From the NCBI RefSeq assembly GCF_000299335.2, contig NZ_CP004387.1, positions 2,852,001-2,916,000 of the forward strand: a stretch of DNA of 64,000 nucleotides. Direction: 5' to 3'. Each line of letters begins with the position of its first letter. Positions within the stretch are counted from its first letter, which is position 1. Of the stretch, positions 1 to 64,000 are shown piece after piece. The notes under the pieces are model-generated. The model did no database searches. It saw only the letters and a list, made by a program, of their open reading frames with translations, and was not told the DNA's origin. The DNA is from Isoalcanivorax pacificus W11-5 (lineage in GTDB: Bacteria; Pseudomonadota; Gammaproteobacteria; Pseudomonadales; Alcanivoracaceae). Made by a program: the position numbers and the translations under genes.

Positions 1-1
1 C

Positions 2-103
<102 letters not shown>

Positions 104-127
104 CGGCTCATCATTTCGCGCCCCTCG

Positions 128-155
128 GAAGCCCGGCATTTGCCGGGCTTCTTTT
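128..155 (+). terminator. Rho-independent terminator of the thiolase gene
   Basis: GAAGCCCGGCA and TGCCGGGCTTC form an 11-bp perfect stem with a TT loop, followed by TTTT. It lies just after the thiolase stop codon and immediately before the end of the convergent hipA gene, so it may also limit read-through between them. Confidence 0.85.
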
Positions 156-157
156 AT

Positions 158-1417
158 CTAGCGCAAAAAAGTGATCAGCTTTTCCAGTACGCTGCACCGG
201 GCTCGACACTGCGCCAGCAGATTGTCGGGCATGGCTGCCGCCTCACCCTCACACCAGGGCTTCACTTCATCAGCAGCCTGCTCGACAGCGCGCATCGCCT
301 GATCAAGGAAACGCAGCAATAGAGTGCGCATGCGCGCCGGTGCGGTACCACTTTGCTCCCCGAATAACCGGAAGCCGTGCTCATCAAGTGCCTCGAAACG
401 GGTAGCCTCGCCGATGCGCATGGCAAAGTCCCGGCCCAGTTCAGCATAAACACTGGTCGATACAAGATCATAGGCGGGCGACAGCCGCGGTTTCTTCCCC
501 GAATACAGCAGCGAGAAATTCTTGCCATGCGCATCTTCGTTGCCGATCAGCAGGTTGAACACTACCCGCTTCAGCAGTTCGACAATGTCCCTGGCGGGCA
601 TCGCCGAATGACGGCGCACCGTTTCAAACAATTGCGCCATGCCCGGCCCGCCGTCCTGCTCGTATTTCCGTGAGGACACGATGCTCAGTGCCTGGCAAAT
701 ATCTTCCTGATGAATGCGTCCCGTATCACGGCGATCATAGCGGGCAATCTGCAAACATACCCCGGCCTCCCCGCTGGAACCGAGGTAAGGCCGGAGGGCC
801 ACACCCGCGACATCCAGCCCGGCCAATCCGGCAGCACGCATGCACAGGAATTCATTCTGCGGCAACGCGATGAAACGTGGCGACGGTGGCTTGAGCAAAT
901 GGGTGGAGGGTTTCGAGAGCGGCAACCGGACGGCTTGCCCATCGTTGATCACCGGCAGCTTCTGTTGCGCCCCCGCGAGGCTCAAACGAGGGCCGCCGGC
1001 CCGGTCCGCGAGGAACGGATGCAAGGCCGATTCTTCCAGCAACCGCCCCAACGCCCGCTCATCCAGTGGTGTATCGTGAAACGGCGACACCGCGTCCGCC
1101 TGCCGCCCCTCGACGGACAACGACACCGCCCCCGCCACATCCCCGCCCAGGCGCGCCAGCAAGCCGGGAATATTCTGCACGTCGGTGCCCAGATCATCCG
1201 CGATCAGATGACGCAGCAGCCCCTCTGGCAGCAGGTTCTCAAACCATGGAAACGCAACACGGTCAGGATACGCCTCCTGACGCAAAGGCATGGAGACCGA
1301 CAACGCAAGCCGTGCGTGGGCAACATAGGAAGGTAAATACTGAAAAGTGAAGCGATCCTGCTGATCGACAGACAGTTCACCACACAGCACATCGCCCAGG
1401 GTCACGTTCAGTTTCAT
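158..1417 (-). CDS. hipA: HipA-type serine/threonine kinase toxin
   Basis: At 419 aa this is close to the usual HipA length. The N-terminal HipA couple domain (about residues 1-100) is followed by SLAGAQQK (146-153), equivalent to the autophosphorylated flexible loop, NEDAHGKN (293-300), the catalytic loop, and YDLVS (316-320), with the metal-binding Asp. All kinase hallmarks are present, so it is probably active. E. coli HipA phosphorylates glutamyl-tRNA synthetase and induces persistence; the target here is unknown. It overlaps the upstream hipB by 4 bp (ATGA), so translation is coupled and hipB is made first. It converges on the thiolase gene. Confidence 0.9.
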   Translation of the reverse strand: MKLNVTLGDVLCGELSVDQQDRFTFQYLPSYVAHARLALSVSMPLRQEAYPDRVAFPWFENLLPEGLLRHLIADDLGTDVQNIPGLLARLGGDVAGAVSLSVEGRQADAVSPFHDTPLDERALGRLLEESALHPFLADRAGGPRLSLAGAQQKLPVINDGQAVRLPLSKPSTHLLKPPSPRFIALPQNEFLCMRAAGLAGLDVAGVALRPYLGSSGEAGVCLQIARYDRRDTGRIHQEDICQALSIVSSRKYEQDGGPGMAQLFETVRRHSAMPARDIVELLKRVVFNLLIGNEDAHGKNFSLLYSGKKPRLSPAYDLVSTSVYAELGRDFAMRIGEATRFEALDEHGFRLFGEQSGTAPARMRTLLLRFLDQAMRAVEQAADEVKPWCEGEAAAMPDNLLAQCRARCSVLEKLITFLR

Positions 1418-1638
1418 GGCGTTACGTCATCTCCGCCATCGGGTGCGACCAGTTGCACCTCAATACCCAGAGCAGCCAACACCCGCAACGTCAGTCCCAG
1501 CGCCGCCGTCGATTTTCCATGTTCCAGATCATGCACAAAGCGCGTGCTGACATCTGCCGCAGCCGCCAAAGCCTGCTGCGTCAGCTGCTGCCGCCTGCGG
1601 ACCCGACGCACGAGTGCCCCGAGAGTGGTACTGTCCAT
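1414..1638 (-). CDS. hipB: HipB-type antitoxin, XRE-family repressor
   Basis: This 74-aa protein has an N-terminal Cro/CI helix-turn-helix (LTQQALAAAADVSTRFVHDL), a LEHGKSTAALGLTLRVLAALG segment typical of HipB and a short polar tail. It is predicted to neutralise HipA and repress the operon. The start has no strong ribosome-binding site. Three operator-like repeats lie directly upstream at 1648-1768, two of them within 80 bp of the start codon, which supports autoregulation. Confidence 0.85.
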   Translation of the reverse strand: MDSTTLGALVRRVRRRQQLTQQALAAAADVSTRFVHDLEHGKSTAALGLTLRVLAALGIEVQLVAPDGGDDVTP

Positions 1639-1647
1639 ACATTACTC

Positions 1648-1768
1648 AATCAGCGCGATCGCACATATTAATGGCAGAAAGCGCACTGAAAGGCAATATC
1701 TGCGCGAACGCACATATTTCACAGAGCAAGCGGAAAATTCAATCATAATCTGCGCGATCGCACAGATT
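1648..1768. promoter_or_regulatory. Three operator-like near-palindromes upstream of hipBA
   Basis: Three 22-bp near-palindromes begin at 1648, 1697 and 1747, spaced 49 and 50 bp. Their shared core is CGCGAWCGCACA: AGCGCGATCGCACATATT in the first, TGCGCGAACGCACATATT in the second, TGCGCGATCGCACAGATT in the third. The regular spacing of nearly five helical turns and the position just upstream of hipB fit cooperative HipB binding. The motif differs from the E. coli HipB operator (TATCC-N8-GGATA). Repeats and spacing are seen directly; the binding protein is inferred. Confidence 0.7.
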
Positions 1769-1774
1769 TTAGTC

Positions 1775-1886
1775 AAGCGAGTGTCCCTTGATCCGCCCGG
1801 ATTCAGCCTTCCCTGCGCCAGCGGCGCCACTTCCCGCGCCACCGCCGCAAACGTCTGGAAATCCGTGATGTTGATCTTGTCCACCT
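1775..1886 (-). pseudogene. Stray copy of the dbpA 3' end
   Basis: Read on the minus strand this segment encodes KVDKINITDFQTFAAVAREV followed by APLAQGRLN, which closely matches KVGKISITDFQAFVAVAREM and APLALERLN at the C-terminus of the dbpA gene at 6297-7685. A one-base deletion near the end shifts the frame relative to the intact gene. The similarity covers only about 110 bp, in the same orientation as dbpA, and ends beside the third hipB operator. It is a fragment, not a functional gene. Confidence 0.8.
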
Positions 1887-1923
1887 TGCTGCGGCAACGA
1901 CAAGGCAGCGGCCGGACTTTGCC

Positions 1924-4770
1924 TTAAAGCCCCCCGCTGCAATTGATGGTGCCACCCCCCAGATCAATCCAGTAGGTGCCACGCAAATACATGTTCAGGC
2001 CACCGCTGAGCCGCTCGATACGCATCGGCTCGTACTCGACCGACTCGTACACGGCGACACCCGTAATGTTGGCTTCCAGGTTGCGCGCGCCTGTGGCGAC
2101 CCCGGCGGCGTCGGGGTACACCAGCATGTCATGGCGGGTGACCTGCACCGTCAATTGCGGCACCGGCGGCAGGCCGGCTTCATTGGCGATCGCCGCACTC
2201 GGGTTGTACCAGACGGTGCCGAAGCCCGGCAGGCTGTTGCCGAGATAGCCCTGGGGCACCGAGGCACGGAAACTGCCGGTGGCGCCGGGCGGGATCGGAT
2301 CGCCGGAAAGGTCCAGACGAACCTGGGAGAACTCGCCGGCATAATGGACCAGCCCGGTGATACGCTGCTGCGCATCCGTTTCGATCCACTGGCCATCGCC
2401 CGTCATCCGTTGCTGGAAATCCCCCGCGACTTCGGTACGCCACCAGCAGCTGCAGTTACCCAGCGTGATGCGGGCCTCCGCCATGACTGACTCATCCTCC
2501 CGCAGGCGGGCGATGATGCGTGCACTGCTGCCGGTACCGCCAGCCGTATAACGACCGCCCGCCGTGATCTGCCCCGGCCCTTCCACCTGCCAGATCACAT
2601 CCGCCGGCTCGCCCGCCGTGGTGGTGGCGGTGAATTGCTGTGACTCGCCGTCGGCAACACATGCGGCACCCGGCGCCACGGTAAGGCCCTGCACCACCCC
2701 GTCGGCACTGAGCAGCAAGGCGCCACGACGCACCGGCGGGCTGTACGCCGGGTTACGCAGGCCGGTCTCCAGCGTGGCAAACGTCTCGACTTCCAGCACA
2801 GTATCTTCCGGAAAGCCGCTTTCCGGGGGCGTGTAGGTAAACCGCATCACCTCACCGTCGCGCTGTTGCAGCACGGCGCTGCCGAGGGTGAACCCGTCGA
2901 GGAAGGCGGCCACGTCGATAAAGTCACCGCCGCTGACGCTTTCCGGAGCGGCGTTCTCCAGCGTCAGGGTGAAATCCACCGGCTCATCCGCCACCGTCAG
3001 CACCGGCGGATCAAAGCGCAGGTTCAGGTAGTCCAGCGAAACGATTTGCGTGTCGATGGCCGGCGCTGCGGCAGGCAGTGCTTCCGGCCGCGTGTTGAAC
3101 CGCAACACCGAGCTCTGCAGTTGAAATGCCTGCGGCGCGCGCAGCCGGAACGCCATCTCGTGCGACCCGGTCGATGCCTGCTCGACAATGGCGCTGTCCG
3201 CGCTGCCATCCAGCGTGCGCGCCTCCACCGCCAGCCATTGCTGGGGTTCGTTGTGCACCAGGTCGATATCGTCCCAGAAAAACACCATGTCGGCGCCAAC
3301 CGGGAAACGTTCGAGCACCGATTTGCCGGCACGACTGGCGGCAAAATCAATCACCATTGAGGCGCCGTCCTCGGCCAGACCAGACTGCTGCACGGCGGTG
3401 CTGAACTGCTCGGCAACGGTTTCGCTGAGCTTGCCGGTCAGGGCGCCACCGGCCTCGGCCAGAATGATGTCCGTGATTTCACGCGTCAGGTTGACCGGCT
3501 CGCTTTCCGCGCGCGCGCGGGCCTCGTCCAGCCATAGCTGGTTTTCAGGCAGGTCTTCCGTGACGCGACCGTCGGCCGGGTCCAGCGTGATGGCCAGTGA
3601 CGGGATGCAGCAGGGGGCAAACCACTTGGCCATCGCATTGACCCGCGAAAAAACCGTGGCGATATTGCCGATCTGCGCCATCAATTGGCGCCGCGCCGCC
3701 GTGAGGGCCACCGCAGCCTCGCCACCCGTGCCCGCGACCACCGGCAATGCTGCCAGCACCCCCACGGCCGTCAGGTAGGTGCCCACGTGCTTGTCAAAGT
3801 TGTCCATATTGCGATGGAAGCGCCGGGCATCGTCGTACTGTTGTAGCCCCGCCGACAATTCCGCCGCATTGCTGATCGGCAGCATGCCGGCTTCGTGCAC
3901 GATACCGCCCGGTGCAACCCGGCCTTCGTGCAGTGCGTAACTGCTGGCGGTGACGCCGCTGCTGGTCCGTACCGGCAACAGGTCCGCAGCCTCGTCCAGC
4001 AGGCTATGGCCCTGCGCGATGTAATCCGCCATGCCCAGCATGGCCTCGTCGATGGGCTGGGCCGCCAGCACACGCTCCAGCATGGTCGTCTGTTCCGCCG
4101 ACCAGGGCTGGTTGACCCAGGCAATATCGTTCTCGGTATCGAACATGGCGTGCCACGCCTGCCAGAGCGGCACGAGGTAGACCGGCATCTGTGTCGGGTC
4201 ATTGTCACGCCAGTATTCCCATTCTTCCGGGTACTGCTTGCCCAGTGCCTGCGTGGCCGCCTCAAGCATCGACTCGGTGCCAGAGAGCAGCGCCTCGACA
4301 CTGCCCGTGCGCGGCGCCGGCAACGCCTGTATCCGGGTCTGGAATGTTTCGCTGGTGCTGGCCCCGTCGGTGAGCCGCCAGACGATGGTGGCCCCTTCCG
4401 TATCCAGCAACGGCAGCGGCAGCTGCACCGTGTCGTCGAGCACGAAGACCGGCAGCAGGCGGAAAGTGTCCACACGCCCCTGCAATGGCGCCTCGCCCTC
4501 GGTGGTATAGAACTCGGCATACAGCGTGGCGCTGTCCAGGCCGTCGGGCAGGCCGGTGAGTTCCAGCCCCTGCAAGGCGCCCGCCGTGTCAGCCACCGGT
4601 TGCACCGCCGTCAGGTCCGCACCGCCCTCCGCCGTCGTGGGAGGCGTCCCCGGTGCGGGCCAGTCCGGCGCCGGGGCACCAGCGCGCCCACCTCCGCCGC
4701 CGCCGCCACAGGCCGCCAGTACGCCACACAGGATCACCGCGCTGGCATAACGCATTCTCATAAAGGTCAT
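1924..4770 (-). CDS. Large lipoprotein with C-terminal Ig-like domain, function unknown
   Basis: The start at 4770 is chosen over an in-frame ATG 33 bp upstream because it has a GGGAGAG ribosome-binding site and opens directly into a signal peptide. The lipobox LAAC is followed by a seven-glycine linker. The roughly 948-aa protein has an N-terminal beta-rich part, a helical central part that includes a hydrophobic segment rich in Ala/Val, and a C-terminal region with a bacterial Ig-like pattern (LTVAPGAACVADGESQQFTA). The C-terminus has several cysteines. Ser after Gly/Ala is absent at +2, so outer-membrane sorting is plausible but unproven. The barrel gene upstream at 4864-5442 is 93 bp away and may be co-transcribed. 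I do not recognise the family. Confidence 0.75.
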   Translation of the reverse strand: MTFMRMRYASAVILCGVLAACGGGGGGGRAGAPAPDWPAPGTPPTTAEGGADLTAVQPVADTAGALQGLELTGLPDGLDSATLYAEFYTTEGEAPLQGRVDTFRLLPVFVLDDTVQLPLPLLDTEGATIVWRLTDGASTSETFQTRIQALPAPRTGSVEALLSGTESMLEAATQALGKQYPEEWEYWRDNDPTQMPVYLVPLWQAWHAMFDTENDIAWVNQPWSAEQTTMLERVLAAQPIDEAMLGMADYIAQGHSLLDEAADLLPVRTSSGVTASSYALHEGRVAPGGIVHEAGMLPISNAAELSAGLQQYDDARRFHRNMDNFDKHVGTYLTAVGVLAALPVVAGTGGEAAVALTAARRQLMAQIGNIATVFSRVNAMAKWFAPCCIPSLAITLDPADGRVTEDLPENQLWLDEARARAESEPVNLTREITDIILAEAGGALTGKLSETVAEQFSTAVQQSGLAEDGASMVIDFAASRAGKSVLERFPVGADMVFFWDDIDLVHNEPQQWLAVEARTLDGSADSAIVEQASTGSHEMAFRLRAPQAFQLQSSVLRFNTRPEALPAAAPAIDTQIVSLDYLNLRFDPPVLTVADEPVDFTLTLENAAPESVSGGDFIDVAAFLDGFTLGSAVLQQRDGEVMRFTYTPPESGFPEDTVLEVETFATLETGLRNPAYSPPVRRGALLLSADGVVQGLTVAPGAACVADGESQQFTATTTAGEPADVIWQVEGPGQITAGGRYTAGGTGSSARIIARLREDESVMAEARITLGNCSCWWRTEVAGDFQQRMTGDGQWIETDAQQRITGLVHYAGEFSQVRLDLSGDPIPPGATGSFRASVPQGYLGNSLPGFGTVWYNPSAAIANEAGLPPVPQLTVQVTRHDMLVYPDAAGVATGARNLEANITGVAVYESVEYEPMRIERLSGGLNMYLRGTYWIDLGGGTINCSGGL

Positions 4771-4863
4771 GTGCTCTCTCCCTTGACGTTCAGGCCGAGG
4801 CACCGTGCCCAGTCACTTTGCTGACCGCTGCATTCAGCCGTACCGGCCCATCCATACCGTGGC

Positions 4864-5442
4864 TCAGAAATTGACGCGCACACCGAGCTCAAACAGAAAT
4901 TCTGACGCATCGAACAACCGGCTCACCCCCGCGAGCAGGCCGACGCGCGGAGCAACATGCAGCACCCCCTGCGCCCCGAGAAAGGTTTCGTCGTAGCCAT
5001 CCACATCGACGCTTCGCAAAAATCCGCGCAGTTCGTGCCGCGACGCCATCGCCATTCTGGCGCCAGCCTCCAGCTGATAACCGGTTTCCTTCTCGCTGAA
5101 GGTGCCCAGCCCCGGCACACTCGCGGCAACCTCCGCACGCACCAGACCCAGCTCGCCATAGGCGTCGAGCCCATCCTGCAGCGGCACTGCCAGGCCCGCA
5201 CGCAGCGTCATGACTTCCTGGCTGACACCGCTGTCTTCCAGTTCGTCGTAACCCGCCGCCAGGTAGATGCTGTCCGTGACCTGGAAGGCCCCCCGGAAGA
5301 AGTAACCGTCAAAACTGCCGTCGCCCGTCATCCGCTGATAACCGGCTTCCAGATGGCTGTAACTGATCTGATCCGCCGCCGCGAACGCCGGCATCCCACC
5401 CCAGGTCAACAACACCGCAAGACATCCTTTCCACTTCTTCAT
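4864..5442 (-). CDS. Small outer-membrane beta-barrel protein
   Basis: Starting at 5442 gives a 192-aa protein with a clear signal peptide (MKKWKGCLAVLLTWG..PAFA-AA). The mature part has alternating polar/hydrophobic strands ending in FLFELGVRVNF, with the terminal Phe typical of BamA-assembled barrels. The length suggests an 8-stranded barrel of the OmpW/OmpX/OmpA-like class. In-frame codons upstream to 5679 look non-coding and lack a signal peptide, so they are excluded. It probably forms a unit with the lipoprotein gene downstream. The function is unknown. Confidence 0.75.
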   Translation of the reverse strand: MKKWKGCLAVLLTWGGMPAFAAADQISYSHLEAGYQRMTGDGSFDGYFFRGAFQVTDSIYLAAGYDELEDSGVSQEVMTLRAGLAVPLQDGLDAYGELGLVRAEVAASVPGLGTFSEKETGYQLEAGARMAMASRHELRGFLRSVDVDGYDETFLGAQGVLHVAPRVGLLAGVSRLFDASEFLFELGVRVNF

Positions 5443-5677
5443 ATCGCCAGAACCTTTTCCGTTTTTTTTAAGCCCATGCCATCTGAGCAGCACAGTGGCC
5501 CTGTATGGCCAGTCGAGTGGCGGTCCTGCAGAGCAGTCCACGCCCCCCATGACCGGGGTGATGGTGTATTGCTGGCAAAATGGTTTGTATCGTGCATTTG
5601 CACTACAGGAAGCGGCTGTTCCGCTGGCACACAAACGGGGATTGAACGTGTCTGGCCCTCTGCTGCGGCCCCAAGAC

Positions 5678-5701
5678 AAAAAAGCCCGGCATCCGCCGGG
5701 C
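5678..5701 (-). terminator. Rho-independent terminator (minus strand)
   Basis: On the minus strand GCCCGGC-GGAT-GCCGGGC is followed by TTTTTT. It lies after the small gene 5739-5918 and before the barrel gene, separating two transcription units. The stem sequence nearly repeats that of the terminator at 128-155. Confidence 0.75.
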
Positions 5702-5738
5702 TCTCTTCTGTCGCAACGAAACGATCTGCTGTCTGCGT

Positions 5739-5918
5739 CTACTGATCCCGTGACACCGGCATCGGCGCGGCATCAGGTGCTCGTCCTTCCAGCACGGCCA
5801 TCACTGCAGGCACTTTTTCCAACGGAATCAGCATCAGTTCCCCTTTCGTCTCTCTGGCCAGCATTTTCAGTAACGCCAGCCGTTGCACGTCCGTGACACT
5901 GGTGCGGCTGCGCATCAT
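5739..5918 (-). CDS. Small hypothetical protein, translationally coupled
   Basis: The protein is about 59 aa and begins MMRSRTSVTDVQRLALL, continuing with LARETKGELMLIPLEKVPAV. The start at 5918 (ATGATG) overlaps the TGA of the upstream 49-aa gene and is preceded by a G-rich Shine-Dalgarno stretch; an alternative ATG lies at 5930. It has no signal peptide or recognisable domain, and is probably a small helical protein. Coupling to its neighbour and a terminator downstream support its being real. Confidence 0.5.
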   Translation of the reverse strand: MMRSRTSVTDVQRLALLKMLARETKGELMLIPLEKVPAVMAVLEGRAPDAAPMPVSRDQ

Positions 5919-6064
5919 AAAGCCCCCCATCGCAGCCGGCGCTGTTTACCGGCCAGTCGCTGCGCGGCATTGGCGTCACCTGCCTTCTTCCCGGACGCAC
6001 CGCCCCCGCACGCCGACACGCCGGGAATCACCGGCACGGCCGGCAACAACTTCACATCGTGCAT
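5915..6064 (-). CDS. Small hypothetical protein, first gene of a coupled pair
   Basis: This 49-aa product begins MHDVKLLPAVPVIPGVSACG and ends in a strongly basic tail (RLAGKQRRLRWGAL). The start at 6064 has a good ribosome-binding site (AGGGGGG, 6 nt before ATG). The TGA stop overlaps the next start. The SACGGG stretch resembles a lipobox, but there is no convincing hydrophobic signal before it. No family is recognised. Confidence 0.45.
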   Translation of the reverse strand: MHDVKLLPAVPVIPGVSACGGGASGKKAGDANAAQRLAGKQRRLRWGAL

Positions 6065-6296
6065 AGCAGCCCCCCTGAAGCACCGCCAGAAAACAAGGAC
6101 ATATGACCGATACGGCATCATATCGGGCGCAGACACGGCCACCTATCACTGAACTCAGGGATATTGGCGAAACAGGAGGACACGGGGCGCTGGCCATAAC
6201 GCTCTCGGCCCCTTGGTGTCTGAAAGTTATGAAGGCACGCTCTGCGTGATCACGCGGGTGCCGGCAGGCTGGCGCTGGTGCAGACAACAGCGCTGA

Positions 6297-7685
6297 TTAC
6301 AATAACTTCACCCGCAATGAACGCCCCTTGATCCGCCCCGCATTCAGTCTCTCAAGCGCCAGCGGCGCCATCTCCCGCGCCACCGCCACGAACGCCTGGA
6401 AATCGGTAATGCTGATCTTGCCCACCTTGTCGCCGGGCAATCCGGCTTCACCGGTCAAGGCCCCGAGAATATCGCCGGGGCGCAGCTTGTCCTTGCGGCC
6501 GGCGGCGATACACAGGGTCTTCATCGGCGGCACCAGCGGCCCACCGGGCCGGGGTTTCAGGCTGCTCAGCGGGTGCCAGTTCAGCGCGGCGCCCTGCTGT
6601 ACCTCGATGGCCTGGGCGCGGCGCATTTCCGGTGGCGCCACCAGGCTGACGGCGATGCCTTTTTCGCCGGCACGGCCGGTGCGGCCGATGCGGTGCACAT
6701 GGGTTTCCACATCGCGGCCCAGCTCCACGTTGATGACCAGGTCCAGTGCATCAATGTCCAGGCCCCGGGCGGCCACATCGGTGGCCACCAGCACGGTCAG
6801 GCTGCGGCTGGCAAAGCGGATCAGCACATCGTCCCGCTCTCGCTGCTCCATGTCGCCATGCAGCGCCATGGCGGCCATCCCGCGGGCACACAGTGCGTCC
6901 GCCACCTCCTGGCATTGCTGCCGGGTAAAGCAGAACGCCACGCAGGATACCGGCCGGAAGCAGGCCAGCACCTGCGCCACAACGTCGGTGCGCTGGTGCG
7001 GGTCGATTTCGAAGAAACGCTGCTCGATGCGCGGCGCGGCCTGTTCGGAAGCAATGCTGATCTGCTGCGGATCACGCATGAAGTTCGCCGCGATCTGCCG
7101 GATGCCGTCCGGGTAGGTAGCGGAAAACAGCAGCGTCTGCCGCCGTGCCGGTGTCTGCGCGATGATGCCGGCGATGCTGTCATAGAAGCCCATGTCCAGC
7201 ATGCGGTCGGCTTCGTCCAGCACCAGGGTATTGACCCCTTCCAGCACCAGCGAACCGCGCGCCAGATGTTTCTGGATTCGCCCCGGCGTGCCAACGATGA
7301 CCTGTGCACCATGCTCCAGCGAAGCCGCCTGCGGGCCCATCGGCACGCCACCACACAGCGTCAGCACCTTGGTGTTGTCCGCCCCGCGCGCCAGCCGGCG
7401 GATCTCCCGCGCCACCTGGTCGGCCAGCTCGCGAGTGGGGCACAGCACCAGGGCCTGGCAACCGTAATAGCGGGGATTGAGCGCCTGCAGCAGGCCGAGT
7501 CCGAAGGCGGCGGTCTTGCCGCTGCCGGTGCTGGCCTGCGCAATCAGGTCCGCGCCACGCAGAATCACCGGCAGGCTTTGTGCCTGGATGTCGGTCATGG
7601 CGGTGTAACCCAGGCTGGCAAGATTACCCAGCAAGGCATCGGCCAGCGGCAATGAGGAAAACGCGGTATCGGTCACGGGTATCAA
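6297..7685 (-). CDS. dbpA: ATP-dependent RNA helicase DbpA
   Basis: The 462-aa length matches DbpA. Walker A ASTGSGKT (51-58), PTREL, GTPGR, DEAD (157-160), SAT and HRIGRTGR are all present, and the C-terminal domain (about 385-462, VGKISITDFQAFVAVA) is the DbpA RNA-recognition domain that binds 23S rRNA hairpin 92 during 50S subunit assembly. It is a cytoplasmic DEAD-box helicase. A 110-bp fragment of its 3' end recurs at 1775-1886. The gene stands alone; the block between it and that fragment is on the same strand. Confidence 0.95.
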   Translation of the reverse strand: MIPVTDTAFSSLPLADALLGNLASLGYTAMTDIQAQSLPVILRGADLIAQASTGSGKTAAFGLGLLQALNPRYYGCQALVLCPTRELADQVAREIRRLARGADNTKVLTLCGGVPMGPQAASLEHGAQVIVGTPGRIQKHLARGSLVLEGVNTLVLDEADRMLDMGFYDSIAGIIAQTPARRQTLLFSATYPDGIRQIAANFMRDPQQISIASEQAAPRIEQRFFEIDPHQRTDVVAQVLACFRPVSCVAFCFTRQQCQEVADALCARGMAAMALHGDMEQRERDDVLIRFASRSLTVLVATDVAARGLDIDALDLVINVELGRDVETHVHRIGRTGRAGEKGIAVSLVAPPEMRRAQAIEVQQGAALNWHPLSSLKPRPGGPLVPPMKTLCIAAGRKDKLRPGDILGALTGEAGLPGDKVGKISITDFQAFVAVAREMAPLALERLNAGRIKGRSLRVKLL

Positions 7686-7820
7686 CCTGCGGCAAAGAAT
7701 GGCGCGCAGTGTAGCAGCAGGCCGGGCGGATCGCGGGATTAATGGCGACGTCGTGCAGCAGATACTGATGAAGGGGAAGGCGCCTGCCCCCTACCCATTC
7801 AGGCGCGCGGGGAATAGCGA

Positions 7821-8357
7821 TCAATGACGGCTGTGGCGCCGCTCTTCGCTGCTCATGGCCTGCCAGGTGCTCTGGGCTTTCTGGATGTTCTCCTCGCGGG
7901 CACGCTGCTGGGCCTGGGTGGGCTTGTCTTTTTCCGGTACGTTCGGCCGTGGTTTGGCGCGGAAGATATCGCCCTTGACATGCACCGGCTCTGAGCCGAG
8001 TTGCGCCAGCACCTCTTTCGCGTCATCGGAATCTGCCACCAGCTTGCCGTCGGTAACGTGGGCATGGTCCTTGGCAATCAGCCATTTCAGGGTATCCCAG
8101 GAACCGCTCGGCCGTTTGCCGGCCACGCGCTGGACGCCACCCGGGTCGCCCACGTCGTGGGTGCGGAACAGCTCGAACTGGTACTTGTCGCGCACTTCCA
8201 CATGGTAGTAGTCGCCCTTGCCGGTGCGCCCCGGCTTGACCCGCCGGCGGCCTTCCGGCTGTGAACGGGCCCGTTCTTCCGACGACATGTTCTGCCAGGC
8301 TTTCTGCGCCTTGCGGATATTCCGCCGGGCGGCATCGATCTGTTTCTGCGTTGCCAT
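7821..8357 (-). CDS. Hypothetical basic protein with a terminal repeat motif
   Basis: The ATG at 8357 is chosen because AGGAGG lies 7 nt upstream; a GTG at 8360 is the alternative. The protein is about 178 aa, highly charged, and has no signal peptide or membrane segment. The segment NIRKAQKAWQNMSSEERARS near the N-terminus is repeated as NIQKAQSTWQAMSSEERRHS at the C-terminus, flanking a central basic region (RRRVKPGRTGKGDYYHVEVR). The central part could bind nucleic acid, but I recognise no family. It is transcribed separately from dbpA. Confidence 0.7.
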   Translation of the reverse strand: MATQKQIDAARRNIRKAQKAWQNMSSEERARSQPEGRRRVKPGRTGKGDYYHVEVRDKYQFELFRTHDVGDPGGVQRVAGKRPSGSWDTLKWLIAKDHAHVTDGKLVADSDDAKEVLAQLGSEPVHVKGDIFRAKPRPNVPEKDKPTQAQQRAREENIQKAQSTWQAMSSEERRHSRH

Positions 8358-8473
8358 CACCTGTCCTCCTGCGTTACGTCAGTGAAGACTGACTTCAGGC
8401 CCACAGTACGCTCCTCCCCCGGGGGAGATACCGAGGCATGCCGCCGGATTTAGCACCCTTTTACGTTCCCGGC

Positions 8474-9346
8474 TCAGCCCGGTGCACGTGGCACCACCAG
8501 CACATCGGCGTCGGCATGGGCGAGCACCTGGCTGGTGACGCTGCCCACCAGCAGTTTCTCCAGCCGATGGCCACTTTCCTTGCCCATCACGATCAGGTCG
8601 GCGTTCAGTTCCCGGGCCCGATGCAGGATGCCCCGGGCCGGGAAATCACGACGTACGGTGCAGGTCACACGTTCCGGGGCCAGCCCGTGCGCTTCGCACA
8701 GCCGGCTCAGGCCGTCGTGGCCGGCAGCCTGCTGGTCGGCGGCATAGGCCGCCATCATGTCGCCGCTGATGGAGACGAAACTGCCGTAGAGCACGGTAAC
8801 CGGCGCCCAGGTGTAGAGCAGTTCCAGGCTCGCGTCCGGCGCAATAGTCAGCGCCATATCGAGCGCCTGGCCGGAGACCTCGGAGAGGTCCACCGGGACC
8901 AGCACGCGCTGGTAATCCCCCGGCGCTTCGCCACGCACTGCCAGTGTCGGGCTCTGGCTATGGCGCACAATGCGGGTGGCGGTGGACCCGAGCGCCCGGT
9001 CCTGCCAGGCGTGGGCGCCCTGCCCCCCGAGCACCACCAGGGTCTCAGCGTCGGCGCCCTCGAGCAGGATCTCGGTGATCTTGCCATCCTGGATATCGCC
9101 GCTCAGCCGGTAACCGGTGTCGGCCTCAATGGCGTCGAGGCTGGCGTCCATGGCGCGCGCCATTGCCTCTTCGATGGGATCGGCCAGCAACGACTGCACC
9201 GCCAGCAGGCCGGGTTTTTCAGCAACGTGGATCAGACGCGCCCCGGTGATGCCCAGGGCGCGGGCCAGACGGGCGCCGCGACGCGCAGCGCGGTCAGCGT
9301 GCTCAGAAAAATCAGTCGCAATGCGCAGAGATGAGATACGGGCCAT
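8474..9346 (-). CDS. Tandem-domain universal stress protein (UspA family)
   Basis: The start at 9346 is supported by GGAGGTTG upstream and by the typical opening MARISSLRIATDFSE; codons further upstream are excluded. The protein is about 290 aa and holds two Usp domains. Each ends in the nucleotide-binding pattern G-x2-G-x9-G-S/T: VLGGQGAHAWQDRALGSTA in the first and VMGKESGHRLEKLLVGSVTS in the second, so both may bind ATP. Such E-type tandem Usp proteins act in the cytoplasm under stress or growth arrest. It is monocistronic. Confidence 0.9.
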   Translation of the reverse strand: MARISSLRIATDFSEHADRAARRGARLARALGITGARLIHVAEKPGLLAVQSLLADPIEEAMARAMDASLDAIEADTGYRLSGDIQDGKITEILLEGADAETLVVLGGQGAHAWQDRALGSTATRIVRHSQSPTLAVRGEAPGDYQRVLVPVDLSEVSGQALDMALTIAPDASLELLYTWAPVTVLYGSFVSISGDMMAAYAADQQAAGHDGLSRLCEAHGLAPERVTCTVRRDFPARGILHRARELNADLIVMGKESGHRLEKLLVGSVTSQVLAHADADVLVVPRAPG

Positions 9347-9434
9347 GACAAGCAACCTCCCAGGTGGTGGATGACACTCCATGTACTGCCTGTCACCAGT
9401 CTATGCCTCCTGGCCCACCCGGTCTTGATGCACG

Positions 9435-10982
9435 TCAACAGGCCGCTTCGGCGGACGGTGCCGGGCGCTGGCGTAGCAGCAGCCCGGTGATGACCGCAAC
9501 GACTGTCACGATCACCGCCCCGATCACCGCATTGGTATGCAACGCGGCCGAGAACGCTGCGCGCGCCGGGACCAGTACGCTTTCGGCCTGCAATGACGGC
9601 AGCGCTGCCGCCACACCCAGTGCGCCGCCCAGGGTATCGGTGGCAGCCAGTGCCAGGTCCTGTGGCAGCCCGGCGGGCAGGTGCAGCGCCATTTCGCTGC
9701 GGTAGATGGCGGCGCCGATGCTGCCGATCACCGCGATCCCCAGCGCCATACCCAGTTCACTGGCGGTTTCCGAGGTGGCCGAGGCGGCCCCCGCTTTTTC
9801 TGCCGGGGCCGCGCTGACCACCAGGTCCGTGCCGAGAATCATCATTGGCATGACACCGAACCCCATGATCACCGTGCCGATCATCAGCCAGGCCATATTG
9901 TCGAGCCCGGTGACCTGCGCCATGGCCAGGAAACCCAGCGCCGCAAGCAGCAGGCCACCGCTGATCAATACCGATTTCGGCATGCGTCCGGCCAGCACCG
10001 GCACCAGCAACGAACCGAATATCTGCACCAGCGTCGCCGGCAGCATCACGATGCCCGCCTTCAGCGGCGACAACCCGAGCACACCCTGCAGATACTGGAA
10101 CACCATCAGCCAGGCGCCCGAGATCGCCAGCACGGTCAGCATCATCGCGCCCACCGACGTGCTGAACGCGCGATTGCGAAACAGCGCCATGTCGAACATG
10201 GGTTGCGCCAGCCGGCGCTGGCGGCGCACAAAGATCACTCCCACCAGCAAGCCCAGCAGCACAGCCCCCAGCGCCATCAGGCTGAGACCATTGCGCGCCA
10301 TATCCTTGAGGCCGTAGATCACCGCCAGCACCATCGCCACGGACAACAGCGCACTGGCGAAATCAAGCCGGCCTGCGTTGTCATCACGAAACTCCGGCAA
10401 GATCCAGCGGCCCACCGCCAGCAACAGCAGCATCACCGGCACGCCCAGCAGAAAAACGGACCCCCACCAGAAAAACTCCAGCATCAGCCCACCCACCAGC
10501 GGCCCGATCGCGCTGCCGACGATAAAGCCGGTCATCCAGACGGTGATCGCCAGCGTGCGCTGTGTATCAACCTGGAACATGTTGCGCAGCAGCGACAGCG
10601 TCGACGGCATCAGGGTAGCACCGGCCACGCCAAGCAGGGCGCGGCTGGCGATCAGCGCTTCGGCAGTGTGTGCAAACGCCGCCAGTACCGACGCCAGGCC
10701 AAACGCCGTGGCGCCGCAAAGCAGCAACCGGCGACGGCCAATGCGGTCGCCCAGTGTGCCCATGGTCACCAGGAAACCGGCGATCATGAAACCGTAGATA
10801 TCGAGTATCCACAGCAGCTGTGCACTGGTCGGTTTCAGGTCTGCACTCAGGTGCGGTGCGGCCAGATGCAGCACGGTCATGTCCAGCGCCAGCAGTACGG
10901 TGGGCAGCATCAGCACCGCCAGGCCCAGCCATTCCCGTCGTGTTGCCGGCCGCGCCGTGCTGGCCGGAATATCTGTCGTCAT
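9435..10982 (-). CDS. MFS multidrug exporter, DHA2 (14-TM) family, SmvA-like
   Basis: The start at 10982 has a GGGAGA site upstream and gives 515 aa. The conserved DHA2 motifs are visible: LDMTVLHLAAPHLSADL in TM1, GDRIGRRR in the TM2-3 loop, and SRALLGVAGATLMPSTLSLL in TM4-5. About 14 hydrophobic segments are apparent. The SmvA/QacA-like opening suggests proton-driven export of cationic biocides or dyes from the inner membrane. No adjacent HlyD-type EmrA partner is present, so it probably works alone. The substrate is inferred. Confidence 0.88.
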   Translation of the reverse strand: MTTDIPASTARPATRREWLGLAVLMLPTVLLALDMTVLHLAAPHLSADLKPTSAQLLWILDIYGFMIAGFLVTMGTLGDRIGRRRLLLCGATAFGLASVLAAFAHTAEALIASRALLGVAGATLMPSTLSLLRNMFQVDTQRTLAITVWMTGFIVGSAIGPLVGGLMLEFFWWGSVFLLGVPVMLLLLAVGRWILPEFRDDNAGRLDFASALLSVAMVLAVIYGLKDMARNGLSLMALGAVLLGLLVGVIFVRRQRRLAQPMFDMALFRNRAFSTSVGAMMLTVLAISGAWLMVFQYLQGVLGLSPLKAGIVMLPATLVQIFGSLLVPVLAGRMPKSVLISGGLLLAALGFLAMAQVTGLDNMAWLMIGTVIMGFGVMPMMILGTDLVVSAAPAEKAGAASATSETASELGMALGIAVIGSIGAAIYRSEMALHLPAGLPQDLALAATDTLGGALGVAAALPSLQAESVLVPARAAFSAALHTNAVIGAVIVTVVAVITGLLLRQRPAPSAEAAC

Positions 10983-11133
10983 TACATTCTCCCTGGTCCC
11001 GGGACCCACGCCCGGACGCGCACTATAGAATCTCAAGCCATGTCGAGGTCAAGCAGCTTGTTTCTTGTCGTGCAGAAAGGAAGCGAATCGACGGGGACAG
11101 CGGATTTTTCAGTTACACCGCGCTGTTGCCATT

Positions 11134-12285
11134 TTATGACGGGAGAACACTTTTTTTCGTCTGGCGCTGCACCAACTTCCCCAGCAACAGCGCATACACC
11201 AGACCCTGGACGACCAGCACCAGCAGTTCGTCCCGCACCCCGGCCAGGCCACCACCCATCTGGTTCAGTGTCAGCAGCGCCTGGATGCCCGGCCGCGCCG
11301 GCAGCACCCAGCTCAGCGCATCCAGCCCCGCCGGCAGGCTCTGTGCCGGCCAGGCAAAACCGGCCGTGAAAACAATCGGCAGCGAAGTGATCAGCACCAC
11401 CACCGTCGGCAGTTCCGGCCGCGACACCAGATAACCGATCAACATGGCGCACACTGTGGTACTGGCGAGGAATACCCCTGCCACACCCAGCAACGCCCAG
11501 GGTGGCGCCACGCGCGGCACATCGTACAACGCAAAGAAAAAACCAAAGTACAACAGCGCAAAAAACACATAGATCAGCACAAACAACAGCCCGCGCAGCA
11601 TCAGCGCCATGCCGGGCGGTGCGGCCATCTGCCCTGCCGCACGGCGGCGGCGGTCCTTGACCGTGACACTGCCGGCCGTGATCAGCAGCGTCTGATGCAG
11701 GATCAGTGCAAACACTGCCGGCACAATGTAATTGATATATCCGCCGCTGCTGTTGAATACCGGCTCGGGCGTCACACGCAGGGCCATCACCTGACCCGGA
11801 ATGCGGGCCGGATTTTCGCCACTGCGCAGCGCCCGGGCCACCTGTGTCTGCACCGTGAGCGTGGTGCCGGCGGTGACCAGGCCCTGGACGATGTTGCTGT
11901 AGATCAGAAAGTAACTGGCATCTCCGGCATACGACAGGGTTGTCGGCCGGCCCAGGTAGACATCGCGCTCGAACTGCTCCGGAATCACCAGCAGCCCATG
12001 CACCGTACCTGCCGCCAGCAGCGCGCGCGCTTCATACAGGCTGCGCGGCTGCGCCGTGATCCGGATCTGCGGCGTGGCATCCACCCAGCGCACCAGTTGC
12101 CGCGCCAGTGCACCGCGATCATGGTCCAGCACGGCCACCGCCTGCTCGCCCGGCACGTTGCGGTGATAGGGCAACGGATACAGCAAGGCGTAGAACAGCA
12201 GCCCGCCACCGAACACCAGCAACACAGCGTGGTCGGTCAGCACATGACGCACCTCATCACACCAGGCGTGCCACCAGCGCGTCAT
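11134..12285 (-). CDS. ABC-2 type permease, second of a pair
   Basis: The start at 12285 overlaps the stop of the upstream permease (ATGA), giving 383 aa. Architecture is that of YhhJ/YbhR-type ABC-2 permeases: one N-terminal TM (LLVFGGGLLFYALLYPLPYH), a long periplasmic domain (GEQAVAVLDHDRGALARQLV), then five TM segments. It is the last gene of a TolC-HlyD-permease-permease operon. The partners would form a tripartite export path through the envelope. No ATPase gene lies in the operon or within the window. Confidence 0.85.
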   Translation of the reverse strand: MTRWWHAWCDEVRHVLTDHAVLLVFGGGLLFYALLYPLPYHRNVPGEQAVAVLDHDRGALARQLVRWVDATPQIRITAQPRSLYEARALLAAGTVHGLLVIPEQFERDVYLGRPTTLSYAGDASYFLIYSNIVQGLVTAGTTLTVQTQVARALRSGENPARIPGQVMALRVTPEPVFNSSGGYINYIVPAVFALILHQTLLITAGSVTVKDRRRRAAGQMAAPPGMALMLRGLLFVLIYVFFALLYFGFFFALYDVPRVAPPWALLGVAGVFLASTTVCAMLIGYLVSRPELPTVVVLITSLPIVFTAGFAWPAQSLPAGLDALSWVLPARPGIQALLTLNQMGGGLAGVRDELLVLVVQGLVYALLLGKLVQRQTKKSVLPS

Positions 12286-13400
12286 GACGCCACCATGCGT
12301 GACGGCAGCGCGCGCAGTGCCAGCGGCAACGGCAGTAAAAACAGCAACAACACCAGCAGCGACGGCCAGAGCGCGCTCCATGGCGCGGCGTGGTCACCCA
12401 CTGCCACCTGCAACTGCACATAGTGCGTGGACGGCATCAGGTTGCCCCAGAACACCGCCAGCGCAGGCATGTCGCCACGCGGGAAGGTAATGCCCATAAA
12501 GGCAAAGGCCGGCGCCAGATACGCGGCGCACAGGCTCAACGCACGCACCGTGTCGGGTGCCAGCGCCAGAATCATCAGTGCAATGCTTTGCACCGCCAGC
12601 ACGGTGAACAACAGTGCCGGCACCAGTATCAGCACCGATCCCGCCGGCACCCAGCCGACAAAATGCCGGAACAGCCCCAGCATCAGCAGGCCCTGCACCC
12701 AGTAGACCAGTGTCAGGGGCAGGCACCAGCGCAGCAACAACCGCCATCGCCGAGGCCCGCTCTCCGGCAGCCCCTCACGCTGGAGCTGACGGCTGAGCAA
12801 CAACACCATCGCCGTCACAATCAGTATCTGCCAGACCGCCGGCGCGATGGCGGTGACCAGAAAACGCGCGTAGCTCATGGCCGGATTGTAGAGCGCGGTA
12901 ATCTGCGGCCGCACCGGCGCTACCGCCGCGAGCACCTCCGGCATGTGCTGCCCGGCCGCGAGCCGCTGCGCAGCGCCGGCGTGGGCCGCAAAATCCGCAC
13001 CGCTTTCCTGCAACGCGGACGCAATGAACTTGCCGGCAAGCAGATATTGCGCGTTGTAATAGGCTTCCACACGCGGGCTCAGCCCGCGCCGCACGTCTTT
13101 TTCAAAATGCTCGGGAATCACCAGCAAGGCCAGGCTGTCGCCCGTACGCAAGGCGAACGCCCCCTCCTTCACACTCGCACGCGCATGCGCGGTGTCCAGT
13201 GCAGGGCTGGCGTCCAGTTGCCGCAGCAATGCGCGCGAGGCCGTGCTGTGATCGAGATCGACCACCGTCACCGGCAGATCGCGGGGCAGGCCACTGGCAA
13301 ACACGGCAATAAACAATCCGGTCAGCAGCGGCGGCAACCAGACCACCAGCGCCAGCAGCCAGGGATCGTCGCGCAGTGCCTGCCAACCGCTGCGGCCCAT
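12282..13400 (-). CDS. ABC-2 type permease, first of a pair
   Basis: This 372-aa protein has the same layout as its neighbour: an N-terminal TM, a periplasmic domain (DLPVTVVDLDHSTASRALLR; LALLVIPEHFEKDVRRG) and a C-terminal bundle of five TMs. It starts one base after the HlyD stop (TGA-C-ATG) and overlaps the next permease by 4 bp, so the genes are tightly coupled. The pair would form a heterodimeric inner-membrane channel, which in known systems (YbhFSR, RbbA-YhhJ) is powered by an ABC ATPase. Confidence 0.85.
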   Translation of the reverse strand: MGRSGWQALRDDPWLLALVVWLPPLLTGLFIAVFASGLPRDLPVTVVDLDHSTASRALLRQLDASPALDTAHARASVKEGAFALRTGDSLALLVIPEHFEKDVRRGLSPRVEAYYNAQYLLAGKFIASALQESGADFAAHAGAAQRLAAGQHMPEVLAAVAPVRPQITALYNPAMSYARFLVTAIAPAVWQILIVTAMVLLLSRQLQREGLPESGPRRWRLLLRWCLPLTLVYWVQGLLMLGLFRHFVGWVPAGSVLILVPALLFTVLAVQSIALMILALAPDTVRALSLCAAYLAPAFAFMGITFPRGDMPALAVFWGNLMPSTHYVQLQVAVGDHAAPWSALWPSLLVLLLFLLPLPLALRALPSRMVAS

Positions 13401-13401
13401 G

Positions 13402-14379
13402 TCAGCGCGCCAGGGACAGCAACACGCTCATGCCGGGCCGCAGCCCCGGCACGGGTTTTTCCGGGCGCAGTTCCACCTCGAAGGTGCGCAGGTCAAACCC
13501 CTGCCCGGACGAGGTCGCTCGCCAGGTGGCAAAATCACCCAGCACGGCAATGTGTGTCACACGGAACCTGGCGCGCGTCGACAGTGCGGGAATCTCCACT
13601 TCGAAAGCGGCGCCCTGCGGCAACTGCTGCAACAGGTCTTCGCGCACATTGAACAGCGCCCAGGCATCGTCCAGATCGGTGACCATCACCACCGGAAATC
13701 CCTGCGGAACCAGTTCACCCTGTGACAGCAGCACGTTGCTGACGATACCGGCGTGTGGCGCATGCGCACGAGTGTCCGCCAGCAGGGTTTCCACTTCTTC
13801 GCGCAGGCTGGCGGTGACTTCTTCGTTGGCGCGGCTGGCATCGCGCGCTTCACGGCGCGGCCCCGCTTCCGCCAGGCGCAGCACTTCCGACGCCGTGGTA
13901 CTGGTTTTCACCGCCACCTGCCAGAAGGTGTAGGCTTCATCCAGCCGCTGCCGCGCCACCACCCCTTCCTCTGCCAGCGCGCGCATGCGCTGCCAGGTTT
14001 TTTCCGCCAGCGCCTCGGCCACTCTGGCTTTTTCATATTCACTGCGCGCGGCATTGATGCGTTCCTCGCGGGTGCCGCCCTCCACCGCGTCCAGCAGTGA
14101 ACCCGCGATGCGGTCGATCGCATCAATCTGCACCAGCTTCGCTTCCAGTTCCGGGCTGTCGATGCTGAACAGCACATCGCCCTCGGCGACCCGGTCGCCC
14201 TTGTGCACCCGCAATTCACCAAGCCGGCCCGGCACCTTGGACGACACCATGTACTGGCGCGCCTCGATCTGGCCCTGCAGCCTTTCCGCCGGCGTGCGGT
14301 AGGCCTGCACGAAGGCCCACGCCACGCCGCAGAACACCACGACCGCCACCACCAGCATCAGCCCTTTGCGTGCGTTCAC
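13402..14379 (-). CDS. HlyD-family periplasmic adaptor (membrane fusion protein)
   Basis: The protein has 325 aa with one N-terminal TM (LMLVVAVVVFCGVAWAFV), a biotinyl/lipoyl-like hairpin region (YMVSSKVPGRLGELRVHKGD), a coiled-coil hairpin (about residues 85-190) and a beta-barrel domain. It links the inner-membrane permeases to the TolC-like channel. Its ATG overlaps the TGA of the TolC-like gene by 4 bp, and the first permease follows after 1 bp. It resembles the YhiI/YbhG group of adaptors. Confidence 0.9.
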   Translation of the reverse strand: MNARKGLMLVVAVVVFCGVAWAFVQAYRTPAERLQGQIEARQYMVSSKVPGRLGELRVHKGDRVAEGDVLFSIDSPELEAKLVQIDAIDRIAGSLLDAVEGGTREERINAARSEYEKARVAEALAEKTWQRMRALAEEGVVARQRLDEAYTFWQVAVKTSTTASEVLRLAEAGPRREARDASRANEEVTASLREEVETLLADTRAHAPHAGIVSNVLLSQGELVPQGFPVVMVTDLDDAWALFNVREDLLQQLPQGAAFEVEIPALSTRARFRVTHIAVLGDFATWRATSSGQGFDLRTFEVELRPEKPVPGLRPGMSVLLSLAR

Positions 14380-15761
14380 TGGATTGCCTCCCCGTCGTCA
14401 AGGTAACGGACAAACTCTGCCTGCCGCCCGGCCAGGCTCAACACCTGCGCCAGCGACAGCACGTAACGAAACGACGCCGCATCACGGCGGGTGCGCGTTG
14501 CCGACAGAAAAGACTGCGCGTCCACCACATCCAGCGCACGGCCCAGCCCTTCGGCGAAGGCACGCTCGCGCAGGCGCAACGTCTGCTCCGCCAGCGCCAC
14601 GCTGCTGGCCAGCTCGCGGTATTCCAGCAGCGCCTGGCGGGCCTCGCGGTACTGACTTTCCAGCAACAGGCTGAGACGACGCTCAGCGCCCTGCTGCAGA
14701 CGCCCGGCTTCCGCTACCGCGCTGTCGGCGGCGCGCACTTTGCCGCGCCTGCCGTTGCGGTCCAGCAACGGCAGGCGTACGCCCACGCCCACCAGCCAGT
14801 CCGGTGTCAGTTCACTGGCCAGGGAATCGTCCTCATAAACGCTGTAGCTGCCGAACATGAATACATCGGGGTGATACAGACCGCGCCCGGCGCGGGCGAG
14901 GTGTTCGGCCTGCGCTTTTTTAACACCCAGTATCCGCAGGCCGGGATGATCAGCCAGCCCGGGTTCGAAGCTGGCAAGCGCCGGCAGCGACGGGTGGATG
15001 AACAAGGGCGAGACGGGTTCCACATCGCTGTCTCCGTGCACCAGGCGTGTCAGGGCCAACTGTGCGATGTCCCGCTTTTCCTGCATCGCGCGCGTGGCGA
15101 TGCGGGCCTGATCGTAGGCGGCCTGCACCGCAAGACGCTCGACCACCGCGATCTGTGCCTGTTCTTCCAGTGCTTCGGCCGCGCGCAGGTGTCCGGCCAG
15201 CGTCTGTTCCGCCAGACGCTGGCTGGCCAGCGCTTTCTCTGCTGTCACCAGCCCGAAGTAGGCCGACACCAGTTCCAGAAAACGGGCACGCCGGATTTCT
15301 TCCAGCAAGGCATCGGCTTCCTGCTGGCCCAGTGCCGCGATGTCGCGCGCTGTGGTGATCTTGCCGCCGGTATACAACGGCCAGAACGCGACCAGCGCGC
15401 TGCGGGTGATGTCGCGGCGTGTCATCGGGGTGAGGAAGGCATCCGGCCCGCCCAGCAGGGAAATCAGCAACTGCCCCGGCAACGTATCGGCTGCGTCACT
15501 CAGCGGCCGCAGTGCCAGGGCATCAAGTTCGACGGGTTCTTCAAGGCGAGTGTAGCTGCCGATCAGATCGATCTGCGGCAGGAACAGGGAGCCGCTGGAA
15601 GAAAGCAGCGCGGCGGCCCGTTCGCGCGCGTGTTCACCGGCAGCGAGGCTGTCGTCGCTGGCCTGCAACGCCTGCCAGGCATCGCTGAAACTCATTGGCG
15701 TCGCCGGCGCCACGGCAGGCACCAGGCAGCCCAGTACGAGCGCGATTACCGTTCGCAGCAT
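14376..15761 (-). CDS. TolC-family outer-membrane efflux protein
   Basis: The start at 15761 is preceded by GGAGGATCA and gives 461 aa with a signal peptide (MLRTVIALVLGCLVPAVAPA). The long amphipathic, Ala/Glu-rich helices and internal duplication are typical of OEP/TolC subunits, which trimerise into an outer-membrane and periplasmic tunnel. It is the first gene of the four-gene export operon, which is unusual because the outer-membrane component often comes last. The in-frame extension to 15950 has no signal peptide and is not included. Confidence 0.9.
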   Translation of the reverse strand: MLRTVIALVLGCLVPAVAPATPMSFSDAWQALQASDDSLAAGEHARERAAALLSSSGSLFLPQIDLIGSYTRLEEPVELDALALRPLSDAADTLPGQLLISLLGGPDAFLTPMTRRDITRSALVAFWPLYTGGKITTARDIAALGQQEADALLEEIRRARFLELVSAYFGLVTAEKALASQRLAEQTLAGHLRAAEALEEQAQIAVVERLAVQAAYDQARIATRAMQEKRDIAQLALTRLVHGDSDVEPVSPLFIHPSLPALASFEPGLADHPGLRILGVKKAQAEHLARAGRGLYHPDVFMFGSYSVYEDDSLASELTPDWLVGVGVRLPLLDRNGRRGKVRAADSAVAEAGRLQQGAERRLSLLLESQYREARQALLEYRELASSVALAEQTLRLRERAFAEGLGRALDVVDAQSFLSATRTRRDAASFRYVLSLAQVLSLAGRQAEFVRYLDDGEAIQ

Positions 15762-16348
15762 TGATCCTCCCTGGATGCAGACCGCCCCAGAGAGAAAAGC
15801 ACAGGCCCGGGAGCGCTGCAAGACACAGACGGTCAATGGCGTGGCACTATGCCGCGGCTGCCGGTCCCGGACAGGCCACCTGAGGGCGAGCGACGGTGAT
15901 ACCGCCAGCGGCGCCAGGCTAACGTCATGGCCCGCTCCGGCCACGGCCACATGGGACGGGTGTTTTGCATCCCGTCACGCCTGCCCGCGCCCCGTTACAA
16001 AAAAACGCATTTCTCTCCATGCCAGCGCTCTGTGTCACTGACGCCGGTGAATTCACCTGCTGTTCACCATTTTTTTTATTGTGCGTTTCCCGAATACCCA
16101 CCTTCTTTTTTTCAGGTCCATGAATTCATGGTGGTTTTGTTTTTTTCCTTCACGGGCCCTGTTTTCTTCACTCACACGATCTCCCAGAAAAGACGCTCTT
16201 CATTTCACTCGCCCATTGACTCGACGTTCATTCACCAGCGCCTAACGTCGGCCCGTGACAGCACATTGACGGCTGCTCACTCCCCGGGAAGGTCCTGGTC
16301 CGACCGAGCGCCGGCCGTGAGGCCTCCGACAAGAAAAAGGAGTTTTCC
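15762..16348. other. Intergenic region between divergent operons
   Basis: These 587 bp separate the minus-strand TolC operon from the plus-strand cytochrome gene and should hold both promoters. The middle part (about 16060-16200) is markedly T-rich on the plus strand. The only clear element is the ribosome-binding site AAGGAG at about 16337 for the cytochrome gene. I see no gene, repeat or convincing operator. Confidence 0.5.
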
Positions 16349-18169
16349 ATGAAGCGCGATCACCAGACCCCGGCGCCAACGCGCCATGCTTATCCACTGC
16401 TTTCACTACGCCATGCCCTGCCTGGCCTGCTGGCTGCCGTCGTACTGTCCGCCTGTGGTGGCGACAATGACCGCACCGTGTTTGTCGACCGTCCGGTGGA
16501 AGTGCCGGTGGACAATGTGGCCAAGGGCAAAACCATTTTCAGCTACGAGACTTTCGGTAACGAAGGCTTCTGGACCGACGCCATGCAATTGCCGCAGGGC
16601 ATCGCTGCCGCCGGTGTTACGCCGCTGGATGCGCTCAGCCTGGGCCTGAACGTGAACGTCAACGCACTCAGCAGTGGCACCGCCGCTGCGTTGCTGGATG
16701 CACTGGACCAGATCAACAACGGCGTCGACCCGGCCGACACTGTGCTGGCCAGCCCGGCCGTCACCCTGGCGCTGATCAACGAGGGCGCCGTCATCGGTGT
16801 CGTACCGTTCGCCGCCGACGGCACACGCAAGCCACTCGGCAGCGATACCGGCTTCAATCCCGCCGACACGCTGGACCTGGCGCGGGGCGACAAGGTCGGT
16901 GTGACATGCGCGGTGTGCCACGCCGGCACCGATGGCAGCGTGGTGCCCGCCGGCTTCGCCGGTCCCGGCTCTGTCGGTGCACAAGTGGATGGCGTCGTGG
17001 CGGAGGGTGTCGACATCGGCAATATCTTTGCCGCCGCCGCCAATCCGCTCGCCTACCTGCCGCTGCTGCAATTGCAGTTCACATCCCTGGGCGATGCCAC
17101 CCTCGGCAATGGCGATTTCGCCGGCATTCCCGACGGCGCTTCCGTGGCAGAAGCCACCGCCGCCGCGCGCGAATACCTGACCGGCAGTGATACGGTCACC
17201 GGCGAGCGCTACTACCCGGTGACGTTTTTTGATCCGACGCCGGACGGCATCGGCAACGCGACCTACATACCGCCGTTCTTCCGCACCGATCTCGCGGCGC
17301 CGTGGGGCCATGCCGGCAGCTTCGCACGGTTGAATGATTTCAATAATCTGGTCTATACCGTGGCGCTGGACCCGACCAGCCTGCTGACCACCGAAGGCCG
17401 GGCACTGCTGAACGCCCTGGCCGGCCCGGTGGGCGATGAGATCGCCAACCGGTACGAAGAGGCGCTGCGCGATACCGGTGTATTGCCCGATGGCGTGGCC
17501 ATCAGCGACGTGTTGCCTTACGTGAATGCCGCGCAGACCGGCCTGGCGCCGGGCAGCCCCGCCGGCCCGGCAGGTCGCCGTGTTGATGACGACGCGCTGG
17601 CAGCCCTGAAGGCCTACACCGACCAGTTGCCGTCACCCGCCGCACCGGAAGGCCTGGACCCGGGCCAGATCGCACTCGGCGAGCAGATATTCCGCTCTCC
17701 GCGCCCCGAGGGCGCCAACTGCGCCGCCTGCCACACGCCCAACCCGGACGACCCGGTGGCCAATATCGTGGTCTCGATGACGTCACTTTATCCGCGCTAC
17801 AACGACGATCTGCTGGTGCTGCTGCCGGATCGTGGCGGCCTGAGCCCGGTACAGACCACACTGGCCGGCCCGCAACCCGGTTACGACAATGCGCTGATCG
17901 TGCTCGACGCCAGCCTGCGCGGACAGCCACGTGGTTTCTCCAAACCGCTGCTGCTGGCGCTGGACAGCAAGACCGAGTTCCTGCACAACGGGTCGGTCAC
18001 GGGCGCGGACAGCGCCGAGGCGCTGAACAACCTGCTCGACCCGGCGCGGGGCGAGGATGCGCCACACCCGTTCTATTTCCCGCGCGACACGATGGTGACG
18101 GATGATCCGGATGGCCGTGCTGCGCTGGTGACCTATCTGCGCAGCCGCACCGCCAGCCCCGCACCCTGA
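16349..18169 (+). CDS. Di-haem c-type cytochrome lipoprotein
   Basis: This 606-aa protein has a signal peptide ending in the lipobox LSAC followed by GGD, so it is probably lipid-anchored. Two CxxCH haem c sites are visible: CAVCH at 187-191 and CAACH at 458-462. The C-terminal half carries FLHNGSV, a motif common in RoxA-like and cytochrome c peroxidase-like di-haem proteins. It could be an oxidase or an electron carrier; the exact reaction is not evident. It starts after a good AAGGAG site and is followed by the MOSC gene on the same strand. Confidence 0.85.
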   Translation: MKRDHQTPAPTRHAYPLLSLRHALPGLLAAVVLSACGGDNDRTVFVDRPVEVPVDNVAKGKTIFSYETFGNEGFWTDAMQLPQGIAAAGVTPLDALSLGLNVNVNALSSGTAAALLDALDQINNGVDPADTVLASPAVTLALINEGAVIGVVPFAADGTRKPLGSDTGFNPADTLDLARGDKVGVTCAVCHAGTDGSVVPAGFAGPGSVGAQVDGVVAEGVDIGNIFAAAANPLAYLPLLQLQFTSLGDATLGNGDFAGIPDGASVAEATAAAREYLTGSDTVTGERYYPVTFFDPTPDGIGNATYIPPFFRTDLAAPWGHAGSFARLNDFNNLVYTVALDPTSLLTTEGRALLNALAGPVGDEIANRYEEALRDTGVLPDGVAISDVLPYVNAAQTGLAPGSPAGPAGRRVDDDALAALKAYTDQLPSPAAPEGLDPGQIALGEQIFRSPRPEGANCAACHTPNPDDPVANIVVSMTSLYPRYNDDLLVLLPDRGGLSPVQTTLAGPQPGYDNALIVLDASLRGQPRGFSKPLLLALDSKTEFLHNGSVTGADSAEALNNLLDPARGEDAPHPFYFPRDTMVTDDPDGRAALVTYLRSRTASPAP

Positions 18170-18257
18170 GCCGCACGGCACGGGGGCGCCCCGTGCCGTT
18201 CACCTGCCCTTCCGCGCAGGGTATGCTGTGTCGCCCGACAAGCTGGAACCGTTCGAC

Positions 18258-18719
18258 ATGGCCACCCTGCGCGCCATCTTTACTGCCCCTGTTCGTGGCG
18301 CGGCCATTCAGGCCAGCGACGCCGTGCAGGTACACGCCGGCTGCGGCATCGTCGGTGACCGCAATTACCGCCGCAACAATACACCCGCTGACCAGATCAC
18401 CCTGATCGAACAGGCGGCGGTGGATTTTTTCAACCAGGCACACGGCAGCTCCCTTCCCGCCTCGCTGCTGCGCCGCAACCTGCTGATCGATGACGCTGCA
18501 CTGAATGACCTGGTCGGCCAGACCTTTCGGGTCGGCCGGATACGCCTGCGCGGCATCGAGCTGTGCGAGCCGTGCGCGGTGGTCGGCCGTATCCTGCAGG
18601 CGGAAGGCATCCCCGCGCCCGCTGCCCTGCGCACGCTGGCCGGGCGTGGTGGGCTACGCGCGGAAATTCTCGACACCGGTGTCATCCGGGTCGGCGATAC
18701 ACTGACTCTGGAAACCTGA
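18258..18719 (+). CDS. MOSC domain protein
   Basis: At about 153 aa this is a single MOSC domain, the module shared by molybdenum-cofactor sulfurase and YiiM-type proteins that handles sulfur or molybdopterin ligands. GIVGDRNYRRN and GIELCEPCAVVGRIL (with the conserved Cys) are diagnostic. The start is uncertain: a GTG at 18228 would add ten residues, and neither start has a strong ribosome-binding site. The stop overlaps the next ATG by one base (TGATG), coupling it to the DUF1415 gene. Confidence 0.85.
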   Translation: MATLRAIFTAPVRGAAIQASDAVQVHAGCGIVGDRNYRRNNTPADQITLIEQAAVDFFNQAHGSSLPASLLRRNLLIDDAALNDLVGQTFRVGRIRLRGIELCEPCAVVGRILQAEGIPAPAALRTLAGRGGLRAEILDTGVIRVGDTLTLET

Positions 18720-19273
18720 TGCACGCAGACAACATACTGATCGAACAGACGCGCCGCTGGCTGGAAGAGGTGGTCATCGGCCTGAACCTGTGCCCGTTCG
18801 CACGGCGCCCGCTGCAGGCCGGACAGATTCATTTCGAGGTCACGCACGCCACCGATGCCGGCACGCTGCTGACCGACCTGCATCTGGCCCTGACCGCGCT
18901 GGACAACAACAAGGCCATCGACACCACGCTGCTGATCATTCCCGGCATGCTGGCAGATTTCGAGGACTACAACGATTTCCTCAGCCTGTGCGATGCACTG
19001 CTGGAACGGTTCGAATGGGAAGGCGTGTACCAGGTGGCAAGTTTTCACCCGCACTATCAATTCGAGGACACCGAACCGGCGGATGCCGAAAACCGCACCA
19101 ACCGGTCACCCTGGCCGATGCTGCACCTGCTGCGCGAAGACAGCGTCAGCGAGGCGCTGGCGCATTACCCGGACCCGGAGCAGATCCCGCAGCGCAATAT
19201 CGCCCGCATGCAGGCCCTGACCGCAGACGAACTGGCGCGGCTGGATGCTCTTCAGGCGCAGCCTTCCACATAG
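18719..19273 (+). CDS. DUF1415 family protein
   Basis: This 184-aa protein shows the DUF1415 signature (RWLEEVVIGLNLCPFARRP near the N-terminus and VASFHPHYQFED in the centre). The family is common in gammaproteobacteria and has no established function; the conserved Cys and His residues hint at metal or redox chemistry. Translation is coupled to the MOSC gene. Its last 22 bp overlap the end of the convergent lipoprotein gene. Confidence 0.9.
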   Translation: MHADNILIEQTRRWLEEVVIGLNLCPFARRPLQAGQIHFEVTHATDAGTLLTDLHLALTALDNNKAIDTTLLIIPGMLADFEDYNDFLSLCDALLERFEWEGVYQVASFHPHYQFEDTEPADAENRTNRSPWPMLHLLREDSVSEALAHYPDPEQIPQRNIARMQALTADELARLDALQAQPST

Positions 19274-19863
19274 AACACGGCGGGCGGCACACCGATACGC
19301 CAGCTGGTCACCATCTGTTCTTCGTTGACCTCGAACACCAGCCGCGCGTCGCTGCCGTCTTCGGGGGCGACAATCACATACAGCCAGTCCGGTGCGTACT
19401 TGTGCGGCTGTTCGGTGATGCGGTCGGCATAGGTCTCGCGCAACTGATCCAGCGTGGCGCCCACCTTGATGTCGCCCGGCGCCGCGAACTGTTCCATGTC
19501 CACGTCATAGCGCGCGAATTTTCCGTCCACGATCATAAAGCCGATACCGAAGCCGCCATTGTCAGGCTGTGGCTCGCGGAACAGGTAATAGCAACTGTCC
19601 GACGTCGAGCCGCCTTCGCGCAGCGGCCGCCCCCAGGACATGCGCACCTGTTCCTGGTCTTGACCAAAACGGGCCGGGCCGAAACCGTGGAAGCCGATCA
19701 CCGCAGGCTGCTCAACAGTGGCCGGGGCATCATCCACCATCGGCGCGGCGCGGTGCTGTTCGGCCGGTGGCGCGGATGTTTCGGGTGTCGGCGGATCGGG
19801 TGTGTCGTCGCAGGCCGCCAGCGCCAGCATGCCGGCCAGCAGTAGCATACGGGATACAGACAT
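19252..19863 (-). CDS. Lipoprotein, function unknown
   Basis: The start at 19863 has AGGAGGTCCC upstream and yields 203 aa with the lipobox LAAC, an acidic Pro-rich linker (DDTPDPPTPETSAPP) and a globular domain of about 150 aa. That domain begins FGPARFGQDQEQVRMSWGRP, a pattern seen in small uncharacterised lipoproteins whose motif follows F-G-x3-F-G. The gene converges on, and overlaps, the DUF1415 gene. Confidence 0.8.
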   Translation of the reverse strand: MSVSRMLLLAGMLALAACDDTPDPPTPETSAPPAEQHRAAPMVDDAPATVEQPAVIGFHGFGPARFGQDQEQVRMSWGRPLREGGSTSDSCYYLFREPQPDNGGFGIGFMIVDGKFARYDVDMEQFAAPGDIKVGATLDQLRETYADRITEQPHKYAPDWLYVIVAPEDGSDARLVFEVNEEQMVTSWRIGVPPAVFYVEGCA

Positions 19864-20092
19864 GGGACCTCCTGTTGCCACGCAACATGGGGAAATCAAG
19901 GGGTTCCAGTGTAAACGTGGTGCTCCGGGGTGCCAGTGCCACAGGGGGGCAATGCACGAAGTTTTACGCTTGTCGCCATGTTGGGTGAGACGCTGCGGCA
20001 CAGCGTCCTCCCCTGCCAGGGGAGGGGCCAACCCGACCTGAAGACGTCATCACCTGCTACGGAAGAGAAACGGTATTCAAAAGGCGCGCCTT

Positions 20093-23000
20093 TCAGGCGT
20101 CATTGCGCCGCAATATCCGCCGTGTCTTTTCACCAAACTTCGCCCCCAGCAGCAACATGCAGGGCGTCAGCAACAATGTCAGCGCGGACGCAAACGTCAA
20201 TCCGCCGGCAATCGCGCTGGAGAGTTGTGTCCACCACTGCGTTGACGGCGCCCCGAAACCCAGGCTCGGTTCCAGCAGGTTGATATTGACACTGAACACC
20301 ATCGGCAACAGCCCGAGCACCGTGGTGCCGGCAGTGAGCAATACCGGACGCAGGCGCAGGCAGCCGGATTCCAGTGCGGCTTCAGCGGGGGTCATGCCGG
20401 CGGCACGCAGTTCGTTATAGGTATCGATCAGCACGATATTGTTGTTCACCACGATACCGGCCAGCGCGATGATGCCCATGCCCACCATCACCACGCCAAA
20501 GGGCTGGCTGTTGATCAGCAGGCCAAGCAGGATACCAGCGGTGGAAAACACGATGGCGCTGAGCACCAGCATGGCCTGGTAAATACTGTTGAACTGGGTC
20601 ACCAGGATCAGTGCCATCAGGAACAGCGCAACGAAAAACGCCATCACCAGGAACTGGCCTGTTTCTGCCTGGTCCGCCTGTTCACCGGCAAAATTCAGCA
20701 TTACGCCTTCGGGCAGGTTTTCCAGTGCCGGCCGCAGGGCGCGGATACGGTCATCAAGCTGGAAGCCCGGCGCAAGATCCGCTTTGAGGGTAATGGCCCG
20801 GCGCCCGTCCACCCGGTGCAGCACGCCGACCTTTGGCGCCGCATCGCGGGTCACGAACTGGCTGATCGGCACCTGGCCCCGCTCGGTATTCAGCGTGATG
20901 CGCTCAAGCTGGTCGAGGCTGCGCCAGTCCTGCGGCAGGCGCACGCGGATATCCACTTCGTCGAGGGCATCCACCGGACGATAGGTAGCCAGCAGCAGGC
21001 CGGTCGTCACCATTTGCACCGCGCTGCCGATACTGGTGACGTCGGCGCCGAAACGCGCCGCCGCCTCGCGGTCCACTTTCATGCGCCATTCGACGCCGGG
21101 CAGGCTGCGGTCATCTTCAATGCCGACAAAACCGCCCAGGCGTTCCATTTCCTCGCGCAGGCGCGTCACCGCCTGGTCCGCCACCAGCGGGTCGCGGGCG
21201 CTGATCTCCAGCTGGAACGGTTTGCCGCCGCTGGGGCCCTGGTCCTGTTCCTGGAATTCGAGCAGTACCCCGGGAATATCCCGCGTGCGGGCACTCATTT
21301 CATCCAGCACGGCGCGCGCCGGACGGCGCTCGTCCCAGTCGATCAACTGGAACTGCAACACGCCGATCACATCCGGGCCAAGCTGCCCGGACGCCGCGGC
21401 AAACGAGCGTGCATACAGCGCCTTGACCTCGCTCATGCCACTGAGACGGGCCTCGACCTGTTTCACCACGGCGTCTTTTTCCTGCACCGAGTAATCGCCC
21501 CGCGCACGCACCAGCAATTGCGCCGACTCCGGCTCCACTTCCGGGAAAAATTCCACGCCATGGTTGAAGCGTCCATAGGCCAGGTACACCAGCACAACCA
21601 GTGCCAGCGCGACCACCAGTGTCCAGCCCGGCGCATTCAGCAACCGCCCCAGCACACGCCGGTAGGCACGGCCACCGGCGCTGACCTGTGCATCCCCCCG
21701 GCCCTGTTTGGCACTGAGGACCTTGCCCAGTGTGGGCAGGAACACCAGCGCCATCGCCAGGGAAGCCACCAGGCACAGGATCACCGTGGCAGGCAGGTAC
21801 TTCATGAATTCACCCACCACGCCAGGCCAGAACAGCAACGGCACGAACACGACGATAGTGGTGGCGGTGGAAGAAATCACCGGCCACGCCATGCGTTGCG
21901 CCGCACCTGCCCAGGCCTCCCGCGGGGATTGCCCTTCGGACAGATGCCGGTCCGCCAGCTCCGCCACCACGATGGCACCGTCCACCAGCATGCCGGCCAC
22001 CAGGATCAGCGAGAACAGCACCACGATGTTGAGCGTGAAGCCCAGCGCCCACACCAGCAGAATGCCGGTGAGAAACGCACCGGGAATGGTCAGCCCCACC
22101 ATCATCGCCGGGCGCAGCCCCATGGCGGCAATGATCACGATCAGCACCATCACCACGGCCGTGGCAACGTTGTTCAGCAGCTCGGAGAGCAGATCGTCCA
22201 CCTCGGAGGACTGATCCATGATCACATCCACTTTCAGCCCTTCCGGGAACAGTGGCGCGGCCTGTTCAAGCAGTGCCTTCACGGCATCGATGGTGTTGAT
22301 GATGTTGGCGCCGGCACGTTTGGAAATTTCCAGCACCACGGCAGGCTGGTCGTTGATGCGGGCGTAGCCTTGCGAGTCCTTGAAGGTACGGCGGATGTTG
22401 GCCACGTCGGCAAACGTGACGACTTTGTCGCCTTCCACTTTCACCGGAATCGACAGCACATCTTCCAGGTTTTCGATCACGCCGGGGACTTTCAATGCCA
22501 TCCGGCCGGCGCCGGTGTCCAGGCTGCCGGCGGCCACGAGCCGGTTATTGCGTGAAATCAGATTGAACAGCGTATCGAAATTCAGGCCGTAGCTTTCCAG
22601 CACGAGCGGGTCCACAACGATTTCCAGCAGGTCTTCTCGCTCGCCGCCGATTTCCACTTCCAGTACATCGGGAATGCCCTCGATGGCTTCGCGCAGTTCC
22701 CGCGCGGTCATCAGCAATTCCACCTCGGACAACGGGCCGGACAGCCCCACGGACAGCACCGGGAACTGTGACACGTTCACTTCCATCACACGCGGCTCGT
22801 CGGCCTCATCGGGAATTTCCGCCCGCGCGATATCCACCCGCTCGCGCACATCCGCCAGCGCCTGTTTCGGATCAAATCCGGCGTCGAATTCCAGCGTGAT
22901 GGAGGCGTAACCTTCACCGGATTGCGCGGTCATTTTTTTCACACCCTGGATGGCGCGCAATTCCTGTTCCATCGGCCGCACCAGCAGCCGTTCACCGTCT

Positions 23001-23173
23001 TCCGGGCTGACGCCTTCCAGCGTCAGCGATACATAGATCATCGGAATGGTGACGTCCGGGTTGGCTTCTTTCGGAATAGACTGATAGGCCGTCAGGCCGG
23101 CCAGCAACAGGAACAGCAGCAACAACAAGGTGGTGCGCGTACGATCCAGCGCCGCGTTGATCAGTGTCTGCAT
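20093..23173 (-). CDS. RND-family efflux transporter
   Basis: The 1026-aa length and 12-TM layout with two large periplasmic loops match AcrB-like RND pumps. TM1 is preceded by MQTLINAALDRTRTT. The TM4 proton-relay region reads GMLVDGAIVVAEL, with one Asp followed by Gly where AcrB has two Asp; single-Asp VDGA motifs occur in heavy-metal (CzcA-like) and some other RND branches. It follows the adaptor gene by 2 bp on the same strand. No outer-membrane factor is adjacent, so it probably recruits a TolC-type protein, perhaps the one at 14376-15761. The substrate is unknown. Confidence 0.92.
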   Translation of the reverse strand: MQTLINAALDRTRTTLLLLLFLLLAGLTAYQSIPKEANPDVTIPMIYVSLTLEGVSPEDGERLLVRPMEQELRAIQGVKKMTAQSGEGYASITLEFDAGFDPKQALADVRERVDIARAEIPDEADEPRVMEVNVSQFPVLSVGLSGPLSEVELLMTARELREAIEGIPDVLEVEIGGEREDLLEIVVDPLVLESYGLNFDTLFNLISRNNRLVAAGSLDTGAGRMALKVPGVIENLEDVLSIPVKVEGDKVVTFADVANIRRTFKDSQGYARINDQPAVVLEISKRAGANIINTIDAVKALLEQAAPLFPEGLKVDVIMDQSSEVDDLLSELLNNVATAVVMVLIVIIAAMGLRPAMMVGLTIPGAFLTGILLVWALGFTLNIVVLFSLILVAGMLVDGAIVVAELADRHLSEGQSPREAWAGAAQRMAWPVISSTATTIVVFVPLLFWPGVVGEFMKYLPATVILCLVASLAMALVFLPTLGKVLSAKQGRGDAQVSAGGRAYRRVLGRLLNAPGWTLVVALALVVLVYLAYGRFNHGVEFFPEVEPESAQLLVRARGDYSVQEKDAVVKQVEARLSGMSEVKALYARSFAAASGQLGPDVIGVLQFQLIDWDERRPARAVLDEMSARTRDIPGVLLEFQEQDQGPSGGKPFQLEISARDPLVADQAVTRLREEMERLGGFVGIEDDRSLPGVEWRMKVDREAAARFGADVTSIGSAVQMVTTGLLLATYRPVDALDEVDIRVRLPQDWRSLDQLERITLNTERGQVPISQFVTRDAAPKVGVLHRVDGRRAITLKADLAPGFQLDDRIRALRPALENLPEGVMLNFAGEQADQAETGQFLVMAFFVALFLMALILVTQFNSIYQAMLVLSAIVFSTAGILLGLLINSQPFGVVMVGMGIIALAGIVVNNNIVLIDTYNELRAAGMTPAEAALESGCLRLRPVLLTAGTTVLGLLPMVFSVNINLLEPSLGFGAPSTQWWTQLSSAIAGGLTFASALTLLLTPCMLLLGAKFGEKTRRILRRNDA

Positions 23174-23175
23174 GA

Positions 23176-24309
23176 TCAGGGTGCTTCCGTTTCGGTGGCG
23201 GGCGCCGTGTCCTTCCGGACGTCAGCCTGGGCGTCCTCCTGAGCAGGCACCGCCTCCACTTTCGCTCCGGGCTCGACAAAGCCGCCGCCGAGGGAAATCA
23301 GCCGCAGCGTCTCCGGCAGGCCGGCCACCCAGGCTGCGCTGCTGCTGGCGCTGAGCAGGCGCACTGCGCCGAACTGCACCTGGTCGTCGTCATCCAGGTA
23401 CTTCACCCCCATGCGTCCGGCGTCATCAAGCACCAGCAGCGCCGGGGACACCCGGTGCGCCGGCTGTGCCGGCAGGGCGATGTCCAGGGTCGCGCTGGCG
23501 CCGGCAATACGCCGGTGCTCGGGATTTGGCACGGTCACTTCTACCCGGTAGCTGCGGGTATTTTCGTCCGCGCGGCTGGCAATGAAGTTCACTTCGCCGG
23601 TCATCTCACTGCCGTCCAGCAGGGTCACCTGCACGGCCTGTCCCACCGCCAGTTGCAGCACTTCCCGCTGCCCCACCCAGGCGCTGGCCCGCAAGGTCGC
23701 GTCATCCACCAGATGGGTGTAGTTGTCACCGACCTGCAGAAAATCTCCCGGCTCGGCATCAATCCGGTTGATCACGCCGGCAAATGGCGCCACCGGACGC
23801 GTATGGGCCAGTCGCTGACGCAGGGTGGCTTCATCCGCCTGGGCTTCGGCCACGGATGCCTTCAGCCGCAGCAGTTCATTGGCCGACACCAGTTGACGGC
23901 CATGCAGCTTTTCGGCGCCATCGAGTTCGGCCTGGCGTGCTGCCAGCTCCGCTTCGCTGCGGGCCAGTTGTGCCGGCAGGTCTTCGCGATCGATCTCCAG
24001 CAACACCGCCCCGCTGGCAACCCGGTCGCCTTCTTCCACCCGGCGACGCTGCACCTGGCCGGCGACACGCGCGCGCAACTCGACTTCGCGCCAGGGCAAC
24101 AACTGCCCCTGGGCACGGATCGACGCAGCATGTGGCTGTGCATGACGCACTACCACTTCGACGCGCGGCAGTGTCGCCTCGCGCCCGGCCTGTGCTTCGG
24201 GCGCATCGGCACGGAAGGTCTGACGATCTCCCAGCAACAGCCACAGCAACAACAGTACGGTGAGTACCACCGCCAGCAGTACGGAACGGGACGGAACACG
24301 AGAAGGCAT
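23176..24309 (-). CDS. RND periplasmic adaptor protein (MFP)
   Basis: A 377-aa protein with an N-terminal membrane anchor (LLAVVLTVLLLLWLLLG) rather than a lipobox. A lipoyl-like half (LPWREVELRARVAGQVQRRR), a coiled-coil hairpin (about 105-170), the second lipoyl half (PVAPFAGVINRIDAEPGDFL) and a beta-barrel follow in the order typical of AcrA/MexA-like adaptors. The acidic tail (QEDAQADVRKDTAPATETE) is unusual. It is the first gene of the two-gene RND operon. Confidence 0.92.
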   Translation of the reverse strand: MPSRVPSRSVLLAVVLTVLLLLWLLLGDRQTFRADAPEAQAGREATLPRVEVVVRHAQPHAASIRAQGQLLPWREVELRARVAGQVQRRRVEEGDRVASGAVLLEIDREDLPAQLARSEAELAARQAELDGAEKLHGRQLVSANELLRLKASVAEAQADEATLRQRLAHTRPVAPFAGVINRIDAEPGDFLQVGDNYTHLVDDATLRASAWVGQREVLQLAVGQAVQVTLLDGSEMTGEVNFIASRADENTRSYRVEVTVPNPEHRRIAGASATLDIALPAQPAHRVSPALLVLDDAGRMGVKYLDDDDQVQFGAVRLLSASSSAAWVAGLPETLRLISLGGGFVEPGAKVEAVPAQEDAQADVRKDTAPATETEAP

Positions 24310-24354
24310 GCCGGATATCCTGGGCCATCAAACGGGGGATGCAGCGACGCAAAT

Positions 24355-24368
24355 CAAACGTCTGTTTG
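24355..24368. promoter_or_regulatory. Possible operator upstream of the RND operon
   Basis: The short inverted repeat CAAAC-GTCT-GTTTG lies about 45 bp upstream of the adaptor start. TetR-type regulators of RND pumps often bind such sites, but no regulator gene is adjacent and 5-bp arms could arise by chance. Confidence 0.3.
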
Positions 24369-24475
24369 TTATCAGATGTGAGCCACGGTAGCCAGCCCAC
24401 CGCACGCGATGCAAGCAAAGATTACAGGCGCAGACAAAGAAGGGATGTTTGTATTGATGCCGTGGGAACCGGCGC

Positions 24476-25816
24476 TCACTCCACGGCCGGCAGACGCAGG
24501 TGCACCCTCAGGCCCGGTGCGCCGTTTTCCGCCCAGAGGGTGCCGCCCTGGCGCACCACCGCGCGGCGCGCAATGCTCAGGCCCAGGCCGAAGCCGCTGC
24601 CCTGTTCCCGTGCCGTGTCCAGCCGCACGAAGGGCTCGAAAATCCGCGCCAGCGCTTCCGGAGCCACACCCGGCCCCTGGTCGGCCACCCACAGGTGCCA
24701 CATGTCGCCCTCGCGCTGGCCCTGCAGGCGCACCTCGCCTTCCGGGGGCGAGTGACGCACGGCATTGCGCACCAGATTTTCCAGCGTACGGGCGAGATCG
24801 TTCACGTGGGCCCGCACCCGCGCGTCCTCCGGCAACCGGTTGGGAAAACGTGACACGGGCCAGCCCGCCTCGAACGCCACATTTTCCACCACCAGATCCC
24901 ACATCGGGCCAAGCGTGACCGTCTCGGTCGACGAGACCGGCTGCACCATGTCGTGCCAGGCCAGTTCCAGCGTGTCGTCCACCAGCGCGCTCATCAATGC
25001 CAGTTCGCGCGCCACCCGTTCGCGCAGGGCGTCCTCGGACAATTTGCCATCCAGCGCCACGCTCAGGCGGCTCAACGGCGTACGCAACTCGTGCGACATA
25101 TCGTGCAGCAGTTGCCGCTGGGCGCCGAGCACCCCGGCGACACGTTCCGCCATCAGATTGAAACTCTCGCCCACCTGGCCGAACTCGTCCCGGCGCGCCG
25201 CCAGCTCTGGCGCCACCCGTGCCTGCGGGTCATCGCGAAAGCGCAGCACCTGGGCCTCCAGCGCGCGCAGCGGCCGCATGAGCTGGCGGTACACCAGCAC
25301 CCCCAGCAGCAACGCCAGCAGTGCCGGCAGCACCCCCATCAACAGGGCCCGCCAGAAGGGAATCACCCGGCCAGGAAAGAACCGGGGTGGCAGCTGCATC
25401 ACCAGCCGACCGGCCTCTGGCGCCTGCGGAAACGGAATACCGATATAGGGCATTTCCACCGAGCGCAGGCTCATCCGATAGTCGAGTTCACGCTGGAAAC
25501 GCAGCCCGGCACGCTGATGCTCCGTCAGCGGCACGCTGGTCAGCGAGACGCCGTGCTGGTCCACCAGCATGGCATCGCCGGGTTCGCGCGCCTGGAGGGT
25601 GGACAACCACCGGCGCATGGCGTCATCACCACCGCGCCAGGCCTGCTCGGCCTCAGCGGCGTAGCCGTGCAGCGTGGTTTTCGCCTCCGTGCCGAGCCTG
25701 AGCACCCGCTCGCCGACTTGCATGGTCAGGTGCCAGCTCAGCCACACCACCAGCACCGCGCTCAGGCACAGCACGGCGGACAAACGCCATAACAGGGAGT
25801 AACGACCCGGCATCAA
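24476..25816 (-). CDS. Sensor histidine kinase, CpxA-like
   Basis: The 446-aa protein has two TM segments flanking a periplasmic sensor domain (about residues 35-150), a HAMP domain, the H-box HDMSHELRTPLSRL, the N-box NLVRNAVRHS and the G-boxes DQGPGVAPE and GSGFGLGLSIARR. All catalytic motifs are intact. It overlaps the response regulator by 4 bp and is its obvious partner. The CpxA/RstB-like layout suggests an envelope-stress sensor; the signal is unknown. The adjacent RND operon on the same strand is a candidate target. Confidence 0.92.
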   Translation of the reverse strand: MMPGRYSLLWRLSAVLCLSAVLVVWLSWHLTMQVGERVLRLGTEAKTTLHGYAAEAEQAWRGGDDAMRRWLSTLQAREPGDAMLVDQHGVSLTSVPLTEHQRAGLRFQRELDYRMSLRSVEMPYIGIPFPQAPEAGRLVMQLPPRFFPGRVIPFWRALLMGVLPALLALLLGVLVYRQLMRPLRALEAQVLRFRDDPQARVAPELAARRDEFGQVGESFNLMAERVAGVLGAQRQLLHDMSHELRTPLSRLSVALDGKLSEDALRERVARELALMSALVDDTLELAWHDMVQPVSSTETVTLGPMWDLVVENVAFEAGWPVSRFPNRLPEDARVRAHVNDLARTLENLVRNAVRHSPPEGEVRLQGQREGDMWHLWVADQGPGVAPEALARIFEPFVRLDTAREQGSGFGLGLSIARRAVVRQGGTLWAENGAPGLRVHLRLPAVE

Positions 25817-26538
25817 AGCAGCTCGGACGCCAGCATATAACCCTGCCCCCAGACCGTACGCAGCAGCTGCGCACTGCCCCCTGCGGCGCGCAGCTTGCGG
25901 CGCAGGTGACTCACATGCAGGTCCAGCGCCCGGTCATGGCGGCCGAAACTGCGATGGAGGATGGCCTGGTACAGATAAGGCTTGCTGAGCACCTGGTCGC
26001 GGTGCTGGCAGAAGGCATCCAGCAGGCGGAATTCGGTTTCCGTCAATGCCAGCGGGCACCCTGCGTAGTCGGCGGTTTCATTCTCCGGGTGGAGTGTCAG
26101 CGCACCATACTGGCGGCAGGCCGCATCGGGCTGAACCTGCCAGCGCCGGCGCTCCAGACGTACCCGGCGCAGGATCGCATCCACCCGCACGGACAGTTCA
26201 GCCAGGCTGAAAGGCTTGGGCAGGTAGTCATCTGCGCCACTGGACAGGCCGGCAATGCGGTCCTGCTCATCCCCCAGCGCCGACAACAGCATCACCGGCA
26301 CCCCGTCCTGCTCACGCAATGCAGCCAGCAGCGACAGGCCATCCAGGCCAGGCAGCAGGATATCCAGCAGCACCAGGTCAAAGCCTCCGGCACGGGCGGC
26401 CTCCAGCCCGTCGTCCCCACGCCGGCACAGGGTGACGAGATGTCCCTGCTCAGCCAGATGGTGCTGCACACGCTCGCTCAACAGCGGATCGTCCTCGATC
26501 AGCAGCAGGCGGGCAGGCATCAGGGCGGGAGCGTTCAT
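25813..26538 (-). CDS. Response regulator, OmpR/CpxR family
   Basis: The receiver domain shows the acidic pocket LLIEDD, phospho-acceptor Asp in DLVLLDILLPGLDG and the conserved Lys in DDYLPKPF. A winged-helix DNA-binding domain follows (LTETEFRLLDAFCQH...HVSHLRRKLRAAG). The start is uncertain: ATGs at 26568, 26538 and 26520 are in frame and none has a strong ribosome-binding site; 26538 is a compromise. The gene overlaps the kinase by ATGA and forms a two-gene operon with it. Confidence 0.9.
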   Translation of the reverse strand: MNAPALMPARLLLIEDDPLLSERVQHHLAEQGHLVTLCRRGDDGLEAARAGGFDLVLLDILLPGLDGLSLLAALREQDGVPVMLLSALGDEQDRIAGLSSGADDYLPKPFSLAELSVRVDAILRRVRLERRRWQVQPDAACRQYGALTLHPENETADYAGCPLALTETEFRLLDAFCQHRDQVLSKPYLYQAILHRSFGRHDRALDLHVSHLRRKLRAAGGSAQLLRTVWGQGYMLASELL

Positions 26539-26655
26539 GAGCACATTGGACAGCGAGGGAACCGGCATTAATAGTACGCATTATCATTCTCACAATCCAC
26601 GCCCGCCCTCTCTGTACACTGACCGCCTCGTCACAAAATCGATTAACGGTCCAAC

Positions 26656-26668
26656 TATCGATAATTTA
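26656..26668. promoter_or_regulatory. ATCGAT-type palindromic site upstream of the DUF6351 gene
   Basis: TATCGATAATTTA lies about 105 bp before the start of the DUF6351 gene. The same sequence core occurs as a perfect 16-bp palindrome before the MFS gene at 29065, so the two genes may share a regulator. Confidence 0.45.
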
Positions 26669-26772
26669 GACTCAGTCACTGTCGTGCCAGAAAATGCGCC
26701 CGACACGCTGCAACAACCCAACAATAAATAACAGGCCGCCGGCACCCGAGAGGCGGTCACGGGAGACTTCTG

Positions 26773-29019
26773 ATGTCCATGCTGTCTATACGCGCCGGCA
26801 CAGCGCTGCTATGCGCCGGTTGTTCTATCCTGCTCGTCTCATTGACCGCCTGCGGCGGCAGCTCCAGCAACCACCGGGGCAGCCCGGCGGGGGGCGTCAC
26901 CGGTCTGAGCACGCTGTCCACCGCCCCTGGCATGGTGTCGGGCGGGGATGTGCTCATGGAAATCCAGCTCTCGGACCCCGCCGCAGCCGGACGGGTCGCC
27001 GTCATGCTCAACGGTACGGATATCACCGAAGCCTTTGCGCTGCGTACCGACGGCCGCTACACCGGCCTGGTCACCGGGCTTGCCGAAGGTGACAACACCA
27101 TCACTGCCGGTGAGCACAGCCTGACCGTGAAAAACCATCCTCGCAGCGGTCCGATTTTTTCAGGGCCACACCTGGCCCCCTGGGTCTGCGCGCAGCCCAC
27201 CGCCGCCACCGTCACCGTCACTAACCCCGAGAACGACTGGGAAGCAGACACCACATCGCGGATCAGCGGCCTGGACCAGACCACGGATGAACACTGCAAC
27301 GCCCCGGCCAGCATCAGCTACTACTACCAGCCCACCAGTGCCGCCAGCGATTGCAGCTTCGCCATCTCCGGCGCCAACGCCTGTTTCATCCCGTTTGACA
27401 CGGCCAACCCGCCTGCCGACACAGACGTGGCCGAATTCACCAATGATCGCGGCGACACCGTACGCAGCATCATCGCCGTGGAGACCGGCACGCTAAACCG
27501 GGGCATGTACTCACTGGTGGTGTTCCATGATCCCGCCGCTTCGCACCACCCGGCGGCACCACAGAAAGGCTGGAACAACAAACTGCTGTTCAATTTCGGC
27601 GGTGGCGCCGGCGGCAGCCGCTTCCAGACGCCGCCGGACAATCCGTTCTTTAACGAAGGTGCCCTGCGGCGTGGCTTCATGCTGGCCAAATCGTCATTGA
27701 ACGATCACCGAACCAATTCCAACCATGCCCTGGCAGCGGAAGCCGTGCTGATGCTCAAGGAGCACATCACAGAGCAGTATGGCGAAATTCGCTACACCAT
27801 CGGCAGCGGCGGTTCCGGCGGCGCCATCATGCAACTGACCATGGCCTCGTCCTACCCCGGCCTGCTTGACGGCGTGCTGCCCACCCAGATCTATGCCGAC
27901 GCACTGACCAATTCGCTGGAAATCTTCGACTGCGGCATTCTCACGGACAACTATGTCACCCTCCCCGACGGTGCCCTGACGCAGGCGGAACGGCTGGCCA
28001 TCACCGGCCACGCGCAAGCCACCCAGTGCCTGGCCTGGAACGGCGCCTTCCTGCCGCTGGGCATTCCCAGCCTCCCCAGCAACTGCGGGACCGGCTTCCC
28101 GGCGGCGATCACCTACGACCCCGTCACCAACCCGCAGGGGGTGCGCTGTTCCCACGCCGAGCACAACCGCAATCTGCTCGGCCGTTACCTGGACAATGGC
28201 GTCCATATCACCGAATACCCGCAGGACAACGAAGGCGTTCAGTACGGCCTGAAGGCACTGCAGGACGGGACGATTGATGCCGAGCGCTTCGTGCACCTCA
28301 ACGAGCACATCGGCTACTACGATGCCGACCAGAACTGGGTACCGGGCCCCGGCCGCGCCATCAGCTCCGAAGTGGCACTGGAAAATGCCTACCGCAGCGG
28401 CATGGTCACGGGCAGTCCCCACCTGGCGAACGTGCCGATCATTGATGTTCGAGGCCAGGAAGGCGCAGTCGACATCCACCTCAACTGGCGCGCGCTGGCA
28501 CTGCGCGATCGCCTGGAACGGGTACAGGGCCATCATGATAACGAGGTGATCTGGGCGTATGTCGGCGCCAACCCGTCGAATGACGCCTTCCTGCTGATGG
28601 ACACCTGGCTCAGCGCCATCGAGGCCGACGACAGCGACGCCAGCCAGGCGGAAAAAGTCGTAGCCCACAAACCCGCCGAAGCGGTAGACCGCTGCCTGGA
28701 CGACGGTGTCGATGTCGGCCTGTTCAGCGACGAATGCCCGGTAAAATTCGGTGCGTCACCACGCCAGGTGGCCGGCGGGCCGGTCGCCGAGGACATCCTC
28801 AAGTGCAGCCTGAAACCACTGGATTTCGACAGTGCTGACTATGACGGCATCACCTTTACCCCTGACCAGCAGACACGGCTGGCCACCGTCTTTGCCACCG
28901 GCGTCTGTGACTGGACCCGGCCAGGGGTTCAGCAACAGAACACGCCAGCCTGGATGGGCTTTACCGAGGGTCCTGGCGGTGAACCTCTGGATGTACCCTG
29001 GGTCAATCGGAACCTTTGA
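26773..29019 (+). CDS. DUF6351 family lipoprotein
   Basis: A 748-aa protein starting after GGGAGACTTCTG. The signal peptide ends in the lipobox LTAC followed by GGSSS. The sequence pattern follows DUF6351 proteins: an Ig-like N-terminal part (MVSGGDVLMEIQLS; NGTDITEAFALRTDGRYTGL), NHPRSGPIFSGPHLAPWVC, then an alpha/beta-hydrolase-like domain with GSGGSGGAIMQ as the probable nucleophile elbow. Function is unknown; tannase-like or polyester-hydrolase activity is a guess from the fold. It shares an upstream ATCGAT motif with the MFS gene that follows 146 bp downstream. Confidence 0.85.
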   Translation: MSMLSIRAGTALLCAGCSILLVSLTACGGSSSNHRGSPAGGVTGLSTLSTAPGMVSGGDVLMEIQLSDPAAAGRVAVMLNGTDITEAFALRTDGRYTGLVTGLAEGDNTITAGEHSLTVKNHPRSGPIFSGPHLAPWVCAQPTAATVTVTNPENDWEADTTSRISGLDQTTDEHCNAPASISYYYQPTSAASDCSFAISGANACFIPFDTANPPADTDVAEFTNDRGDTVRSIIAVETGTLNRGMYSLVVFHDPAASHHPAAPQKGWNNKLLFNFGGGAGGSRFQTPPDNPFFNEGALRRGFMLAKSSLNDHRTNSNHALAAEAVLMLKEHITEQYGEIRYTIGSGGSGGAIMQLTMASSYPGLLDGVLPTQIYADALTNSLEIFDCGILTDNYVTLPDGALTQAERLAITGHAQATQCLAWNGAFLPLGIPSLPSNCGTGFPAAITYDPVTNPQGVRCSHAEHNRNLLGRYLDNGVHITEYPQDNEGVQYGLKALQDGTIDAERFVHLNEHIGYYDADQNWVPGPGRAISSEVALENAYRSGMVTGSPHLANVPIIDVRGQEGAVDIHLNWRALALRDRLERVQGHHDNEVIWAYVGANPSNDAFLLMDTWLSAIEADDSDASQAEKVVAHKPAEAVDRCLDDGVDVGLFSDECPVKFGASPRQVAGGPVAEDILKCSLKPLDFDSADYDGITFTPDQQTRLATVFATGVCDWTRPGVQQQNTPAWMGFTEGPGGEPLDVPWVNRNL

Positions 29020-29064
29020 TCGCCGCGCCGGCCCGCCGATAAAGCGGGCCGGTGTAACCTCTTT

Positions 29065-29103
29065 AAATTATCGATAATTTGATTTTATATCGATAAAAAT
29101 ACA
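29065..29103. promoter_or_regulatory. Perfect 16-bp palindrome and half-copy before the MFS gene
   Basis: AAATTATCGATAATTT (29065-29080) is a perfect palindrome. A related sequence, TATATCGATAAAAATA, follows at about 29086. They lie 60-100 bp upstream of the MFS start, in an AT-rich island within GC-rich DNA, and match the site at 26656. An operator is likely; the regulator is not in the window. Confidence 0.5.
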
Positions 29104-29165
29104 TCATCCCGCAGGCCCCTGTCGTCGCGCCCTGTCTGCCGGCGCGTTCTTCTCTGGAGAGCCTG

Positions 29166-30353
29166 ATGCGCACCACATTCCCACCCGCCCCCGAACGCCT
29201 GCTGGCCGTGCTCTGTTTCAGCACCTTTCTGGGCTTCCTCACAGTCGGCCTGCCGTTGCCGGTGATTTCGCTCTACGTGCATGAACAACTCGGGTTCGGC
29301 AGCGTGCTGGTGGGCACCGCCGTCGGCATCCAGTTCCTGTCGACGCTGCTGACGCGCGGCTATGCCGGACGGATCGCCGACACACAGGGGCCCAGGCCCG
29401 CCATGATCAAGGGGCTGTGGCTGTGCGCCCTGTCCGGTCTGCTGTACATCGCCACTGACTGGCTGCCGCTGTCCTCCGAAGGCCGTCTCGGCATCATGAT
29501 CATCGGCCGGCTGATACTGGGTTACGGCCAGAGCTTGCTGGTCGCCGGCATGCTCGGCTGGGGCATTGGTACCGTCGGCGGGGCACGCTCCGGCCAAGTC
29601 ATGGCCTGGACCGGCATGGCCATCTACGGCGCCATGGCGCTGGGTGCGCCGCTGGGCCTGTGGCTGTATCAGCAGGTGGACCTGGCATCGGTGGGCCTGC
29701 TGGTCGGCCTGCTGCCCGCGCTCGGCGTGGTGCTGGTGAGAAATGTCCCGACGGTGCCCGTCACCGCCGGCGAACGCCGCTCGTTCATCAGTGTGCTGGG
29801 CAGCATCTGGCAGCCTGGCATGGGGCTGGCTCTGCAAGGGGTCGGCTTTGCTGCCATTGGCGCCTTTATCAGCCTGCATTTCGTCCATGAAGGCTGGGTC
29901 GGTGCCGGCCTGGCGCTGACCTGCTTTGGCCTGTCATTCGCCCTGGTGCGCGTGTTATTCGGCCATCTGCCAGACAAGCTCGGCGGCCCGCGCGTGGCCG
30001 TCGTGGCCCTGATGGTGGAAGCCGCCGGGCTGTTCATACTGTACCTGGCCCCGAGCGCGCCCTGGGCGCTGGCCGGCGCCGCCATTACCGGGCTGGGCAG
30101 TTCACTGATTTTCCCCTCGCTGGGGCTGGTGGTGGTGAGCCGGGTCGAGCCACAGATGCGTGCCACGGCCCTGGGCGGTTATGCCGCATTCCAGGATGTG
30201 GCCTATGGGCTGACCGGCCCGCTGGCCGGGTTGATGGTGGGGGCCTATGGTTATGCGTCCGCGTTTCTGATCGGTGCGGTCGCGGCATTGCTTGCGCTGG
30301 TGATTGCGTTGCAATTGAGTTGGGTTTGCAGGAAGCGGGTGGCGGCCTGTTGA
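29166..30353 (+). CDS. MFS transporter, YhhS/YfcJ-like
   Basis: This 395-aa protein has about 12 TM segments. The opening (LLAVLCFSTFLGFLTVGLPL), the loop RGYAGRIADTQGPRPAMIKG and the C-terminal LIGAVAALLALVIALQLSW match the YhhS/YfcJ branch of inner-membrane MFS exporters. The substrate is unknown. It lies downstream of the DUF6351 gene and shares its putative operator, so it may export a related product. Confidence 0.88.
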   Translation: MRTTFPPAPERLLAVLCFSTFLGFLTVGLPLPVISLYVHEQLGFGSVLVGTAVGIQFLSTLLTRGYAGRIADTQGPRPAMIKGLWLCALSGLLYIATDWLPLSSEGRLGIMIIGRLILGYGQSLLVAGMLGWGIGTVGGARSGQVMAWTGMAIYGAMALGAPLGLWLYQQVDLASVGLLVGLLPALGVVLVRNVPTVPVTAGERRSFISVLGSIWQPGMGLALQGVGFAAIGAFISLHFVHEGWVGAGLALTCFGLSFALVRVLFGHLPDKLGGPRVAVVALMVEAAGLFILYLAPSAPWALAGAAITGLGSSLIFPSLGLVVVSRVEPQMRATALGGYAAFQDVAYGLTGPLAGLMVGAYGYASAFLIGAVAALLALVIALQLSWVCRKRVAAC

Positions 30354-30621
30354 TTGCGGGCTGGTGAGAGTCGCCATGACGGGATTCGCTGCGCTCTTCC
30401 CTCCCTACCGCTTCATACGGCGGCACGGCATTGCCAGCCGTCAGCCGCTATCGCATTCGATCTATGCGCAAATAGCTGACAAATAAGCCGGCAGATCTCC
30501 TGCATCCGCTGGCGGCAATAACCCGCTTGCCGTAGTGCCGCTGGCTGACAGGCACACTGTCTTTCCCGTGTGATGCTGTGTCCGAACCGATGCCAGGGAA
30601 GGCACGGACACGGAGCCCGAC

Positions 30622-31683
30622 ATGGACGATCACGATACCGGCTATCGACTGCTGTTTTCCCACCCGGAAATGGTCCGCGACCTGCTGACCGGCTTTGTGC
30701 CGGAAAGCTGGGTGGCCGAACTGGACCTGGACACGCTGGAAAAGGTCAGCGGCAGTTATGTCACCGATGACCTGCGCAGCCGCTGCGACGATGTGATCTG
30801 GCGCGTCCGCTGGGGCAAGGAATGGGTCTATCTCTACCTGCTGCTGGAATTCCAGTCCACCGTGGACCCGTATATGGCCGTGCGCATCATGGCCTATGTC
30901 GCCCTGCTCTATCAGGACCTGATCCGCACCGGGCAACTGGGCGAGACCGGCCACCTGCCTCCGGTCGTGCCCGTGGTGCTCTACAACGGCCGGCCTCGCT
31001 GGCAGGCCGCGACGGATATCGGGGCACTGATCTTCCCGGTCACCGGCGAACTGGCGCGCTACCAGCCCAGGCTGCACTACCTGCTGCTGGACGAAGGCCG
31101 TTTTGACGAGCAGGCCCTGGCCCCGTTGCAGAACCTCGTCGCGGCCTTGTTCCGGCTGGAGAACAGCCGCGATGCGCCGGCCATCCAGCGGGTCTTGCGG
31201 CATCTGATAGACTGGCTGCACGCACCGCAGCAGGCCAGCCTGCGCCGCAGCTTTACCGAATGGCTCCGGCGGGTCCTGTTGCCGGGCCGGCTGCCCCACA
31301 TCACAATACCGGCCATGCAGGAATTGCAGGAGGTGGATGACATGCTCGCTGAACGTGTGAAGGAATGGTACGCCGAGTACGAACGAAAGGGCCTCCAGGA
31401 CGGCATGCGCAAAGGCATGGCGCAAGGTCTGGAAAAAGGTCTGGAGAAAGGTCTGGAACAGGGTCTTGAGAAAGGCCTGGAAAAAGGCCGCAATGATGAA
31501 GCCCGTCGTATTCTGTCACGGCAAATAACGCGACGCTTTGGCGCGCTGTCCCCTGCCACCGAAGCTCGCCTGGCAGCAGCCTCGCTGGAACAGCTTGAAC
31601 TGTGGGCCGACCTGATCCTTGATGCGCAGTCGCCGGAAGCATTATTTGGCTCAAACCAGCCCGAGCCAGACAGATATAGGTAA
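30622..31683 (+). CDS. Rpn-family recombination-promoting nuclease/putative transposase
   Basis: The 353-aa protein opens with DTGYRLLFSHPEMVRDLL, the Rpn (transposase_31) signature, and has the PD-(D/E)XK-like core in SRCDDVIWRVRW...LLEFQSTVDP (D, then E-F-Q). A C-terminal tandem repeat, GMRKGMAQGLEKGLEKG and following, is typical of the family and encoded by degenerate 12-bp repeats at about 31414-31488. Rpn proteins are nucleases that promote RecA-independent recombination, and some have phage-defence roles. It is a lone gene of full length. Confidence 0.88.
   Translation: MDDHDTGYRLLFSHPEMVRDLLTGFVPESWVAELDLDTLEKVSGSYVTDDLRSRCDDVIWRVRWGKEWVYLYLLLEFQSTVDPYMAVRIMAYVALLYQDLIRTGQLGETGHLPPVVPVVLYNGRPRWQAATDIGALIFPVTGELARYQPRLHYLLLDEGRFDEQALAPLQNLVAALFRLENSRDAPAIQRVLRHLIDWLHAPQQASLRRSFTEWLRRVLLPGRLPHITIPAMQELQEVDDMLAERVKEWYAEYERKGLQDGMRKGMAQGLEKGLEKGLEQGLEKGLEKGRNDEARRILSRQITRRFGALSPATEARLAAASLEQLELWADLILDAQSPEALFGSNQPEPDRYR
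31414..31488 (+). repeat. Tandem 12-bp coding repeats in the Rpn gene
   Basis: Repeats of the unit GGTCTGGAAAAA with small changes encode alternating Gly-Leu-Glu-Lys/Gln. Their number often varies between strains in this family through slippage. Confidence 0.75.
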
Positions 31684-31983
31684 ACCATAAAAGGTTCAGC
31701 GCGGCTGAACGGGCTTGATCCGTGAGGGGGAGAAGATTGGCACGCCTTCGCTGCGCGAAGGCGCCCCCTCCCGGCCCTCTGGTTAAGGGGGGAAGGGTCA
31801 GCCCAAGCCGAACACCACACCACCGCCTACTACGGCAGCATCAGCCTGAACCCCCGCGCATGTCGGGAAGTCATCCAACCTCACCCAAAACCCGCCTGTA
31901 AAAAAATTCCTCAGACACATCCCCCTGAGCTGACCACCGCTAACTCCCGGCAATCAGCCCAGGCCACAGATATCTCAATGCAA
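31684..31983. other. Intergenic region with a strong hairpin
   Basis: About 300 bp between two convergent genes. CGCCTTCGC-TGC-GCGAAGGCG (31743-31763) is a perfect 9-bp stem without a following T-run; it could be a rho-independent-like end or a REP-type element. Nothing else is recognised. Confidence 0.4.
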
Positions 31984-33630
31984 TCAATCCCAGCTCCACC
32001 GCTGCGACTTGCCGCCGTGGAAAGTCCACAGATGCGCGCGCTGACCATTGCCCCACAAAGGGTCCTTGATATCCAACGCCCGGTGCGGTGCGTGCGCTGG
32101 CCGGAAGGAGTTGCTGGCTCCCCGCGTCCAGACCTGATTATCACCACTGTGGCACGGCCACAGCACTACGCGCGTGCCTTCGCTGGTACCACTACCGGAC
32201 ACGTCCGCGCATTTATCCGGCGCGGATTTCGCCCGCAGACGGCCTTGCGGATCATGCCACCAGAGCTGGCTGTCGGCACCGTGGCAACTCCAGTGGTGGA
32301 TTTCCGTGCCATCCGCCGTGCTGCGGTCTTCCAGATCCAGGCAACGGCCATGATCATTGCGCAGCTTGCGCCACACCGGCTCTGCCGGCGGTTCAGGCGG
32401 TTGCACCACCGGATAATTTACCGGCAGCCACTCGCCCTCACTGGCCAGGTCGCTGTAGTTCAACCACACCACCGTGGCACCGGCAGAATCACGGGCTTCT
32501 TTCAGCTTCTGATTACTGAAACCGTTGCGTGGCACCTGGAACTGATACGTGCTGCCAAACTCCGCCGTGCAGGTCGACGCCGCCTGTGCCCAGGTAACCG
32601 ATGCCGCAGTAACCATCCAGCTGCCATCGTCCGCCTGGCAGGCGGCGCGGCGCGACTGGCCGCAGTTCACGTCGTTGAAGCGACCGTCGGCACGCTGCTC
32701 GGCACAGTGTTCGTTACCGCCCGAATTATTCGGTTCGTTCTCGCCCCAGCTCCATACGGCAGCGGCAAGACGGCTATCGAACGGCACCAGATGATCCAGG
32801 CCAACAATGCCCAGATTGCACTGCATCGCCTCCGCCATGCGCTGCGGCGTGGTCGGCGGCGGCGGGTTACCAAAGGTGGCACTCAGGTTGGTGCCGTCTT
32901 CAAAAATCCGCACAAGATTGGTCTGCACGAACTGCTGCGTCCTCCCGCTGATGGTGCACAACGGATAAGGCGCGAAGCTGTCGTTGCCCGTGGGGAAGCC
33001 GTAATTGAACACCGTCTGTGCCCAACGGGTGGTGCTGCAATCACCACCGATCAACAACACCTGCTTGCCGTCATTGATCATGTCGGCACGGGTGATGTCC
33101 ATCGGCAATGTGCGGCAGGAACCCGGTCGATAAATACGATCTCCCAGATGCAGATCAAGGATGTCGACGGCGCGATCATGTTCGCTGTCCACATGCTCCT
33201 CGATGTAAATCAGGATCACCTGATCGTTGTTTTCGGGCCGCTCAAGCCAGGTGGCAATTTCCTTGATGCCGTCCTCGAAGTGACGGTCAAAGGTGGAACA
33301 GCCTGTGTGGTCGCTGGTGCCATGGCACAGGATCAGTTTGCTGTAGGCCCAGTGCACATCCAGCTCCAGCGCACGGATACCCAGGTCCAGTTGGTCCACC
33401 ACGCTGACCTGATGATTCGGGTCCCAGTAACTGCCCAGATTCTGATACGCCACCGAGTTGTAGCTGTTGTGCGTGTACTGGAAACTGGTCTGCCCCAGCG
33501 GCTCACCCATTTCCAGCGTGCGCTGATGCGCGAGCGCCTCATAGTTCCAGCTATTGCGAAAATCCTCCACCGGCGTGGCGAAGGCTGCCGTGCTCAACAG
33601 ACACAGCATGGGAAAGGTCCATCTGCTCAT
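31984..33630 (-). CDS. Secreted PI-PLC-like phosphodiesterase with lectin domains
   Basis: A 548-aa protein with a signal peptide (MSRWTFPMLCLLSTAAFA). Residues about 20-300 form a PLC-like phosphodiesterase domain: THNSYN with the first catalytic His (residue 54), ELDVHW (89-94) and LCHGTSDH (101-108) with the second His. A central stretch, WGENEPNNSGGNEHCAEQRA, resembles a C-type lectin loop. The C-terminal 130 residues are a ricin-type beta-trefoil with two clear QxW motifs (SQLWW, NQVWT) and SQRWSWD at the end. It probably cleaves phosphoinositides or related glycerophosphodiesters outside the cell, with the lectins binding a surface glycan. It is monocistronic. Confidence 0.85.
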   Translation of the reverse strand: MSRWTFPMLCLLSTAAFATPVEDFRNSWNYEALAHQRTLEMGEPLGQTSFQYTHNSYNSVAYQNLGSYWDPNHQVSVVDQLDLGIRALELDVHWAYSKLILCHGTSDHTGCSTFDRHFEDGIKEIATWLERPENNDQVILIYIEEHVDSEHDRAVDILDLHLGDRIYRPGSCRTLPMDITRADMINDGKQVLLIGGDCSTTRWAQTVFNYGFPTGNDSFAPYPLCTISGRTQQFVQTNLVRIFEDGTNLSATFGNPPPPTTPQRMAEAMQCNLGIVGLDHLVPFDSRLAAAVWSWGENEPNNSGGNEHCAEQRADGRFNDVNCGQSRRAACQADDGSWMVTAASVTWAQAASTCTAEFGSTYQFQVPRNGFSNQKLKEARDSAGATVVWLNYSDLASEGEWLPVNYPVVQPPEPPAEPVWRKLRNDHGRCLDLEDRSTADGTEIHHWSCHGADSQLWWHDPQGRLRAKSAPDKCADVSGSGTSEGTRVVLWPCHSGDNQVWTRGASNSFRPAHAPHRALDIKDPLWGNGQRAHLWTFHGGKSQRWSWD

Positions 33631-33812
33631 CCCGAAAACCCCTGGTTGTTATGGTTATTACTGTCGGGCAAAGGTGTTTGCCCACGGTCATGCCAGACCC
33701 GGGAGACATACGGCGGGATTGTTTCCGAGACACTGCAGGCGGGTTTTATTTAGGCGGTTTAAACGGGCCGGGTCAAGTTTATGGCACCAACGTACAGCAT
33801 GGCGTTGCGCCA

Positions 33813-34316
33813 TCAATCCCCATCACATACGCCGTTTATCGCCTCACGGACCAGGCTGCCAGGTGACACGTCATGTGCCCGCAAGACACCCGGACTGACT
33901 TCGAGCGCCGACTGGTACGGGTGCGGTGTCTGATACGGCGGACACTCTCGTGCTGGCACACCGACACAAGGTGCCATTTTCTTGATGTCCACCACTTCGC
34001 CGGCTGCGCTGATAAACGCGACTTCCAGTGCGAAGGGCACGTTGAACATCCAGAATCCATATTTGGGCGTGGCTTCGTCCGGATAGCGGAACAGCATGCC
34101 CGTATCCGGCGCCAGCCCGTCGCGCCCCATCAGCCCGCGCTGGCGCTGTGTTTCGGTGGACGCCACTTCAACGGAGAGTGGCTCGGCGGCATCTCCCAGG
34201 CATATCAATGCCGTCCCGAATACCACCTCTGCGCCTGTCGGTTCATCAGCGGAAGAACAGCCCAACCCACCCAGCGCCAACAGCCCGCACAGCAACCATC
34301 CCCCCGCTCTGTTCAT
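33813..34316 (-). CDS. DUF192 family lipoprotein
   Basis: A 167-aa protein with the lipobox LGGLGC and a DUF192 domain: QRQRGLMGRDGLAPDTGMLF, YGFWMFNVPFALEVAFISAAGEVV and the terminal S-x-G-x-L region (EVSPGVLRAHDVSPG). DUF192 proteins are small secreted or periplasmic proteins of unknown function. An extra insert with two cysteines (PCVGVPARECPPYQTPHP) is visible. It is divergent from the oxidoreductase gene. Confidence 0.85.
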   Translation of the reverse strand: MNRAGGWLLCGLLALGGLGCSSADEPTGAEVVFGTALICLGDAAEPLSVEVASTETQRQRGLMGRDGLAPDTGMLFRYPDEATPKYGFWMFNVPFALEVAFISAAGEVVDIKKMAPCVGVPARECPPYQTPHPYQSALEVSPGVLRAHDVSPGSLVREAINGVCDGD

Positions 34317-34396
34317 ACCGCCCCACTCTCTTCAACGCTTCAATGCCGATTCACTATACAATCACCGCTTCCTTCTGAGCAGCCCGCGAGCCCGCC

Positions 34397-35362
34397 ATGC
34401 ACGCTCTGCAATTCACTGCCACTGGCGATCTGCGCCATCTTGCCTTGGTTGATCTGCCCCGCCCCGTCCCAGCCGCCGGTGACGTACTGATCCGTGTCGA
34501 CGCGGCCGGCCTCAACCCCAGCGACGTAAAAAACGTGCTCGGCCGCTTCCCCTACACCACCTTGCCGCGTGTGCCGGGGCGGGACGTGGCCGGAACTGTC
34601 GAGGCAGGCCCGGCTGAATTGATCGGCAGAGCCGTCTGGGCCACCGGCAGGGAGCCCGGCTTTACACGCGATGGCAGCCATGCGGAATGGCTGTGCCTGC
34701 CCGCCGGTGGCGTGGCGCTCAAACCGGCGTCACTGAGCTTCGCCCAGGCTGCGGCATGTGGCGTGCCCTACACCACCGCCTGGGATGGCCTGCGCCGGGC
34801 CGGCCTGGACGGAAACCAACGGGTGCTGGTGATAGGCGCCAACGGCGCCGTCGGCAGTGCCGCCATCGGACTGGCCAGGGCTGCAGGCGCCGCCGTGCTT
34901 GCCGCCGTGCGCGACAAGGGGAAACAACGACAACTGGAAGCAGAGGGGTATTCCTGCCTGATGCTGGACAACCCGGACACGCTGGCTGAACAGGTGGCAC
35001 AACATTTCCCTGAGGGTGCAGATATTATCTTCGACACCACCGGCTTCTGGCTTGCACCGGCCGTGGCCGCGCTGAACCGGTTTGGTCACCTCGTCGTCAT
35101 TGCCGCACCCGCCAATGGCATGGCGGAACTGCCGCTGCTCGCGCTCTATCGCAAAGGCGCCAGCATAGTCGGTGCCAATTCACTGCTCTATGGCTGTGAA
35201 GACTGCGCAGAAATGCTGCGGGAGATCGGTGCGCTGTTCGACAGCCACGCGTTGCCGCTGCCCACCCCACCCACCGAGGTAGCACTGGATGAAGGCCTGG
35301 CCAGCTATGCGCGCATCAACGCGGGCAGCAGCGAGAAGGTCGTGCTGCGTCCCGCGCGATAA
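34397..35362 (+). CDS. Zinc-independent MDR oxidoreductase (quinone oxidoreductase-like)
   Basis: The 321-aa protein has a GroES-like N-terminal half (VDLPRPVPAAGDVLIRVDAAGLNPSDVKN) and a Rossmann half with the NAD(P)H motif VIGANGAVGSAAIGLARAAG. The zinc-ligand Cys/His of alcohol dehydrogenases is missing, so it belongs with the quinone oxidoreductase branch. It probably reduces quinones or enones with NADPH in the cytoplasm. The stop is 1 bp from the end of the convergent yegP-like gene. Confidence 0.88.
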   Translation: MHALQFTATGDLRHLALVDLPRPVPAAGDVLIRVDAAGLNPSDVKNVLGRFPYTTLPRVPGRDVAGTVEAGPAELIGRAVWATGREPGFTRDGSHAEWLCLPAGGVALKPASLSFAQAAACGVPYTTAWDGLRRAGLDGNQRVLVIGANGAVGSAAIGLARAAGAAVLAAVRDKGKQRQLEAEGYSCLMLDNPDTLAEQVAQHFPEGADIIFDTTGFWLAPAVAALNRFGHLVVIAAPANGMAELPLLALYRKGASIVGANSLLYGCEDCAEMLREIGALFDSHALPLPTPPTEVALDEGLASYARINAGSSEKVVLRPAR

Positions 35363-35363
35363 A

Positions 35364-35714
35364 TCAGCCGGCCTGCTTGCCTTCGGTGAAATCCTTCACC
35401 GTTGTCGAGCCACCATTGCTCTTCACTGATGCGATGCCGGCATCCCGGGACTGATCGCTCGCGTACATCTGGCTGGTGCCGATCACCTGATGGTTGGCCG
35501 CCTTCAGATTGAAATAGGCTTTGCCGTTACTGGCCGTCTTGCGCTCATAGCGCTCGTCTGCACCACAATTGGCCTGTACAGAAGCGATACCGTTCTCTGC
35601 ACTGCTGCGGGCGCGGTACAGCTCGCTGGTCAGAATGGTCTCTGCGTTACCGGCTTTCAGAACAAACCGGAATTGCCCGTCACTGCTTTTATGTAGTTCA
35701 TACCAACCGGCCAT
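35364..35714 (-). CDS. YegP family protein (two DUF1508 repeats)
   Basis: The 116-aa protein consists of two DUF1508 repeats: GWYELHKSSDGQFRFVLKAG...ENGIASVQANC and RYERKTASNGKAYFNLKAAN...DAGIASVKSNG. This is the layout of E. coli YegP, a small cytoplasmic protein of unknown function. It has a good ribosome-binding site (AAGGAGCGGATA). Family call is firm. Confidence 0.92.
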   Translation of the reverse strand: MAGWYELHKSSDGQFRFVLKAGNAETILTSELYRARSSAENGIASVQANCGADERYERKTASNGKAYFNLKAANHQVIGTSQMYASDQSRDAGIASVKSNGGSTTVKDFTEGKQAG

Positions 35715-36134
35715 TATCCGCTCCTTGGCTGATCAGGGACGTGGGTGAGTGCGGCCGGTGCCAGGCACGGCCAAAGACGATACTCGCGCCACACTCCAAG
35801 TGACACAGTGCGATTCCGGTATCCGGTTGTTACGGTCAACATGCCGCATGTAAACCGGATTGCGCGAAAATGAGGCAAGTAGCACCGATACTGGGCAGCG
35901 CGCCCCGCTGTGAGCCACAGTAAAACCGAACGATTTCCAAGGAAAAACAAATAACTACAACAGCAGGCCACCTATCGACCGGCTCGCCAACCATCTTCCA
36001 AAATAAATGCACATATGCCAACATCAAAACAAAGCAGTTGCGCATTATCCCCGTGAAAGCACCCTCGCCCCCCCAGCAGGGCGACCTATCACCGCCGGCC
36101 ACATTGCCGAACCGGCGCAATCAGGAGAAACCTC
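35715..36134. other. Intergenic region, no gene seen
   Basis: About 420 bp between the divergent yegP-like gene and the orphan antitoxin gene. The DNA is more AT-rich from about 35925 to 36050. The CAGGAGAAA site before 36135 is the only element I can name. No toxin gene for the downstream antitoxin is found on either strand. Confidence 0.4.
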
Positions 36135-36431
36135 ATGATCACTTTCCAGCCAGGAGCAGCCTACGAGTACGATCCCACCGAAGCGCTGCGCCATCCCTAT
36201 GGCACAGCCCGCTACCTCAACGACGCCTTCGCCACCCGGGACATCGACTACATCCTGAAAGCCGTCGGACGCGCCTTCCAGGCCCAGAACCCAGAAGCAC
36301 TGGTATGGCAGAGCGGCCAGACAACCGGCCAACTGCGCAACAGCTTCCTGCGCGACAAGAACCCGCCATTGAAAAGTGTGATTGCGTTGCTCTACAGCCT
36401 GGGGGTGGAGTTTTCCTGCAAGGAAGTTTGA
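36135..36431 (+). CDS. Orphan antitoxin, probable addiction-module antidote family
   Basis: This 98-aa protein begins MITFQPGAAYEYDPTEALRH and has the pattern YLNDAFATRDIDYILKAVGR followed by NPPLKSVIALLYSLGV. This matches the HigA-like 'addiction module antidote' group with an XRE helix-turn-helix. The ribosome-binding site CAGGAG is good. The usual RelE/HigB toxin partner is absent from both sides, so it is an orphan or a domesticated regulator. Confidence 0.7.
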   Translation: MITFQPGAAYEYDPTEALRHPYGTARYLNDAFATRDIDYILKAVGRAFQAQNPEALVWQSGQTTGQLRNSFLRDKNPPLKSVIALLYSLGVEFSCKEV

Positions 36432-36612
36432 CGCCGTTTCCCATTGCCACCTCGCGGTGGGCGCCGCGCGCCTCACCGCGGATTTGAGCAACAGCTCACA
36501 ATTCTGGCCCGATAATTGCTCCGCCCCTGATGATCGTCTGGGGGGACGTCCTTGTGGCCGGCCGGCGCCTGTGTACTGCGTCGCCAGGGCCACGATGAGC
36601 GAGGAGCAAGGC

Positions 36613-37644
36613 ATGCAGGACAATACCATCCTGAATCTCGCCTATGACATCTCACGCATGACCAGCGAGAAAGTCGGCGCCATTGAAACCATTATGCAGA
36701 CCACCCGCATCCTGGCACTCAATGCCCGCATCGAGGCCGCACGAGCAGGCGCAGCCGGCGCGGCCTTCAGCGTGGTGGCCGAGGAGATTGCCAATGTTTC
36801 GGCGCAAATCAACGGCATAGCGTCAGAATTCCGGACGGGTGTAGCGAGCCATACCCGGCAGATCGAAGAAGCCGGGGAAAAGATGCTGATTGATTTCCGT
36901 GGACAGCGTTTGACGGACCTGGCCTTGAACGCCATCGAGATTATTGACAGGAATCTGTACGAGCGATCCTGCGATGTGAGGTGGTGGGCTACGGACAGCG
37001 CCGTGGTCGCCGCCGCGGAAGCGCCTGCAGACCGCGCCCTGCAGCAGCACGCCGCGGCCCGTCTGGCCACCATCTTGCGCTCCTATACCGTTTACCTTGA
37101 TCTCTGGATAGTGGACGTTCAGGGACGCGTCATCAGCACAGGCAGGCCAGACCGATACCCTGACGCGATCGGAATGGATGTGTCCGGCACTGACTGGTTC
37201 AACGCTGCTCTGTCGACGCGTACCGGGGATGACTTCGCCGTGGCGGACGTGAGCATCAATGCTGCGCTTCACGACGCACCGGTTGCTACCTATGCAACGG
37301 CCATCAGGGCTGCCGGCCGAACCGATGGCAAACCGACAGGCGTGCTGGGGATATTCTTTGATTGGGCACCACAGGCCCAGGCAGTGATGAGTTCAGTTCT
37401 GCTGGCCGCCGACAACCAGAGCCAGGCTTACATCCTCGATGCCGAAGCGCGCGTTATCGCCGGCTCGAATCTAGAGCACGCGTTATACACGCCATACCCT
37501 TTGCGCACCGAGGAGAAAAGCAGCGGGTTCTATATCAACGATCAGAGCCTCGTTGCATTTGCGCTGACGCCAGGCTACGAGACGTACACCGGCATGGGCT
37601 GGTACGGCGTGATTGAAACGCCGGTCAGCGGCCAGGCTGGTTAG
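36613..37644 (+). CDS. Soluble chemoreceptor-like protein with C-terminal Cache sensor
   Basis: The start at 36613 is preceded by GAGGAG at 7 nt; an ATG at 36595 is the alternative. The N-terminal 90 residues are a short methyl-accepting signalling domain (TTRILALNARIEAARAGAAG and AFSVVAEEIANVS, the conserved hairpin tip region). The C-terminal part, from about 135, looks like a Cache/PAS-like sensor (IVDVQGRVISTGRPDRYPDA...FNAALSTRTGDDF). There are no TM segments, so it is cytoplasmic, and the order signalling-then-sensor reverses that of standard chemoreceptors. Its end overlaps the convergent gene by 4 bp. Confidence 0.85.
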   Translation: MQDNTILNLAYDISRMTSEKVGAIETIMQTTRILALNARIEAARAGAAGAAFSVVAEEIANVSAQINGIASEFRTGVASHTRQIEEAGEKMLIDFRGQRLTDLALNAIEIIDRNLYERSCDVRWWATDSAVVAAAEAPADRALQQHAAARLATILRSYTVYLDLWIVDVQGRVISTGRPDRYPDAIGMDVSGTDWFNAALSTRTGDDFAVADVSINAALHDAPVATYATAIRAAGRTDGKPTGVLGIFFDWAPQAQAVMSSVLLAADNQSQAYILDAEARVIAGSNLEHALYTPYPLRTEEKSSGFYINDQSLVAFALTPGYETYTGMGWYGVIETPVSGQAG

Positions 37645-38462
37645 GGGTCATCTGCATCTTCGGGATAATTGAAATAGAAAGTGGTGCCGTCACTGCGTCG
37701 TAGCTGGACGGAAGCTTTCATGGTTGTCCTGAATGACTTCAGGGCCAGATCATCGCCTTCTTTTGCTCCAACATTATAACCGTTTACTGAAACGATGATA
37801 TCCCCAGGTTTTGCCCCGGTGGCCTCAAGCATTTCAGGGGAGAATCGTTCACCAATAACATAGCCTGCTGCAGAGTCTTCGCTGACAGGATAAATATCAT
37901 AAGTAGAAAATATCCGCATTCTCTCACGGCGATCCTTGGTGTCATCCAGTATATCCCCACCCCGCGCTCCGGAATCAGCCACACTTGGTTCCTGCGCGTC
38001 TTGACCTGATAGAGGAGCAAGATAGACCTTAAAATCGCCTTCGTTTCCCCGAATAATCACATGATCTGGCTGGATATCCCGAATGTAATACTCATCAATC
38101 ACATTCTGCCCAATTCCATATCGATAAGCACCATATCCATCAATCAAGACGACGGCTGAAGCGATAGCTTTATCATGCGTTTCAAAAAGCGCTATTGCTG
38201 AGAAATCGTATCTCGCTTCTTTCCGTTCTGGTACCGGTGTCTCCTGAGACGGGGGAGAAACCACCCCCTCTTCAACACTATCGGTGCGCCGCCCAAGTTG
38301 CCTCCCTACTTCCTGATCATGCACCACATAGTTTTCAGATTGACCACTATCGAAGCTCGCACCCTTATTCGTGCCCTGCCAAATTTCTCGGAACAAAATC
38401 AAAGAAGTGGAAACTAAAAGAAGCAACACAAGCAATGTTCTATTTATAGACATTTTCATCAT
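37641..38462 (-). CDS. GspC-like protein with PDZ domain (copy 1)
   Basis: The 273-aa protein has one N-terminal TM (MSINRTLLVLLLLVSTSLIL), a linker, an HR-like domain (ALFETHDKAIASAVVLIDGY...IQPDHVIIRGN) and a C-terminal PDZ domain (AGYVIGERFSPEMLEATGAK; PGDIIVSVNGYNVG). This is the architecture of GspC, the inner-membrane link of type II secretion that contacts the secretin GspD. No other gsp genes are in the window. A paralogue lies at 51694-52503. It is divergent from the FKBP gene, and the two probably share a promoter region. Confidence 0.8.
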   Translation of the reverse strand: MMKMSINRTLLVLLLLVSTSLILFREIWQGTNKGASFDSGQSENYVVHDQEVGRQLGRRTDSVEEGVVSPPSQETPVPERKEARYDFSAIALFETHDKAIASAVVLIDGYGAYRYGIGQNVIDEYYIRDIQPDHVIIRGNEGDFKVYLAPLSGQDAQEPSVADSGARGGDILDDTKDRRERMRIFSTYDIYPVSEDSAAGYVIGERFSPEMLEATGAKPGDIIVSVNGYNVGAKEGDDLALKSFRTTMKASVQLRRSDGTTFYFNYPEDADDP

Positions 38463-38655
38463 TTACACCAGCAACATCATATTAATATCAGGCGCATCAT
38501 TACATTCGGAACGCAACATGTAGCCAAACACAACTTTCTTAACTTATGCTCGACAGCGCGTCAAAAAAATTCATAGGAATCATATCGATATCATTCATTT
38601 GGCGCAATGTCATAATGAAACCATTAAAACAATATCGTAATAAAGAGAGGACAAA

Positions 38656-39369
38656 ATGAAGCATTTAGCCATCATCGCATCCATACTATCCATTTCCGGT
38701 TGTGCATCACAGGCCCCACAGGAGGTTGATACTTCATCGTCTTCAGATGTGACCGCCTATTCCTTTGGTATAGAAGCCGGGAAAACAGTCAAAGCTGGAC
38801 TCGAAGATAAATACATAGACAAAGACCTTTTCCTTCTTGGGGTACACGATGCCATCAAAGGTAATAATCTTCGCTATTCGCTGACCCCCGAAGAAATATC
38901 GGCAGCCCACAACGAACACAACATCTGGGCAACCGAAAAGAAAGAAGAAGAAGCGCTTATCGCTGGCGAGAAGAACGCACAAGAGGGATCCTCCTTCATA
39001 GAAAGTTACAGTTCGCGGGAAGGAGTACGCAGCCTGGATAGTGGAATTTTGTACACTGTACTAAGCGCTGGCGACGGCGCCTCGCACCCCACAGCAGAGG
39101 ATACCGTCGAAGTCCACTACGAAGGTCGTCTTATCGACGGTACAGTTTTTGACAGCTCTGTTGAGCGGGGCGAGCCTGTCTCTATTGAACTAGAGCGCGT
39201 TATCGAAGGCTGGAGAGAAGCAATCACTCATATGTCAGAAGGTGACAAGTGGGAAGTTGTCATCCCCTCACGTCTTGCTTATGGCACTCAGGGGCGTCCT
39301 CCAGCCATTGAACCTAACAAGACGCTTATCTTCCAAATTGAGCTGCTGAAAATAGCTGAAGAGGGGTAA
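38656..39369 (+). CDS. FKBP-type peptidyl-prolyl isomerase lipoprotein (copy 1)
   Basis: A 237-aa protein with the lipobox ISGC, an N-terminal helical dimerisation-like region of Mip/FkpA proteins and a C-terminal FKBP domain (VEVHYEGRLIDGTVFDSS; GWREAITHMSEGDKWEVVIP; LAYG; LIFQIELLKI). The FKBP fold residues are largely kept, so activity is plausible. It would catalyse prolyl isomerisation on proteins crossing the periplasm. The DsbC-like gene follows after 5 bp, and a paralogous pair lies at 61531-63020. Confidence 0.88.
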   Translation: MKHLAIIASILSISGCASQAPQEVDTSSSSDVTAYSFGIEAGKTVKAGLEDKYIDKDLFLLGVHDAIKGNNLRYSLTPEEISAAHNEHNIWATEKKEEEALIAGEKNAQEGSSFIESYSSREGVRSLDSGILYTVLSAGDGASHPTAEDTVEVHYEGRLIDGTVFDSSVERGEPVSIELERVIEGWREAITHMSEGDKWEVVIPSRLAYGTQGRPPAIEPNKTLIFQIELLKIAEEG

Positions 39370-39374
39370 TTTCG

Positions 39375-40106
39375 GTGATCAAGTATACAAGAAGGGTGTG
39401 GGTCCTGCTCCTTCTGGCAGCATTCCAGACTCATGCGCACGGGAGTGATGAGCACTCCCAAATAGCTGATAAAATAAAGAAAATCAACCCGAACATGACT
39501 GTCACCCACGTTCGCGAGACCCCCATACCCAATATAATGGAGGTTGAAGTCAACGGTAGTCAGCTTATTTATTCCTCCGAGAACGGAGACTATATATTCA
39601 CTGGCCAGATGGTTGATATATCGCAGGGCACAAACAATAATCTCACTGAAAACCGACAGCAAGAGATCAGGTCCAAGCTATTATCCGAGATGAATCCAAG
39701 CACTTTCATAACTTTCTCAGCGAAAGGAGATGAAATCGGTGAGGTATTTGTCTTCACCGATACAAGCTGCGCTTATTGTCAGAATTTCCACAAGCAGATT
39801 GAGGCCATCAATGAAGGGGGTATCTCTGTGCATTACATCGCCTTTCCTCGTGCCGGCCTGAACGACCCCGTGGCGTCTCTCATGGAGAAAGTATGGTGCG
39901 CCTCAAACCCCAGGGCCGCTCTAACGGAGGCCAAGCTGTCAGGGCGTGTAACTCAACCAGCCGTCCCGTGCCAGGCGCCAGTAGCAGAACATTTCCAGAC
40001 TGGCTTGAAAATGGGAGTTCATGGCACGCCTTATATCCTGACCACCGATGGGCGGAAGCTAGGTGGCTATCTTTCATCAGACGACCTTATATCCAACTTC
40101 AATTAA
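39375..40106 (+). CDS. DsbC-like disulfide isomerase (copy 1)
   Basis: The GTG start at 39375 is preceded by GAGGGG and lies 5 bp after the FKBP stop. The 243-aa protein has a signal peptide, an N-terminal dimerisation-type domain (NPNMTVTHVRETPIPNIMEV) and a thioredoxin domain with CAYC at 132-135 and the cis-Pro loop HGTP. Length and layout equal DsbC. Such proteins reshuffle wrong disulfides in the periplasm and need DsbD for reduction. The six-cysteine secreted protein encoded 460 bp downstream is an obvious candidate client. Confidence 0.9.
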   Translation: MIKYTRRVWVLLLLAAFQTHAHGSDEHSQIADKIKKINPNMTVTHVRETPIPNIMEVEVNGSQLIYSSENGDYIFTGQMVDISQGTNNNLTENRQQEIRSKLLSEMNPSTFITFSAKGDEIGEVFVFTDTSCAYCQNFHKQIEAINEGGISVHYIAFPRAGLNDPVASLMEKVWCASNPRAALTEAKLSGRVTQPAVPCQAPVAEHFQTGLKMGVHGTPYILTTDGRKLGGYLSSDDLISNFN

Positions 40107-40111
40107 AAAAA

Positions 40112-40147
40112 CGCCTATAAGCAAGACATTGAGCTTGTTTATAGGCG
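40112..40147. terminator. Hairpin after the DsbC-like gene
   Basis: CGCCTATAAGCAAG and CTTGTTTATAGGCG form a 14-bp stem with one G-T pair. A run of seven A precedes it, so on the minus strand it reads as a stem plus T-run, while on the plus strand no T-run follows. It lies 6 bp after the DsbC-like stop and probably ends that operon, with uncertain directionality. Confidence 0.55.
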
Positions 40148-40503
40148 ATGACCGCGTGCCCGACAAGAATATCGCCGAATACCGCTTTCTCCTATCCCCC
40201 TTTCCCGACAGTGAGCAACAATCCAGAACTATGTTCCCATATTCAAAACGGGGCACTTTGATGTCAACGCAAATTTTATTGTAGACACATAATGATTTCA
40301 CAGAAAATATGATACGTCGGAGTTCCCGAAGAATAACAATGAAAATCAGGCAACACTTCTTAAAGCGGCCAAAGTGCCAGCATGGAATTGAACCATATGA
40401 TGGAAACACCCCCCAAATTATCATCGCTTTTTAACCACATAGAAAAACATCATTTCTCTAACACGGGTTGTTCCATCGCACTTAAAGCATTCATTCTTTT
40501 ACC

Positions 40504-40526
40504 CGCGTTAGCACTTAACTAACGCG
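40504..40526. promoter_or_regulatory. Inverted repeat upstream of the first PraB-like gene
   Basis: CGCGTTAG-N7-CTAACGCG, a perfect 8-bp inverted repeat, lies about 40 bp before the start codon. It could be an operator or a 5' UTR hairpin. The 458 bp from 40107 to 40564 contain no gene apart from this and the hairpin at 40112. Confidence 0.4.
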
Positions 40527-40564
40527 AGAATCACAACAAACAAACGATTAATGGAGATAATCAC

Positions 40565-41101
40565 ATGAACGCTATTTCTAAAGGTCTTCTCGGCGCAGCT
40601 CTCCTGGCAGCCTTTGGCGCCAGCCACGCTTCCCCGATCTATTACACCGTCAATGGTGGCGCGACTCAGCAACTGGATGTAACGCCGATCACTGATACCT
40701 TCACTGGCACCTCCACTGTTACTGCTGGCTTCTGTAACCTCGGCTGCACGCTGAGCGCTACCGGCACCCTGTCTGACAACCTGTCTGGCAACACTACTCT
40801 CTCTGTAAGCTCGGCCAGCACCAGCGGCAGCTTCGCTTGCAACACTGTAAGCCTGTCGGGTTTCCCGTGGGTGGGCTCAGTACCGCACTCCAGCATCCCT
40901 TCGCCGCTTGCTCCTGTAACCTTTACTCTGACCGGTGTAAGCGTTAGCTCGATTTGCGGCTCTTGCAGCAATCAGATTGATGTAACATTTGATCCTGCAA
41001 ATGGCGGCAGCTTCGTGTTCAATGGTCCGATTACCCCCAATGGCTCTTGTTCAGTCGTGGGTAACCTGACGAGCAGCAATTACTACGTTGCTACGCACTA
41101 A
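40565..41101 (+). CDS. Secreted six-cysteine protein, PraB-like (copy 1)
   Basis: A 178-aa protein with a signal peptide (LLGAALLAAFGASHA-S). The mature part contains six Cys in the pattern GFC-x3-C, one central Cys (SFAC), C-x2-C (SICGSC) and a late NGSC, and is rich in Ser, Thr and Gly. The central SGSFAC-N12-VPHSSIP region and size recall PraB, the secreted activator of alkane oxidation of Pseudomonas; this link is tentative. Two relatives are at 55385 and 56537. An upstream DsbC-like isomerase and a strong terminator downstream frame the gene. Codon use and expression signals suggest an abundant product. Confidence 0.75.
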   Translation: MNAISKGLLGAALLAAFGASHASPIYYTVNGGATQQLDVTPITDTFTGTSTVTAGFCNLGCTLSATGTLSDNLSGNTTLSVSSASTSGSFACNTVSLSGFPWVGSVPHSSIPSPLAPVTFTLTGVSVSSICGSCSNQIDVTFDPANGGSFVFNGPITPNGSCSVVGNLTSSNYYVATH

Positions 41102-41142
41102 CAGATATTAGTAGCAAGTGAGGGTCGCATAGATTCTCTTAG

Positions 41143-41181
41143 AAAAAGCGCGGATTCCACTCATGGAATCCGCGCTTTTTT
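41143..41181 (+). terminator. Strong rho-independent terminator after the PraB-like gene
   Basis: AAAAAGCGCGGATTCCA and TGGAATCCGCGCTTTTT form a 17-bp perfect stem with a CTCA loop and a T-run. Its strength suits a highly expressed single gene. Confidence 0.9.
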
Positions 41182-41243
41182 CATATAGACTTCGGCCAAA
41201 ATGATGCGATATCCATTGAGCGACGTCCCCCCGCTTTTGAGTA

Positions 41244-42045
41244 TCACAGCGCTTTAGAGCCAAGGGTTAATGTAGCCGGATTGCGTGCCAACTGTCTCGC
41301 ATAGGCGGATGGCGTCAATCCACCCAGCCCACGCTTTGGCCGTTCATCGTTATATTCTCGACGCCATTGCTCCACGATCACCTGGGCATGCGCCAGACTA
41401 GTGAACCAATGCTCGTTGAGGCATTCATCCCGGAAGCGCCCATTGAACGATTCAACATAGGCGTTCTGGTTGGGTTTGCCTGGCTGAATGAGGAACAGCT
41501 GCACGCCAGCCTCATGGGCCCAGGTCAGCATATCCTTGCCACAGAATTCCTTACCGTTATCGGTGCGGATGGCCTGAGGCAGCCCCCGAGCCAGTGCCAG
41601 CCTGTCCAGCATGCGTATCACACCCATGCCGTTGATGCCGCGCTCAACAGCAATGGCAACCGCTTCATGAGTGGCGTCATCCACAATCGTCAGACACTTC
41701 AGCACGCGGCTATCGGCCGTGCGGTCGAAGACAAAATCCATGGACCAGACCCGGTTCGCCTCTACTGGACGCACCAAGGGACAGCGGTCCGAGATAGGGA
41801 TTTTCTTGCGCTTTCGGCGCCGAACCTGGAGCCCTTCCAGCGCATACAGCCGATCAACACGCTTGTGGTTCACCAGGAGACCCGCCTGCCGTAGCTTCAG
41901 GTAGATCATTTCAGCCCCGTATCGGCGGTGACGGTGCGCCAATGCAACTATCCGCTCGCGCAGCACCCCATTACGGTCTGGCGCAGGCTGATACCGGAAA
42001 GCGCTGGCGCTCATGCGCACCACACGCAGTGCCCGCCGCTCCGAC
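41244..42045 (-). pseudogene. IS3 transposase OrfB, C-terminal part, split by IS66
   Basis: The reading frame encodes an integrase-core transposase: [17 protein letters not shown] (HTH_21), [19 protein letters not shown] with the first Asp, DNGKEF with the second Asp, and [17 protein letters not shown] with the Glu, so the DDE triad is intact. The frame runs through [14 protein letters not shown] to the IS66 junction; the missing N-terminus (ELVRFMTSRGLSER) lies beyond IS66 at 44489-44545. The gene is therefore broken. Confidence 0.88.
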
Positions 42046-42128
42046 GTAACCGTCCGGCGAACTCATCTACCCGACGCCATTTCCGCCAGTAACTTAGGTG
42101 TCCACCTATTTCTAAGTGGACACCTAAT

Positions 42129-42467
42129 ATGAGTGAGATGCTTCCAGCCAAGACACCAGCCAAGCGCCGCCGCTATTCCCCGGAGTTCAAAGCCAATATT
42201 CTTCAGGAGTGCCAGGCCCCGGATGCATCCGTCGCCAATGTGGCGCTGCGCTACAGTCTCAACACGAACCTGATCCACAAGTGGCGCCGTGCTGCCGAAG
42301 TCAGTTCCAAGCCGTCGGTTCAGCGTGAGTTTATCCCTGTGCCGATGCCGACGCCCTCTGTGTCCGGCGCGGCGGAGGTAGTGTTCGAGCTGCCTGGCGT
42401 AACGGTACGCTGGCCTCTGGCGCAGATCGAGCGCGCCCTTCCCTGGCTGCGGACGTTGCAAGCATGA
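42129..42467 (+). CDS. tnpA: IS66 TnpA accessory protein
   Basis: This 112-aa protein has an N-terminal helix-turn-helix (RRRYSPEFKANILQECQ; VALRYSLNTNLIHKWRR), as in IS66 OrfA and IS3-type OrfA proteins. It is needed for IS66 transposition. The stop overlaps the start of tnpB by 4 bp. Confidence 0.9.
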   Translation: MSEMLPAKTPAKRRRYSPEFKANILQECQAPDASVANVALRYSLNTNLIHKWRRAAEVSSKPSVQREFIPVPMPTPSVSGAAEVVFELPGVTVRWPLAQIERALPWLRTLQA

Positions 42468-42799
42468 TCCGGGTCGATGCCATCTGGATGGCCACGGAGC
42501 CGCTGGATATGCGCGCCGGCCCGGATACGGCCCTGGCCCGTGTGGTCCAGGTGTTTGGCGAAGCACGTCCCCACTACGCCTACCTGTTTGCCAACAAGCG
42601 AGGCAACCGCATGAAGGTGCTGGTGCATGATGGCTTTGGCTTGTGGCTGGCCGCGCGGCGTTTGCATCAGGGCGGCTTTGTCTGGGGCAGGCTGAGTCAG
42701 GGCGAGCGTATCGCGTTAAGTCCTGAACAGCTTCAGGCGCTGGTGGTCGGTTTACCCTGGCACCGGGTTGGTCGTGACAAGGCCATTGCCATACTTTAA
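42464..42799 (+). CDS. tnpB: IS66 TnpB accessory protein
   Basis: The 111-aa protein shows the IS66 Orf2 signature: EPLDMRAGPDTALARVV, AYLFANKRGNRMKVLVHDG and GFGLWLAARRLHQGGF. Its exact role is unknown, but it is required with TnpA and TnpC. Translation is coupled to tnpA by ATGA. Confidence 0.93.
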   Translation: MIRVDAIWMATEPLDMRAGPDTALARVVQVFGEARPHYAYLFANKRGNRMKVLVHDGFGLWLAARRLHQGGFVWGRLSQGERIALSPEQLQALVVGLPWHRVGRDKAIAIL

Positions 42800-42876
42800 G
42801 CCGCTTGGCGCTGGCCTGTGCGCCGGTCAGCGCGCCCTCTCTGGTATCACTTCCGGCGGCGGCGTCTGGCAAGATA

Positions 42877-44463
42877 ATGGCCATGACGACACCGCCGCAT
42901 CTCGACCAGCTCACTGCCGAACAGCTACGCCAACTGGCGGCGCAACTGTTGGCCGATGCGGCGGAAAAAGAGCACACCATCGCTCAGCAAGGTCAGACCA
43001 TTGCGCAGCAGGGTCATCAGCTCAAGCATCACCAGCTGCTGAACGACAAGCTCACGCAGGAGCTGGCCATCCTGAAGCGCCATCGCTTCGGCAAGCGCAG
43101 TGAAGGCCTGAACAGCCACCAGGCCAGCCTGCTGGATGAACTGGTGGACGCGGATATCGCGGCGATTGAGGTGACACTGTCCAAGCCCGTCGCATCAGTG
43201 GGGGCCACCTCGGCACCGGCGAAGTGCCAGCCCAAGCGAGTCCCGTTACCGCCGGCCCTGCCGCGCACGATCATCACGCACGAACCGGACAACACCGAGT
43301 GCACCTGTGGCTGCCAACTCCAGCGCATCGGCGAAGACATCAGCGAAAAGCTCGATTACACCCCCGGCACCTTTACCGTCGAGCGCCATGTGCGCGGCAA
43401 GTGGGTCTGCAAACACTGTGAGCGCCTCACCCAGGCGCCAGTCCCGGCGCAGATCATCGACAAGGGCCTGCCCACCAGCGGTTTACTGGCCCACCTGCTG
43501 ATCGCCAAATACGCCGATCATCTGCCGCTGTACCGACAGGAAAGGATCTTTGCCCGCGCCGGGCTGGGCATCGCCCGCTCGACGCTGGCTGACTGGGTGG
43601 GCCGCTGCGGCGTGGCCCTGCAACCGCTGGCAGATGCCTTGCGTGAAACACTGCTTACGCAGCCGGTCCTGCATGCTGACGAGACGCCTGTGCCCATGCT
43701 GTCGCCCGGCAAGAAGAAAGCCCACCGGGCCTATATCTGGGCCTACTGCAGCCCGGCCACTGCCGCCCTGCATGCCGTGGTGTACGACTTCGCCGAGAAC
43801 CGGGCCGGCGCCAACGCCCGCACCTTCCTCGAAGGCTGGCAGGGCAAACTCGTCTGCGACGACTATAGCGGCTACAAGGCCGGCTTCCAGGGCGGCATCA
43901 CTGAAATCGGCTGCATGGCCCATGCGCGCCGGAAGTTCTACGACCTGCATACGGCGAACAAAAGCCAGATCGCCGAACAGGCGCTGAGACTGATCCAGCA
44001 GCTCTACGAGATCGAGCGCGAGGCCAACGCCTTGTCCGCCGATGAGCGACAGCGTCTCCGGCAGCAACGATCACAACCCATCCTGGACAGCTTGCACCAA
44101 TGGCTGATGACACACCGGCAGAAAGTGCCGAATGGCTCCGCCACGGCCAGGGCGATCGACTACAGCCTCAAGCGGTGGCAGGCGCTGACGCGCTACTGCG
44201 AGGATGGGGCTGTGCCCATGGATAACAACCAGGTAGAAAACCAGATCCGGCCCTGGGCGCTGGGGCGTTCCAACTGGTTGTTCGCCGGCAGCCTGCGCAG
44301 TGGCCAGCGTGCCGCCGCCATCATGAGTCTGATCCAGTCAGCTAAACTGAATGGGCATGACCCGTACGCGTATCTGAGAGATGTGCTGCAGCGATTGCCG
44401 ACGCAGAAGAACAATGCCATTGATGAGCTGCTGCCGCATCACTGGAAGCAGGGTGCCGTTTGA
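42877..44463 (+). CDS. tnpC: IS66 transposase TnpC
   Basis: The start at 42877 (MAMTTPPHLDQLTAEQL) is chosen as it opens into the coiled-coil N-terminus; an in-frame ATG at 42805 is less likely. The 528-aa protein has a leucine-zipper region, a zinc-binding region (CTCGCQLQRIGED; GKWVCKHC), and the DDE catalytic core (LHADETPVPML; CDDYSGYK; NNQVENQIRP). It is full length and should be active. The end lies 25 bp before the right terminal repeat. Confidence 0.93.
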   Translation: MAMTTPPHLDQLTAEQLRQLAAQLLADAAEKEHTIAQQGQTIAQQGHQLKHHQLLNDKLTQELAILKRHRFGKRSEGLNSHQASLLDELVDADIAAIEVTLSKPVASVGATSAPAKCQPKRVPLPPALPRTIITHEPDNTECTCGCQLQRIGEDISEKLDYTPGTFTVERHVRGKWVCKHCERLTQAPVPAQIIDKGLPTSGLLAHLLIAKYADHLPLYRQERIFARAGLGIARSTLADWVGRCGVALQPLADALRETLLTQPVLHADETPVPMLSPGKKKAHRAYIWAYCSPATAALHAVVYDFAENRAGANARTFLEGWQGKLVCDDYSGYKAGFQGGITEIGCMAHARRKFYDLHTANKSQIAEQALRLIQQLYEIEREANALSADERQRLRQQRSQPILDSLHQWLMTHRQKVPNGSATARAIDYSLKRWQALTRYCEDGAVPMDNNQVENQIRPWALGRSNWLFAGSLRSGQRAAAIMSLIQSAKLNGHDPYAYLRDVLQRLPTQKNNAIDELLPHHWKQGAV

Positions 44464-44545
44464 AAAGGCGTGATAGCCGGACGCTTACGCTCCGACAAGC
44501 CCCTGCTCGTCATGAAACGCACCAGTTCACGCCTGGCTGGCGCGC

Positions 44546-44815
44546 TCACCACTTTTTTCGCAGGGCTTCCTTGGTGATCTCGTTCTCAAGCAGTGTTTCG
44601 GCCAGCAATTTCTTCAGGCGGGCATTCTCGGATTCCAGCTCCTTGAGCCGCTTAGCATCCGAGACGCTCATGCCACCAAACTTGCTCTTCCAGAGGTAAT
44701 AGCTGGCCTCCGAAAAACCATGCTTGCGGCATAGCTCCTTGACGGGCAGCCCTGCCTCTGCCTGACGCAGAAAGCCGATGATCTGCTCCTCGGTGAATCG
44801 CTTCTTCATGTCCAA
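44546..44815 (-). CDS. IS3 OrfA (HTH_8 transposase subunit)
   Basis: An 89-aa protein opening MDMKKRFTEEQIIGFLRQAE, with a helix-turn-helix and a C-terminal leucine zipper (LKELESENARLKKLLAETL). It is the first gene of the IS3 element. In intact elements of this type orfB is translated by frameshift or coupling; here orfB is cut 50 bp downstream by IS66, so this copy is probably a dead end or an inhibitor. Confidence 0.9.
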   Translation of the reverse strand: MDMKKRFTEEQIIGFLRQAEAGLPVKELCRKHGFSEASYYLWKSKFGGMSVSDAKRLKELESENARLKKLLAETLLENEITKEALRKKW

Positions 44816-44923
44816 TCTCCTCGTAGTGGGTATTGGACTCCAAAGTCAGGTGCTACTCAAACAGGGGGGACGTCGCTTCTTCCCAAAATCAAAGCCGCAT
44901 TCCCCGGCATTCAGCGATGAACC

Positions 44924-44954
44924 AAAAAAATGGCCGGCATTAACATGCCGGCCA
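44924..44954 (-). terminator. Terminator of the FadL/Big_5 lipoprotein operon
   Basis: On the minus strand TGGCCGGCAT-GTTA-ATGCCGGCCA is followed by seven T. It lies about 24 bp after the stop of the large lipoprotein gene, which suits it as the end of the operon. Confidence 0.88.
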
Positions 44955-44977
44955 CAGTACAAAGCATTAACTCTAAA

Positions 44978-47900
44978 TTACTTAATTATCTCAGACACGT
45001 ATCTAATCCTGCTTCCCCCCTCAGGAATCTTTATAGAGGTCCAGGTTATGGGGAATGCAAATCCCAACGCTTCACCGTAAAGTTTTAACCCGAATGAGAC
45101 ATCCACCTCGTTTGAATTTTCCATATTTATATTCATTGTGCCGTCATCATTAAAGGTCACCATACCTTCAAGCTTTAAAGTTACAGGCACGCTAACCATA
45201 TCGGTCAATGTATCAGCCATACCAGGCGCCAACATATAGTCCCCGACAACGGTAACCTTACTCTGCAAATCTATAGCGTCGATATACACCTCAACATCAA
45301 CTGATATAAATGGTTGCCCGCCCACATTCCTAATGACTGCACTAATCGGTTGATCTCTTACACAACTCGTATTGGAAACTGGATCCTCAATACATCCATC
45401 ATCCAGCTTCGAGTAGCGCATACGCATGACTTGTGGACCAGAGTCCAAACCCAGTACGCAATTTCCTCCGCATCCCTCAAATGGTGCGTACATAGGTACA
45501 GCGGTAGACATGATTTGTCCCGGCCATATTTTAACACCTACACCACCGATAGACTCATCGTACGTCCCAATCTCTGTGATTAAGTCACTGGCGATGTACG
45601 TAAACTTCGCCTCCGGACAAACCTTGGGCTCCATTATTGGCAATGAAGGGTTGAGCACAGACTCAAAGCCACAACCTACCGATACAGTTGGTATCATGTA
45701 CTTCCCGAACGGGTTGACGGGGTTCACAGCCTCTCCCGCAGCAATCAGTTTAGCGCTGTTAACTGGCGGAATGAGCCCATTTGGGTCTTCGCAAGAAGGC
45801 TCAGAGGCATCGCATGCGTCAGGAACCAAAGGCTGCCCCTCTGCACCTTTTTCTGCTTCAGAGTATACTGCATAAGGCACGGTAAGAAGAGCATGGTTTC
45901 CAGAATGCTCCCTCGGGAAATTATTATCATGGATCATGTTCGCATTAGTATCCGATGAAGGTGCATTCAAAACTTGGATCACATCCTGCGAAACAACCCC
46001 TCCTTTAAAGTACTGTACTAATGGGTCCCCGCCACCAGACTCAAGGTTAGCATCTTGATAAATCAGGTCGATGCCCTGATATTCAGTGACTGTCAGTTCG
46101 TGAAGCTGCGTTTGTATGGGAAGCCCATCTTCTCCACAAATAGACTGAGATCCATCACAAATAGCCGAAGAGGATTTCCTATTCCCATTCGACCCCATTA
46201 CATAGCGATAATATTGCCCTTGCACCCACTCATCTGTTGGATAAAAGGTAATTTTCCGTCCGTCAACGATAACGTTACCATCCACAGAGTCAGCAGGGTT
46301 CCCACTTGCATCTACCTTTTCTACAAGGAAAGAACCTCCCAAGCGAACACTTCCTGGATCAATGTTTTTCGTAAAGATAGCTATGATAGGCCGGTTTGCA
46401 GGCAACACCTGCAATGGCAGGATATCATCAGGCAATTTGTCAGGCGTGTTAATAAGGGTGCCACCATCCGGTGTTTCCGTTCTGGAATAAACTTGATCAA
46501 TCCCACCCTTACATCTCCCAGTCATACCGGAATCAAGATTCAGCAAGGATTCATCCACCGAACAGGGAAACCCTGGATAAACAGCTGTAATCATTGGAGA
46601 CCTTACAATTGCGTCCCCTTCTCCCAAGTAGTTTAGAAAAGGAGTGAATGTGCTGTAGTCAAGATCCCACACATAGTTTTCTTGCGTGGTTATCATAAGC
46701 GGCATTTCAAACTCTAGAGGAATATCTTGTAGCGTCTCGTTACCTGAAACATCCGTCAGGCCTTTCTTAATAGTAATCTTGTATACATAGCTCTGAACTA
46801 TGCCAAGGTCTTGTTGAAATGAATTTTTGAATCCGCCTTCAGGCCGTATTATAAGAGCGGCCCCTCGACCCTCAATTTCAGCATCAACAGGAACACCATT
46901 TTCCTCCACAATCACCATCCCTTCCGTAGCACCGGAAAGGTCTATGGGTTTGCTGAACTGAATTATTACTGGATCTGTATTCATGAAACCGGCTGCGTCG
47001 ACACCTGGAATCCAGCTCTGAACTACTGGCGGATTCCCATCGACAACAGGTGTCGGAGGATTATCCTGATCCTCGTAAGCCTTCATGTAAAAGCTCAGAA
47101 CACCAGTTGCACGTTCTGAACCCAGCACATCTGGCTCTACAACGCCTACCGCGTTGATCACCATCTGTCCATTCTCGACAATAGAAGTCCCAACTAACTC
47201 AATATGCAGCAGATCCTGAGTGATCGCACCATTCGCTTGCGGGGTTTCTGTTGAGACAGCTACATCCATAAACAGACGTACTTGTCGTGGCGCATCGTCG
47301 GCATTACTGTAAGGGTTCGGCAGTAGGTAACCACTCGCGTCGGATATAAAGTCCATGCGGACCTTGCCAGAATCGAAACCCGCCGGCACTTCACCATTGA
47401 TCAGCACTTCGATAGAAGCTCCCTCAATCAGCGATCCCCGCTTTACACGGAAAGGTGTCGCATCCGGAAAATTCGGCACGAAAGCCAATTCTGCAGCTAT
47501 TATCCCGCTAGCCTGGGTTGCAGTCTCGTCCCCCAGAAGCAGCGAGGCCATCGGAACCAAGTTGATTGGCATGCCAGTCAGAGGAGAGAGCTCGCCGGTA
47601 TCCGCCACATCCTGCACCATCGAAACCCGCTCCCCCGTCCCCGGTGCAGTGGTATCCTGCGGCGTGGCCTTCAGACTCACCGCCAATGTATCGCCCGGAT
47701 TCCCGAAGCTCCCTCCCGGCAACGTCTCACCATAGGTACTGGTAATCCCGGTCGTAATATTCAACGAATACTCGACCCCGGGGGTCAGATCCTCTTTGGG
47801 ATCAACAGTCATGTAGTGACCGCTGATCAACAGGTGTGCATCGACCAGACCTCCCGGACCAACCAGTTGGACCGTTGCCTCTGGGCCATCACCATATTTC

Positions 47901-48442
47901 ACGGTGGTCTTGTCCAGCGGTTGGCTGAATTGAACCCGAAAGCTGGAAAAATCCAGCACTGAATAGTTCTCACCATCAGGGATCATACGAGTCACTTCAA
48001 AAGAAGCTTCCCCAACCTGATTTTTTGGGCCTTCATAGAGTCCGCGAGTAGTGAAGCTAAGATTACGCGCCGCTGCAGTGCCTTTCTCCAGTTCAATAGC
48101 TGGAATTTGCACCAGATACTCGGTCATAGGCTTGAGCTTTCTGTCCGGGGTAATGATCAGCCCCCGTTTACCATCCACCCATTCCATTTCCACATCAGAT
48201 ACTACCGGACCGCCAGCCTCGCGTAGCACGATAGCTGGCGCTGTTTCCATGACCGGACCTGTAAATCGTAACACCACCGGCGAGGGCACCGGCACCTGCT
48301 CTTGCCCATTATCCGGGAACGAGTACACCAGGCTTTGATTCTGGCTTTCCCAATCCTGTTGTTGTTCCGTCGCCACATCATCCTTGTCCCCGCCACACGC
48401 GGCCAGGGAAACGATGCAGGCTGCCATGATTATTCTTTTCAT
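44978..48442 (-). CDS. Large lipoprotein with Big_5-like Ig domains
   Basis: The start at 48442 has AGGAGG upstream and gives 1154 aa with the lipobox LAAC followed by GGD. Big_5 (SbsA Ig-like) domains are seen at the N-terminus (LVYSFPDNGQEQVPVPSPVV), in the middle (VQSWIPGVDAAGFMNTDPVI) and further on (IIAIFTKNIDPGSV); the C-terminal 450 residues are unlike any family I recognise and contain eight or more cysteines. It follows the FadL-type gene by 60 bp in one operon. It probably works with that protein at the outer membrane. Base composition is more AT-rich than most of the left half of the window. Confidence 0.8.
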   Translation of the reverse strand: MKRIIMAACIVSLAACGGDKDDVATEQQQDWESQNQSLVYSFPDNGQEQVPVPSPVVLRFTGPVMETAPAIVLREAGGPVVSDVEMEWVDGKRGLIITPDRKLKPMTEYLVQIPAIELEKGTAAARNLSFTTRGLYEGPKNQVGEASFEVTRMIPDGENYSVLDFSSFRVQFSQPLDKTTVKYGDGPEATVQLVGPGGLVDAHLLISGHYMTVDPKEDLTPGVEYSLNITTGITSTYGETLPGGSFGNPGDTLAVSLKATPQDTTAPGTGERVSMVQDVADTGELSPLTGMPINLVPMASLLLGDETATQASGIIAAELAFVPNFPDATPFRVKRGSLIEGASIEVLINGEVPAGFDSGKVRMDFISDASGYLLPNPYSNADDAPRQVRLFMDVAVSTETPQANGAITQDLLHIELVGTSIVENGQMVINAVGVVEPDVLGSERATGVLSFYMKAYEDQDNPPTPVVDGNPPVVQSWIPGVDAAGFMNTDPVIIQFSKPIDLSGATEGMVIVEENGVPVDAEIEGRGAALIIRPEGGFKNSFQQDLGIVQSYVYKITIKKGLTDVSGNETLQDIPLEFEMPLMITTQENYVWDLDYSTFTPFLNYLGEGDAIVRSPMITAVYPGFPCSVDESLLNLDSGMTGRCKGGIDQVYSRTETPDGGTLINTPDKLPDDILPLQVLPANRPIIAIFTKNIDPGSVRLGGSFLVEKVDASGNPADSVDGNVIVDGRKITFYPTDEWVQGQYYRYVMGSNGNRKSSSAICDGSQSICGEDGLPIQTQLHELTVTEYQGIDLIYQDANLESGGGDPLVQYFKGGVVSQDVIQVLNAPSSDTNANMIHDNNFPREHSGNHALLTVPYAVYSEAEKGAEGQPLVPDACDASEPSCEDPNGLIPPVNSAKLIAAGEAVNPVNPFGKYMIPTVSVGCGFESVLNPSLPIMEPKVCPEAKFTYIASDLITEIGTYDESIGGVGVKIWPGQIMSTAVPMYAPFEGCGGNCVLGLDSGPQVMRMRYSKLDDGCIEDPVSNTSCVRDQPISAVIRNVGGQPFISVDVEVYIDAIDLQSKVTVVGDYMLAPGMADTLTDMVSVPVTLKLEGMVTFNDDGTMNINMENSNEVDVSFGLKLYGEALGFAFPITWTSIKIPEGGSRIRYVSEIIK

Positions 48443-48501
48443 GTTGCCTCCTGGTAAACCTCTACTTAAACGTTCTTTCATATCCATAAAGAACGTCCGG
48501 C

Positions 48502-49806
48502 TCAGAATTTAAGCGTCACTGACGCAGCGAAGACATGCACTTCACCATCGGTTTCCACTTCACCGTAGACGCCCGGCGGGGTCAGCGGATTGGTGGAGGT
48601 CAGCTCGTAAGTCTTGTTATCCAGTTGCTGATATTGGTAACCCAGGTCCATGCGGACGGGGTATGCCAGCAGCGGCATTTTTGGAATCACAGCGCTCATA
48701 CCCAGGCCCACGACCCAACGGTCGGCATCCAGGTAGTTCACGTCCAGGCTGCGCTTGCCTTCGATCGGGGTTTCTTCCCATGCGATGCCGCCGGTGAAGG
48801 TGAAGTGATCACCTGCCGGGATTTCGACGCCGATGCGCGGAATGAAGATGTCCTTGAAGTTGGCGTTGGCCTGATCCTTGATGGTGTCGTCACGCAGTTC
48901 GCGCTCCAGACGGGACCATGCCTGGTATTCACCGGTCACGCCCAAGCGCCAGGTGCCGAAGTCATACTTCACGCCGACCGTGGTGATTTCCGGCTGGAAG
49001 GAATCCAGGGTCTTGATAGCCAGGTTCAGGCCCGGTGCAGGAATGGTACCCGGCACGATAACGTTGGAACTCACCTTGGTGCGGGTGTTGGAGTAGGCAC
49101 GGTAGGAAATCGCGGTTTCCAGGTTGTCCATCCAGCAGTTGGCACGGCTGCAGAAGGTTTCGCCCCAGTTGATGTTCACGCCCAGGATGGGACGGAACTT
49201 GGGTGCAGCGGACACATTCAGGGATTCCTGGCTGGTCACGCCGCCCAGGGTGGAGCGGGTGTTCAGGGTGGCGTCAGCATGCAGAGTGACGCGCAGTGCG
49301 AAGCCCACATCGATACCGCGCCAGACACTGGTGCCGGCACCGGCGGTCAGGAACAGGGGCTGACGGCCGTAAGTGAAGTACTGGCCGTAATCGGAAGTCT
49401 CCGAAGAGAACGCCATCATTTCCTGAGCAAATTTCTCGACGCCGACCATCAGGCCGAAGTAGAGCGGATGCTCCAGGGTAGAAATCTGACTGAGGTCCGT
49501 CTTCAGGCCCAGCTGCAGTTGCTGTGACGGCTCGTCCATGATGGTGGAGCCGTTGGCCTGCAGGTCGTGATCGGCGTGGAAGATGCCGCCAGTCAGTTCG
49601 CCGCGCGGGTCTTTCGCCAGGTTGGCCGGGTTGTAGTACACCGCCGAGATCTGGGAGTTGAAGATCGACAACGCCTGGGCAGAAGCAATGTCGTTGGGTA
49701 GCAGGCCATAAGTGGACGGCGAGTTCCCCATGTTGGCGGACGCTGAACCGAAAGTAAGTAGCGCACAGCTGGCAACTGCAAGGGAGCCAAATGATTTGAG
49801 CTTCAT
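48502..49806 (-). CDS. FadL/OmpP1-family outer-membrane transporter
   Basis: A 434-aa protein with a signal peptide (SLAVASCALLTFGSASA), the FadL-type N-terminal plug region (NDIASAQALSIFNSQISAVY; YNPANLAKDPRGELTGG) and a long barrel ending ...VHVFAASVTLKF with a terminal Phe. FadL-type proteins carry fatty acids, alkanes or aromatics across the outer membrane by lateral release. The gene has an AAGGAGATAGC site and leads an operon with the Big_5 lipoprotein. The similar layout to the AupA/AupB alkane-uptake operon of Marinobacter suggests a hydrocarbon or lipid substrate; this is inference. Confidence 0.88.
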   Translation of the reverse strand: MKLKSFGSLAVASCALLTFGSASANMGNSPSTYGLLPNDIASAQALSIFNSQISAVYYNPANLAKDPRGELTGGIFHADHDLQANGSTIMDEPSQQLQLGLKTDLSQISTLEHPLYFGLMVGVEKFAQEMMAFSSETSDYGQYFTYGRQPLFLTAGAGTSVWRGIDVGFALRVTLHADATLNTRSTLGGVTSQESLNVSAAPKFRPILGVNINWGETFCSRANCWMDNLETAISYRAYSNTRTKVSSNVIVPGTIPAPGLNLAIKTLDSFQPEITTVGVKYDFGTWRLGVTGEYQAWSRLERELRDDTIKDQANANFKDIFIPRIGVEIPAGDHFTFTGGIAWEETPIEGKRSLDVNYLDADRWVVGLGMSAVIPKMPLLAYPVRMDLGYQYQQLDNKTYELTSTNPLTPPGVYGEVETDGEVHVFAASVTLKF

Positions 49807-50823
49807 GCTATCTCCTTAGTTTTTATTCATATAAGGCACTCTGCGGAGTGCTTTAATCTGCTTATCACGGGCCATCCTGAACCGAAGCTCAGCCGATTTA
49901 TCCTTCAGCAGAAACGCATAACGACGCCCTGGAGCGCCTCATGCCGATCCGGTATTGATCCGGTCAATGGCAAGTCACCACCGTTTCAATAGAAGGATGA
50001 TCACCGTCCTGCATTTATTTCCGGCACAATCGCTCTTGTATCAACCCCAATTCCTACGCGCACAGGTCTCGGGCTGGCGATCATTTCCCTGTTCTGTCAT
50101 GCCGGTGTAGCCAGTTATTCACATTGCATCTTATTGATTTATATAAAGAACAATGTGGTTTATCCATCACGTTTTGTGATGGAATTACCAGAAGGGTAGT
50201 CACTCAGTGTACAAACGAAAACAAACGAAAATGAAAAGCTGGTTTTCAGGATGCAACAGGTGGCGCCAAGTATATGGCGAAGATATTTTTGTTTATATGG
50301 TATCAATTAAATATCATTCCATTCCGAAATGAATTGACGTTAAAATGACATCATCCAAAAGACAGCATTCTGCCTGCGCACATGACCGGCATAACCACAT
50401 CCGCTCATGCCTCAGGAAAACATATCAAAGCATATATAAAAGGCAGTAGCCATTTCGGGCCCACCACACCAAGGCATCGCCCAAGCTAGGGAGGGGCTCG
50501 TCAAATCTCGTCTTAAAGTAACCAATTCGCTTCACAGGTACATAGGGAGCGCCTCCAGCCGCTACCAGGCAGCCCGCTGCGTCCAATTAGAATAAGCACA
50601 AAAAGCTTCTGACAGAAGAAGCTCCCCAAATAATAAGTCAAGATAATAACCGCAGCTTTAGCTATCCAAAGTATCAAAAAGACCTTGGAATGGAATCATT
50701 TCTCAATTTTAAGGAAGCGCAGTATTTACCAATAAACCATTTAAAATTCCATAAAAACAAAAAACAATAATAAGGCGCATATTGCGCGACAGAAGCATTT
50801 AATACCATTCCAAGGAGACAAAC
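49807..50823. other. 1-kb AT-rich intergenic region between divergent genes
   Basis: It separates the FadL operon (minus) from the secreted-protein gene (plus) and should hold both promoters. The direct repeat GATCCGG...GATCCGG lies near 49950-49965. CCATCAC-GTTTT-GTGATGG (50164-50182) is a perfect inverted repeat. CCTTGGAATGG (50683-50693) recurs in inverse at 50805-50815, overlapping the ribosome-binding site of the next gene. No credible coding region is visible. Confidence 0.5.
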
Positions 50824-51642
50824 ATGAGCTTAAGGATAAAGCTGATCTTCGGCACTCTACTTGCCTGCCTGCTGAACATGACAGCCTGGCAAGCGAATGC
50901 GTCTTTTACCGTGCACTACAAGCCGGACTTGTTCGGCGGCTGGCAGAGTATTCCCGGCGTCCCCCAGGAGCCCTTCCCCCTGTCATACCAGGAAGCTGTC
51001 CAGCGTGATTTCTACTTCATCTTTGACAGCTTCTACCCGATCAAGGGCAGTACCGCCTGGGCAGGTGACCTGGTGGACTTTTCATCTCCACTACTTGGAT
51101 TGCGGTGCCGGCTACAAATCGGCGGCTACCTGTGGCAAGAAGGCCAGCAGCCCAAAGTGATGAACTTTACTGTCACTCATCACCGCATCGACAAGCCATC
51201 ACCCCAGGGCTTCCCCAAACCCAGCCCGCTTTGCATGCAGATGCCACCAGCAGTGCTGCTGGCGTTTAACAACGGCCTGCCGATTGGCGCTCCCTGGGCG
51301 GGTGCATGGACCACCGTTGCCACACCGGCCATGGTCAACGCAGGCGCATTTGCCAATATATTCAATAACGTCCAGGTGACCATGGCTGGCGCCAATTGCG
51401 CAGCAGCGCCAGGTAATGGGGGGCAATTGCCTTATCAGTACAATGAAAACCCGCCCGGCGTCCGGGCCACCATAGATCTGAACGGGATGATCATGCCGCC
51501 AGGTCCCGGCAACTGCAATATTTTTGGACGGCTGTACTCAATCTGGGAGAAAGCGCAGATCTTTGATCCCAACCACACTCCGAGTGCACCCAACCCAAGT
51601 CCGCTTTCGAGAGGCGTGATTGACGAGATTACAAACCCGTAA
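50824..51642 (+). CDS. Secreted protein of unknown function
   Basis: The 272-aa product has a signal peptide (FGTLLACLLNMTAWQANA-S) and no TM beyond it. The mature protein is Pro/Gly-rich with four Cys (GLRCRLQ, PLCMQM, GANCAA, GNCNIF), which could give two disulfides. No family is recognised. It starts with a CAAGGAG site. It is convergent with the second GspC-like gene, which parallels the neighbourhood of copy 1 near a secreted protein, so it may be another exported client. Confidence 0.7.
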   Translation: MSLRIKLIFGTLLACLLNMTAWQANASFTVHYKPDLFGGWQSIPGVPQEPFPLSYQEAVQRDFYFIFDSFYPIKGSTAWAGDLVDFSSPLLGLRCRLQIGGYLWQEGQQPKVMNFTVTHHRIDKPSPQGFPKPSPLCMQMPPAVLLAFNNGLPIGAPWAGAWTTVATPAMVNAGAFANIFNNVQVTMAGANCAAAPGNGGQLPYQYNENPPGVRATIDLNGMIMPPGPGNCNIFGRLYSIWEKAQIFDPNHTPSAPNPSPLSRGVIDEITNP

Positions 51643-51651
51643 CTGAGCAAG

Positions 51652-51692
51652 GCAAGCCGGGGATGCCCTGGCTTGCTGCCGGCATAGCCGGC
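51652..51692. terminator. Two hairpins between convergent genes
   Basis: GCAAGCC...GGCTTGC (51652-51676) and GCCGGC-ATA-GCCGGC (51678-51692) are adjacent stems just after the secreted-protein stop and before the end of the GspC-like gene. Neither has a clear T-run, but together they may serve as a bidirectional terminator. Confidence 0.45.
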
Positions 51693-51693
51693 C

Positions 51694-52503
51694 TTAACCG
51701 CCCTGCCCCTGGGCGCCCACAATATCTTCTGGATAATAAATCACAAAATCTTTCCCATCTCGGCTAATCACTATCGAAGCCTTTTGGGTAGCCTGGAAAG
51801 ATATCCATGCCAGATAGTCGCTATTATCTTCGCCTACGGGATAGCCGTTGACTGAAACCAGTACATCACCGGCCTTCACCCCTGTGCTTTTGGCAGCGTC
51901 CTCCGGGAACTTATCACCGACAATATATCCCGATGGCATCGAGTCACTGACGGGGTACAGATCAAAATGCTTCAAAATATTCTGCTTCTTCTGCTCGGCT
52001 TCACTCAGCGGCATACTGAGGACAGCCCTCTCATCCTCGTTATCAGGCAGCGCCGCAGAGGCCGTGCTCAACGGCTCAAGATGAAATACCTCCATGCTTT
52101 CACCTTCTCTCACCAGTATCCTGTCCGGCAAAATGGCGGCCAATACTCTCGTCCGGTCTATCTCGTCCCCCACATGGTATCTGTATGCACCAATCTCAGG
52201 GTGCAGAATCACCGCCGACGCCTGGGCCTGATCGTAGGTCTGGAATAATGCCAGGAGACGGAGCGGCGAGCCGGGCTTTGGTAGAGGGCTAGCCAGCTCA
52301 GGCAGGTTAGATGACGGTAATTTCGCGGCGGGTGATTTTTCAACGAGAGGGAATAAACTATCAGAAATTATGCTTTTCTCTTCATTATCAGGGGTCTCAG
52401 TAGCCCCCTCCCCTTTTCCCTCATCTGGATGCCTGTTTTCCAGCATCGCAAATGAGACGAGAGACAGACAGAAGGCAATGATAACGGCACCCGATACCTT
52501 CAT
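51694..52503 (-). CDS. GspC-like protein with PDZ domain (copy 2)
   Basis: A 269-aa protein with an N-terminal TM (VSGAVIIAFCLSLVSFAML), a linker, an HR-like domain (LLALFQTYDQAQASAVILHP; GDEIDRTRVLAAILPDRILV) and a PDZ domain (SGYIVGDKFPEDAAKSTGVK; AGDVLVSVNGYPVG). It is a clear paralogue of 37641-38462, with the same YPED motif near the end. GspC proteins select substrates and link the type II inner-membrane platform to the secretin. The rest of that machinery would have to be encoded elsewhere. Confidence 0.8.
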   Translation of the reverse strand: MKVSGAVIIAFCLSLVSFAMLENRHPDEGKGEGATETPDNEEKSIISDSLFPLVEKSPAAKLPSSNLPELASPLPKPGSPLRLLALFQTYDQAQASAVILHPEIGAYRYHVGDEIDRTRVLAAILPDRILVREGESMEVFHLEPLSTASAALPDNEDERAVLSMPLSEAEQKKQNILKHFDLYPVSDSMPSGYIVGDKFPEDAAKSTGVKAGDVLVSVNGYPVGEDNSDYLAWISFQATQKASIVISRDGKDFVIYYPEDIVGAQGQGG

Positions 52504-52844
52504 GGCTCTATTACGTCGTGTATGTTCATTTGATCAACGAATTACTGATCCTGTAGGCTGCCCGATATGCTCTCAAATGGAAACACCATCAGGAAGGATT
52601 TTTTCAAATACTGCAATGCTTCCTTTTTGTCAGCCAACTTATACATTAATGCAGCACGTCGCGCGGCCCTCCCGGACTTGCTCGTCAGAAACCACCAAAT
52701 CCCTGCCCTTAGAACCTCATCAAGACGCTCAGGCAGAACGCCATAGGCATCTCAAATTGCCACCAGCACAATATTACATCTCCGGGGTTGTATATTTTCG
52801 CCATCTCCTTAACATGTCTACCGCAAACAGACAGGGTTAGGCTT
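52504..52844. other. Intergenic region, no gene seen
   Basis: About 340 bp between divergent genes. No coding potential, repeat or clear operator was seen; the ribosome-binding region for the 52845 gene (AGGGTTAGG) lies at its end. Confidence 0.4.
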
Positions 52845-53054
52845 ATGACAGAGAAACACCCGAAAGACCAGATAACACCCGCTCTCTCGGTAGACGAGGT
52901 CAAGGACAAAATTCGCTCTCAATTGGGCCCCACAGCGAACGCCTTTCTCCTGGAGATCGAGAAAGGCATGGCGTCCGGCGTGATACAGGGGAATGAGCTT
53001 GACCAGTTGATCGCAGCCCTGGAGCAGTTGTCAGACACTTCGCAGGCTCACTGA
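52845..53054 (+). CDS. Small acidic hypothetical protein
   Basis: The ATG at 52845 gives a 69-aa protein (MTEKHPKDQITPALSVDEVK at the start, ELDQLIAALEQLSDTSQAH at the end) with amphipathic helices and no signal. A weak site AGGG lies about 9 nt upstream. No family is recognised. The consistent helical, charged sequence supports coding. Confidence 0.5.
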   Translation: MTEKHPKDQITPALSVDEVKDKIRSQLGPTANAFLLEIEKGMASGVIQGNELDQLIAALEQLSDTSQAH

Positions 53055-53228
53055 AGCGCCTCTAAGTGTCTGCTCGAGAACCAGGCCGTAACGACAATGA
53101 CGAGGCATCGGCCCAGCACTAAGCGGGCTCGATGTCTCCGTATTTGTCGTATCCAGTAGCGCCATTCGGTGGCGGACCTTGCTCTCCATTGAGCTATAAT
53201 CCAACCGCCTTCCGACAGAGTAACCACC

Positions 53229-53825
53229 ATGCGTACCTTCGTGCTCCGCGCTCGCGCCGCCCCCACCGACAGCCAGGCGTTGCTGGCCAATGTTGGCGGC
53301 GACGCCCACACGGAAATTCTGGCCCATACGCTGATGAACAGCCTGTTCGTGGCGCAGTCCCACCGGGACGATGTGGTCGTGCATCTGGTGCTGGAAAGCA
53401 CCCGTGACTTTTCTCGTACCATCACCTTTACCGCTACCGACATGCAGCATATCGGCGGCTTCCATGAGCAGGCGCTGCTGGCCAAGGTGGCCAGGGCACT
53501 GGATATGTCACAAGGCATGGGCAAGGAGCAGGAGCGGGCTGTGGAACCGGGTATCCAGGTGCGAACAATCAGCTTTGAAAGGCTGGTGAAGGAACTGGCG
53601 GAAGATCATCAGCTTTATGTCATGGACAGGAAAGGTACGCCGGTTCGCTTGATGGATTTTGCCGCCACCCCCTGCTTCCTGCTTACCGACCATATTCCCA
53701 TGCCCAAAAAGACCTTTGGCAGCCTGGCGCGACTGGGGGCTGAGAGGATCAGTCTGGGACCGACCATGTTGTTCGCGTCGCAGTGTGTGGTACTGATTCA
53801 TAATGAGCTGGATCTGGCTGGCTGA
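53229..53825 (+). CDS. TrmY family tRNA pseudouridine-54 N1-methyltransferase
   Basis: This 198-aa protein matches the TrmY (DUF358/UPF0217) family: FVLRARAAPTDSQALLANVG at the N-terminus, VVVHLVLESTRDFSRTITF and the C-terminal SPOUT knot ISLGPTMLFASQCVVLIHNE. TrmY transfers a methyl group from SAM to pseudouridine 54 of tRNA in archaea. Bacterial homologues are sporadic (for example in some Vibrio), and their substrate is less clear because most bacteria have T54. It stands alone with no pseudouridine-54 synthase gene nearby. Confidence 0.82.
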   Translation: MRTFVLRARAAPTDSQALLANVGGDAHTEILAHTLMNSLFVAQSHRDDVVVHLVLESTRDFSRTITFTATDMQHIGGFHEQALLAKVARALDMSQGMGKEQERAVEPGIQVRTISFERLVKELAEDHQLYVMDRKGTPVRLMDFAATPCFLLTDHIPMPKKTFGSLARLGAERISLGPTMLFASQCVVLIHNELDLAG

Positions 53826-53899
53826 TTTGATTGCGTTCAGTGGATCAGACGTTTGAGCGTGTAGGCCTTGGCAAGCATTACCCTGTAAACATCCCTGTT

Positions 53900-54070
53900 T
53901 CAGTTGCACCGTTGATTAGAGCTTTCCGTCTGTTGGTGTTTCGCCAAGTATCCCCATGGCGTGAGGTCTTGCAATGAATCGTGGGGACGCTCGTCGTTGT
54001 ATTCGGCCATCCACGATTCGGTCAGTTGCCAGATCTCAGTGAGATTCCGGAAGACATAAATTCGGAGCTC
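53900..54070 (-). pseudogene. IS3-family transposase remnant (C-terminal end)
   Basis: The minus strand encodes ELRIYVFRNLTEIWQLTESW and then AEYNDERPHDSLQDLTPWGY before a stop, the typical end of IS3-group OrfB. Nothing upstream continues the domain, so it is a 57-codon relic of another IS3-type element, different from the one at 41219. The rest of the interval 54071-54271 shows no recognisable gene. Confidence 0.8.
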
Positions 54071-54271
54071 CATACCGAGCCTGCACCTTCACTTGCCAAC
54101 GCTTAACCTCTGACCTTACGGGCAGCGGACCATGACTCGGGACTTCAGCGGGGCGCTACCCTCCTACTGAATAGCGACCTTGCAACGCTTGATTTACCTC
54201 CAGCTTTGCCCGACGCTCCACCTGCCCCCCGCTTATTCTGATTTCCCACCAGCTGGCTCTGTGCATAGGTA

Positions 54272-54601
54272 TCAGTTTATGTCCAGCATGTCAGGGGGGA
54301 TGCCCAAGGCTGAAGCGATCTTGGCTCGGGTTTCGGCTCGGGGGCGCTTAGCTTTTTCTTGCTGCGCATACGCGACCTGAGTAATACCAATGCGCTCGGC
54401 CACCTCGGCCTGAGTGAGCCCCAAATGCCGACGCCATGCGGCAGCTGGAGAGAGTGCGTAAACGAGTACGTAGCCCGACACTTCGTGCGGGATCAGATCT
54501 TCGCGTGTGTGGGTGGAAACATAGTCCCGATAGGGGATGACCACGAAAGCGGGTCTTCCGTCAGGACCATTAATGACCTGGACATCAGAATGTGCGTTCA
54601 T
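54272..54601 (-). CDS. XRE-family antitoxin
   Basis: A 109-aa protein with an N-terminal part like PHD/DUF-type antitoxins (VQVINGPDGRPAFVVIPYRD) and a C-terminal helix-turn-helix (HLGLTQAEVAERIGITQVAY; AQQEKAKRPRAETRAKIASA). It is the second gene of a toxin-antitoxin operon and overlaps the toxin by 4 bp. It should bind both toxin and operator. Confidence 0.85.
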   Translation of the reverse strand: MNAHSDVQVINGPDGRPAFVVIPYRDYVSTHTREDLIPHEVSGYVLVYALSPAAAWRRHLGLTQAEVAERIGITQVAYAQQEKAKRPRAETRAKIASALGIPPDMLDIN

Positions 54602-54834
54602 CGCGCTTTCTCACCTCCTCGATGCTGACAACCGGCCCCATCCCAGTCGAACAGAACCCGGTAGTTACCGACCCTGAGTCGGTAGCCATACAGGTGATTC
54701 TTGAGGGCCTTTACATTTCTGACCCCAGGCATCTTTGACAGGGTGGTGATCGCGTGAAATACCTTTGCGCGATCTACACTGTGAAGCTTGCCTGCCTGTT
54801 TCATCGCCCTTTTGGACCATTTGACTTCGTTCAT
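54598..54834 (-). CDS. RelE/ParE-family toxin
   Basis: The start at 54834 has GAGGG upstream and gives 78 aa. The sequence MNEVKWSKRAMKQAGKLHSV, then NVKALKNHLYGYRLRVGNYR and VLFDWDGA fits the RelE/ParE fold with conserved basic residues. Toxin-before-antitoxin order recalls higBA. It probably cleaves mRNA on ribosomes or blocks gyrase; the family alone does not decide. Confidence 0.85.
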   Translation of the reverse strand: MNEVKWSKRAMKQAGKLHSVDRAKVFHAITTLSKMPGVRNVKALKNHLYGYRLRVGNYRVLFDWDGAGCQHRGGEKAR

Positions 54835-55112
54835 GGTGCCCTCAACCGGCGATACAATAAGCATTATCAAGGAATTTACTGCCCCCCTTAAAGACTTATA
54901 TATCCCGGCTCAGGCTTTACCATTGACCGGCCTCTTTCTCTGACAAATGTGGGCATCCCCGTGGACGGCTAGGTGAGGCAGTCGCCCTAGCGCTGAAAGA
55001 GCCGCAAGGGCTGGTTTGATCTGAGCATCACATCCGGGAGCAGGAAAAGCTGGGCAGCCGGAACCCACGAAGCAGGTCGCAAAATGCCACAAGCGTGAAA
55101 ACCGCGTTCAAC
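54835..55112. other. Intergenic debris upstream of the RelE-type toxin
   Basis: This interval holds the toxin promoter region (near 54850) and further degraded sequence that may be the continuation of RAYT relic A. No usable reading frame or repeat is clear. Confidence 0.35.
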
Positions 55113-55320
55113 GTTCACAGGACACGCGCTACACCCGACGGACGCTGCGGATAATGCAGTGGTAATAAGAGGTTGATCCAGCGCTATCTGATGGCTCCGA
55201 GGTCTGATCATGACTTCTTCCTTGAAGTTTATGGCCAGATTAAAAGAATCTGATTGATATCATGTATAGGAAATATGATTTGGGTGTAAGCCTTTTGCTA
55301 ATCGGTGGCTGTAGCTGTTT
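55113..55320 (-). repeat. Decayed RAYT 5' copy (A) with 65-bp upstream repeat
   Basis: On the minus strand the segment below 55211 encodes MIRPRSHQIALD and a shifted YYHCI-like stretch, a degraded start of the RAYT gene at 59730-60377. The adjoining 55256-55320 is a copy of the 65-bp repeat (GATATCATGTATAGGAAAT at the start, GCTAATCGGTGGCTGTAGC at the end) found upstream of that gene. It has no intact frame. Confidence 0.75.
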
Positions 55321-55384
55321 TTTCCTTTATAGGGAAGTAGGCTCCTCAACAGCCTCCTTCCCTTTTCCTCATGAACTTCTAAGT

Positions 55385-55918
55385 TTAGTTCCAGAATTCA
55401 TAGTAATTGGAACTTGACATATCACCTTTTAGAAAACACGTTCCATTTGGTGCAATAGGGCCATCAAAGGAAAAATAGCCTCCGTCCTCGGCATGGAAAT
55501 ACATATCCATCTGGTCGCTACATACTCCACATAATGAGTTTTGCTCGATACCACTCACTGTAAATGCTATAGGCGAGTCATTAACAGAAATTGGAGTGGG
55601 CACACTTCCACTCCAGGCAGTCGGACTGAATGTCAGAGTACTACAGAAAAAATTTCCGCCGGAGACAGGAGAGGAGAACAGGAAACTAGTTATTCCATTT
55701 GAATCTTCGCTTATTGAAACATCTGCTGACAAAGTACAATCAACAGTGCAAAACCCATTTCGCCACGTATAAGTGCCGCTGAAATGATCAGAAATTGGCG
55801 TGACATCAAGTTGCTCCGAGGCACCACCATTAACGCTGTAGTACAGAGGCCCTGATGCACTAGCACCTCCAGAGCAAGCCATACCGATGACAACCATTAT
55901 CAGGTTATTCAACTTCAT
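55385..55918 (-). CDS. Secreted six-cysteine protein, PraB-like (copy 2)
   Basis: The start at 55918 has GGAGAGAAGA upstream; 177 aa, equal to copy 1 at 40565. It shares LYYSVNGGASEQLDVTPISD with YYTVNGGATQQLDVTPITD in copy 1, the six-Cys pattern (GFCTVDC, FFC, LCGVC, NGTC) and the C-terminal SSNYYEF. A signal peptide ends in ASA-S. The divergence is large but the cysteine frame is fully kept. It stands alone, without a DsbC-like gene next to it. Confidence 0.75.
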   Translation of the reverse strand: MKLNNLIMVVIGMACSGGASASGPLYYSVNGGASEQLDVTPISDHFSGTYTWRNGFCTVDCTLSADVSISEDSNGITSFLFSSPVSGGNFFCSTLTFSPTAWSGSVPTPISVNDSPIAFTVSGIEQNSLCGVCSDQMDMYFHAEDGGYFSFDGPIAPNGTCFLKGDMSSSNYYEFWN

Positions 55919-55976
55919 TCTTCTCTCCATGATTAATATCAATATCCATTAAGTAGCAACTATCAGTCGACGAATA

Positions 55977-55998
55977 GAAACCGTTAACAAACGGTTTC
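55977..55998. promoter_or_regulatory. Inverted repeat upstream of PraB-like copy 2
   Basis: GAAACCGTT-AACA-AACGGTTTC is a perfect 9-bp inverted repeat about 60 bp upstream of the start codon on the minus strand. Operator or hairpin; the sequence differs from the repeat before copy 1. Confidence 0.45.
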
Positions 55999-56231
55999 AA
56001 GGATGCCAGCTAAAGTTACATCCGCAAAGTACGGCAGTAATCAAGCATGATCTACCCGAATAAATTAAAAGCTAGATTTACTAATTTTACATCAATCAGA
56101 GAAAACCAATTATTTACCACCACCGTTCACAGAATGATGCCTCAGATTTTCCGTCAGGATCTGAAGCCAGAAAGATATCGCAATGATATCAAATGTAATG
56201 CGACCGGGCTCCACACAACAATTAGCCCGCT

Positions 56232-56444
56232 CAACGCTCACAGAACATGCTCAACACCCAAAAGAGGTTGCGGAAATGCAGTACTAATAAGAGTTTGATT
56301 CCAGCGATACTTACTGGCTGCGGATTCCTGTCATGACTTACTGCTTGAAGTGCATAACCAAGTTAACTAAACAAAATGATGTCAAGTATAGGAAACCGCT
56401 GGTTACTGTGCAGGAGATTCGCTGATCGGTGGCTTCCCCTGATT
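56232..56444 (-). repeat. Decayed RAYT 5' copy (B) with 65-bp upstream repeat
   Basis: The plus-strand sequence from GCTCAACGCTCACAG to ATTCCAGCGATAC aligns with relic A, and the minus strand below 56334 resembles a degraded RAYT start. The adjoining 56378-56444 is a diverged copy of the 65-bp repeat, ending GCTGATCGGTGGCTTCCCC. No intact frame. The rest of 55999-56536 shows nothing else. Confidence 0.7.
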
Positions 56445-56536
56445 CTTTCAATTACATCGTTAAATTTATAAATCCTACTTTAACTTTATTAAATGAAAGA
56501 AAAAGGATAAAAAATAATCAACAATAGGAGGAAACC

Positions 56537-56980
56537 ATGAATACAACTCGAAGTATATTCCTTATAGCAATCGCAACGTCCATTCTAGGTAGCAAAGCAT
56601 TTTCAGATCCCTACACCGGCACAATCCAGGTAACAAACGGGTTTTGTGCCATGTCATGCAGTATAGCCCTGGACGCGACCTTCACTCCAAACCCCACTGC
56701 TCCTTATTCTTTATCGATAAATAGCGCCTCTATATCAGGCAATCCAATTTGTAGCTTCACATCACTAACTAACCTCCCAGCCATAGGATATTTTCCTCAT
56801 AGCAGTCTCCCAAGCCCGCTCAGCCCTATTGATTTCTATATATCGACGGGAGTCGACTCTTTCTGTGGAGGTGATTGTTCCGGTAGTATGATCTACACTT
56901 ACGACTTCCTTGGCGGCATTCAAATAAATGACGATTTCGGAACTACATGCTCTGTTACTGGGTCAGTAGTCGAAATTTAG
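56537..56980 (+). CDS. Secreted six-cysteine protein, PraB-like (copy 3, shorter)
   Basis: The 147-aa protein starts after TAGGAGGAAACC and has a signal peptide (IFLIAIATSILGSKAFS). It lacks the YYTVNGG leader of copies 1 and 2 but keeps all six cysteines (GFCAMSC, PIC, FCGGDC, TTC) and the HSSLPSPLSPIDF motif that matches HSSIPSPLAPVTF in copy 1. It is divergent from copy 2, with the RAYT relic B between them. Confidence 0.72.
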   Translation: MNTTRSIFLIAIATSILGSKAFSDPYTGTIQVTNGFCAMSCSIALDATFTPNPTAPYSLSINSASISGNPICSFTSLTNLPAIGYFPHSSLPSPLSPIDFYISTGVDSFCGGDCSGSMIYTYDFLGGIQINDDFGTTCSVTGSVVEI

Positions 56981-57429
56981 TTCTCACCTCTACGGCAGCT
57001 CTCGCACTGCATCGGCGAATGCACTCAGTATCATCAGCGGGATGCTGCCTACTCACATGTAAAGCGCTGACAGTAACATGATCATTATAGATACAGGCCG
57101 AATCTAGTCGTGTTTTCTTGATAAAATTGTACCGAGATTATATCTATACAAAGAATTTAATGCGCGCAGTGTCAACTTACATAAAGCGCGAATTCCAATG
57201 ACGCTACTTAGCAAGATGGAAGCTAACTTCACGCCCTACGGACATTGCTCTCGACGTTGTACCAGAGTTAAAGCCACGCGGATGTTGCGGCATAATCTCA
57301 ACTCATCCGGCCGCCAATCGGCAGTTTGCTCCAATCATGGAAGTTCATTTAAAATAATAACAATTAGAATATTTTTCATAACTCGAAATAGTCTATTCTT
57401 TGCTCTCCGCGGGCCACATTTTTCCCTCG
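56981..57429. other. Decayed intergenic region
   Basis: About 450 bp of AT-rich DNA without a credible gene. The sequence before 57430 may include the left end of the IS5-type element, but no inverted repeat could be matched because the right end is lost. Confidence 0.4.
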
Positions 57430-57740
57430 ATGAAACGCCTTCAGTCAGAAGTCACAGATGAACAATGGAACAAGATCAAAGCACACCTCCCGCCCCCGCC
57501 TCGTGGGCAAGGGGGCCCGAAGCCGATAGACAACAGGCGATGTTTCGAAGGCATCTTGTGGACTCTCCGTTCTGGCGCGCGATAGCGGGACCTGCCAGTT
57601 CACTATCCTTCGCCGAGCACCTGCTGGCGCCGCTTGCAGCTCTGGGAAGACGAGGGTGCCTGGTTAAACGCTTGGCGAGCGCTACTGAGGGAGATGGATC
57701 GTAAGTTTCTCCTGAACTGGCAGGAAGTCTTCTCTGACGC
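57430..57740 (+). pseudogene. IS5-family transposase remnant with internal stop
   Basis: The frame begins MKRLQSEVTDEQWNKIKAHL and continues DNRRCFEGILWTLRSGAR, then a TAG replaces the expected Trp codon, followed in the same frame by RDLPVHYPSPSTCWRRLQLW and WLNAWRALLREMDRKFLLNW. This is the N-terminal third of an IS5 (DUF4096-type) transposase. It breaks off at EVFSDA where a RAYT-type repeat end begins, so a repeat probably inserted or recombined there. Confidence 0.85.
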
Positions 57741-57762
57741 TAATCGGTGGCTGTCCCTGATT
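57739..57762 (+). repeat. RAYT-associated repeat end inside the IS5 remnant
   Basis: GCTAATCGGTGGCTGTCCC followed by TGATT, identical to the end of the 65-bp repeat upstream of the RAYT gene. It sits exactly where the IS5 transposase frame stops resembling its family. Confidence 0.75.
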
Positions 57763-57830
57763 ATTACCCATTCAGCGCCGAGAGGACATCGAAGTGCTCC
57801 GGCACTCCCCTTGGATGGCTTCTTTCGGGC

Positions 57831-58193
57831 TCAATGATATCCATAGCCAAGCCGCTGCGCCGCAGCATTTAAACGCCTGTCACGCGTCCAAAGCCGAACG
57901 CCATCGGACAGCCTCACTGCCGCCAGCAAATGCATGTCTATGTATCCTAGCCCCTGCCCCATCAAGGCGTGGTGTTCGATCATATAAAGCACCTCATCGT
58001 CTGTAGCCACACGAGCAGACGACAAGTTCCTCATCAACGCCAGAATTGTCGTGCGTTGTTGCAGGTTTCCACACGCCAGCTCCCCGCGTATGAACGGGTG
58101 CATGCATACCTCTGCTCTATCCAGCAAGACAGCAAGGTGCTCGTTGCCGGAGCGCAAATGATCAATCCATATTGATGTGTCCGCGAGGATCAC
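57831..58193 (-). CDS. vapC: VapC-type PIN-domain ribonuclease toxin
   Basis: A 120-aa PIN protein: MILADTSIWIDHLRSG with the first Asp, FIRGELACG with the conserved Glu, and the C-terminal acidic pair in GYIDMHLLAA and LWTRDRRL. All metal-binding acidic residues seem present, so it should be an active RNase, typically cutting initiator tRNA or rRNA. It follows vapB after 2 bp. Confidence 0.9.
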   Translation of the reverse strand: MILADTSIWIDHLRSGNEHLAVLLDRAEVCMHPFIRGELACGNLQQRTTILALMRNLSSARVATDDEVLYMIEHHALMGQGLGYIDMHLLAAVRLSDGVRLWTRDRRLNAAAQRLGYGYH

Positions 58194-58195
58194 CG

Positions 58196-58387
58196 TTACT
58201 CTGCCCTATTGCGGGGAACGTCATCCAACTGAGGCTCAGTGCCTCCCAACTTTGCCAGTCGGCGGGCGCTTTCTCTCTGGATCAATGCAGCCAACCCCTC
58301 ACGAACCAGTGCGGCTCGCTCGGAAACTCCCGTAACCCGCTGGGCTTCGGCCAGTAACTCGTCGTCAATATTCATTGTGGTGCGCAT
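58196..58387 (-). CDS. vapB: VapB-type antitoxin
   Basis: The start at 58387 has GGAGATCAGC upstream and gives 63 aa. MRTTMNIDDELLAEAQRVTG is the ribbon-helix-helix motif of the VapB/DUF2191 group, followed by a toxin-binding tail. It leads the vapBC operon and probably represses it together with VapC. Confidence 0.9.
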   Translation of the reverse strand: MRTTMNIDDELLAEAQRVTGVSERAALVREGLAALIQRESARRLAKLGGTEPQLDDVPRNRAE

Positions 58388-58661
58388 GCTGATCTCCAAT
58401 CATGCAATCATAGAGGCATCATACTCGTCATCATTTGATGACTCAATCGCCGCATATTGTCTAGCCCGACTCACCTTAAAACCTTTTATAAATCAGCATA
58501 TTAATACCCCAGAACGAAGATGCCGTTAACCGGGTAGCTCCCACTCCTTGCTCCGGAAAAACCTGCGTTCCGTCCGTAACCATTGGGTATTACTTGAGCT
58601 CCCCGCGACCAACTCGCGATTCTGCCGGATTGTGTAAGCCAGATATCCGAAGTTGTCTGGT

Positions 58662-58836
58662 GCAAATCAGTGCCGTTCCCGGCTAATCAATTCGCCTGGT
58701 CCGCGTGGATGCGGACTACCCGATGATAATGGTTCGACATAACGGCATAAGCGCAGAGATCAATGGCAAACACTTCCGACAGCAGCGCCAGCCGCTCCGC
58801 CACCCAGGCACCGCTAATCGGTGGCTGTCCCCGTTT
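58662..58836 (-). pseudogene. RAYT internal fragment bounded by repeat ends
   Basis: The minus strand encodes [20 protein letters not shown] and [20 protein letters not shown], nearly identical to the middle of the RAYT at 59730, then stops. It is bounded on the right by GCTAATCGGTGGCTGTCCC (58813-58836) and on the left by a degenerate end, GCAAATCAGTGCCGTTCCC (58662). The HUH motif HYH is visible but the rest of the gene is missing. The stretch 58388-58661 to its left contains no gene. Confidence 0.8.
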
Positions 58837-58905
58837 TTTTGCTGTTTTTTTGATGATGCGTAGCGCCAGTCCCGGTTGACATAGCAAGCACTGAAACGGC
58901 CTGCC

Positions 58906-59370
58906 TTAACTTTTCTTTGGTGAGCGCCACTCTTTTTTGCCAGCCGCTATTAGCGCTTCCCAATCGTCGGGCGGGTCTCCTCTTCCAAGCATCTTCTCGA
59001 ACATCGCATAAGGATCAGATCTACTGCCTGCCGACCGCAGGCTATGCGTGTCATTGACCCAGGCATACACGATGGCCTTTGCCTTCGAGTCGTAGCGGAA
59101 GAACAAGCGGAACCGCCGCCCGATCTTTGCTCGCCGCCAGTGACGATATGCCGGCCCCAAGGTTTTACCCTGGCGGAACTCGTCGCGCGCCGGGTCGCTT
59201 GGCACAACATCCATGATCAACTGGCTCAGCGCCCGGAACAGCTTGACGTTGGCATTACTCTCGTAACCTAGCGGGTCGCTATGCTCGGCCCGCTCTGCAG
59301 CAGCCTGCAGCTTACGCAACTGATTGATCACACTCTCGTGAAATAACAGCGTCCATCCATGGTGCTGCAT
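58906..59370 (-). CDS. yhaV: YhaV-type toxin (type II TA ribonuclease)
   Basis: A 154-aa protein that opens MQHHGWTLLFHESVINQLRK and shows YhaV features: VVPSDPARDEFRQGKTLG, HWRRAKIGRRFRLFFRYDSK and VYAWVNDTHSLRS. YhaV is a RelE-superfamily RNase. It is one base overlapped with the PrlF-type antitoxin stop (TGATG) and is encoded second, the standard order. Confidence 0.9.
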   Translation of the reverse strand: MQHHGWTLLFHESVINQLRKLQAAAERAEHSDPLGYESNANVKLFRALSQLIMDVVPSDPARDEFRQGKTLGPAYRHWRRAKIGRRFRLFFRYDSKAKAIVYAWVNDTHSLRSAGSRSDPYAMFEKMLGRGDPPDDWEALIAAGKKEWRSPKKS

Positions 59371-59687
59371 CAGAGCGCCACTTCACCGGCGATGTCATCA
59401 TCAAGGTTCACGGGGTGGTCAATACTAGCCAGCATGGTTTTAGCCAAATCGTCAGGCAAAGCCTGAATATGCCGGCCCGCCCGGAGATCCGCCTCCAGCA
59501 GTGCCAGAAACGCACCAATAGCCGGATCTTCGTGTTCAGTGACGACGCGGGTCACAATCACCTCATCACCGCGTAAGTCGAACGCTACTTTGCCGCCGGT
59601 GTCGACACCCAGCGCCTGCCGGATGGACTTAGGCAGTGTAATCTGGCCCTTGGAGGTCAGCGTTGAGACTTCGTGAATTTCGGGCAT
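59370..59687 (-). CDS. prlF: PrlF-type antitoxin (AbrB/SohA family)
   Basis: The 105-aa protein has an N-terminal AbrB-like swapped-hairpin DNA-binding domain (STLTSKGQITLPKSIRQALG; KVAFDLRGDEVIVTRV) and a C-terminal toxin-binding part. It leads the prlF-yhaV operon and should repress it. The ribosome-binding site AGGAGAGC precedes the start. Confidence 0.9.
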   Translation of the reverse strand: MPEIHEVSTLTSKGQITLPKSIRQALGVDTGGKVAFDLRGDEVIVTRVVTEHEDPAIGAFLALLEADLRAGRHIQALPDDLAKTMLASIDHPVNLDDDIAGEVAL

Positions 59688-59729
59688 AACAGCTCTCCTA
59701 AAGCATTCTCGCAGGGTAAGGAATTTTCC

Positions 59730-60377
59730 TTACCAGGTCAAGACTGGGCATCCGCGTGCGTTAATACCCATATCTTCCCCAGAACACCGTACCCATTTCC
59801 TCCCGGTAGCCTGCGCATAGTCCTTGAGTCTTTCTCGCTGCCCTATCGCGGCAAGACGGCTGTTTACCCGAGGCCTCATATACCGCAACCAGGCATCCGG
59901 GGGTATGCAGCTATCCTCTTCATTGGCACGCTTGGCTATATGCTCGTTCAGGCATCTCATAAACCAGCTCAGGTCACACAGCCTTTCGCGCCATTTAGCC
60001 ACTTCCTGTTGTGCCCGCGCCGCGGTGGCGTCGTCCGGAGACTGGCCGGCTAACCAGTTGTGCACAATAGGCGGCCCGGTGAATATCTTCATCCATCGAC
60101 TTGCCACTTCCCGGTCGTCCCAGCCATTCGCCTGGTCCGCGCGGATGCGGACTACCAGATGATAATGGTTCGACATAACGGCATAAGCACAGAGATCAAT
60201 AGCGAATACCTCCGACAGCAACGCCAGCCGTTCTATTACCCAGGAACGACGATGCTCAAATGATCTGCCACTGAGAGGATCTTCACCACACAGGAAGGCC
60301 CGGCGGACACAGCGGCCAATGCAGTGGTAGTAAGGGGTTGATGCCAGCGATACCTGCTGGTTACGGGGTCGGGTCAT
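59730..60377 (-). CDS. REP-associated tyrosine transposase (RAYT), probably rearranged
   Basis: The start at 60377 has AAGGAGGAAGTC upstream and gives 215 aa. It begins MTRPRNQQVSLASTPYYHCI and keeps the HUH motif in MSNHYHLVVRI, typical of Y1 (IS200-like) RAYT proteins. After WFMRCLNEHIAKRANEEDSC the family normally continues with FWEGRFKSQ and AYVDLNP, which carry the catalytic Tyr; here the sequence jumps to a C-terminal-like part (LRYMRPRVNSRLAAIGQRER). I infer an internal loss and an inactive enzyme. A 65-bp repeat lies 44-110 bp upstream. Confidence 0.78.
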   Translation of the reverse strand: MTRPRNQQVSLASTPYYHCIGRCVRRAFLCGEDPLSGRSFEHRRSWVIERLALLSEVFAIDLCAYAVMSNHYHLVVRIRADQANGWDDREVASRWMKIFTGPPIVHNWLAGQSPDDATAARAQQEVAKWRERLCDLSWFMRCLNEHIAKRANEEDSCIPPDAWLRYMRPRVNSRLAAIGQRERLKDYAQATGRKWVRCSGEDMGINARGCPVLTW

Positions 60378-60420
60378 GACTTCCTCCTTGAAGTGCATCA
60401 CCAGATTAACCAAACAAAAT

Positions 60421-60487
60421 GATATCAAGTAGAGGAAATCGCTGATTCCTGTGTAGGACATTCGCTAATCGGTGGCTGTCCCTGATT
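60421..60487 (+). repeat. 65-bp RAYT-associated repeat, copy C1
   Basis: Begins GATATCAAGTAGAGGAAAT and ends GCTAATCGGTGGCTGTCCC-TGATT, in the upstream region of the RAYT gene. Confidence 0.8.
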
Positions 60488-60509
60488 ATTTCGATTAAAG
60501 GAGCTAACT

Positions 60510-60576
60510 GATATCAGGTATAGGAAATCGCTGATTCGGGTGTAAACCTTTCGCTAATCGGTGCCTGTCCCCGTTC
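60510..60576 (+). repeat. 65-bp RAYT-associated repeat, copy C2
   Basis: Begins GATATCAGGTATAGGAAAT and ends GCTAATCGGTGCCTGTCCC-CGTT. It directly follows copy C1 after 22 bp and nearly matches copy D at 60850. Confidence 0.8.
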
Positions 60577-60735
60577 ATTATCGTAGAGAAAAATACCGGG
60601 AACAAACAGCGCCGGACCGAATAGTGAATATCGAATCAAGATCCATCAACTAGTTTATACTCGTTCAGACAGCACATGGCCCAGCTTAGACCACATAGTC
60701 TCTCCCGCTACTTCGCTCTTCTCCCATTACACCTT

Positions 60736-60916
60736 GCTAATAGGTACCTGTCTCCATGTATGCGGGTTAATTCCAGCGATACCTTCGGACTGCGGGTCGA
60801 GTCATGACTTCCCCTTTTTAAGCTCATGGCGAGATTAAGTGGGCTAATTGATATCAGGTATAGGAAATCGCTGATTCGGGTGTAAGCCTTTCGCTAATCA
60901 GTGCCTGTCCCTGTTT
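60736..60916 (-). repeat. RAYT 5' relic (D) with repeat copies
   Basis: It comprises a degraded repeat end (TTGCTAATAGGTACCTGTCTC at about 60735), a minus-strand RAYT start relic below 60805 (MTRPAVRRYRWN, then stop) and a well-preserved 65-bp repeat at 60850-60916 ending GCTAATCAGTGCCTGTCCC. No intact gene remains. Confidence 0.72.
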
Positions 60917-61530
60917 GCCACTGCGGACTTACACCGCTTTATTTACCGCCAGCGTTTCCCGGGGCCCGCCTGTCCTCGTTTATCAAAAGAAAAAACGGGC
61001 AATCCAAGAAAGTACCTTCTGGATCACTGATTCCAGACTGTGCTATCCGCTGCATCAGCTTTTCACTACTTTTCTTCCACACGTCGGGAGTGTAATGAAC
61101 TATAGTAAAACTTATTTTCACATAACTTATAGTCGACATGCAGCCCATTCCCGATACCCCGCTCGGGTCAAAACTGGGCAACCAAACCTAAAAGCTCATA
61201 TAGAATATGCCTAATATCAGGCACATAAGCGCATCAATCTGAAAAGATGCTAAGCCCATCGAGAATCATACCCTGATCAATGAGATGCCCGGCGTTTAAC
61301 TTCACCCTATAGATCCCCTTCCCTAGAACCAAGCAATCGATAGAACCAGCAAACAAATATAAGGAATACAGCAGTTCGACATACCTTTATCACCTTCTCA
61401 ATCCTGAACTACCCGTTTAATCAGCAATCACACCTCTCGCATAATCGCGGAAGAACCTATTTTTTTAGCACCGATTGATGGGTTCAAAGCGCGAGTTTCA
61501 ACTAATCAGACAAACGAGAAGGGAAGCGAG
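60917..61530. other. Intergenic region before the second FKBP gene
   Basis: About 610 bp with no credible gene. At 61163-61180 GGGTCAAAACTGGGCAACC resembles the 3' end of the RAYT gene (GGTCAAGACTGGGCATCC at 59738), so it may be the tail of another lost copy. The FKBP promoter should be in the AT-rich part after 61300. Confidence 0.4.
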
Positions 61531-62244
61531 ATGAAAACCATATACCTTGCGGCAGTTCTTATAGCTATTGGGGGCTGCTCGCAGCGCAGTGTGACGCTGA
61601 ATGACCTTGAGACAGACCAGCAGAAGGCCTCGTATGCCGTCGGGATGCAAATCGGGCAAAAGCTGGTCCCGCAGCTGGCCGAGGCAGACCTGGACAATGA
61701 GCTTATGTTTCTTGCCATGAGAGCGGTCGTTGATGGCCGAACTGATGAGCTTCTGATGGATGATGAGATGGCCAAGCAGGCCACAGATACCTATCAAGAA
61801 CAGATCGTCGCCCGCCTCGAAGCGGAACGTGAGCAGAACATCGCAGCCAACAAATCTGCTGGCGAGGCATTACTCGCTTCCAACGCCTCCAAACCTGGCG
61901 TGGTGACTCTGGAAAGTGGCCTCCAGTATGAACGTCTCTCTGGCCAGCCAGGCGACAGCCATCCCACGCTCGAAGACACCGTACTGGCGCGTTATCACGG
62001 CACACTGCCGGACGGCACAGTTATTGATAGCTCCATGAACCGTGAAGAACCTGCTTCCATTCCAGTCAAGCTGGTCATGCCGGGCTGGCAAGAGGCATTG
62101 CAGCTCATGAGCGAGGGCGAGAAGTGGCGTATCGTTATTCCACCTGAACTGGCGTATGGCGAAGAAGGGTCTGGCCAAAAGATACTGCCCCACTCAACAC
62201 TGATTTTCGATATCGAATTGGTTGAGATCAAACCAAGAGGCTGA
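61531..62244 (+). CDS. FKBP-type peptidyl-prolyl isomerase lipoprotein (copy 2)
   Basis: The 237-aa protein, the same length as copy 1, has the lipobox IGGC and a Mip/FkpA N-terminal domain (DLETDQQKASYAVGMQIGQK) better preserved than in copy 1. The FKBP domain follows (VLARYHGTLPDGTVIDSS; GWQEALQLMSEGEKWRIVIP; ELAYGEEG; LIFDIELVEI). It should be a dimeric periplasmic chaperone/PPIase anchored in a membrane. A DsbC-like gene follows 47 bp downstream, repeating the arrangement at 38656-40106. Confidence 0.9.
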   Translation: MKTIYLAAVLIAIGGCSQRSVTLNDLETDQQKASYAVGMQIGQKLVPQLAEADLDNELMFLAMRAVVDGRTDELLMDDEMAKQATDTYQEQIVARLEAEREQNIAANKSAGEALLASNASKPGVVTLESGLQYERLSGQPGDSHPTLEDTVLARYHGTLPDGTVIDSSMNREEPASIPVKLVMPGWQEALQLMSEGEKWRIVIPPELAYGEEGSGQKILPHSTLIFDIELVEIKPRG

Positions 62245-62291
62245 TCAGTACATACTTGCCTCATTCACAACTCAGATTAGGGATCAGCATC

Positions 62292-63020
62292 ATGAAGAAA
62301 CTACACGCCATTGTCATTTTGACATCATCTGTTATATCAACCTCCCTCCACGCAGACACGGTATCCGAGCGGCTTTCAGCAGCCTTTGAGGCTACCAATC
62401 CAGATATTACTGTTCAGAGCGTAGAGGACAGCGTTGTACCGAATATGAAGCAGGTGCAGCTCAGCAACGGGGAGTACCTCTATGCAACCAATGATAGCCG
62501 GTACATGTTCTCTGGCCGGTTGATTGAGTTATCAGGTACAGAGTTTACCGACCTGACAGAAGAGAAAATGCGCCTTGATAGAGTCGAGACGTTACATAAT
62601 ATTGATCTTTCAAAAAGTATAACTTTCCAGGCTTCCGGCGAAGAGAAGTACGAAGTATTTGTTTTTACAGATGTTAGCTGTGGATACTGCAAAAATTTCC
62701 ATACTCATATAGGCGAAATCGTTCAGGAAGGGATCACCGTGCATTACCTCGCCTTTCCAAGGGCAGGTGTTGCATCACCCGTTGGCGAGCTGATGGGCCG
62801 TGTATGGTGCTCGGAAGACCAGCAGGCTGCCCTGACTGAAGTGAAGGCCCAAAATAGCCTCTCTCAAACCCCTGTGCCTTGCAAAGCACCAGTTTCTGAG
62901 CAATATGCGCTGGCACAAAAGCTGGGGGTGCGCGGCACGCCTGCAATATTTGACGAGGATGGCAACAGCCTTGGCGGCTACCTCACCACCGAGCAGTTAG
63001 TGACAGCGCTCAATCGATAA
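62292..63020 (+). CDS. DsbC-like disulfide isomerase (copy 2)
   Basis: The start at 62292 opens a signal peptide (MKKLHAIVILTSSVISTSLHA-D). The 242-aa protein has the DsbC N-terminal dimerisation pattern (AFEATNPDITVQSVEDSVVP) and a thioredoxin fold with CGYC at 130-133, the classical DsbC active site, plus the cis-Pro loop RGTP. VHYLAFPRAGVASPVGELMG is nearly the same as in copy 1. It belongs to an operon with the FKBP gene. Confidence 0.92.
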   Translation: MKKLHAIVILTSSVISTSLHADTVSERLSAAFEATNPDITVQSVEDSVVPNMKQVQLSNGEYLYATNDSRYMFSGRLIELSGTEFTDLTEEKMRLDRVETLHNIDLSKSITFQASGEEKYEVFVFTDVSCGYCKNFHTHIGEIVQEGITVHYLAFPRAGVASPVGELMGRVWCSEDQQAALTEVKAQNSLSQTPVPCKAPVSEQYALAQKLGVRGTPAIFDEDGNSLGGYLTTEQLVTALNR

Positions 63021-63028
63021 CCTTCTCG

Positions 63029-63067
63029 CGCTACGCCACCAGTCTATTCTGACTTGATGGCGTAGCG
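63029..63067. terminator. Hairpin after the second DsbC-like gene
   Basis: CGCTACGCCA and TGGCGTAGCG form a 10-bp perfect stem with a 19-base loop, 9 bp after the stop. No T-run follows, so it may be a weak or Rho-assisted terminator. Confidence 0.5.
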
Positions 63068-63267
63068 TGAAATGATGGCATCGCAGTATGATCTAGAAGA
63101 TATTTACGAAGTATCCCGATAAAAACTTTCTGATACATTCATTGTCACAGTAATGACGACATTTCACTGGAAAATAAGGCAATAGCAGTTTTCATCGTTA
63201 TCTATATTTCACCCCCGTTATCCTTCCTACTATACCTCTCTCTCCTAAACCCATGAGGGAGGTTAGC

Positions 63268-63918
63268 ATGTCATTAACGAGTCGAATCCTGATTGCCGGC
63301 ACACCCCATCACGTCATTCGCAAAACAGCCGACCATACAGAGATATTCAAGGACAAACTCGACTATCGACACTGCATTCATCATATCAGGGACCTTCGTG
63401 AGGAATATAACATCGCCATTCATGCATGGTGTTTATTACCGGATCGGATCCATCTTCTGATGACGCCGAAAGATAACGTCTCGGCTATTTCAGATTTCAT
63501 GAAATCTCTCTCCTGCCGCGCCGCAATGCGCTACAAACGGCGTCATCACGCCGATAGCACCCCCTGGGAGTACCGCTACCGGTCCAGCCCGGTGCAACCC
63601 GGCCAGTGGCTATTGGCCTGTATGAGCTATATCGAACACCTGCCGGCAGTGGCTGGCCTGGTCAAGTCAGCCTTTCACTACCCGCATAGCAGCTATCGAA
63701 TGCGTCTCGGCAAGGAGCACTTCTACTGGCTGGATGACCACGAAGATTACCTGCAACTGGGCCAGAGCATTGCGAGCCGCGCCGATAGCTACCGGGACTA
63801 TTTCAACGCCGGGCTTTGCCCGTGGGAGATGCAGAATATAGAAACCGCCGTCATGAACGGCGAACTGACTGGCTGCGAGCAGTTCCGGCGAAAGGTCATG
63901 GGTGCTCGTCCCCAATGA
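63268..63918 (+). CDS. Y1-type (IS200-like/RAYT) transposase family protein
   Basis: The ATG at 63268 is preceded by GAGGGAGG and is preferred over an ATG at 63253. The 216-aa protein begins MSLTSRILIAGTPHHVIRKT and has the family layout (YNIAIHAWCLLPDRIHLLMT in the HUH position and SYIEHLPAVAGLV in the place of YVDLNPVRAGLV, with the candidate catalytic Tyr). The HUH motif reads R-I-H instead of H-x-H, so metal binding may be impaired. It is related to, but clearly distinct from, the RAYT at 59730. No repeat of the GCTAATCGG type is seen next to it. Confidence 0.82.
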   Translation: MSLTSRILIAGTPHHVIRKTADHTEIFKDKLDYRHCIHHIRDLREEYNIAIHAWCLLPDRIHLLMTPKDNVSAISDFMKSLSCRAAMRYKRRHHADSTPWEYRYRSSPVQPGQWLLACMSYIEHLPAVAGLVKSAFHYPHSSYRMRLGKEHFYWLDDHEDYLQLGQSIASRADSYRDYFNAGLCPWEMQNIETAVMNGELTGCEQFRRKVMGARPQ

Positions 63919-64000
63919 CATGTGCCCTGACAACTCCGCAGCCCCTGGCGTCACAACAAAGCCACTACTCGACGGCTTACTGCCAGGATGTATGCAGGGT
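63919..64000. other. Window end, no feature seen
   Basis: The last 82 bp after the transposase stop hold no recognisable gene or terminator. Confidence 0.3.

Follow-up and report, generated by a model that had tools for sequence, protein, structure and literature searches.

What is a GspC-like protein, a component of type II secretion, doing among folding enzymes and small cysteine-rich secreted proteins? The locus that raises this question lies in a 64,000-nucleotide stretch of DNA, here called the window. A preliminary description had read its gspC-like, fkbp, dsbC and small secreted genes as a duplicated cassette providing a dedicated folding-and-export route with an alternative GspC, and all of these genes were found where it had placed them.

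Genes of the two units and their neighbours

In unit A, the gene for an orphan GspC-like protein (37641–38462, minus strand) is separated by a divergent promoter gap (38463–38655) from genes for an FKBP/Mip-type prolyl isomerase (38656–39369, plus strand; PF00254 E 1.5e-31, PF01346 E 1.3e-15; lipobox-like ISGC) and a DsbC-type disulfide isomerase (39375–40106, plus strand; PF10411 and PF13098; NF008129 E 3.2e-41, below cut-off; CAYC), the FKBP and DsbC domains being clear in Pfam. A Pra-like secreted six-Cys protein, the putative cargo of the unit, is encoded at 40565–41101 (plus strand). Unit B comprises a second orphan gspC-like gene (51694–52503, minus strand), an FKBP/Mip-type gene (61531–62244, plus strand; lipobox-like IGGC), whose FKBP_N/FKBP_C assignment rests on 38% identity to the 38656 protein and on the tree, and a DsbC-type gene (62256–63020, plus strand; NF008129 E 3.7e-44, below cut-off; CGYC), also placed by the tree. 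The two DsbC proteins, 40% identical, both have clear DsbC domains, with DsbC_N and a thioredoxin-like domain, a CxxC and the cis-Pro motif GTP. Two more Pra-like secreted six-Cys proteins are encoded at 55385–55942 (minus strand; 48% identity to the 40565 protein) and 56537–56980 (plus strand; 40% identity). As had been described, all six cysteines of the three small proteins align (pairwise identity 32–48%); the 55385 ORF has one more, Cys23, close to the signal peptide.

Between the two copies lie two genes absent from the preliminary description: aupA (48502–49806, minus strand; NF041571 E 2.1e-159, below its 840-bit cut-off), encoding a FadL-family alkane uptake outer-membrane protein, and, directly behind it after a 14-bp gap, an aupB-like gene (44978–48487, minus strand; Big_5 domains, PF13205 E 5.8e-31; 14 Cys in total). 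This is the arrangement of Marinobacter, where FadL-like AupA is directly followed by AupB and the two are located in the outer and inner membrane, according to PMC5989066. A gene for a LysR-type regulator is also found next to aupA. These neighbours suggest alkane uptake as the purpose of the locus, which had been overlooked. aupA was found in 1 of 369 genomes of the class (this one) and in 45 of 390 of the order. The gene at 50824–51642 (plus strand) encodes a 272-aa secreted protein with 5 Cys, for which searches including Pfam and NCBIfam gave no family match; two homologues in G038 adjoin another orphan gspC and aupAB.

Insertion sequences (IS3-like and IS66, 41244–44815; rve and IS66 Pfam matches at 41244–42023 and 42805–44463, with 44546–44815 assigned by eye) lie outside the proposed system, between the unit A cargo gene and aupB, where the gap in relative G004 is 1.3 kb. 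Besides IS66 and IS3-like elements, the window holds IS200-like and toxin-antitoxin genes. A defence island was rejected as the main content, the region between the copies containing just ordinary toxin-antitoxin genes, insertion sequences and an RNA methyltransferase-like gene.

A palindrome, TGAYRTCA-N3-TGAYRTCA, is common to the gaps before gspC/fkbp, cargo and aupA, the same promoter gaps from which it was derived. Copies occur upstream of aupA (50335–50353, 1 mismatch) and between the divergent six-Cys genes 55385 and 56537 (56173–56191, 2 mismatches), while the gspC–fkbp gap of unit A has a weak one only, at 38472, with 3 mismatches. With up to 2 mismatches allowed, the palindrome was missing in G022, G032 and G034. 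Four of the five sites found genome-wide lie elsewhere with no clear alkane link, and this search gave no clear additional alkane genes.

Recurrence and history of the unit

The order gspC-like gene, divergent fkbp–dsbC, one to four small secreted Cys-rich genes and a convergent aupB recurs in 11 units from 10 Alcanivoracaceae genomes; order and strands are unbroken in 10 of these units, and aupA adjoins aupB in 9. Failure to co-occur elsewhere had been named as what would refute the folding-and-export route; the families were found together in these genomes, and the route was not refuted on this count. That the gene order is seen again in other genomes argues against chance. In the window, unit B is broken up: 9 kb separate gspC2 (51.7 kb) from fkbp2-dsbC2 (61.5 kb), and its probable secreted gene, like aupBA, is found beyond the window end (locus L007). 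Among 46 genomes of the family, 15 had both a cargo match (A1 profile) and an orphan gspC, 3 the cargo only, 4 the orphan gspC only and 24 neither. Of 22 orphan-gspC loci fetched, 19 had cargo, versus none of 21 aupAB loci fetched regardless of cargo; in 21 fetched loci aupAB occurs with no cassette. The orphan GspC of G002 (C1:1005458) has an FKBP gene nearby, with aupAB and cargo both absent within 10 kb. A search of genome contigs with one protein leads to one locus.

The earlier picture of a duplicated cassette with matching order holds in that both gene sets are present. It fails as regards duplication in place: the copies belong to two old lineages, copy 1 grouping in the tree with G004/G001/G005 and copy 2 with G003/G006/G008/G022/G032/G034, and a local tandem duplication was rejected on this ground. 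The distances of the cassette GspC, FKBP and DsbC agree with one another (r 0.93–0.98) but poorly with housekeeping distances (r 0.14–0.47); judged from these values, the three genes have one common history, which fits the housekeeping copies poorly. The foldase-linked GspCs form a branch apart from housekeeping GspC with modest support, and the long branches of several foldase-less orphan GspCs make their tree position unsure.

Orphan GspC and its putative cargo

The two GspC-like proteins of the window are 33% identical and both match TIGR01713 at E about 1e-11 (9.8e-12 for 37641–38462), below the cut-off, as does the housekeeping GspC of the same genome. Against T2SSC (PF11356, cut-off 27 bits), 51694–52503 scores 35.4 bits and 37641–38462, which clusters with the cassette GspCs, 15.9. 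The TM/HR/PDZ make-up of GspC was found: the 37641 protein has an N-terminal hydrophobic segment, an HR-like part and a PDZ-like part, and in the 51694 protein the top PDB sequence match, OutC (6hcg, residues 72–252, E 7e-5), covers HR and PDZ. The orphan GspC is predicted to sit in the inner membrane and to have HR and PDZ parts; an AF2 model of it alone, from a 3-sequence alignment, failed (pLDDT 43). The motif W-x-(L/I/F)FG between TM and HR, which we infer from the aligned rows to be family-defining, is present in all 11 housekeeping GspCs and absent in all 13 foldase-linked ones, many of which have short N-tails. Of the 10 remaining orphan GspC rows, most of which adjoin the same cargo superfamily, 8 keep it; of the two that do not, one is a 114-aa fragment.

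As had been anticipated, the genome encodes GspC to GspM at other sites, in a single housekeeping type II system with gspCD at 637–640 kb and gspE–M at 2.02 Mb. In tblastn searches its GspD matched 11/11 housekeeping gspC loci and 0/24 orphan-locus stretches, and GspE and GspL likewise gave no match in the 24 orphan-gspC stretches searched. Given the recurring unit and this separate gsp set, it is well supported that the locus has a folding set of its own and an alternative GspC.

Pra is an extracellular protein. It is described as an emulsifier induced by alkane in PMC5410065, and the small secreted proteins are, by profile comparison, its distant relatives. Against PraA/PraB (NF041561, NF041562; cut-offs 120–150 bits) the window proteins score at most 26.4 bits: the 40565 protein matches at E about 1e-4, far below cut-off, the 56537 protein matches PraB at E 4.5e-6, also below, and the 55385 protein has no NCBIfam match of its own. 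With hhalign, a Pra set of 11 rows (6 from f21 genomes with PraB above cut-off, 5 lower-scoring) matched the six-, ten- and four-Cys families with probabilities of 97, 92 and 98, versus 0.1–0.3 for six control pairs, and these three families match among themselves as well. In the unbroken units, each of the 18 cargo genes directly behind dsbC encodes 6 or 10 aligned Cys. The AF2 model of the six-Cys protein (pLDDT 80 for the 40565 protein) is all-beta and matched no PDB fold at E ≤ 0.001 (the best, nitrobindin at E 0.031 and TM about 0.36, being too weak to rely on); no PDB sequence match was found for this protein either.

Six loci (L082–L086 and L174), fetched because of their cargo match, have a Pra-like gene beside aupA or aupB and no orphan gspC in the stretch, and the idea that Pra-like genes track orphan gspC, not aupAB, was dropped on this account. 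In G023, G033, G013, G018, G021, G025 and G027, too, Pra-like genes are present but no orphan gspC was found, so that orphan GspC is not required by every Pra-like protein.

A proposed secretion branch and its alternatives

We propose, with a probability of roughly 0.55, that the locus provides a branch of type II secretion devoted to folding and exporting small, disulfide-rich Pra-like exoproteins, and that this branch is coupled to alkane uptake. Sec would take the Pra-like proteins, which have signal-like N-termini, into the periplasm, where the lipobox-bearing FKBP and the DsbC of the locus, recognised by their domains, would fold them and correct their disulfides. The orphan GspC would then replace or supplement the housekeeping GspC in the single type II machine and recruit the cargo. 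Outside the cell the proteins, if they act like Pra, would bind or emulsify alkanes, which AupA and AupB would import, by analogy with Marinobacter. In favour of this, XcpR of Acinetobacter has been linked to dodecane degradation, in which it plays a part (PMC5861075). We would give slightly less than even odds to a wider reading, that a swappable GspC, accompanied by a prolyl and a disulfide isomerase of its own, retargets one housekeeping machine to a superfamily of surfactant-like exoproteins that share a regulon with the alkane importer and are the kind of T2SS-secreted protein, not yet identified, that is reported necessary for growth on alkanes.

The folding-and-export route first described is partly supported: anatomy and shared history support the folding set and its GspC; the loss of W-x-(L/I/F)FG from foldase-linked GspCs counts against it, as do the Pra-like genes that adjoin aupAB with no orphan gspC. 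That loss and the short N-tails also fit an orphan GspC that has left type II secretion to become an inner-membrane PDZ scaffold gathering FKBP, DsbC and Pra-like proteins in the periplasm, where the last would carry alkanes between AupA and AupB. The separate GspC branch, the missing GspD, GspE and GspL matches, the two membrane locations of Marinobacter AupA and AupB and the Pra-like genes adjoining aupAB without gspC point the same way. However, the HR part and OutC match of the 51694 protein, the motif kept in most other orphan rows beside the same cargo superfamily, and an extracellular, emulsifying Pra make the scaffold rather unlikely.

Cysteine-rich AupB might instead be the client of FKBP and DsbC, with the small proteins as chance neighbours. 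Full-length AupBs beside cassettes do have 7–15 Cys, but the count is similar in AupBs without a cassette (6–16, the lowest from a cut gene), and the genes following dsbC in the same direction are the Pra-like ones with their aligned cysteines, not aupB; this is most improbable. That the cluster is no more than a gene-trading island in which unrelated hydrocarbon genes collected is very unlikely: the low cassette G+C (46–58% versus 61–68% at the same genomes' housekeeping gspC loci), the insertion sequences and toxin-antitoxin genes of the window and the poor fit to housekeeping history favour it, but the constant order and strands of the 10 unbroken units, the congruent histories of three cassette genes and the common palindrome do not.

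XphA/XqhA (PaQa) of Pseudomonas aeruginosa, GspC/GspD by the title of Michel 2007 as cited in PMC6567927, are encoded outside the main xcp locus and combine with the Xcp machine into a working hybrid, according to that paper. The orphan GspC is likewise encoded away from the main type II locus, but here it is a single GspC: no paired extra GspD was matched in the orphan loci, and the present locus adds its own foldases, cargo genes and uptake operon. Orphan GspCs resemble those of housekeeping GspC–M systems in their hydrophobic N-terminus, HR-like part and PDZ part but lie away from gspD, and the foldase-linked forms lack the motif. The cargo resembles PraA/PraB in being small secreted Cys proteins with a common core, and in G613, of another family, two Pra genes lie between FA_desaturase/AlkB-like and FadL-family genes; the cargo differs in falling far below the family cut-offs, in its 6–10 Cys and in its gspC-fkbp-dsbC flank. 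The AupAB pair is like that of Marinobacter, but none of 14 aupAB loci from other families adjoins a gspC-foldase-cargo set.

The Alcanivoracaceae are an oil-degrading family. The Pra-like proteins may be of the kind of exported protein, not yet identified, that oil degraders need for growth on oil, and the locus supplies candidates for such alkane-growth exoproteins in this family, together with the foldases that probably assist them and the importer served. The proposal, if true, would also suggest that the GspC connector is swappable and that exchanging it alters which proteins a type II machine exports, a point of interest for how the system selects its cargo.

Genes of the island and their families

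The positions of the GspC-like genes (37641-38462 and 51694-52503), of the FKBP and DsbC genes (the second pair at 61531 and 62256) and of the six-Cys genes (one at 40565-41101) in the preliminary description were borne out. Both GspC-like proteins match TIGR01713 (about E 1e-11 each), only that at 51694 passing the T2SSC cut-off, and profile searches found both Mip-type FKBP domains and both DsbC domains. Two of the three small secreted proteins match PraA/PraB (alkane oxidation activators), far below the cut-off. Since the paralogues in the window are 32-48% identical, any duplication must be old. Between the two copies lie an aupA gene (NF041571, E 2.1e-159, under the cut-off) and, 14 bp from it, an aupB-like gene, both absent from the preliminary description. 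The genome has four aupA genes; a second aupBA pair is located directly beyond the window end (stretch L007) with a further secreted Cys-rich gene, which matches the four-, six- and ten-Cys sets of such proteins with probabilities of 93, 75 and 47, and a broken copy of that gene.

Several other genes were observed in or near the island. A secreted 272-aa protein with no model found (50824-51642), of a family also present in L080 (9840-10712 and 12306-13118), adjoins an orphan gspC (one not beside gspD) and aupAB in both places, and is perhaps a second kind of cargo. An SAM-dependent RNA methyltransferase-like gene (PF04013) lies at 53229-53825, and genes of toxin-antitoxin type (HTH with a partner giving no Pfam match, PIN domain, YhaV/PrlF) lie between the halves of the second unit (54272-54870, 57831-58193 and 58906-59687). 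Transposase genes (IS3-like, IS66 and IS200-like; 41244-44815, 59730-60461 and 63253-63918) break up the locus; the one at 59730 has no Pfam match but looks, on visual inspection, like a longer copy present in L007. A DUF192 gene is found at 33813-34316, and its look-alikes, recognized by eye, near the orphan-gspC/aupAB loci of L067, L071, L072, L073, L074 and L168 hint at a fixed chromosomal site.

A cassette conserved in order and history

The secreted proteins, GspC, DsbC, GspD and FKBP served as queries against 143 relatives, of which 46 belong to the family, and loci were then read. The co-occurrence of these families expected from the preliminary description was found: 11 fkbp-dsbC units are present in 10 genomes (G000, the present genome, twice; G001, G003, G004, G005, G006, G008, G022, G032 and G034). 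Ten units have the unbroken order gspC, a divergent gap of 97-223 bp, fkbp, dsbC, 1-4 secreted Cys-rich genes and a convergent aupB, which in this window is preceded by insertion sequences; in the eleventh, the second unit of the window, gspC and fkbp are 9 kb apart. Directly after dsbC, the ten unbroken units have 18 cargo genes in total; the 4 of lineage A encode six Cys and the 14 of lineage B ten, each of these ten being conserved in all 14. In 9 of the 11 units aupA adjoins aupB (at a distance of 692 bp in G008; truncated at the end of the contig in G032). It is not beside aupB in the lineage-B units of G022 and G034 (L068 18387-19976 with L069 1-2118; L071 8481-12260), so that AupB may also work with AupA encoded elsewhere. 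G040 has a further DsbC gene beside a piece of aupA, with no gspC in the 3 kb read.

In trees of GspC, DsbC and FKBP, cassette copies stand apart from housekeeping copies with one label change per tree (bootstrap only 58-81), and the foldase-linked copies show the same split into lineages A and B in all three. Distances among the 11 units agree closely (GspC-FKBP 0.94, GspC-DsbC 0.93, FKBP-DsbC 0.98), as do those among housekeeping copies (0.96-0.98), where agreement is expected from one species history, whereas there is little agreement between distances of the cassette and those of the housekeeping copies (0.14-0.47 in 9 genomes). The cassette seems to travel and evolve as one block; a G+C content of 46-58%, versus 61-68% at housekeeping gspC loci, is in keeping with horizontal gain. 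The DsbC active site is CGYC in all 11 housekeeping rows and CAYC, CNYC, CPYC, CGFC or CGYC in the 12 cassette rows, a variety that may point to tuned redox properties.

The palindrome TGAYRTCA-N3-TGAYRTCA (8-3-8) is present at 17 sites (at most 2 mismatches) in the ten loci with fkbp-dsbC units, against a mean of 0.58 and a maximum of 3 in resampled sequence. Sixteen sites lie in promoter gaps (gspC/fkbp, dsbC/cargo, cargo/cargo or aupA), a placement partly by construction because the motif was derived from 33 of the same gaps. Control loci (503 kb) contain one site, between aupB and the next aupA (L144). At the same threshold, none was found in the G022, G032 and G034 loci or in the 15 remaining stretches of orphan loci or islands, and only one of the five sites at up to 1 mismatch in the present genome lies in the locus. 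LysR-type regulator genes adjoin aupA, often divergently, in L007 (confirmed by Pfam) and in L062, L066, L072 and L073 (by sequence likeness only).

Orphan GspCs and the type II machine

The housekeeping system presupposed in the preliminary description is present in two places: gspC-gspD lies at 637-640 kb, and the full series from gspE to gspM is clustered at 2.02 Mb. Its GspC and GspH fall under the NCBIfam cut-offs. This single set (C to M), with one GspE over the cut-off in the genome, leaves one machine available for the orphan GspCs. Among the matches listed, 25 for GspC, two of them fragments, have no adjoining GspD match; they come from 19 of the family's 46 genomes. The GspD of the present genome, used as query, detects all 11 housekeeping gspC loci, and its GspD, GspE and GspL gave no match in 24 orphan-locus stretches. 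For 22 of the 25, aupA or aupB lies within 10 kb, the exceptions being G002 C1:1005458, G026 C21:53180, which is 4 kb short of the end of its contig, and G024 C41, a fragment whose contig spans 6.7 kb.

All 11 housekeeping GspCs keep the motif W-x-(L/I/F)FG, as do 8 of the 10 remaining orphan rows, a fragment accounting for one of the two misses; the 13-row branch holding the foldase-linked GspCs has lost it. Both window GspCs also have short N-terminal tails. The favoured reading is a changed contact, perhaps concerned with cargo choice; alternatively, these GspCs may have left secretion.

Cargo proteins and alkane uptake

In hhalign comparisons the sets with four, six and ten Cys match each other (probability 97-99.7) as well as an 11-sequence Pra set (92-98, versus 0.1-0.3 in six control comparisons). 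Of the Pra sequences, 6 come from f21 genomes with PraB over the cut-off, while 4 belong to genus g8 and 1 to f16. In G613 (f21, probably Pseudomonas) a PF00487 gene, presumably AlkB-like from its histidine motifs, is followed by two Pra genes and a FadL-family gene. Three further f21 genomes resemble this arrangement, and in G594 PraB is accompanied by the FadL-family gene only. Pra is described in PMC5410065 as an emulsifier induced on alkanes.

Pra-like genes are present in 19 of 22 fetched loci with orphan gspC (not in L061, L078 or L080), a count partly by construction because the models were built in part from such loci. None was found in 21 aupAB loci fetched irrespective of cargo, or in 33 housekeeping loci, a weak control since most are short. 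Six cargo-fetched loci (L082, L083, L084, L085, L086 and L174) combine a Pra-like gene with aupA or aupB without orphan gspC and count against a strict link; of the five genomes behind them, G002, G019, G026 and G036 have an orphan gspC elsewhere and none was found in G033. In L087 (G000:C1:402065-402412), well away from the island, a further remote Pra relative stands in 20 kb that contain neither aupAB nor gspC, and Pra-like genes (67-76 bits with NF041562) also occur in six g8 genomes in which only a housekeeping gspC was found. In the family as a whole (46 genomes), an A1-profile cargo match and an orphan gspC occur together in 15 genomes; 3 have the cargo match alone, 4 the orphan gspC alone, and 24 lack both (Fisher p 6e-6, too small owing to shared ancestry).

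No description of such a locus was found in the open literature, including PMC5989066 and PMC7477861, subscription papers lying largely outside this coverage. The locus is conserved, serves alkane uptake and brings along foldases and a GspC of its own; its most likely role, with a probability we put at about 0.55, would be type II export of Pra-like proteins.
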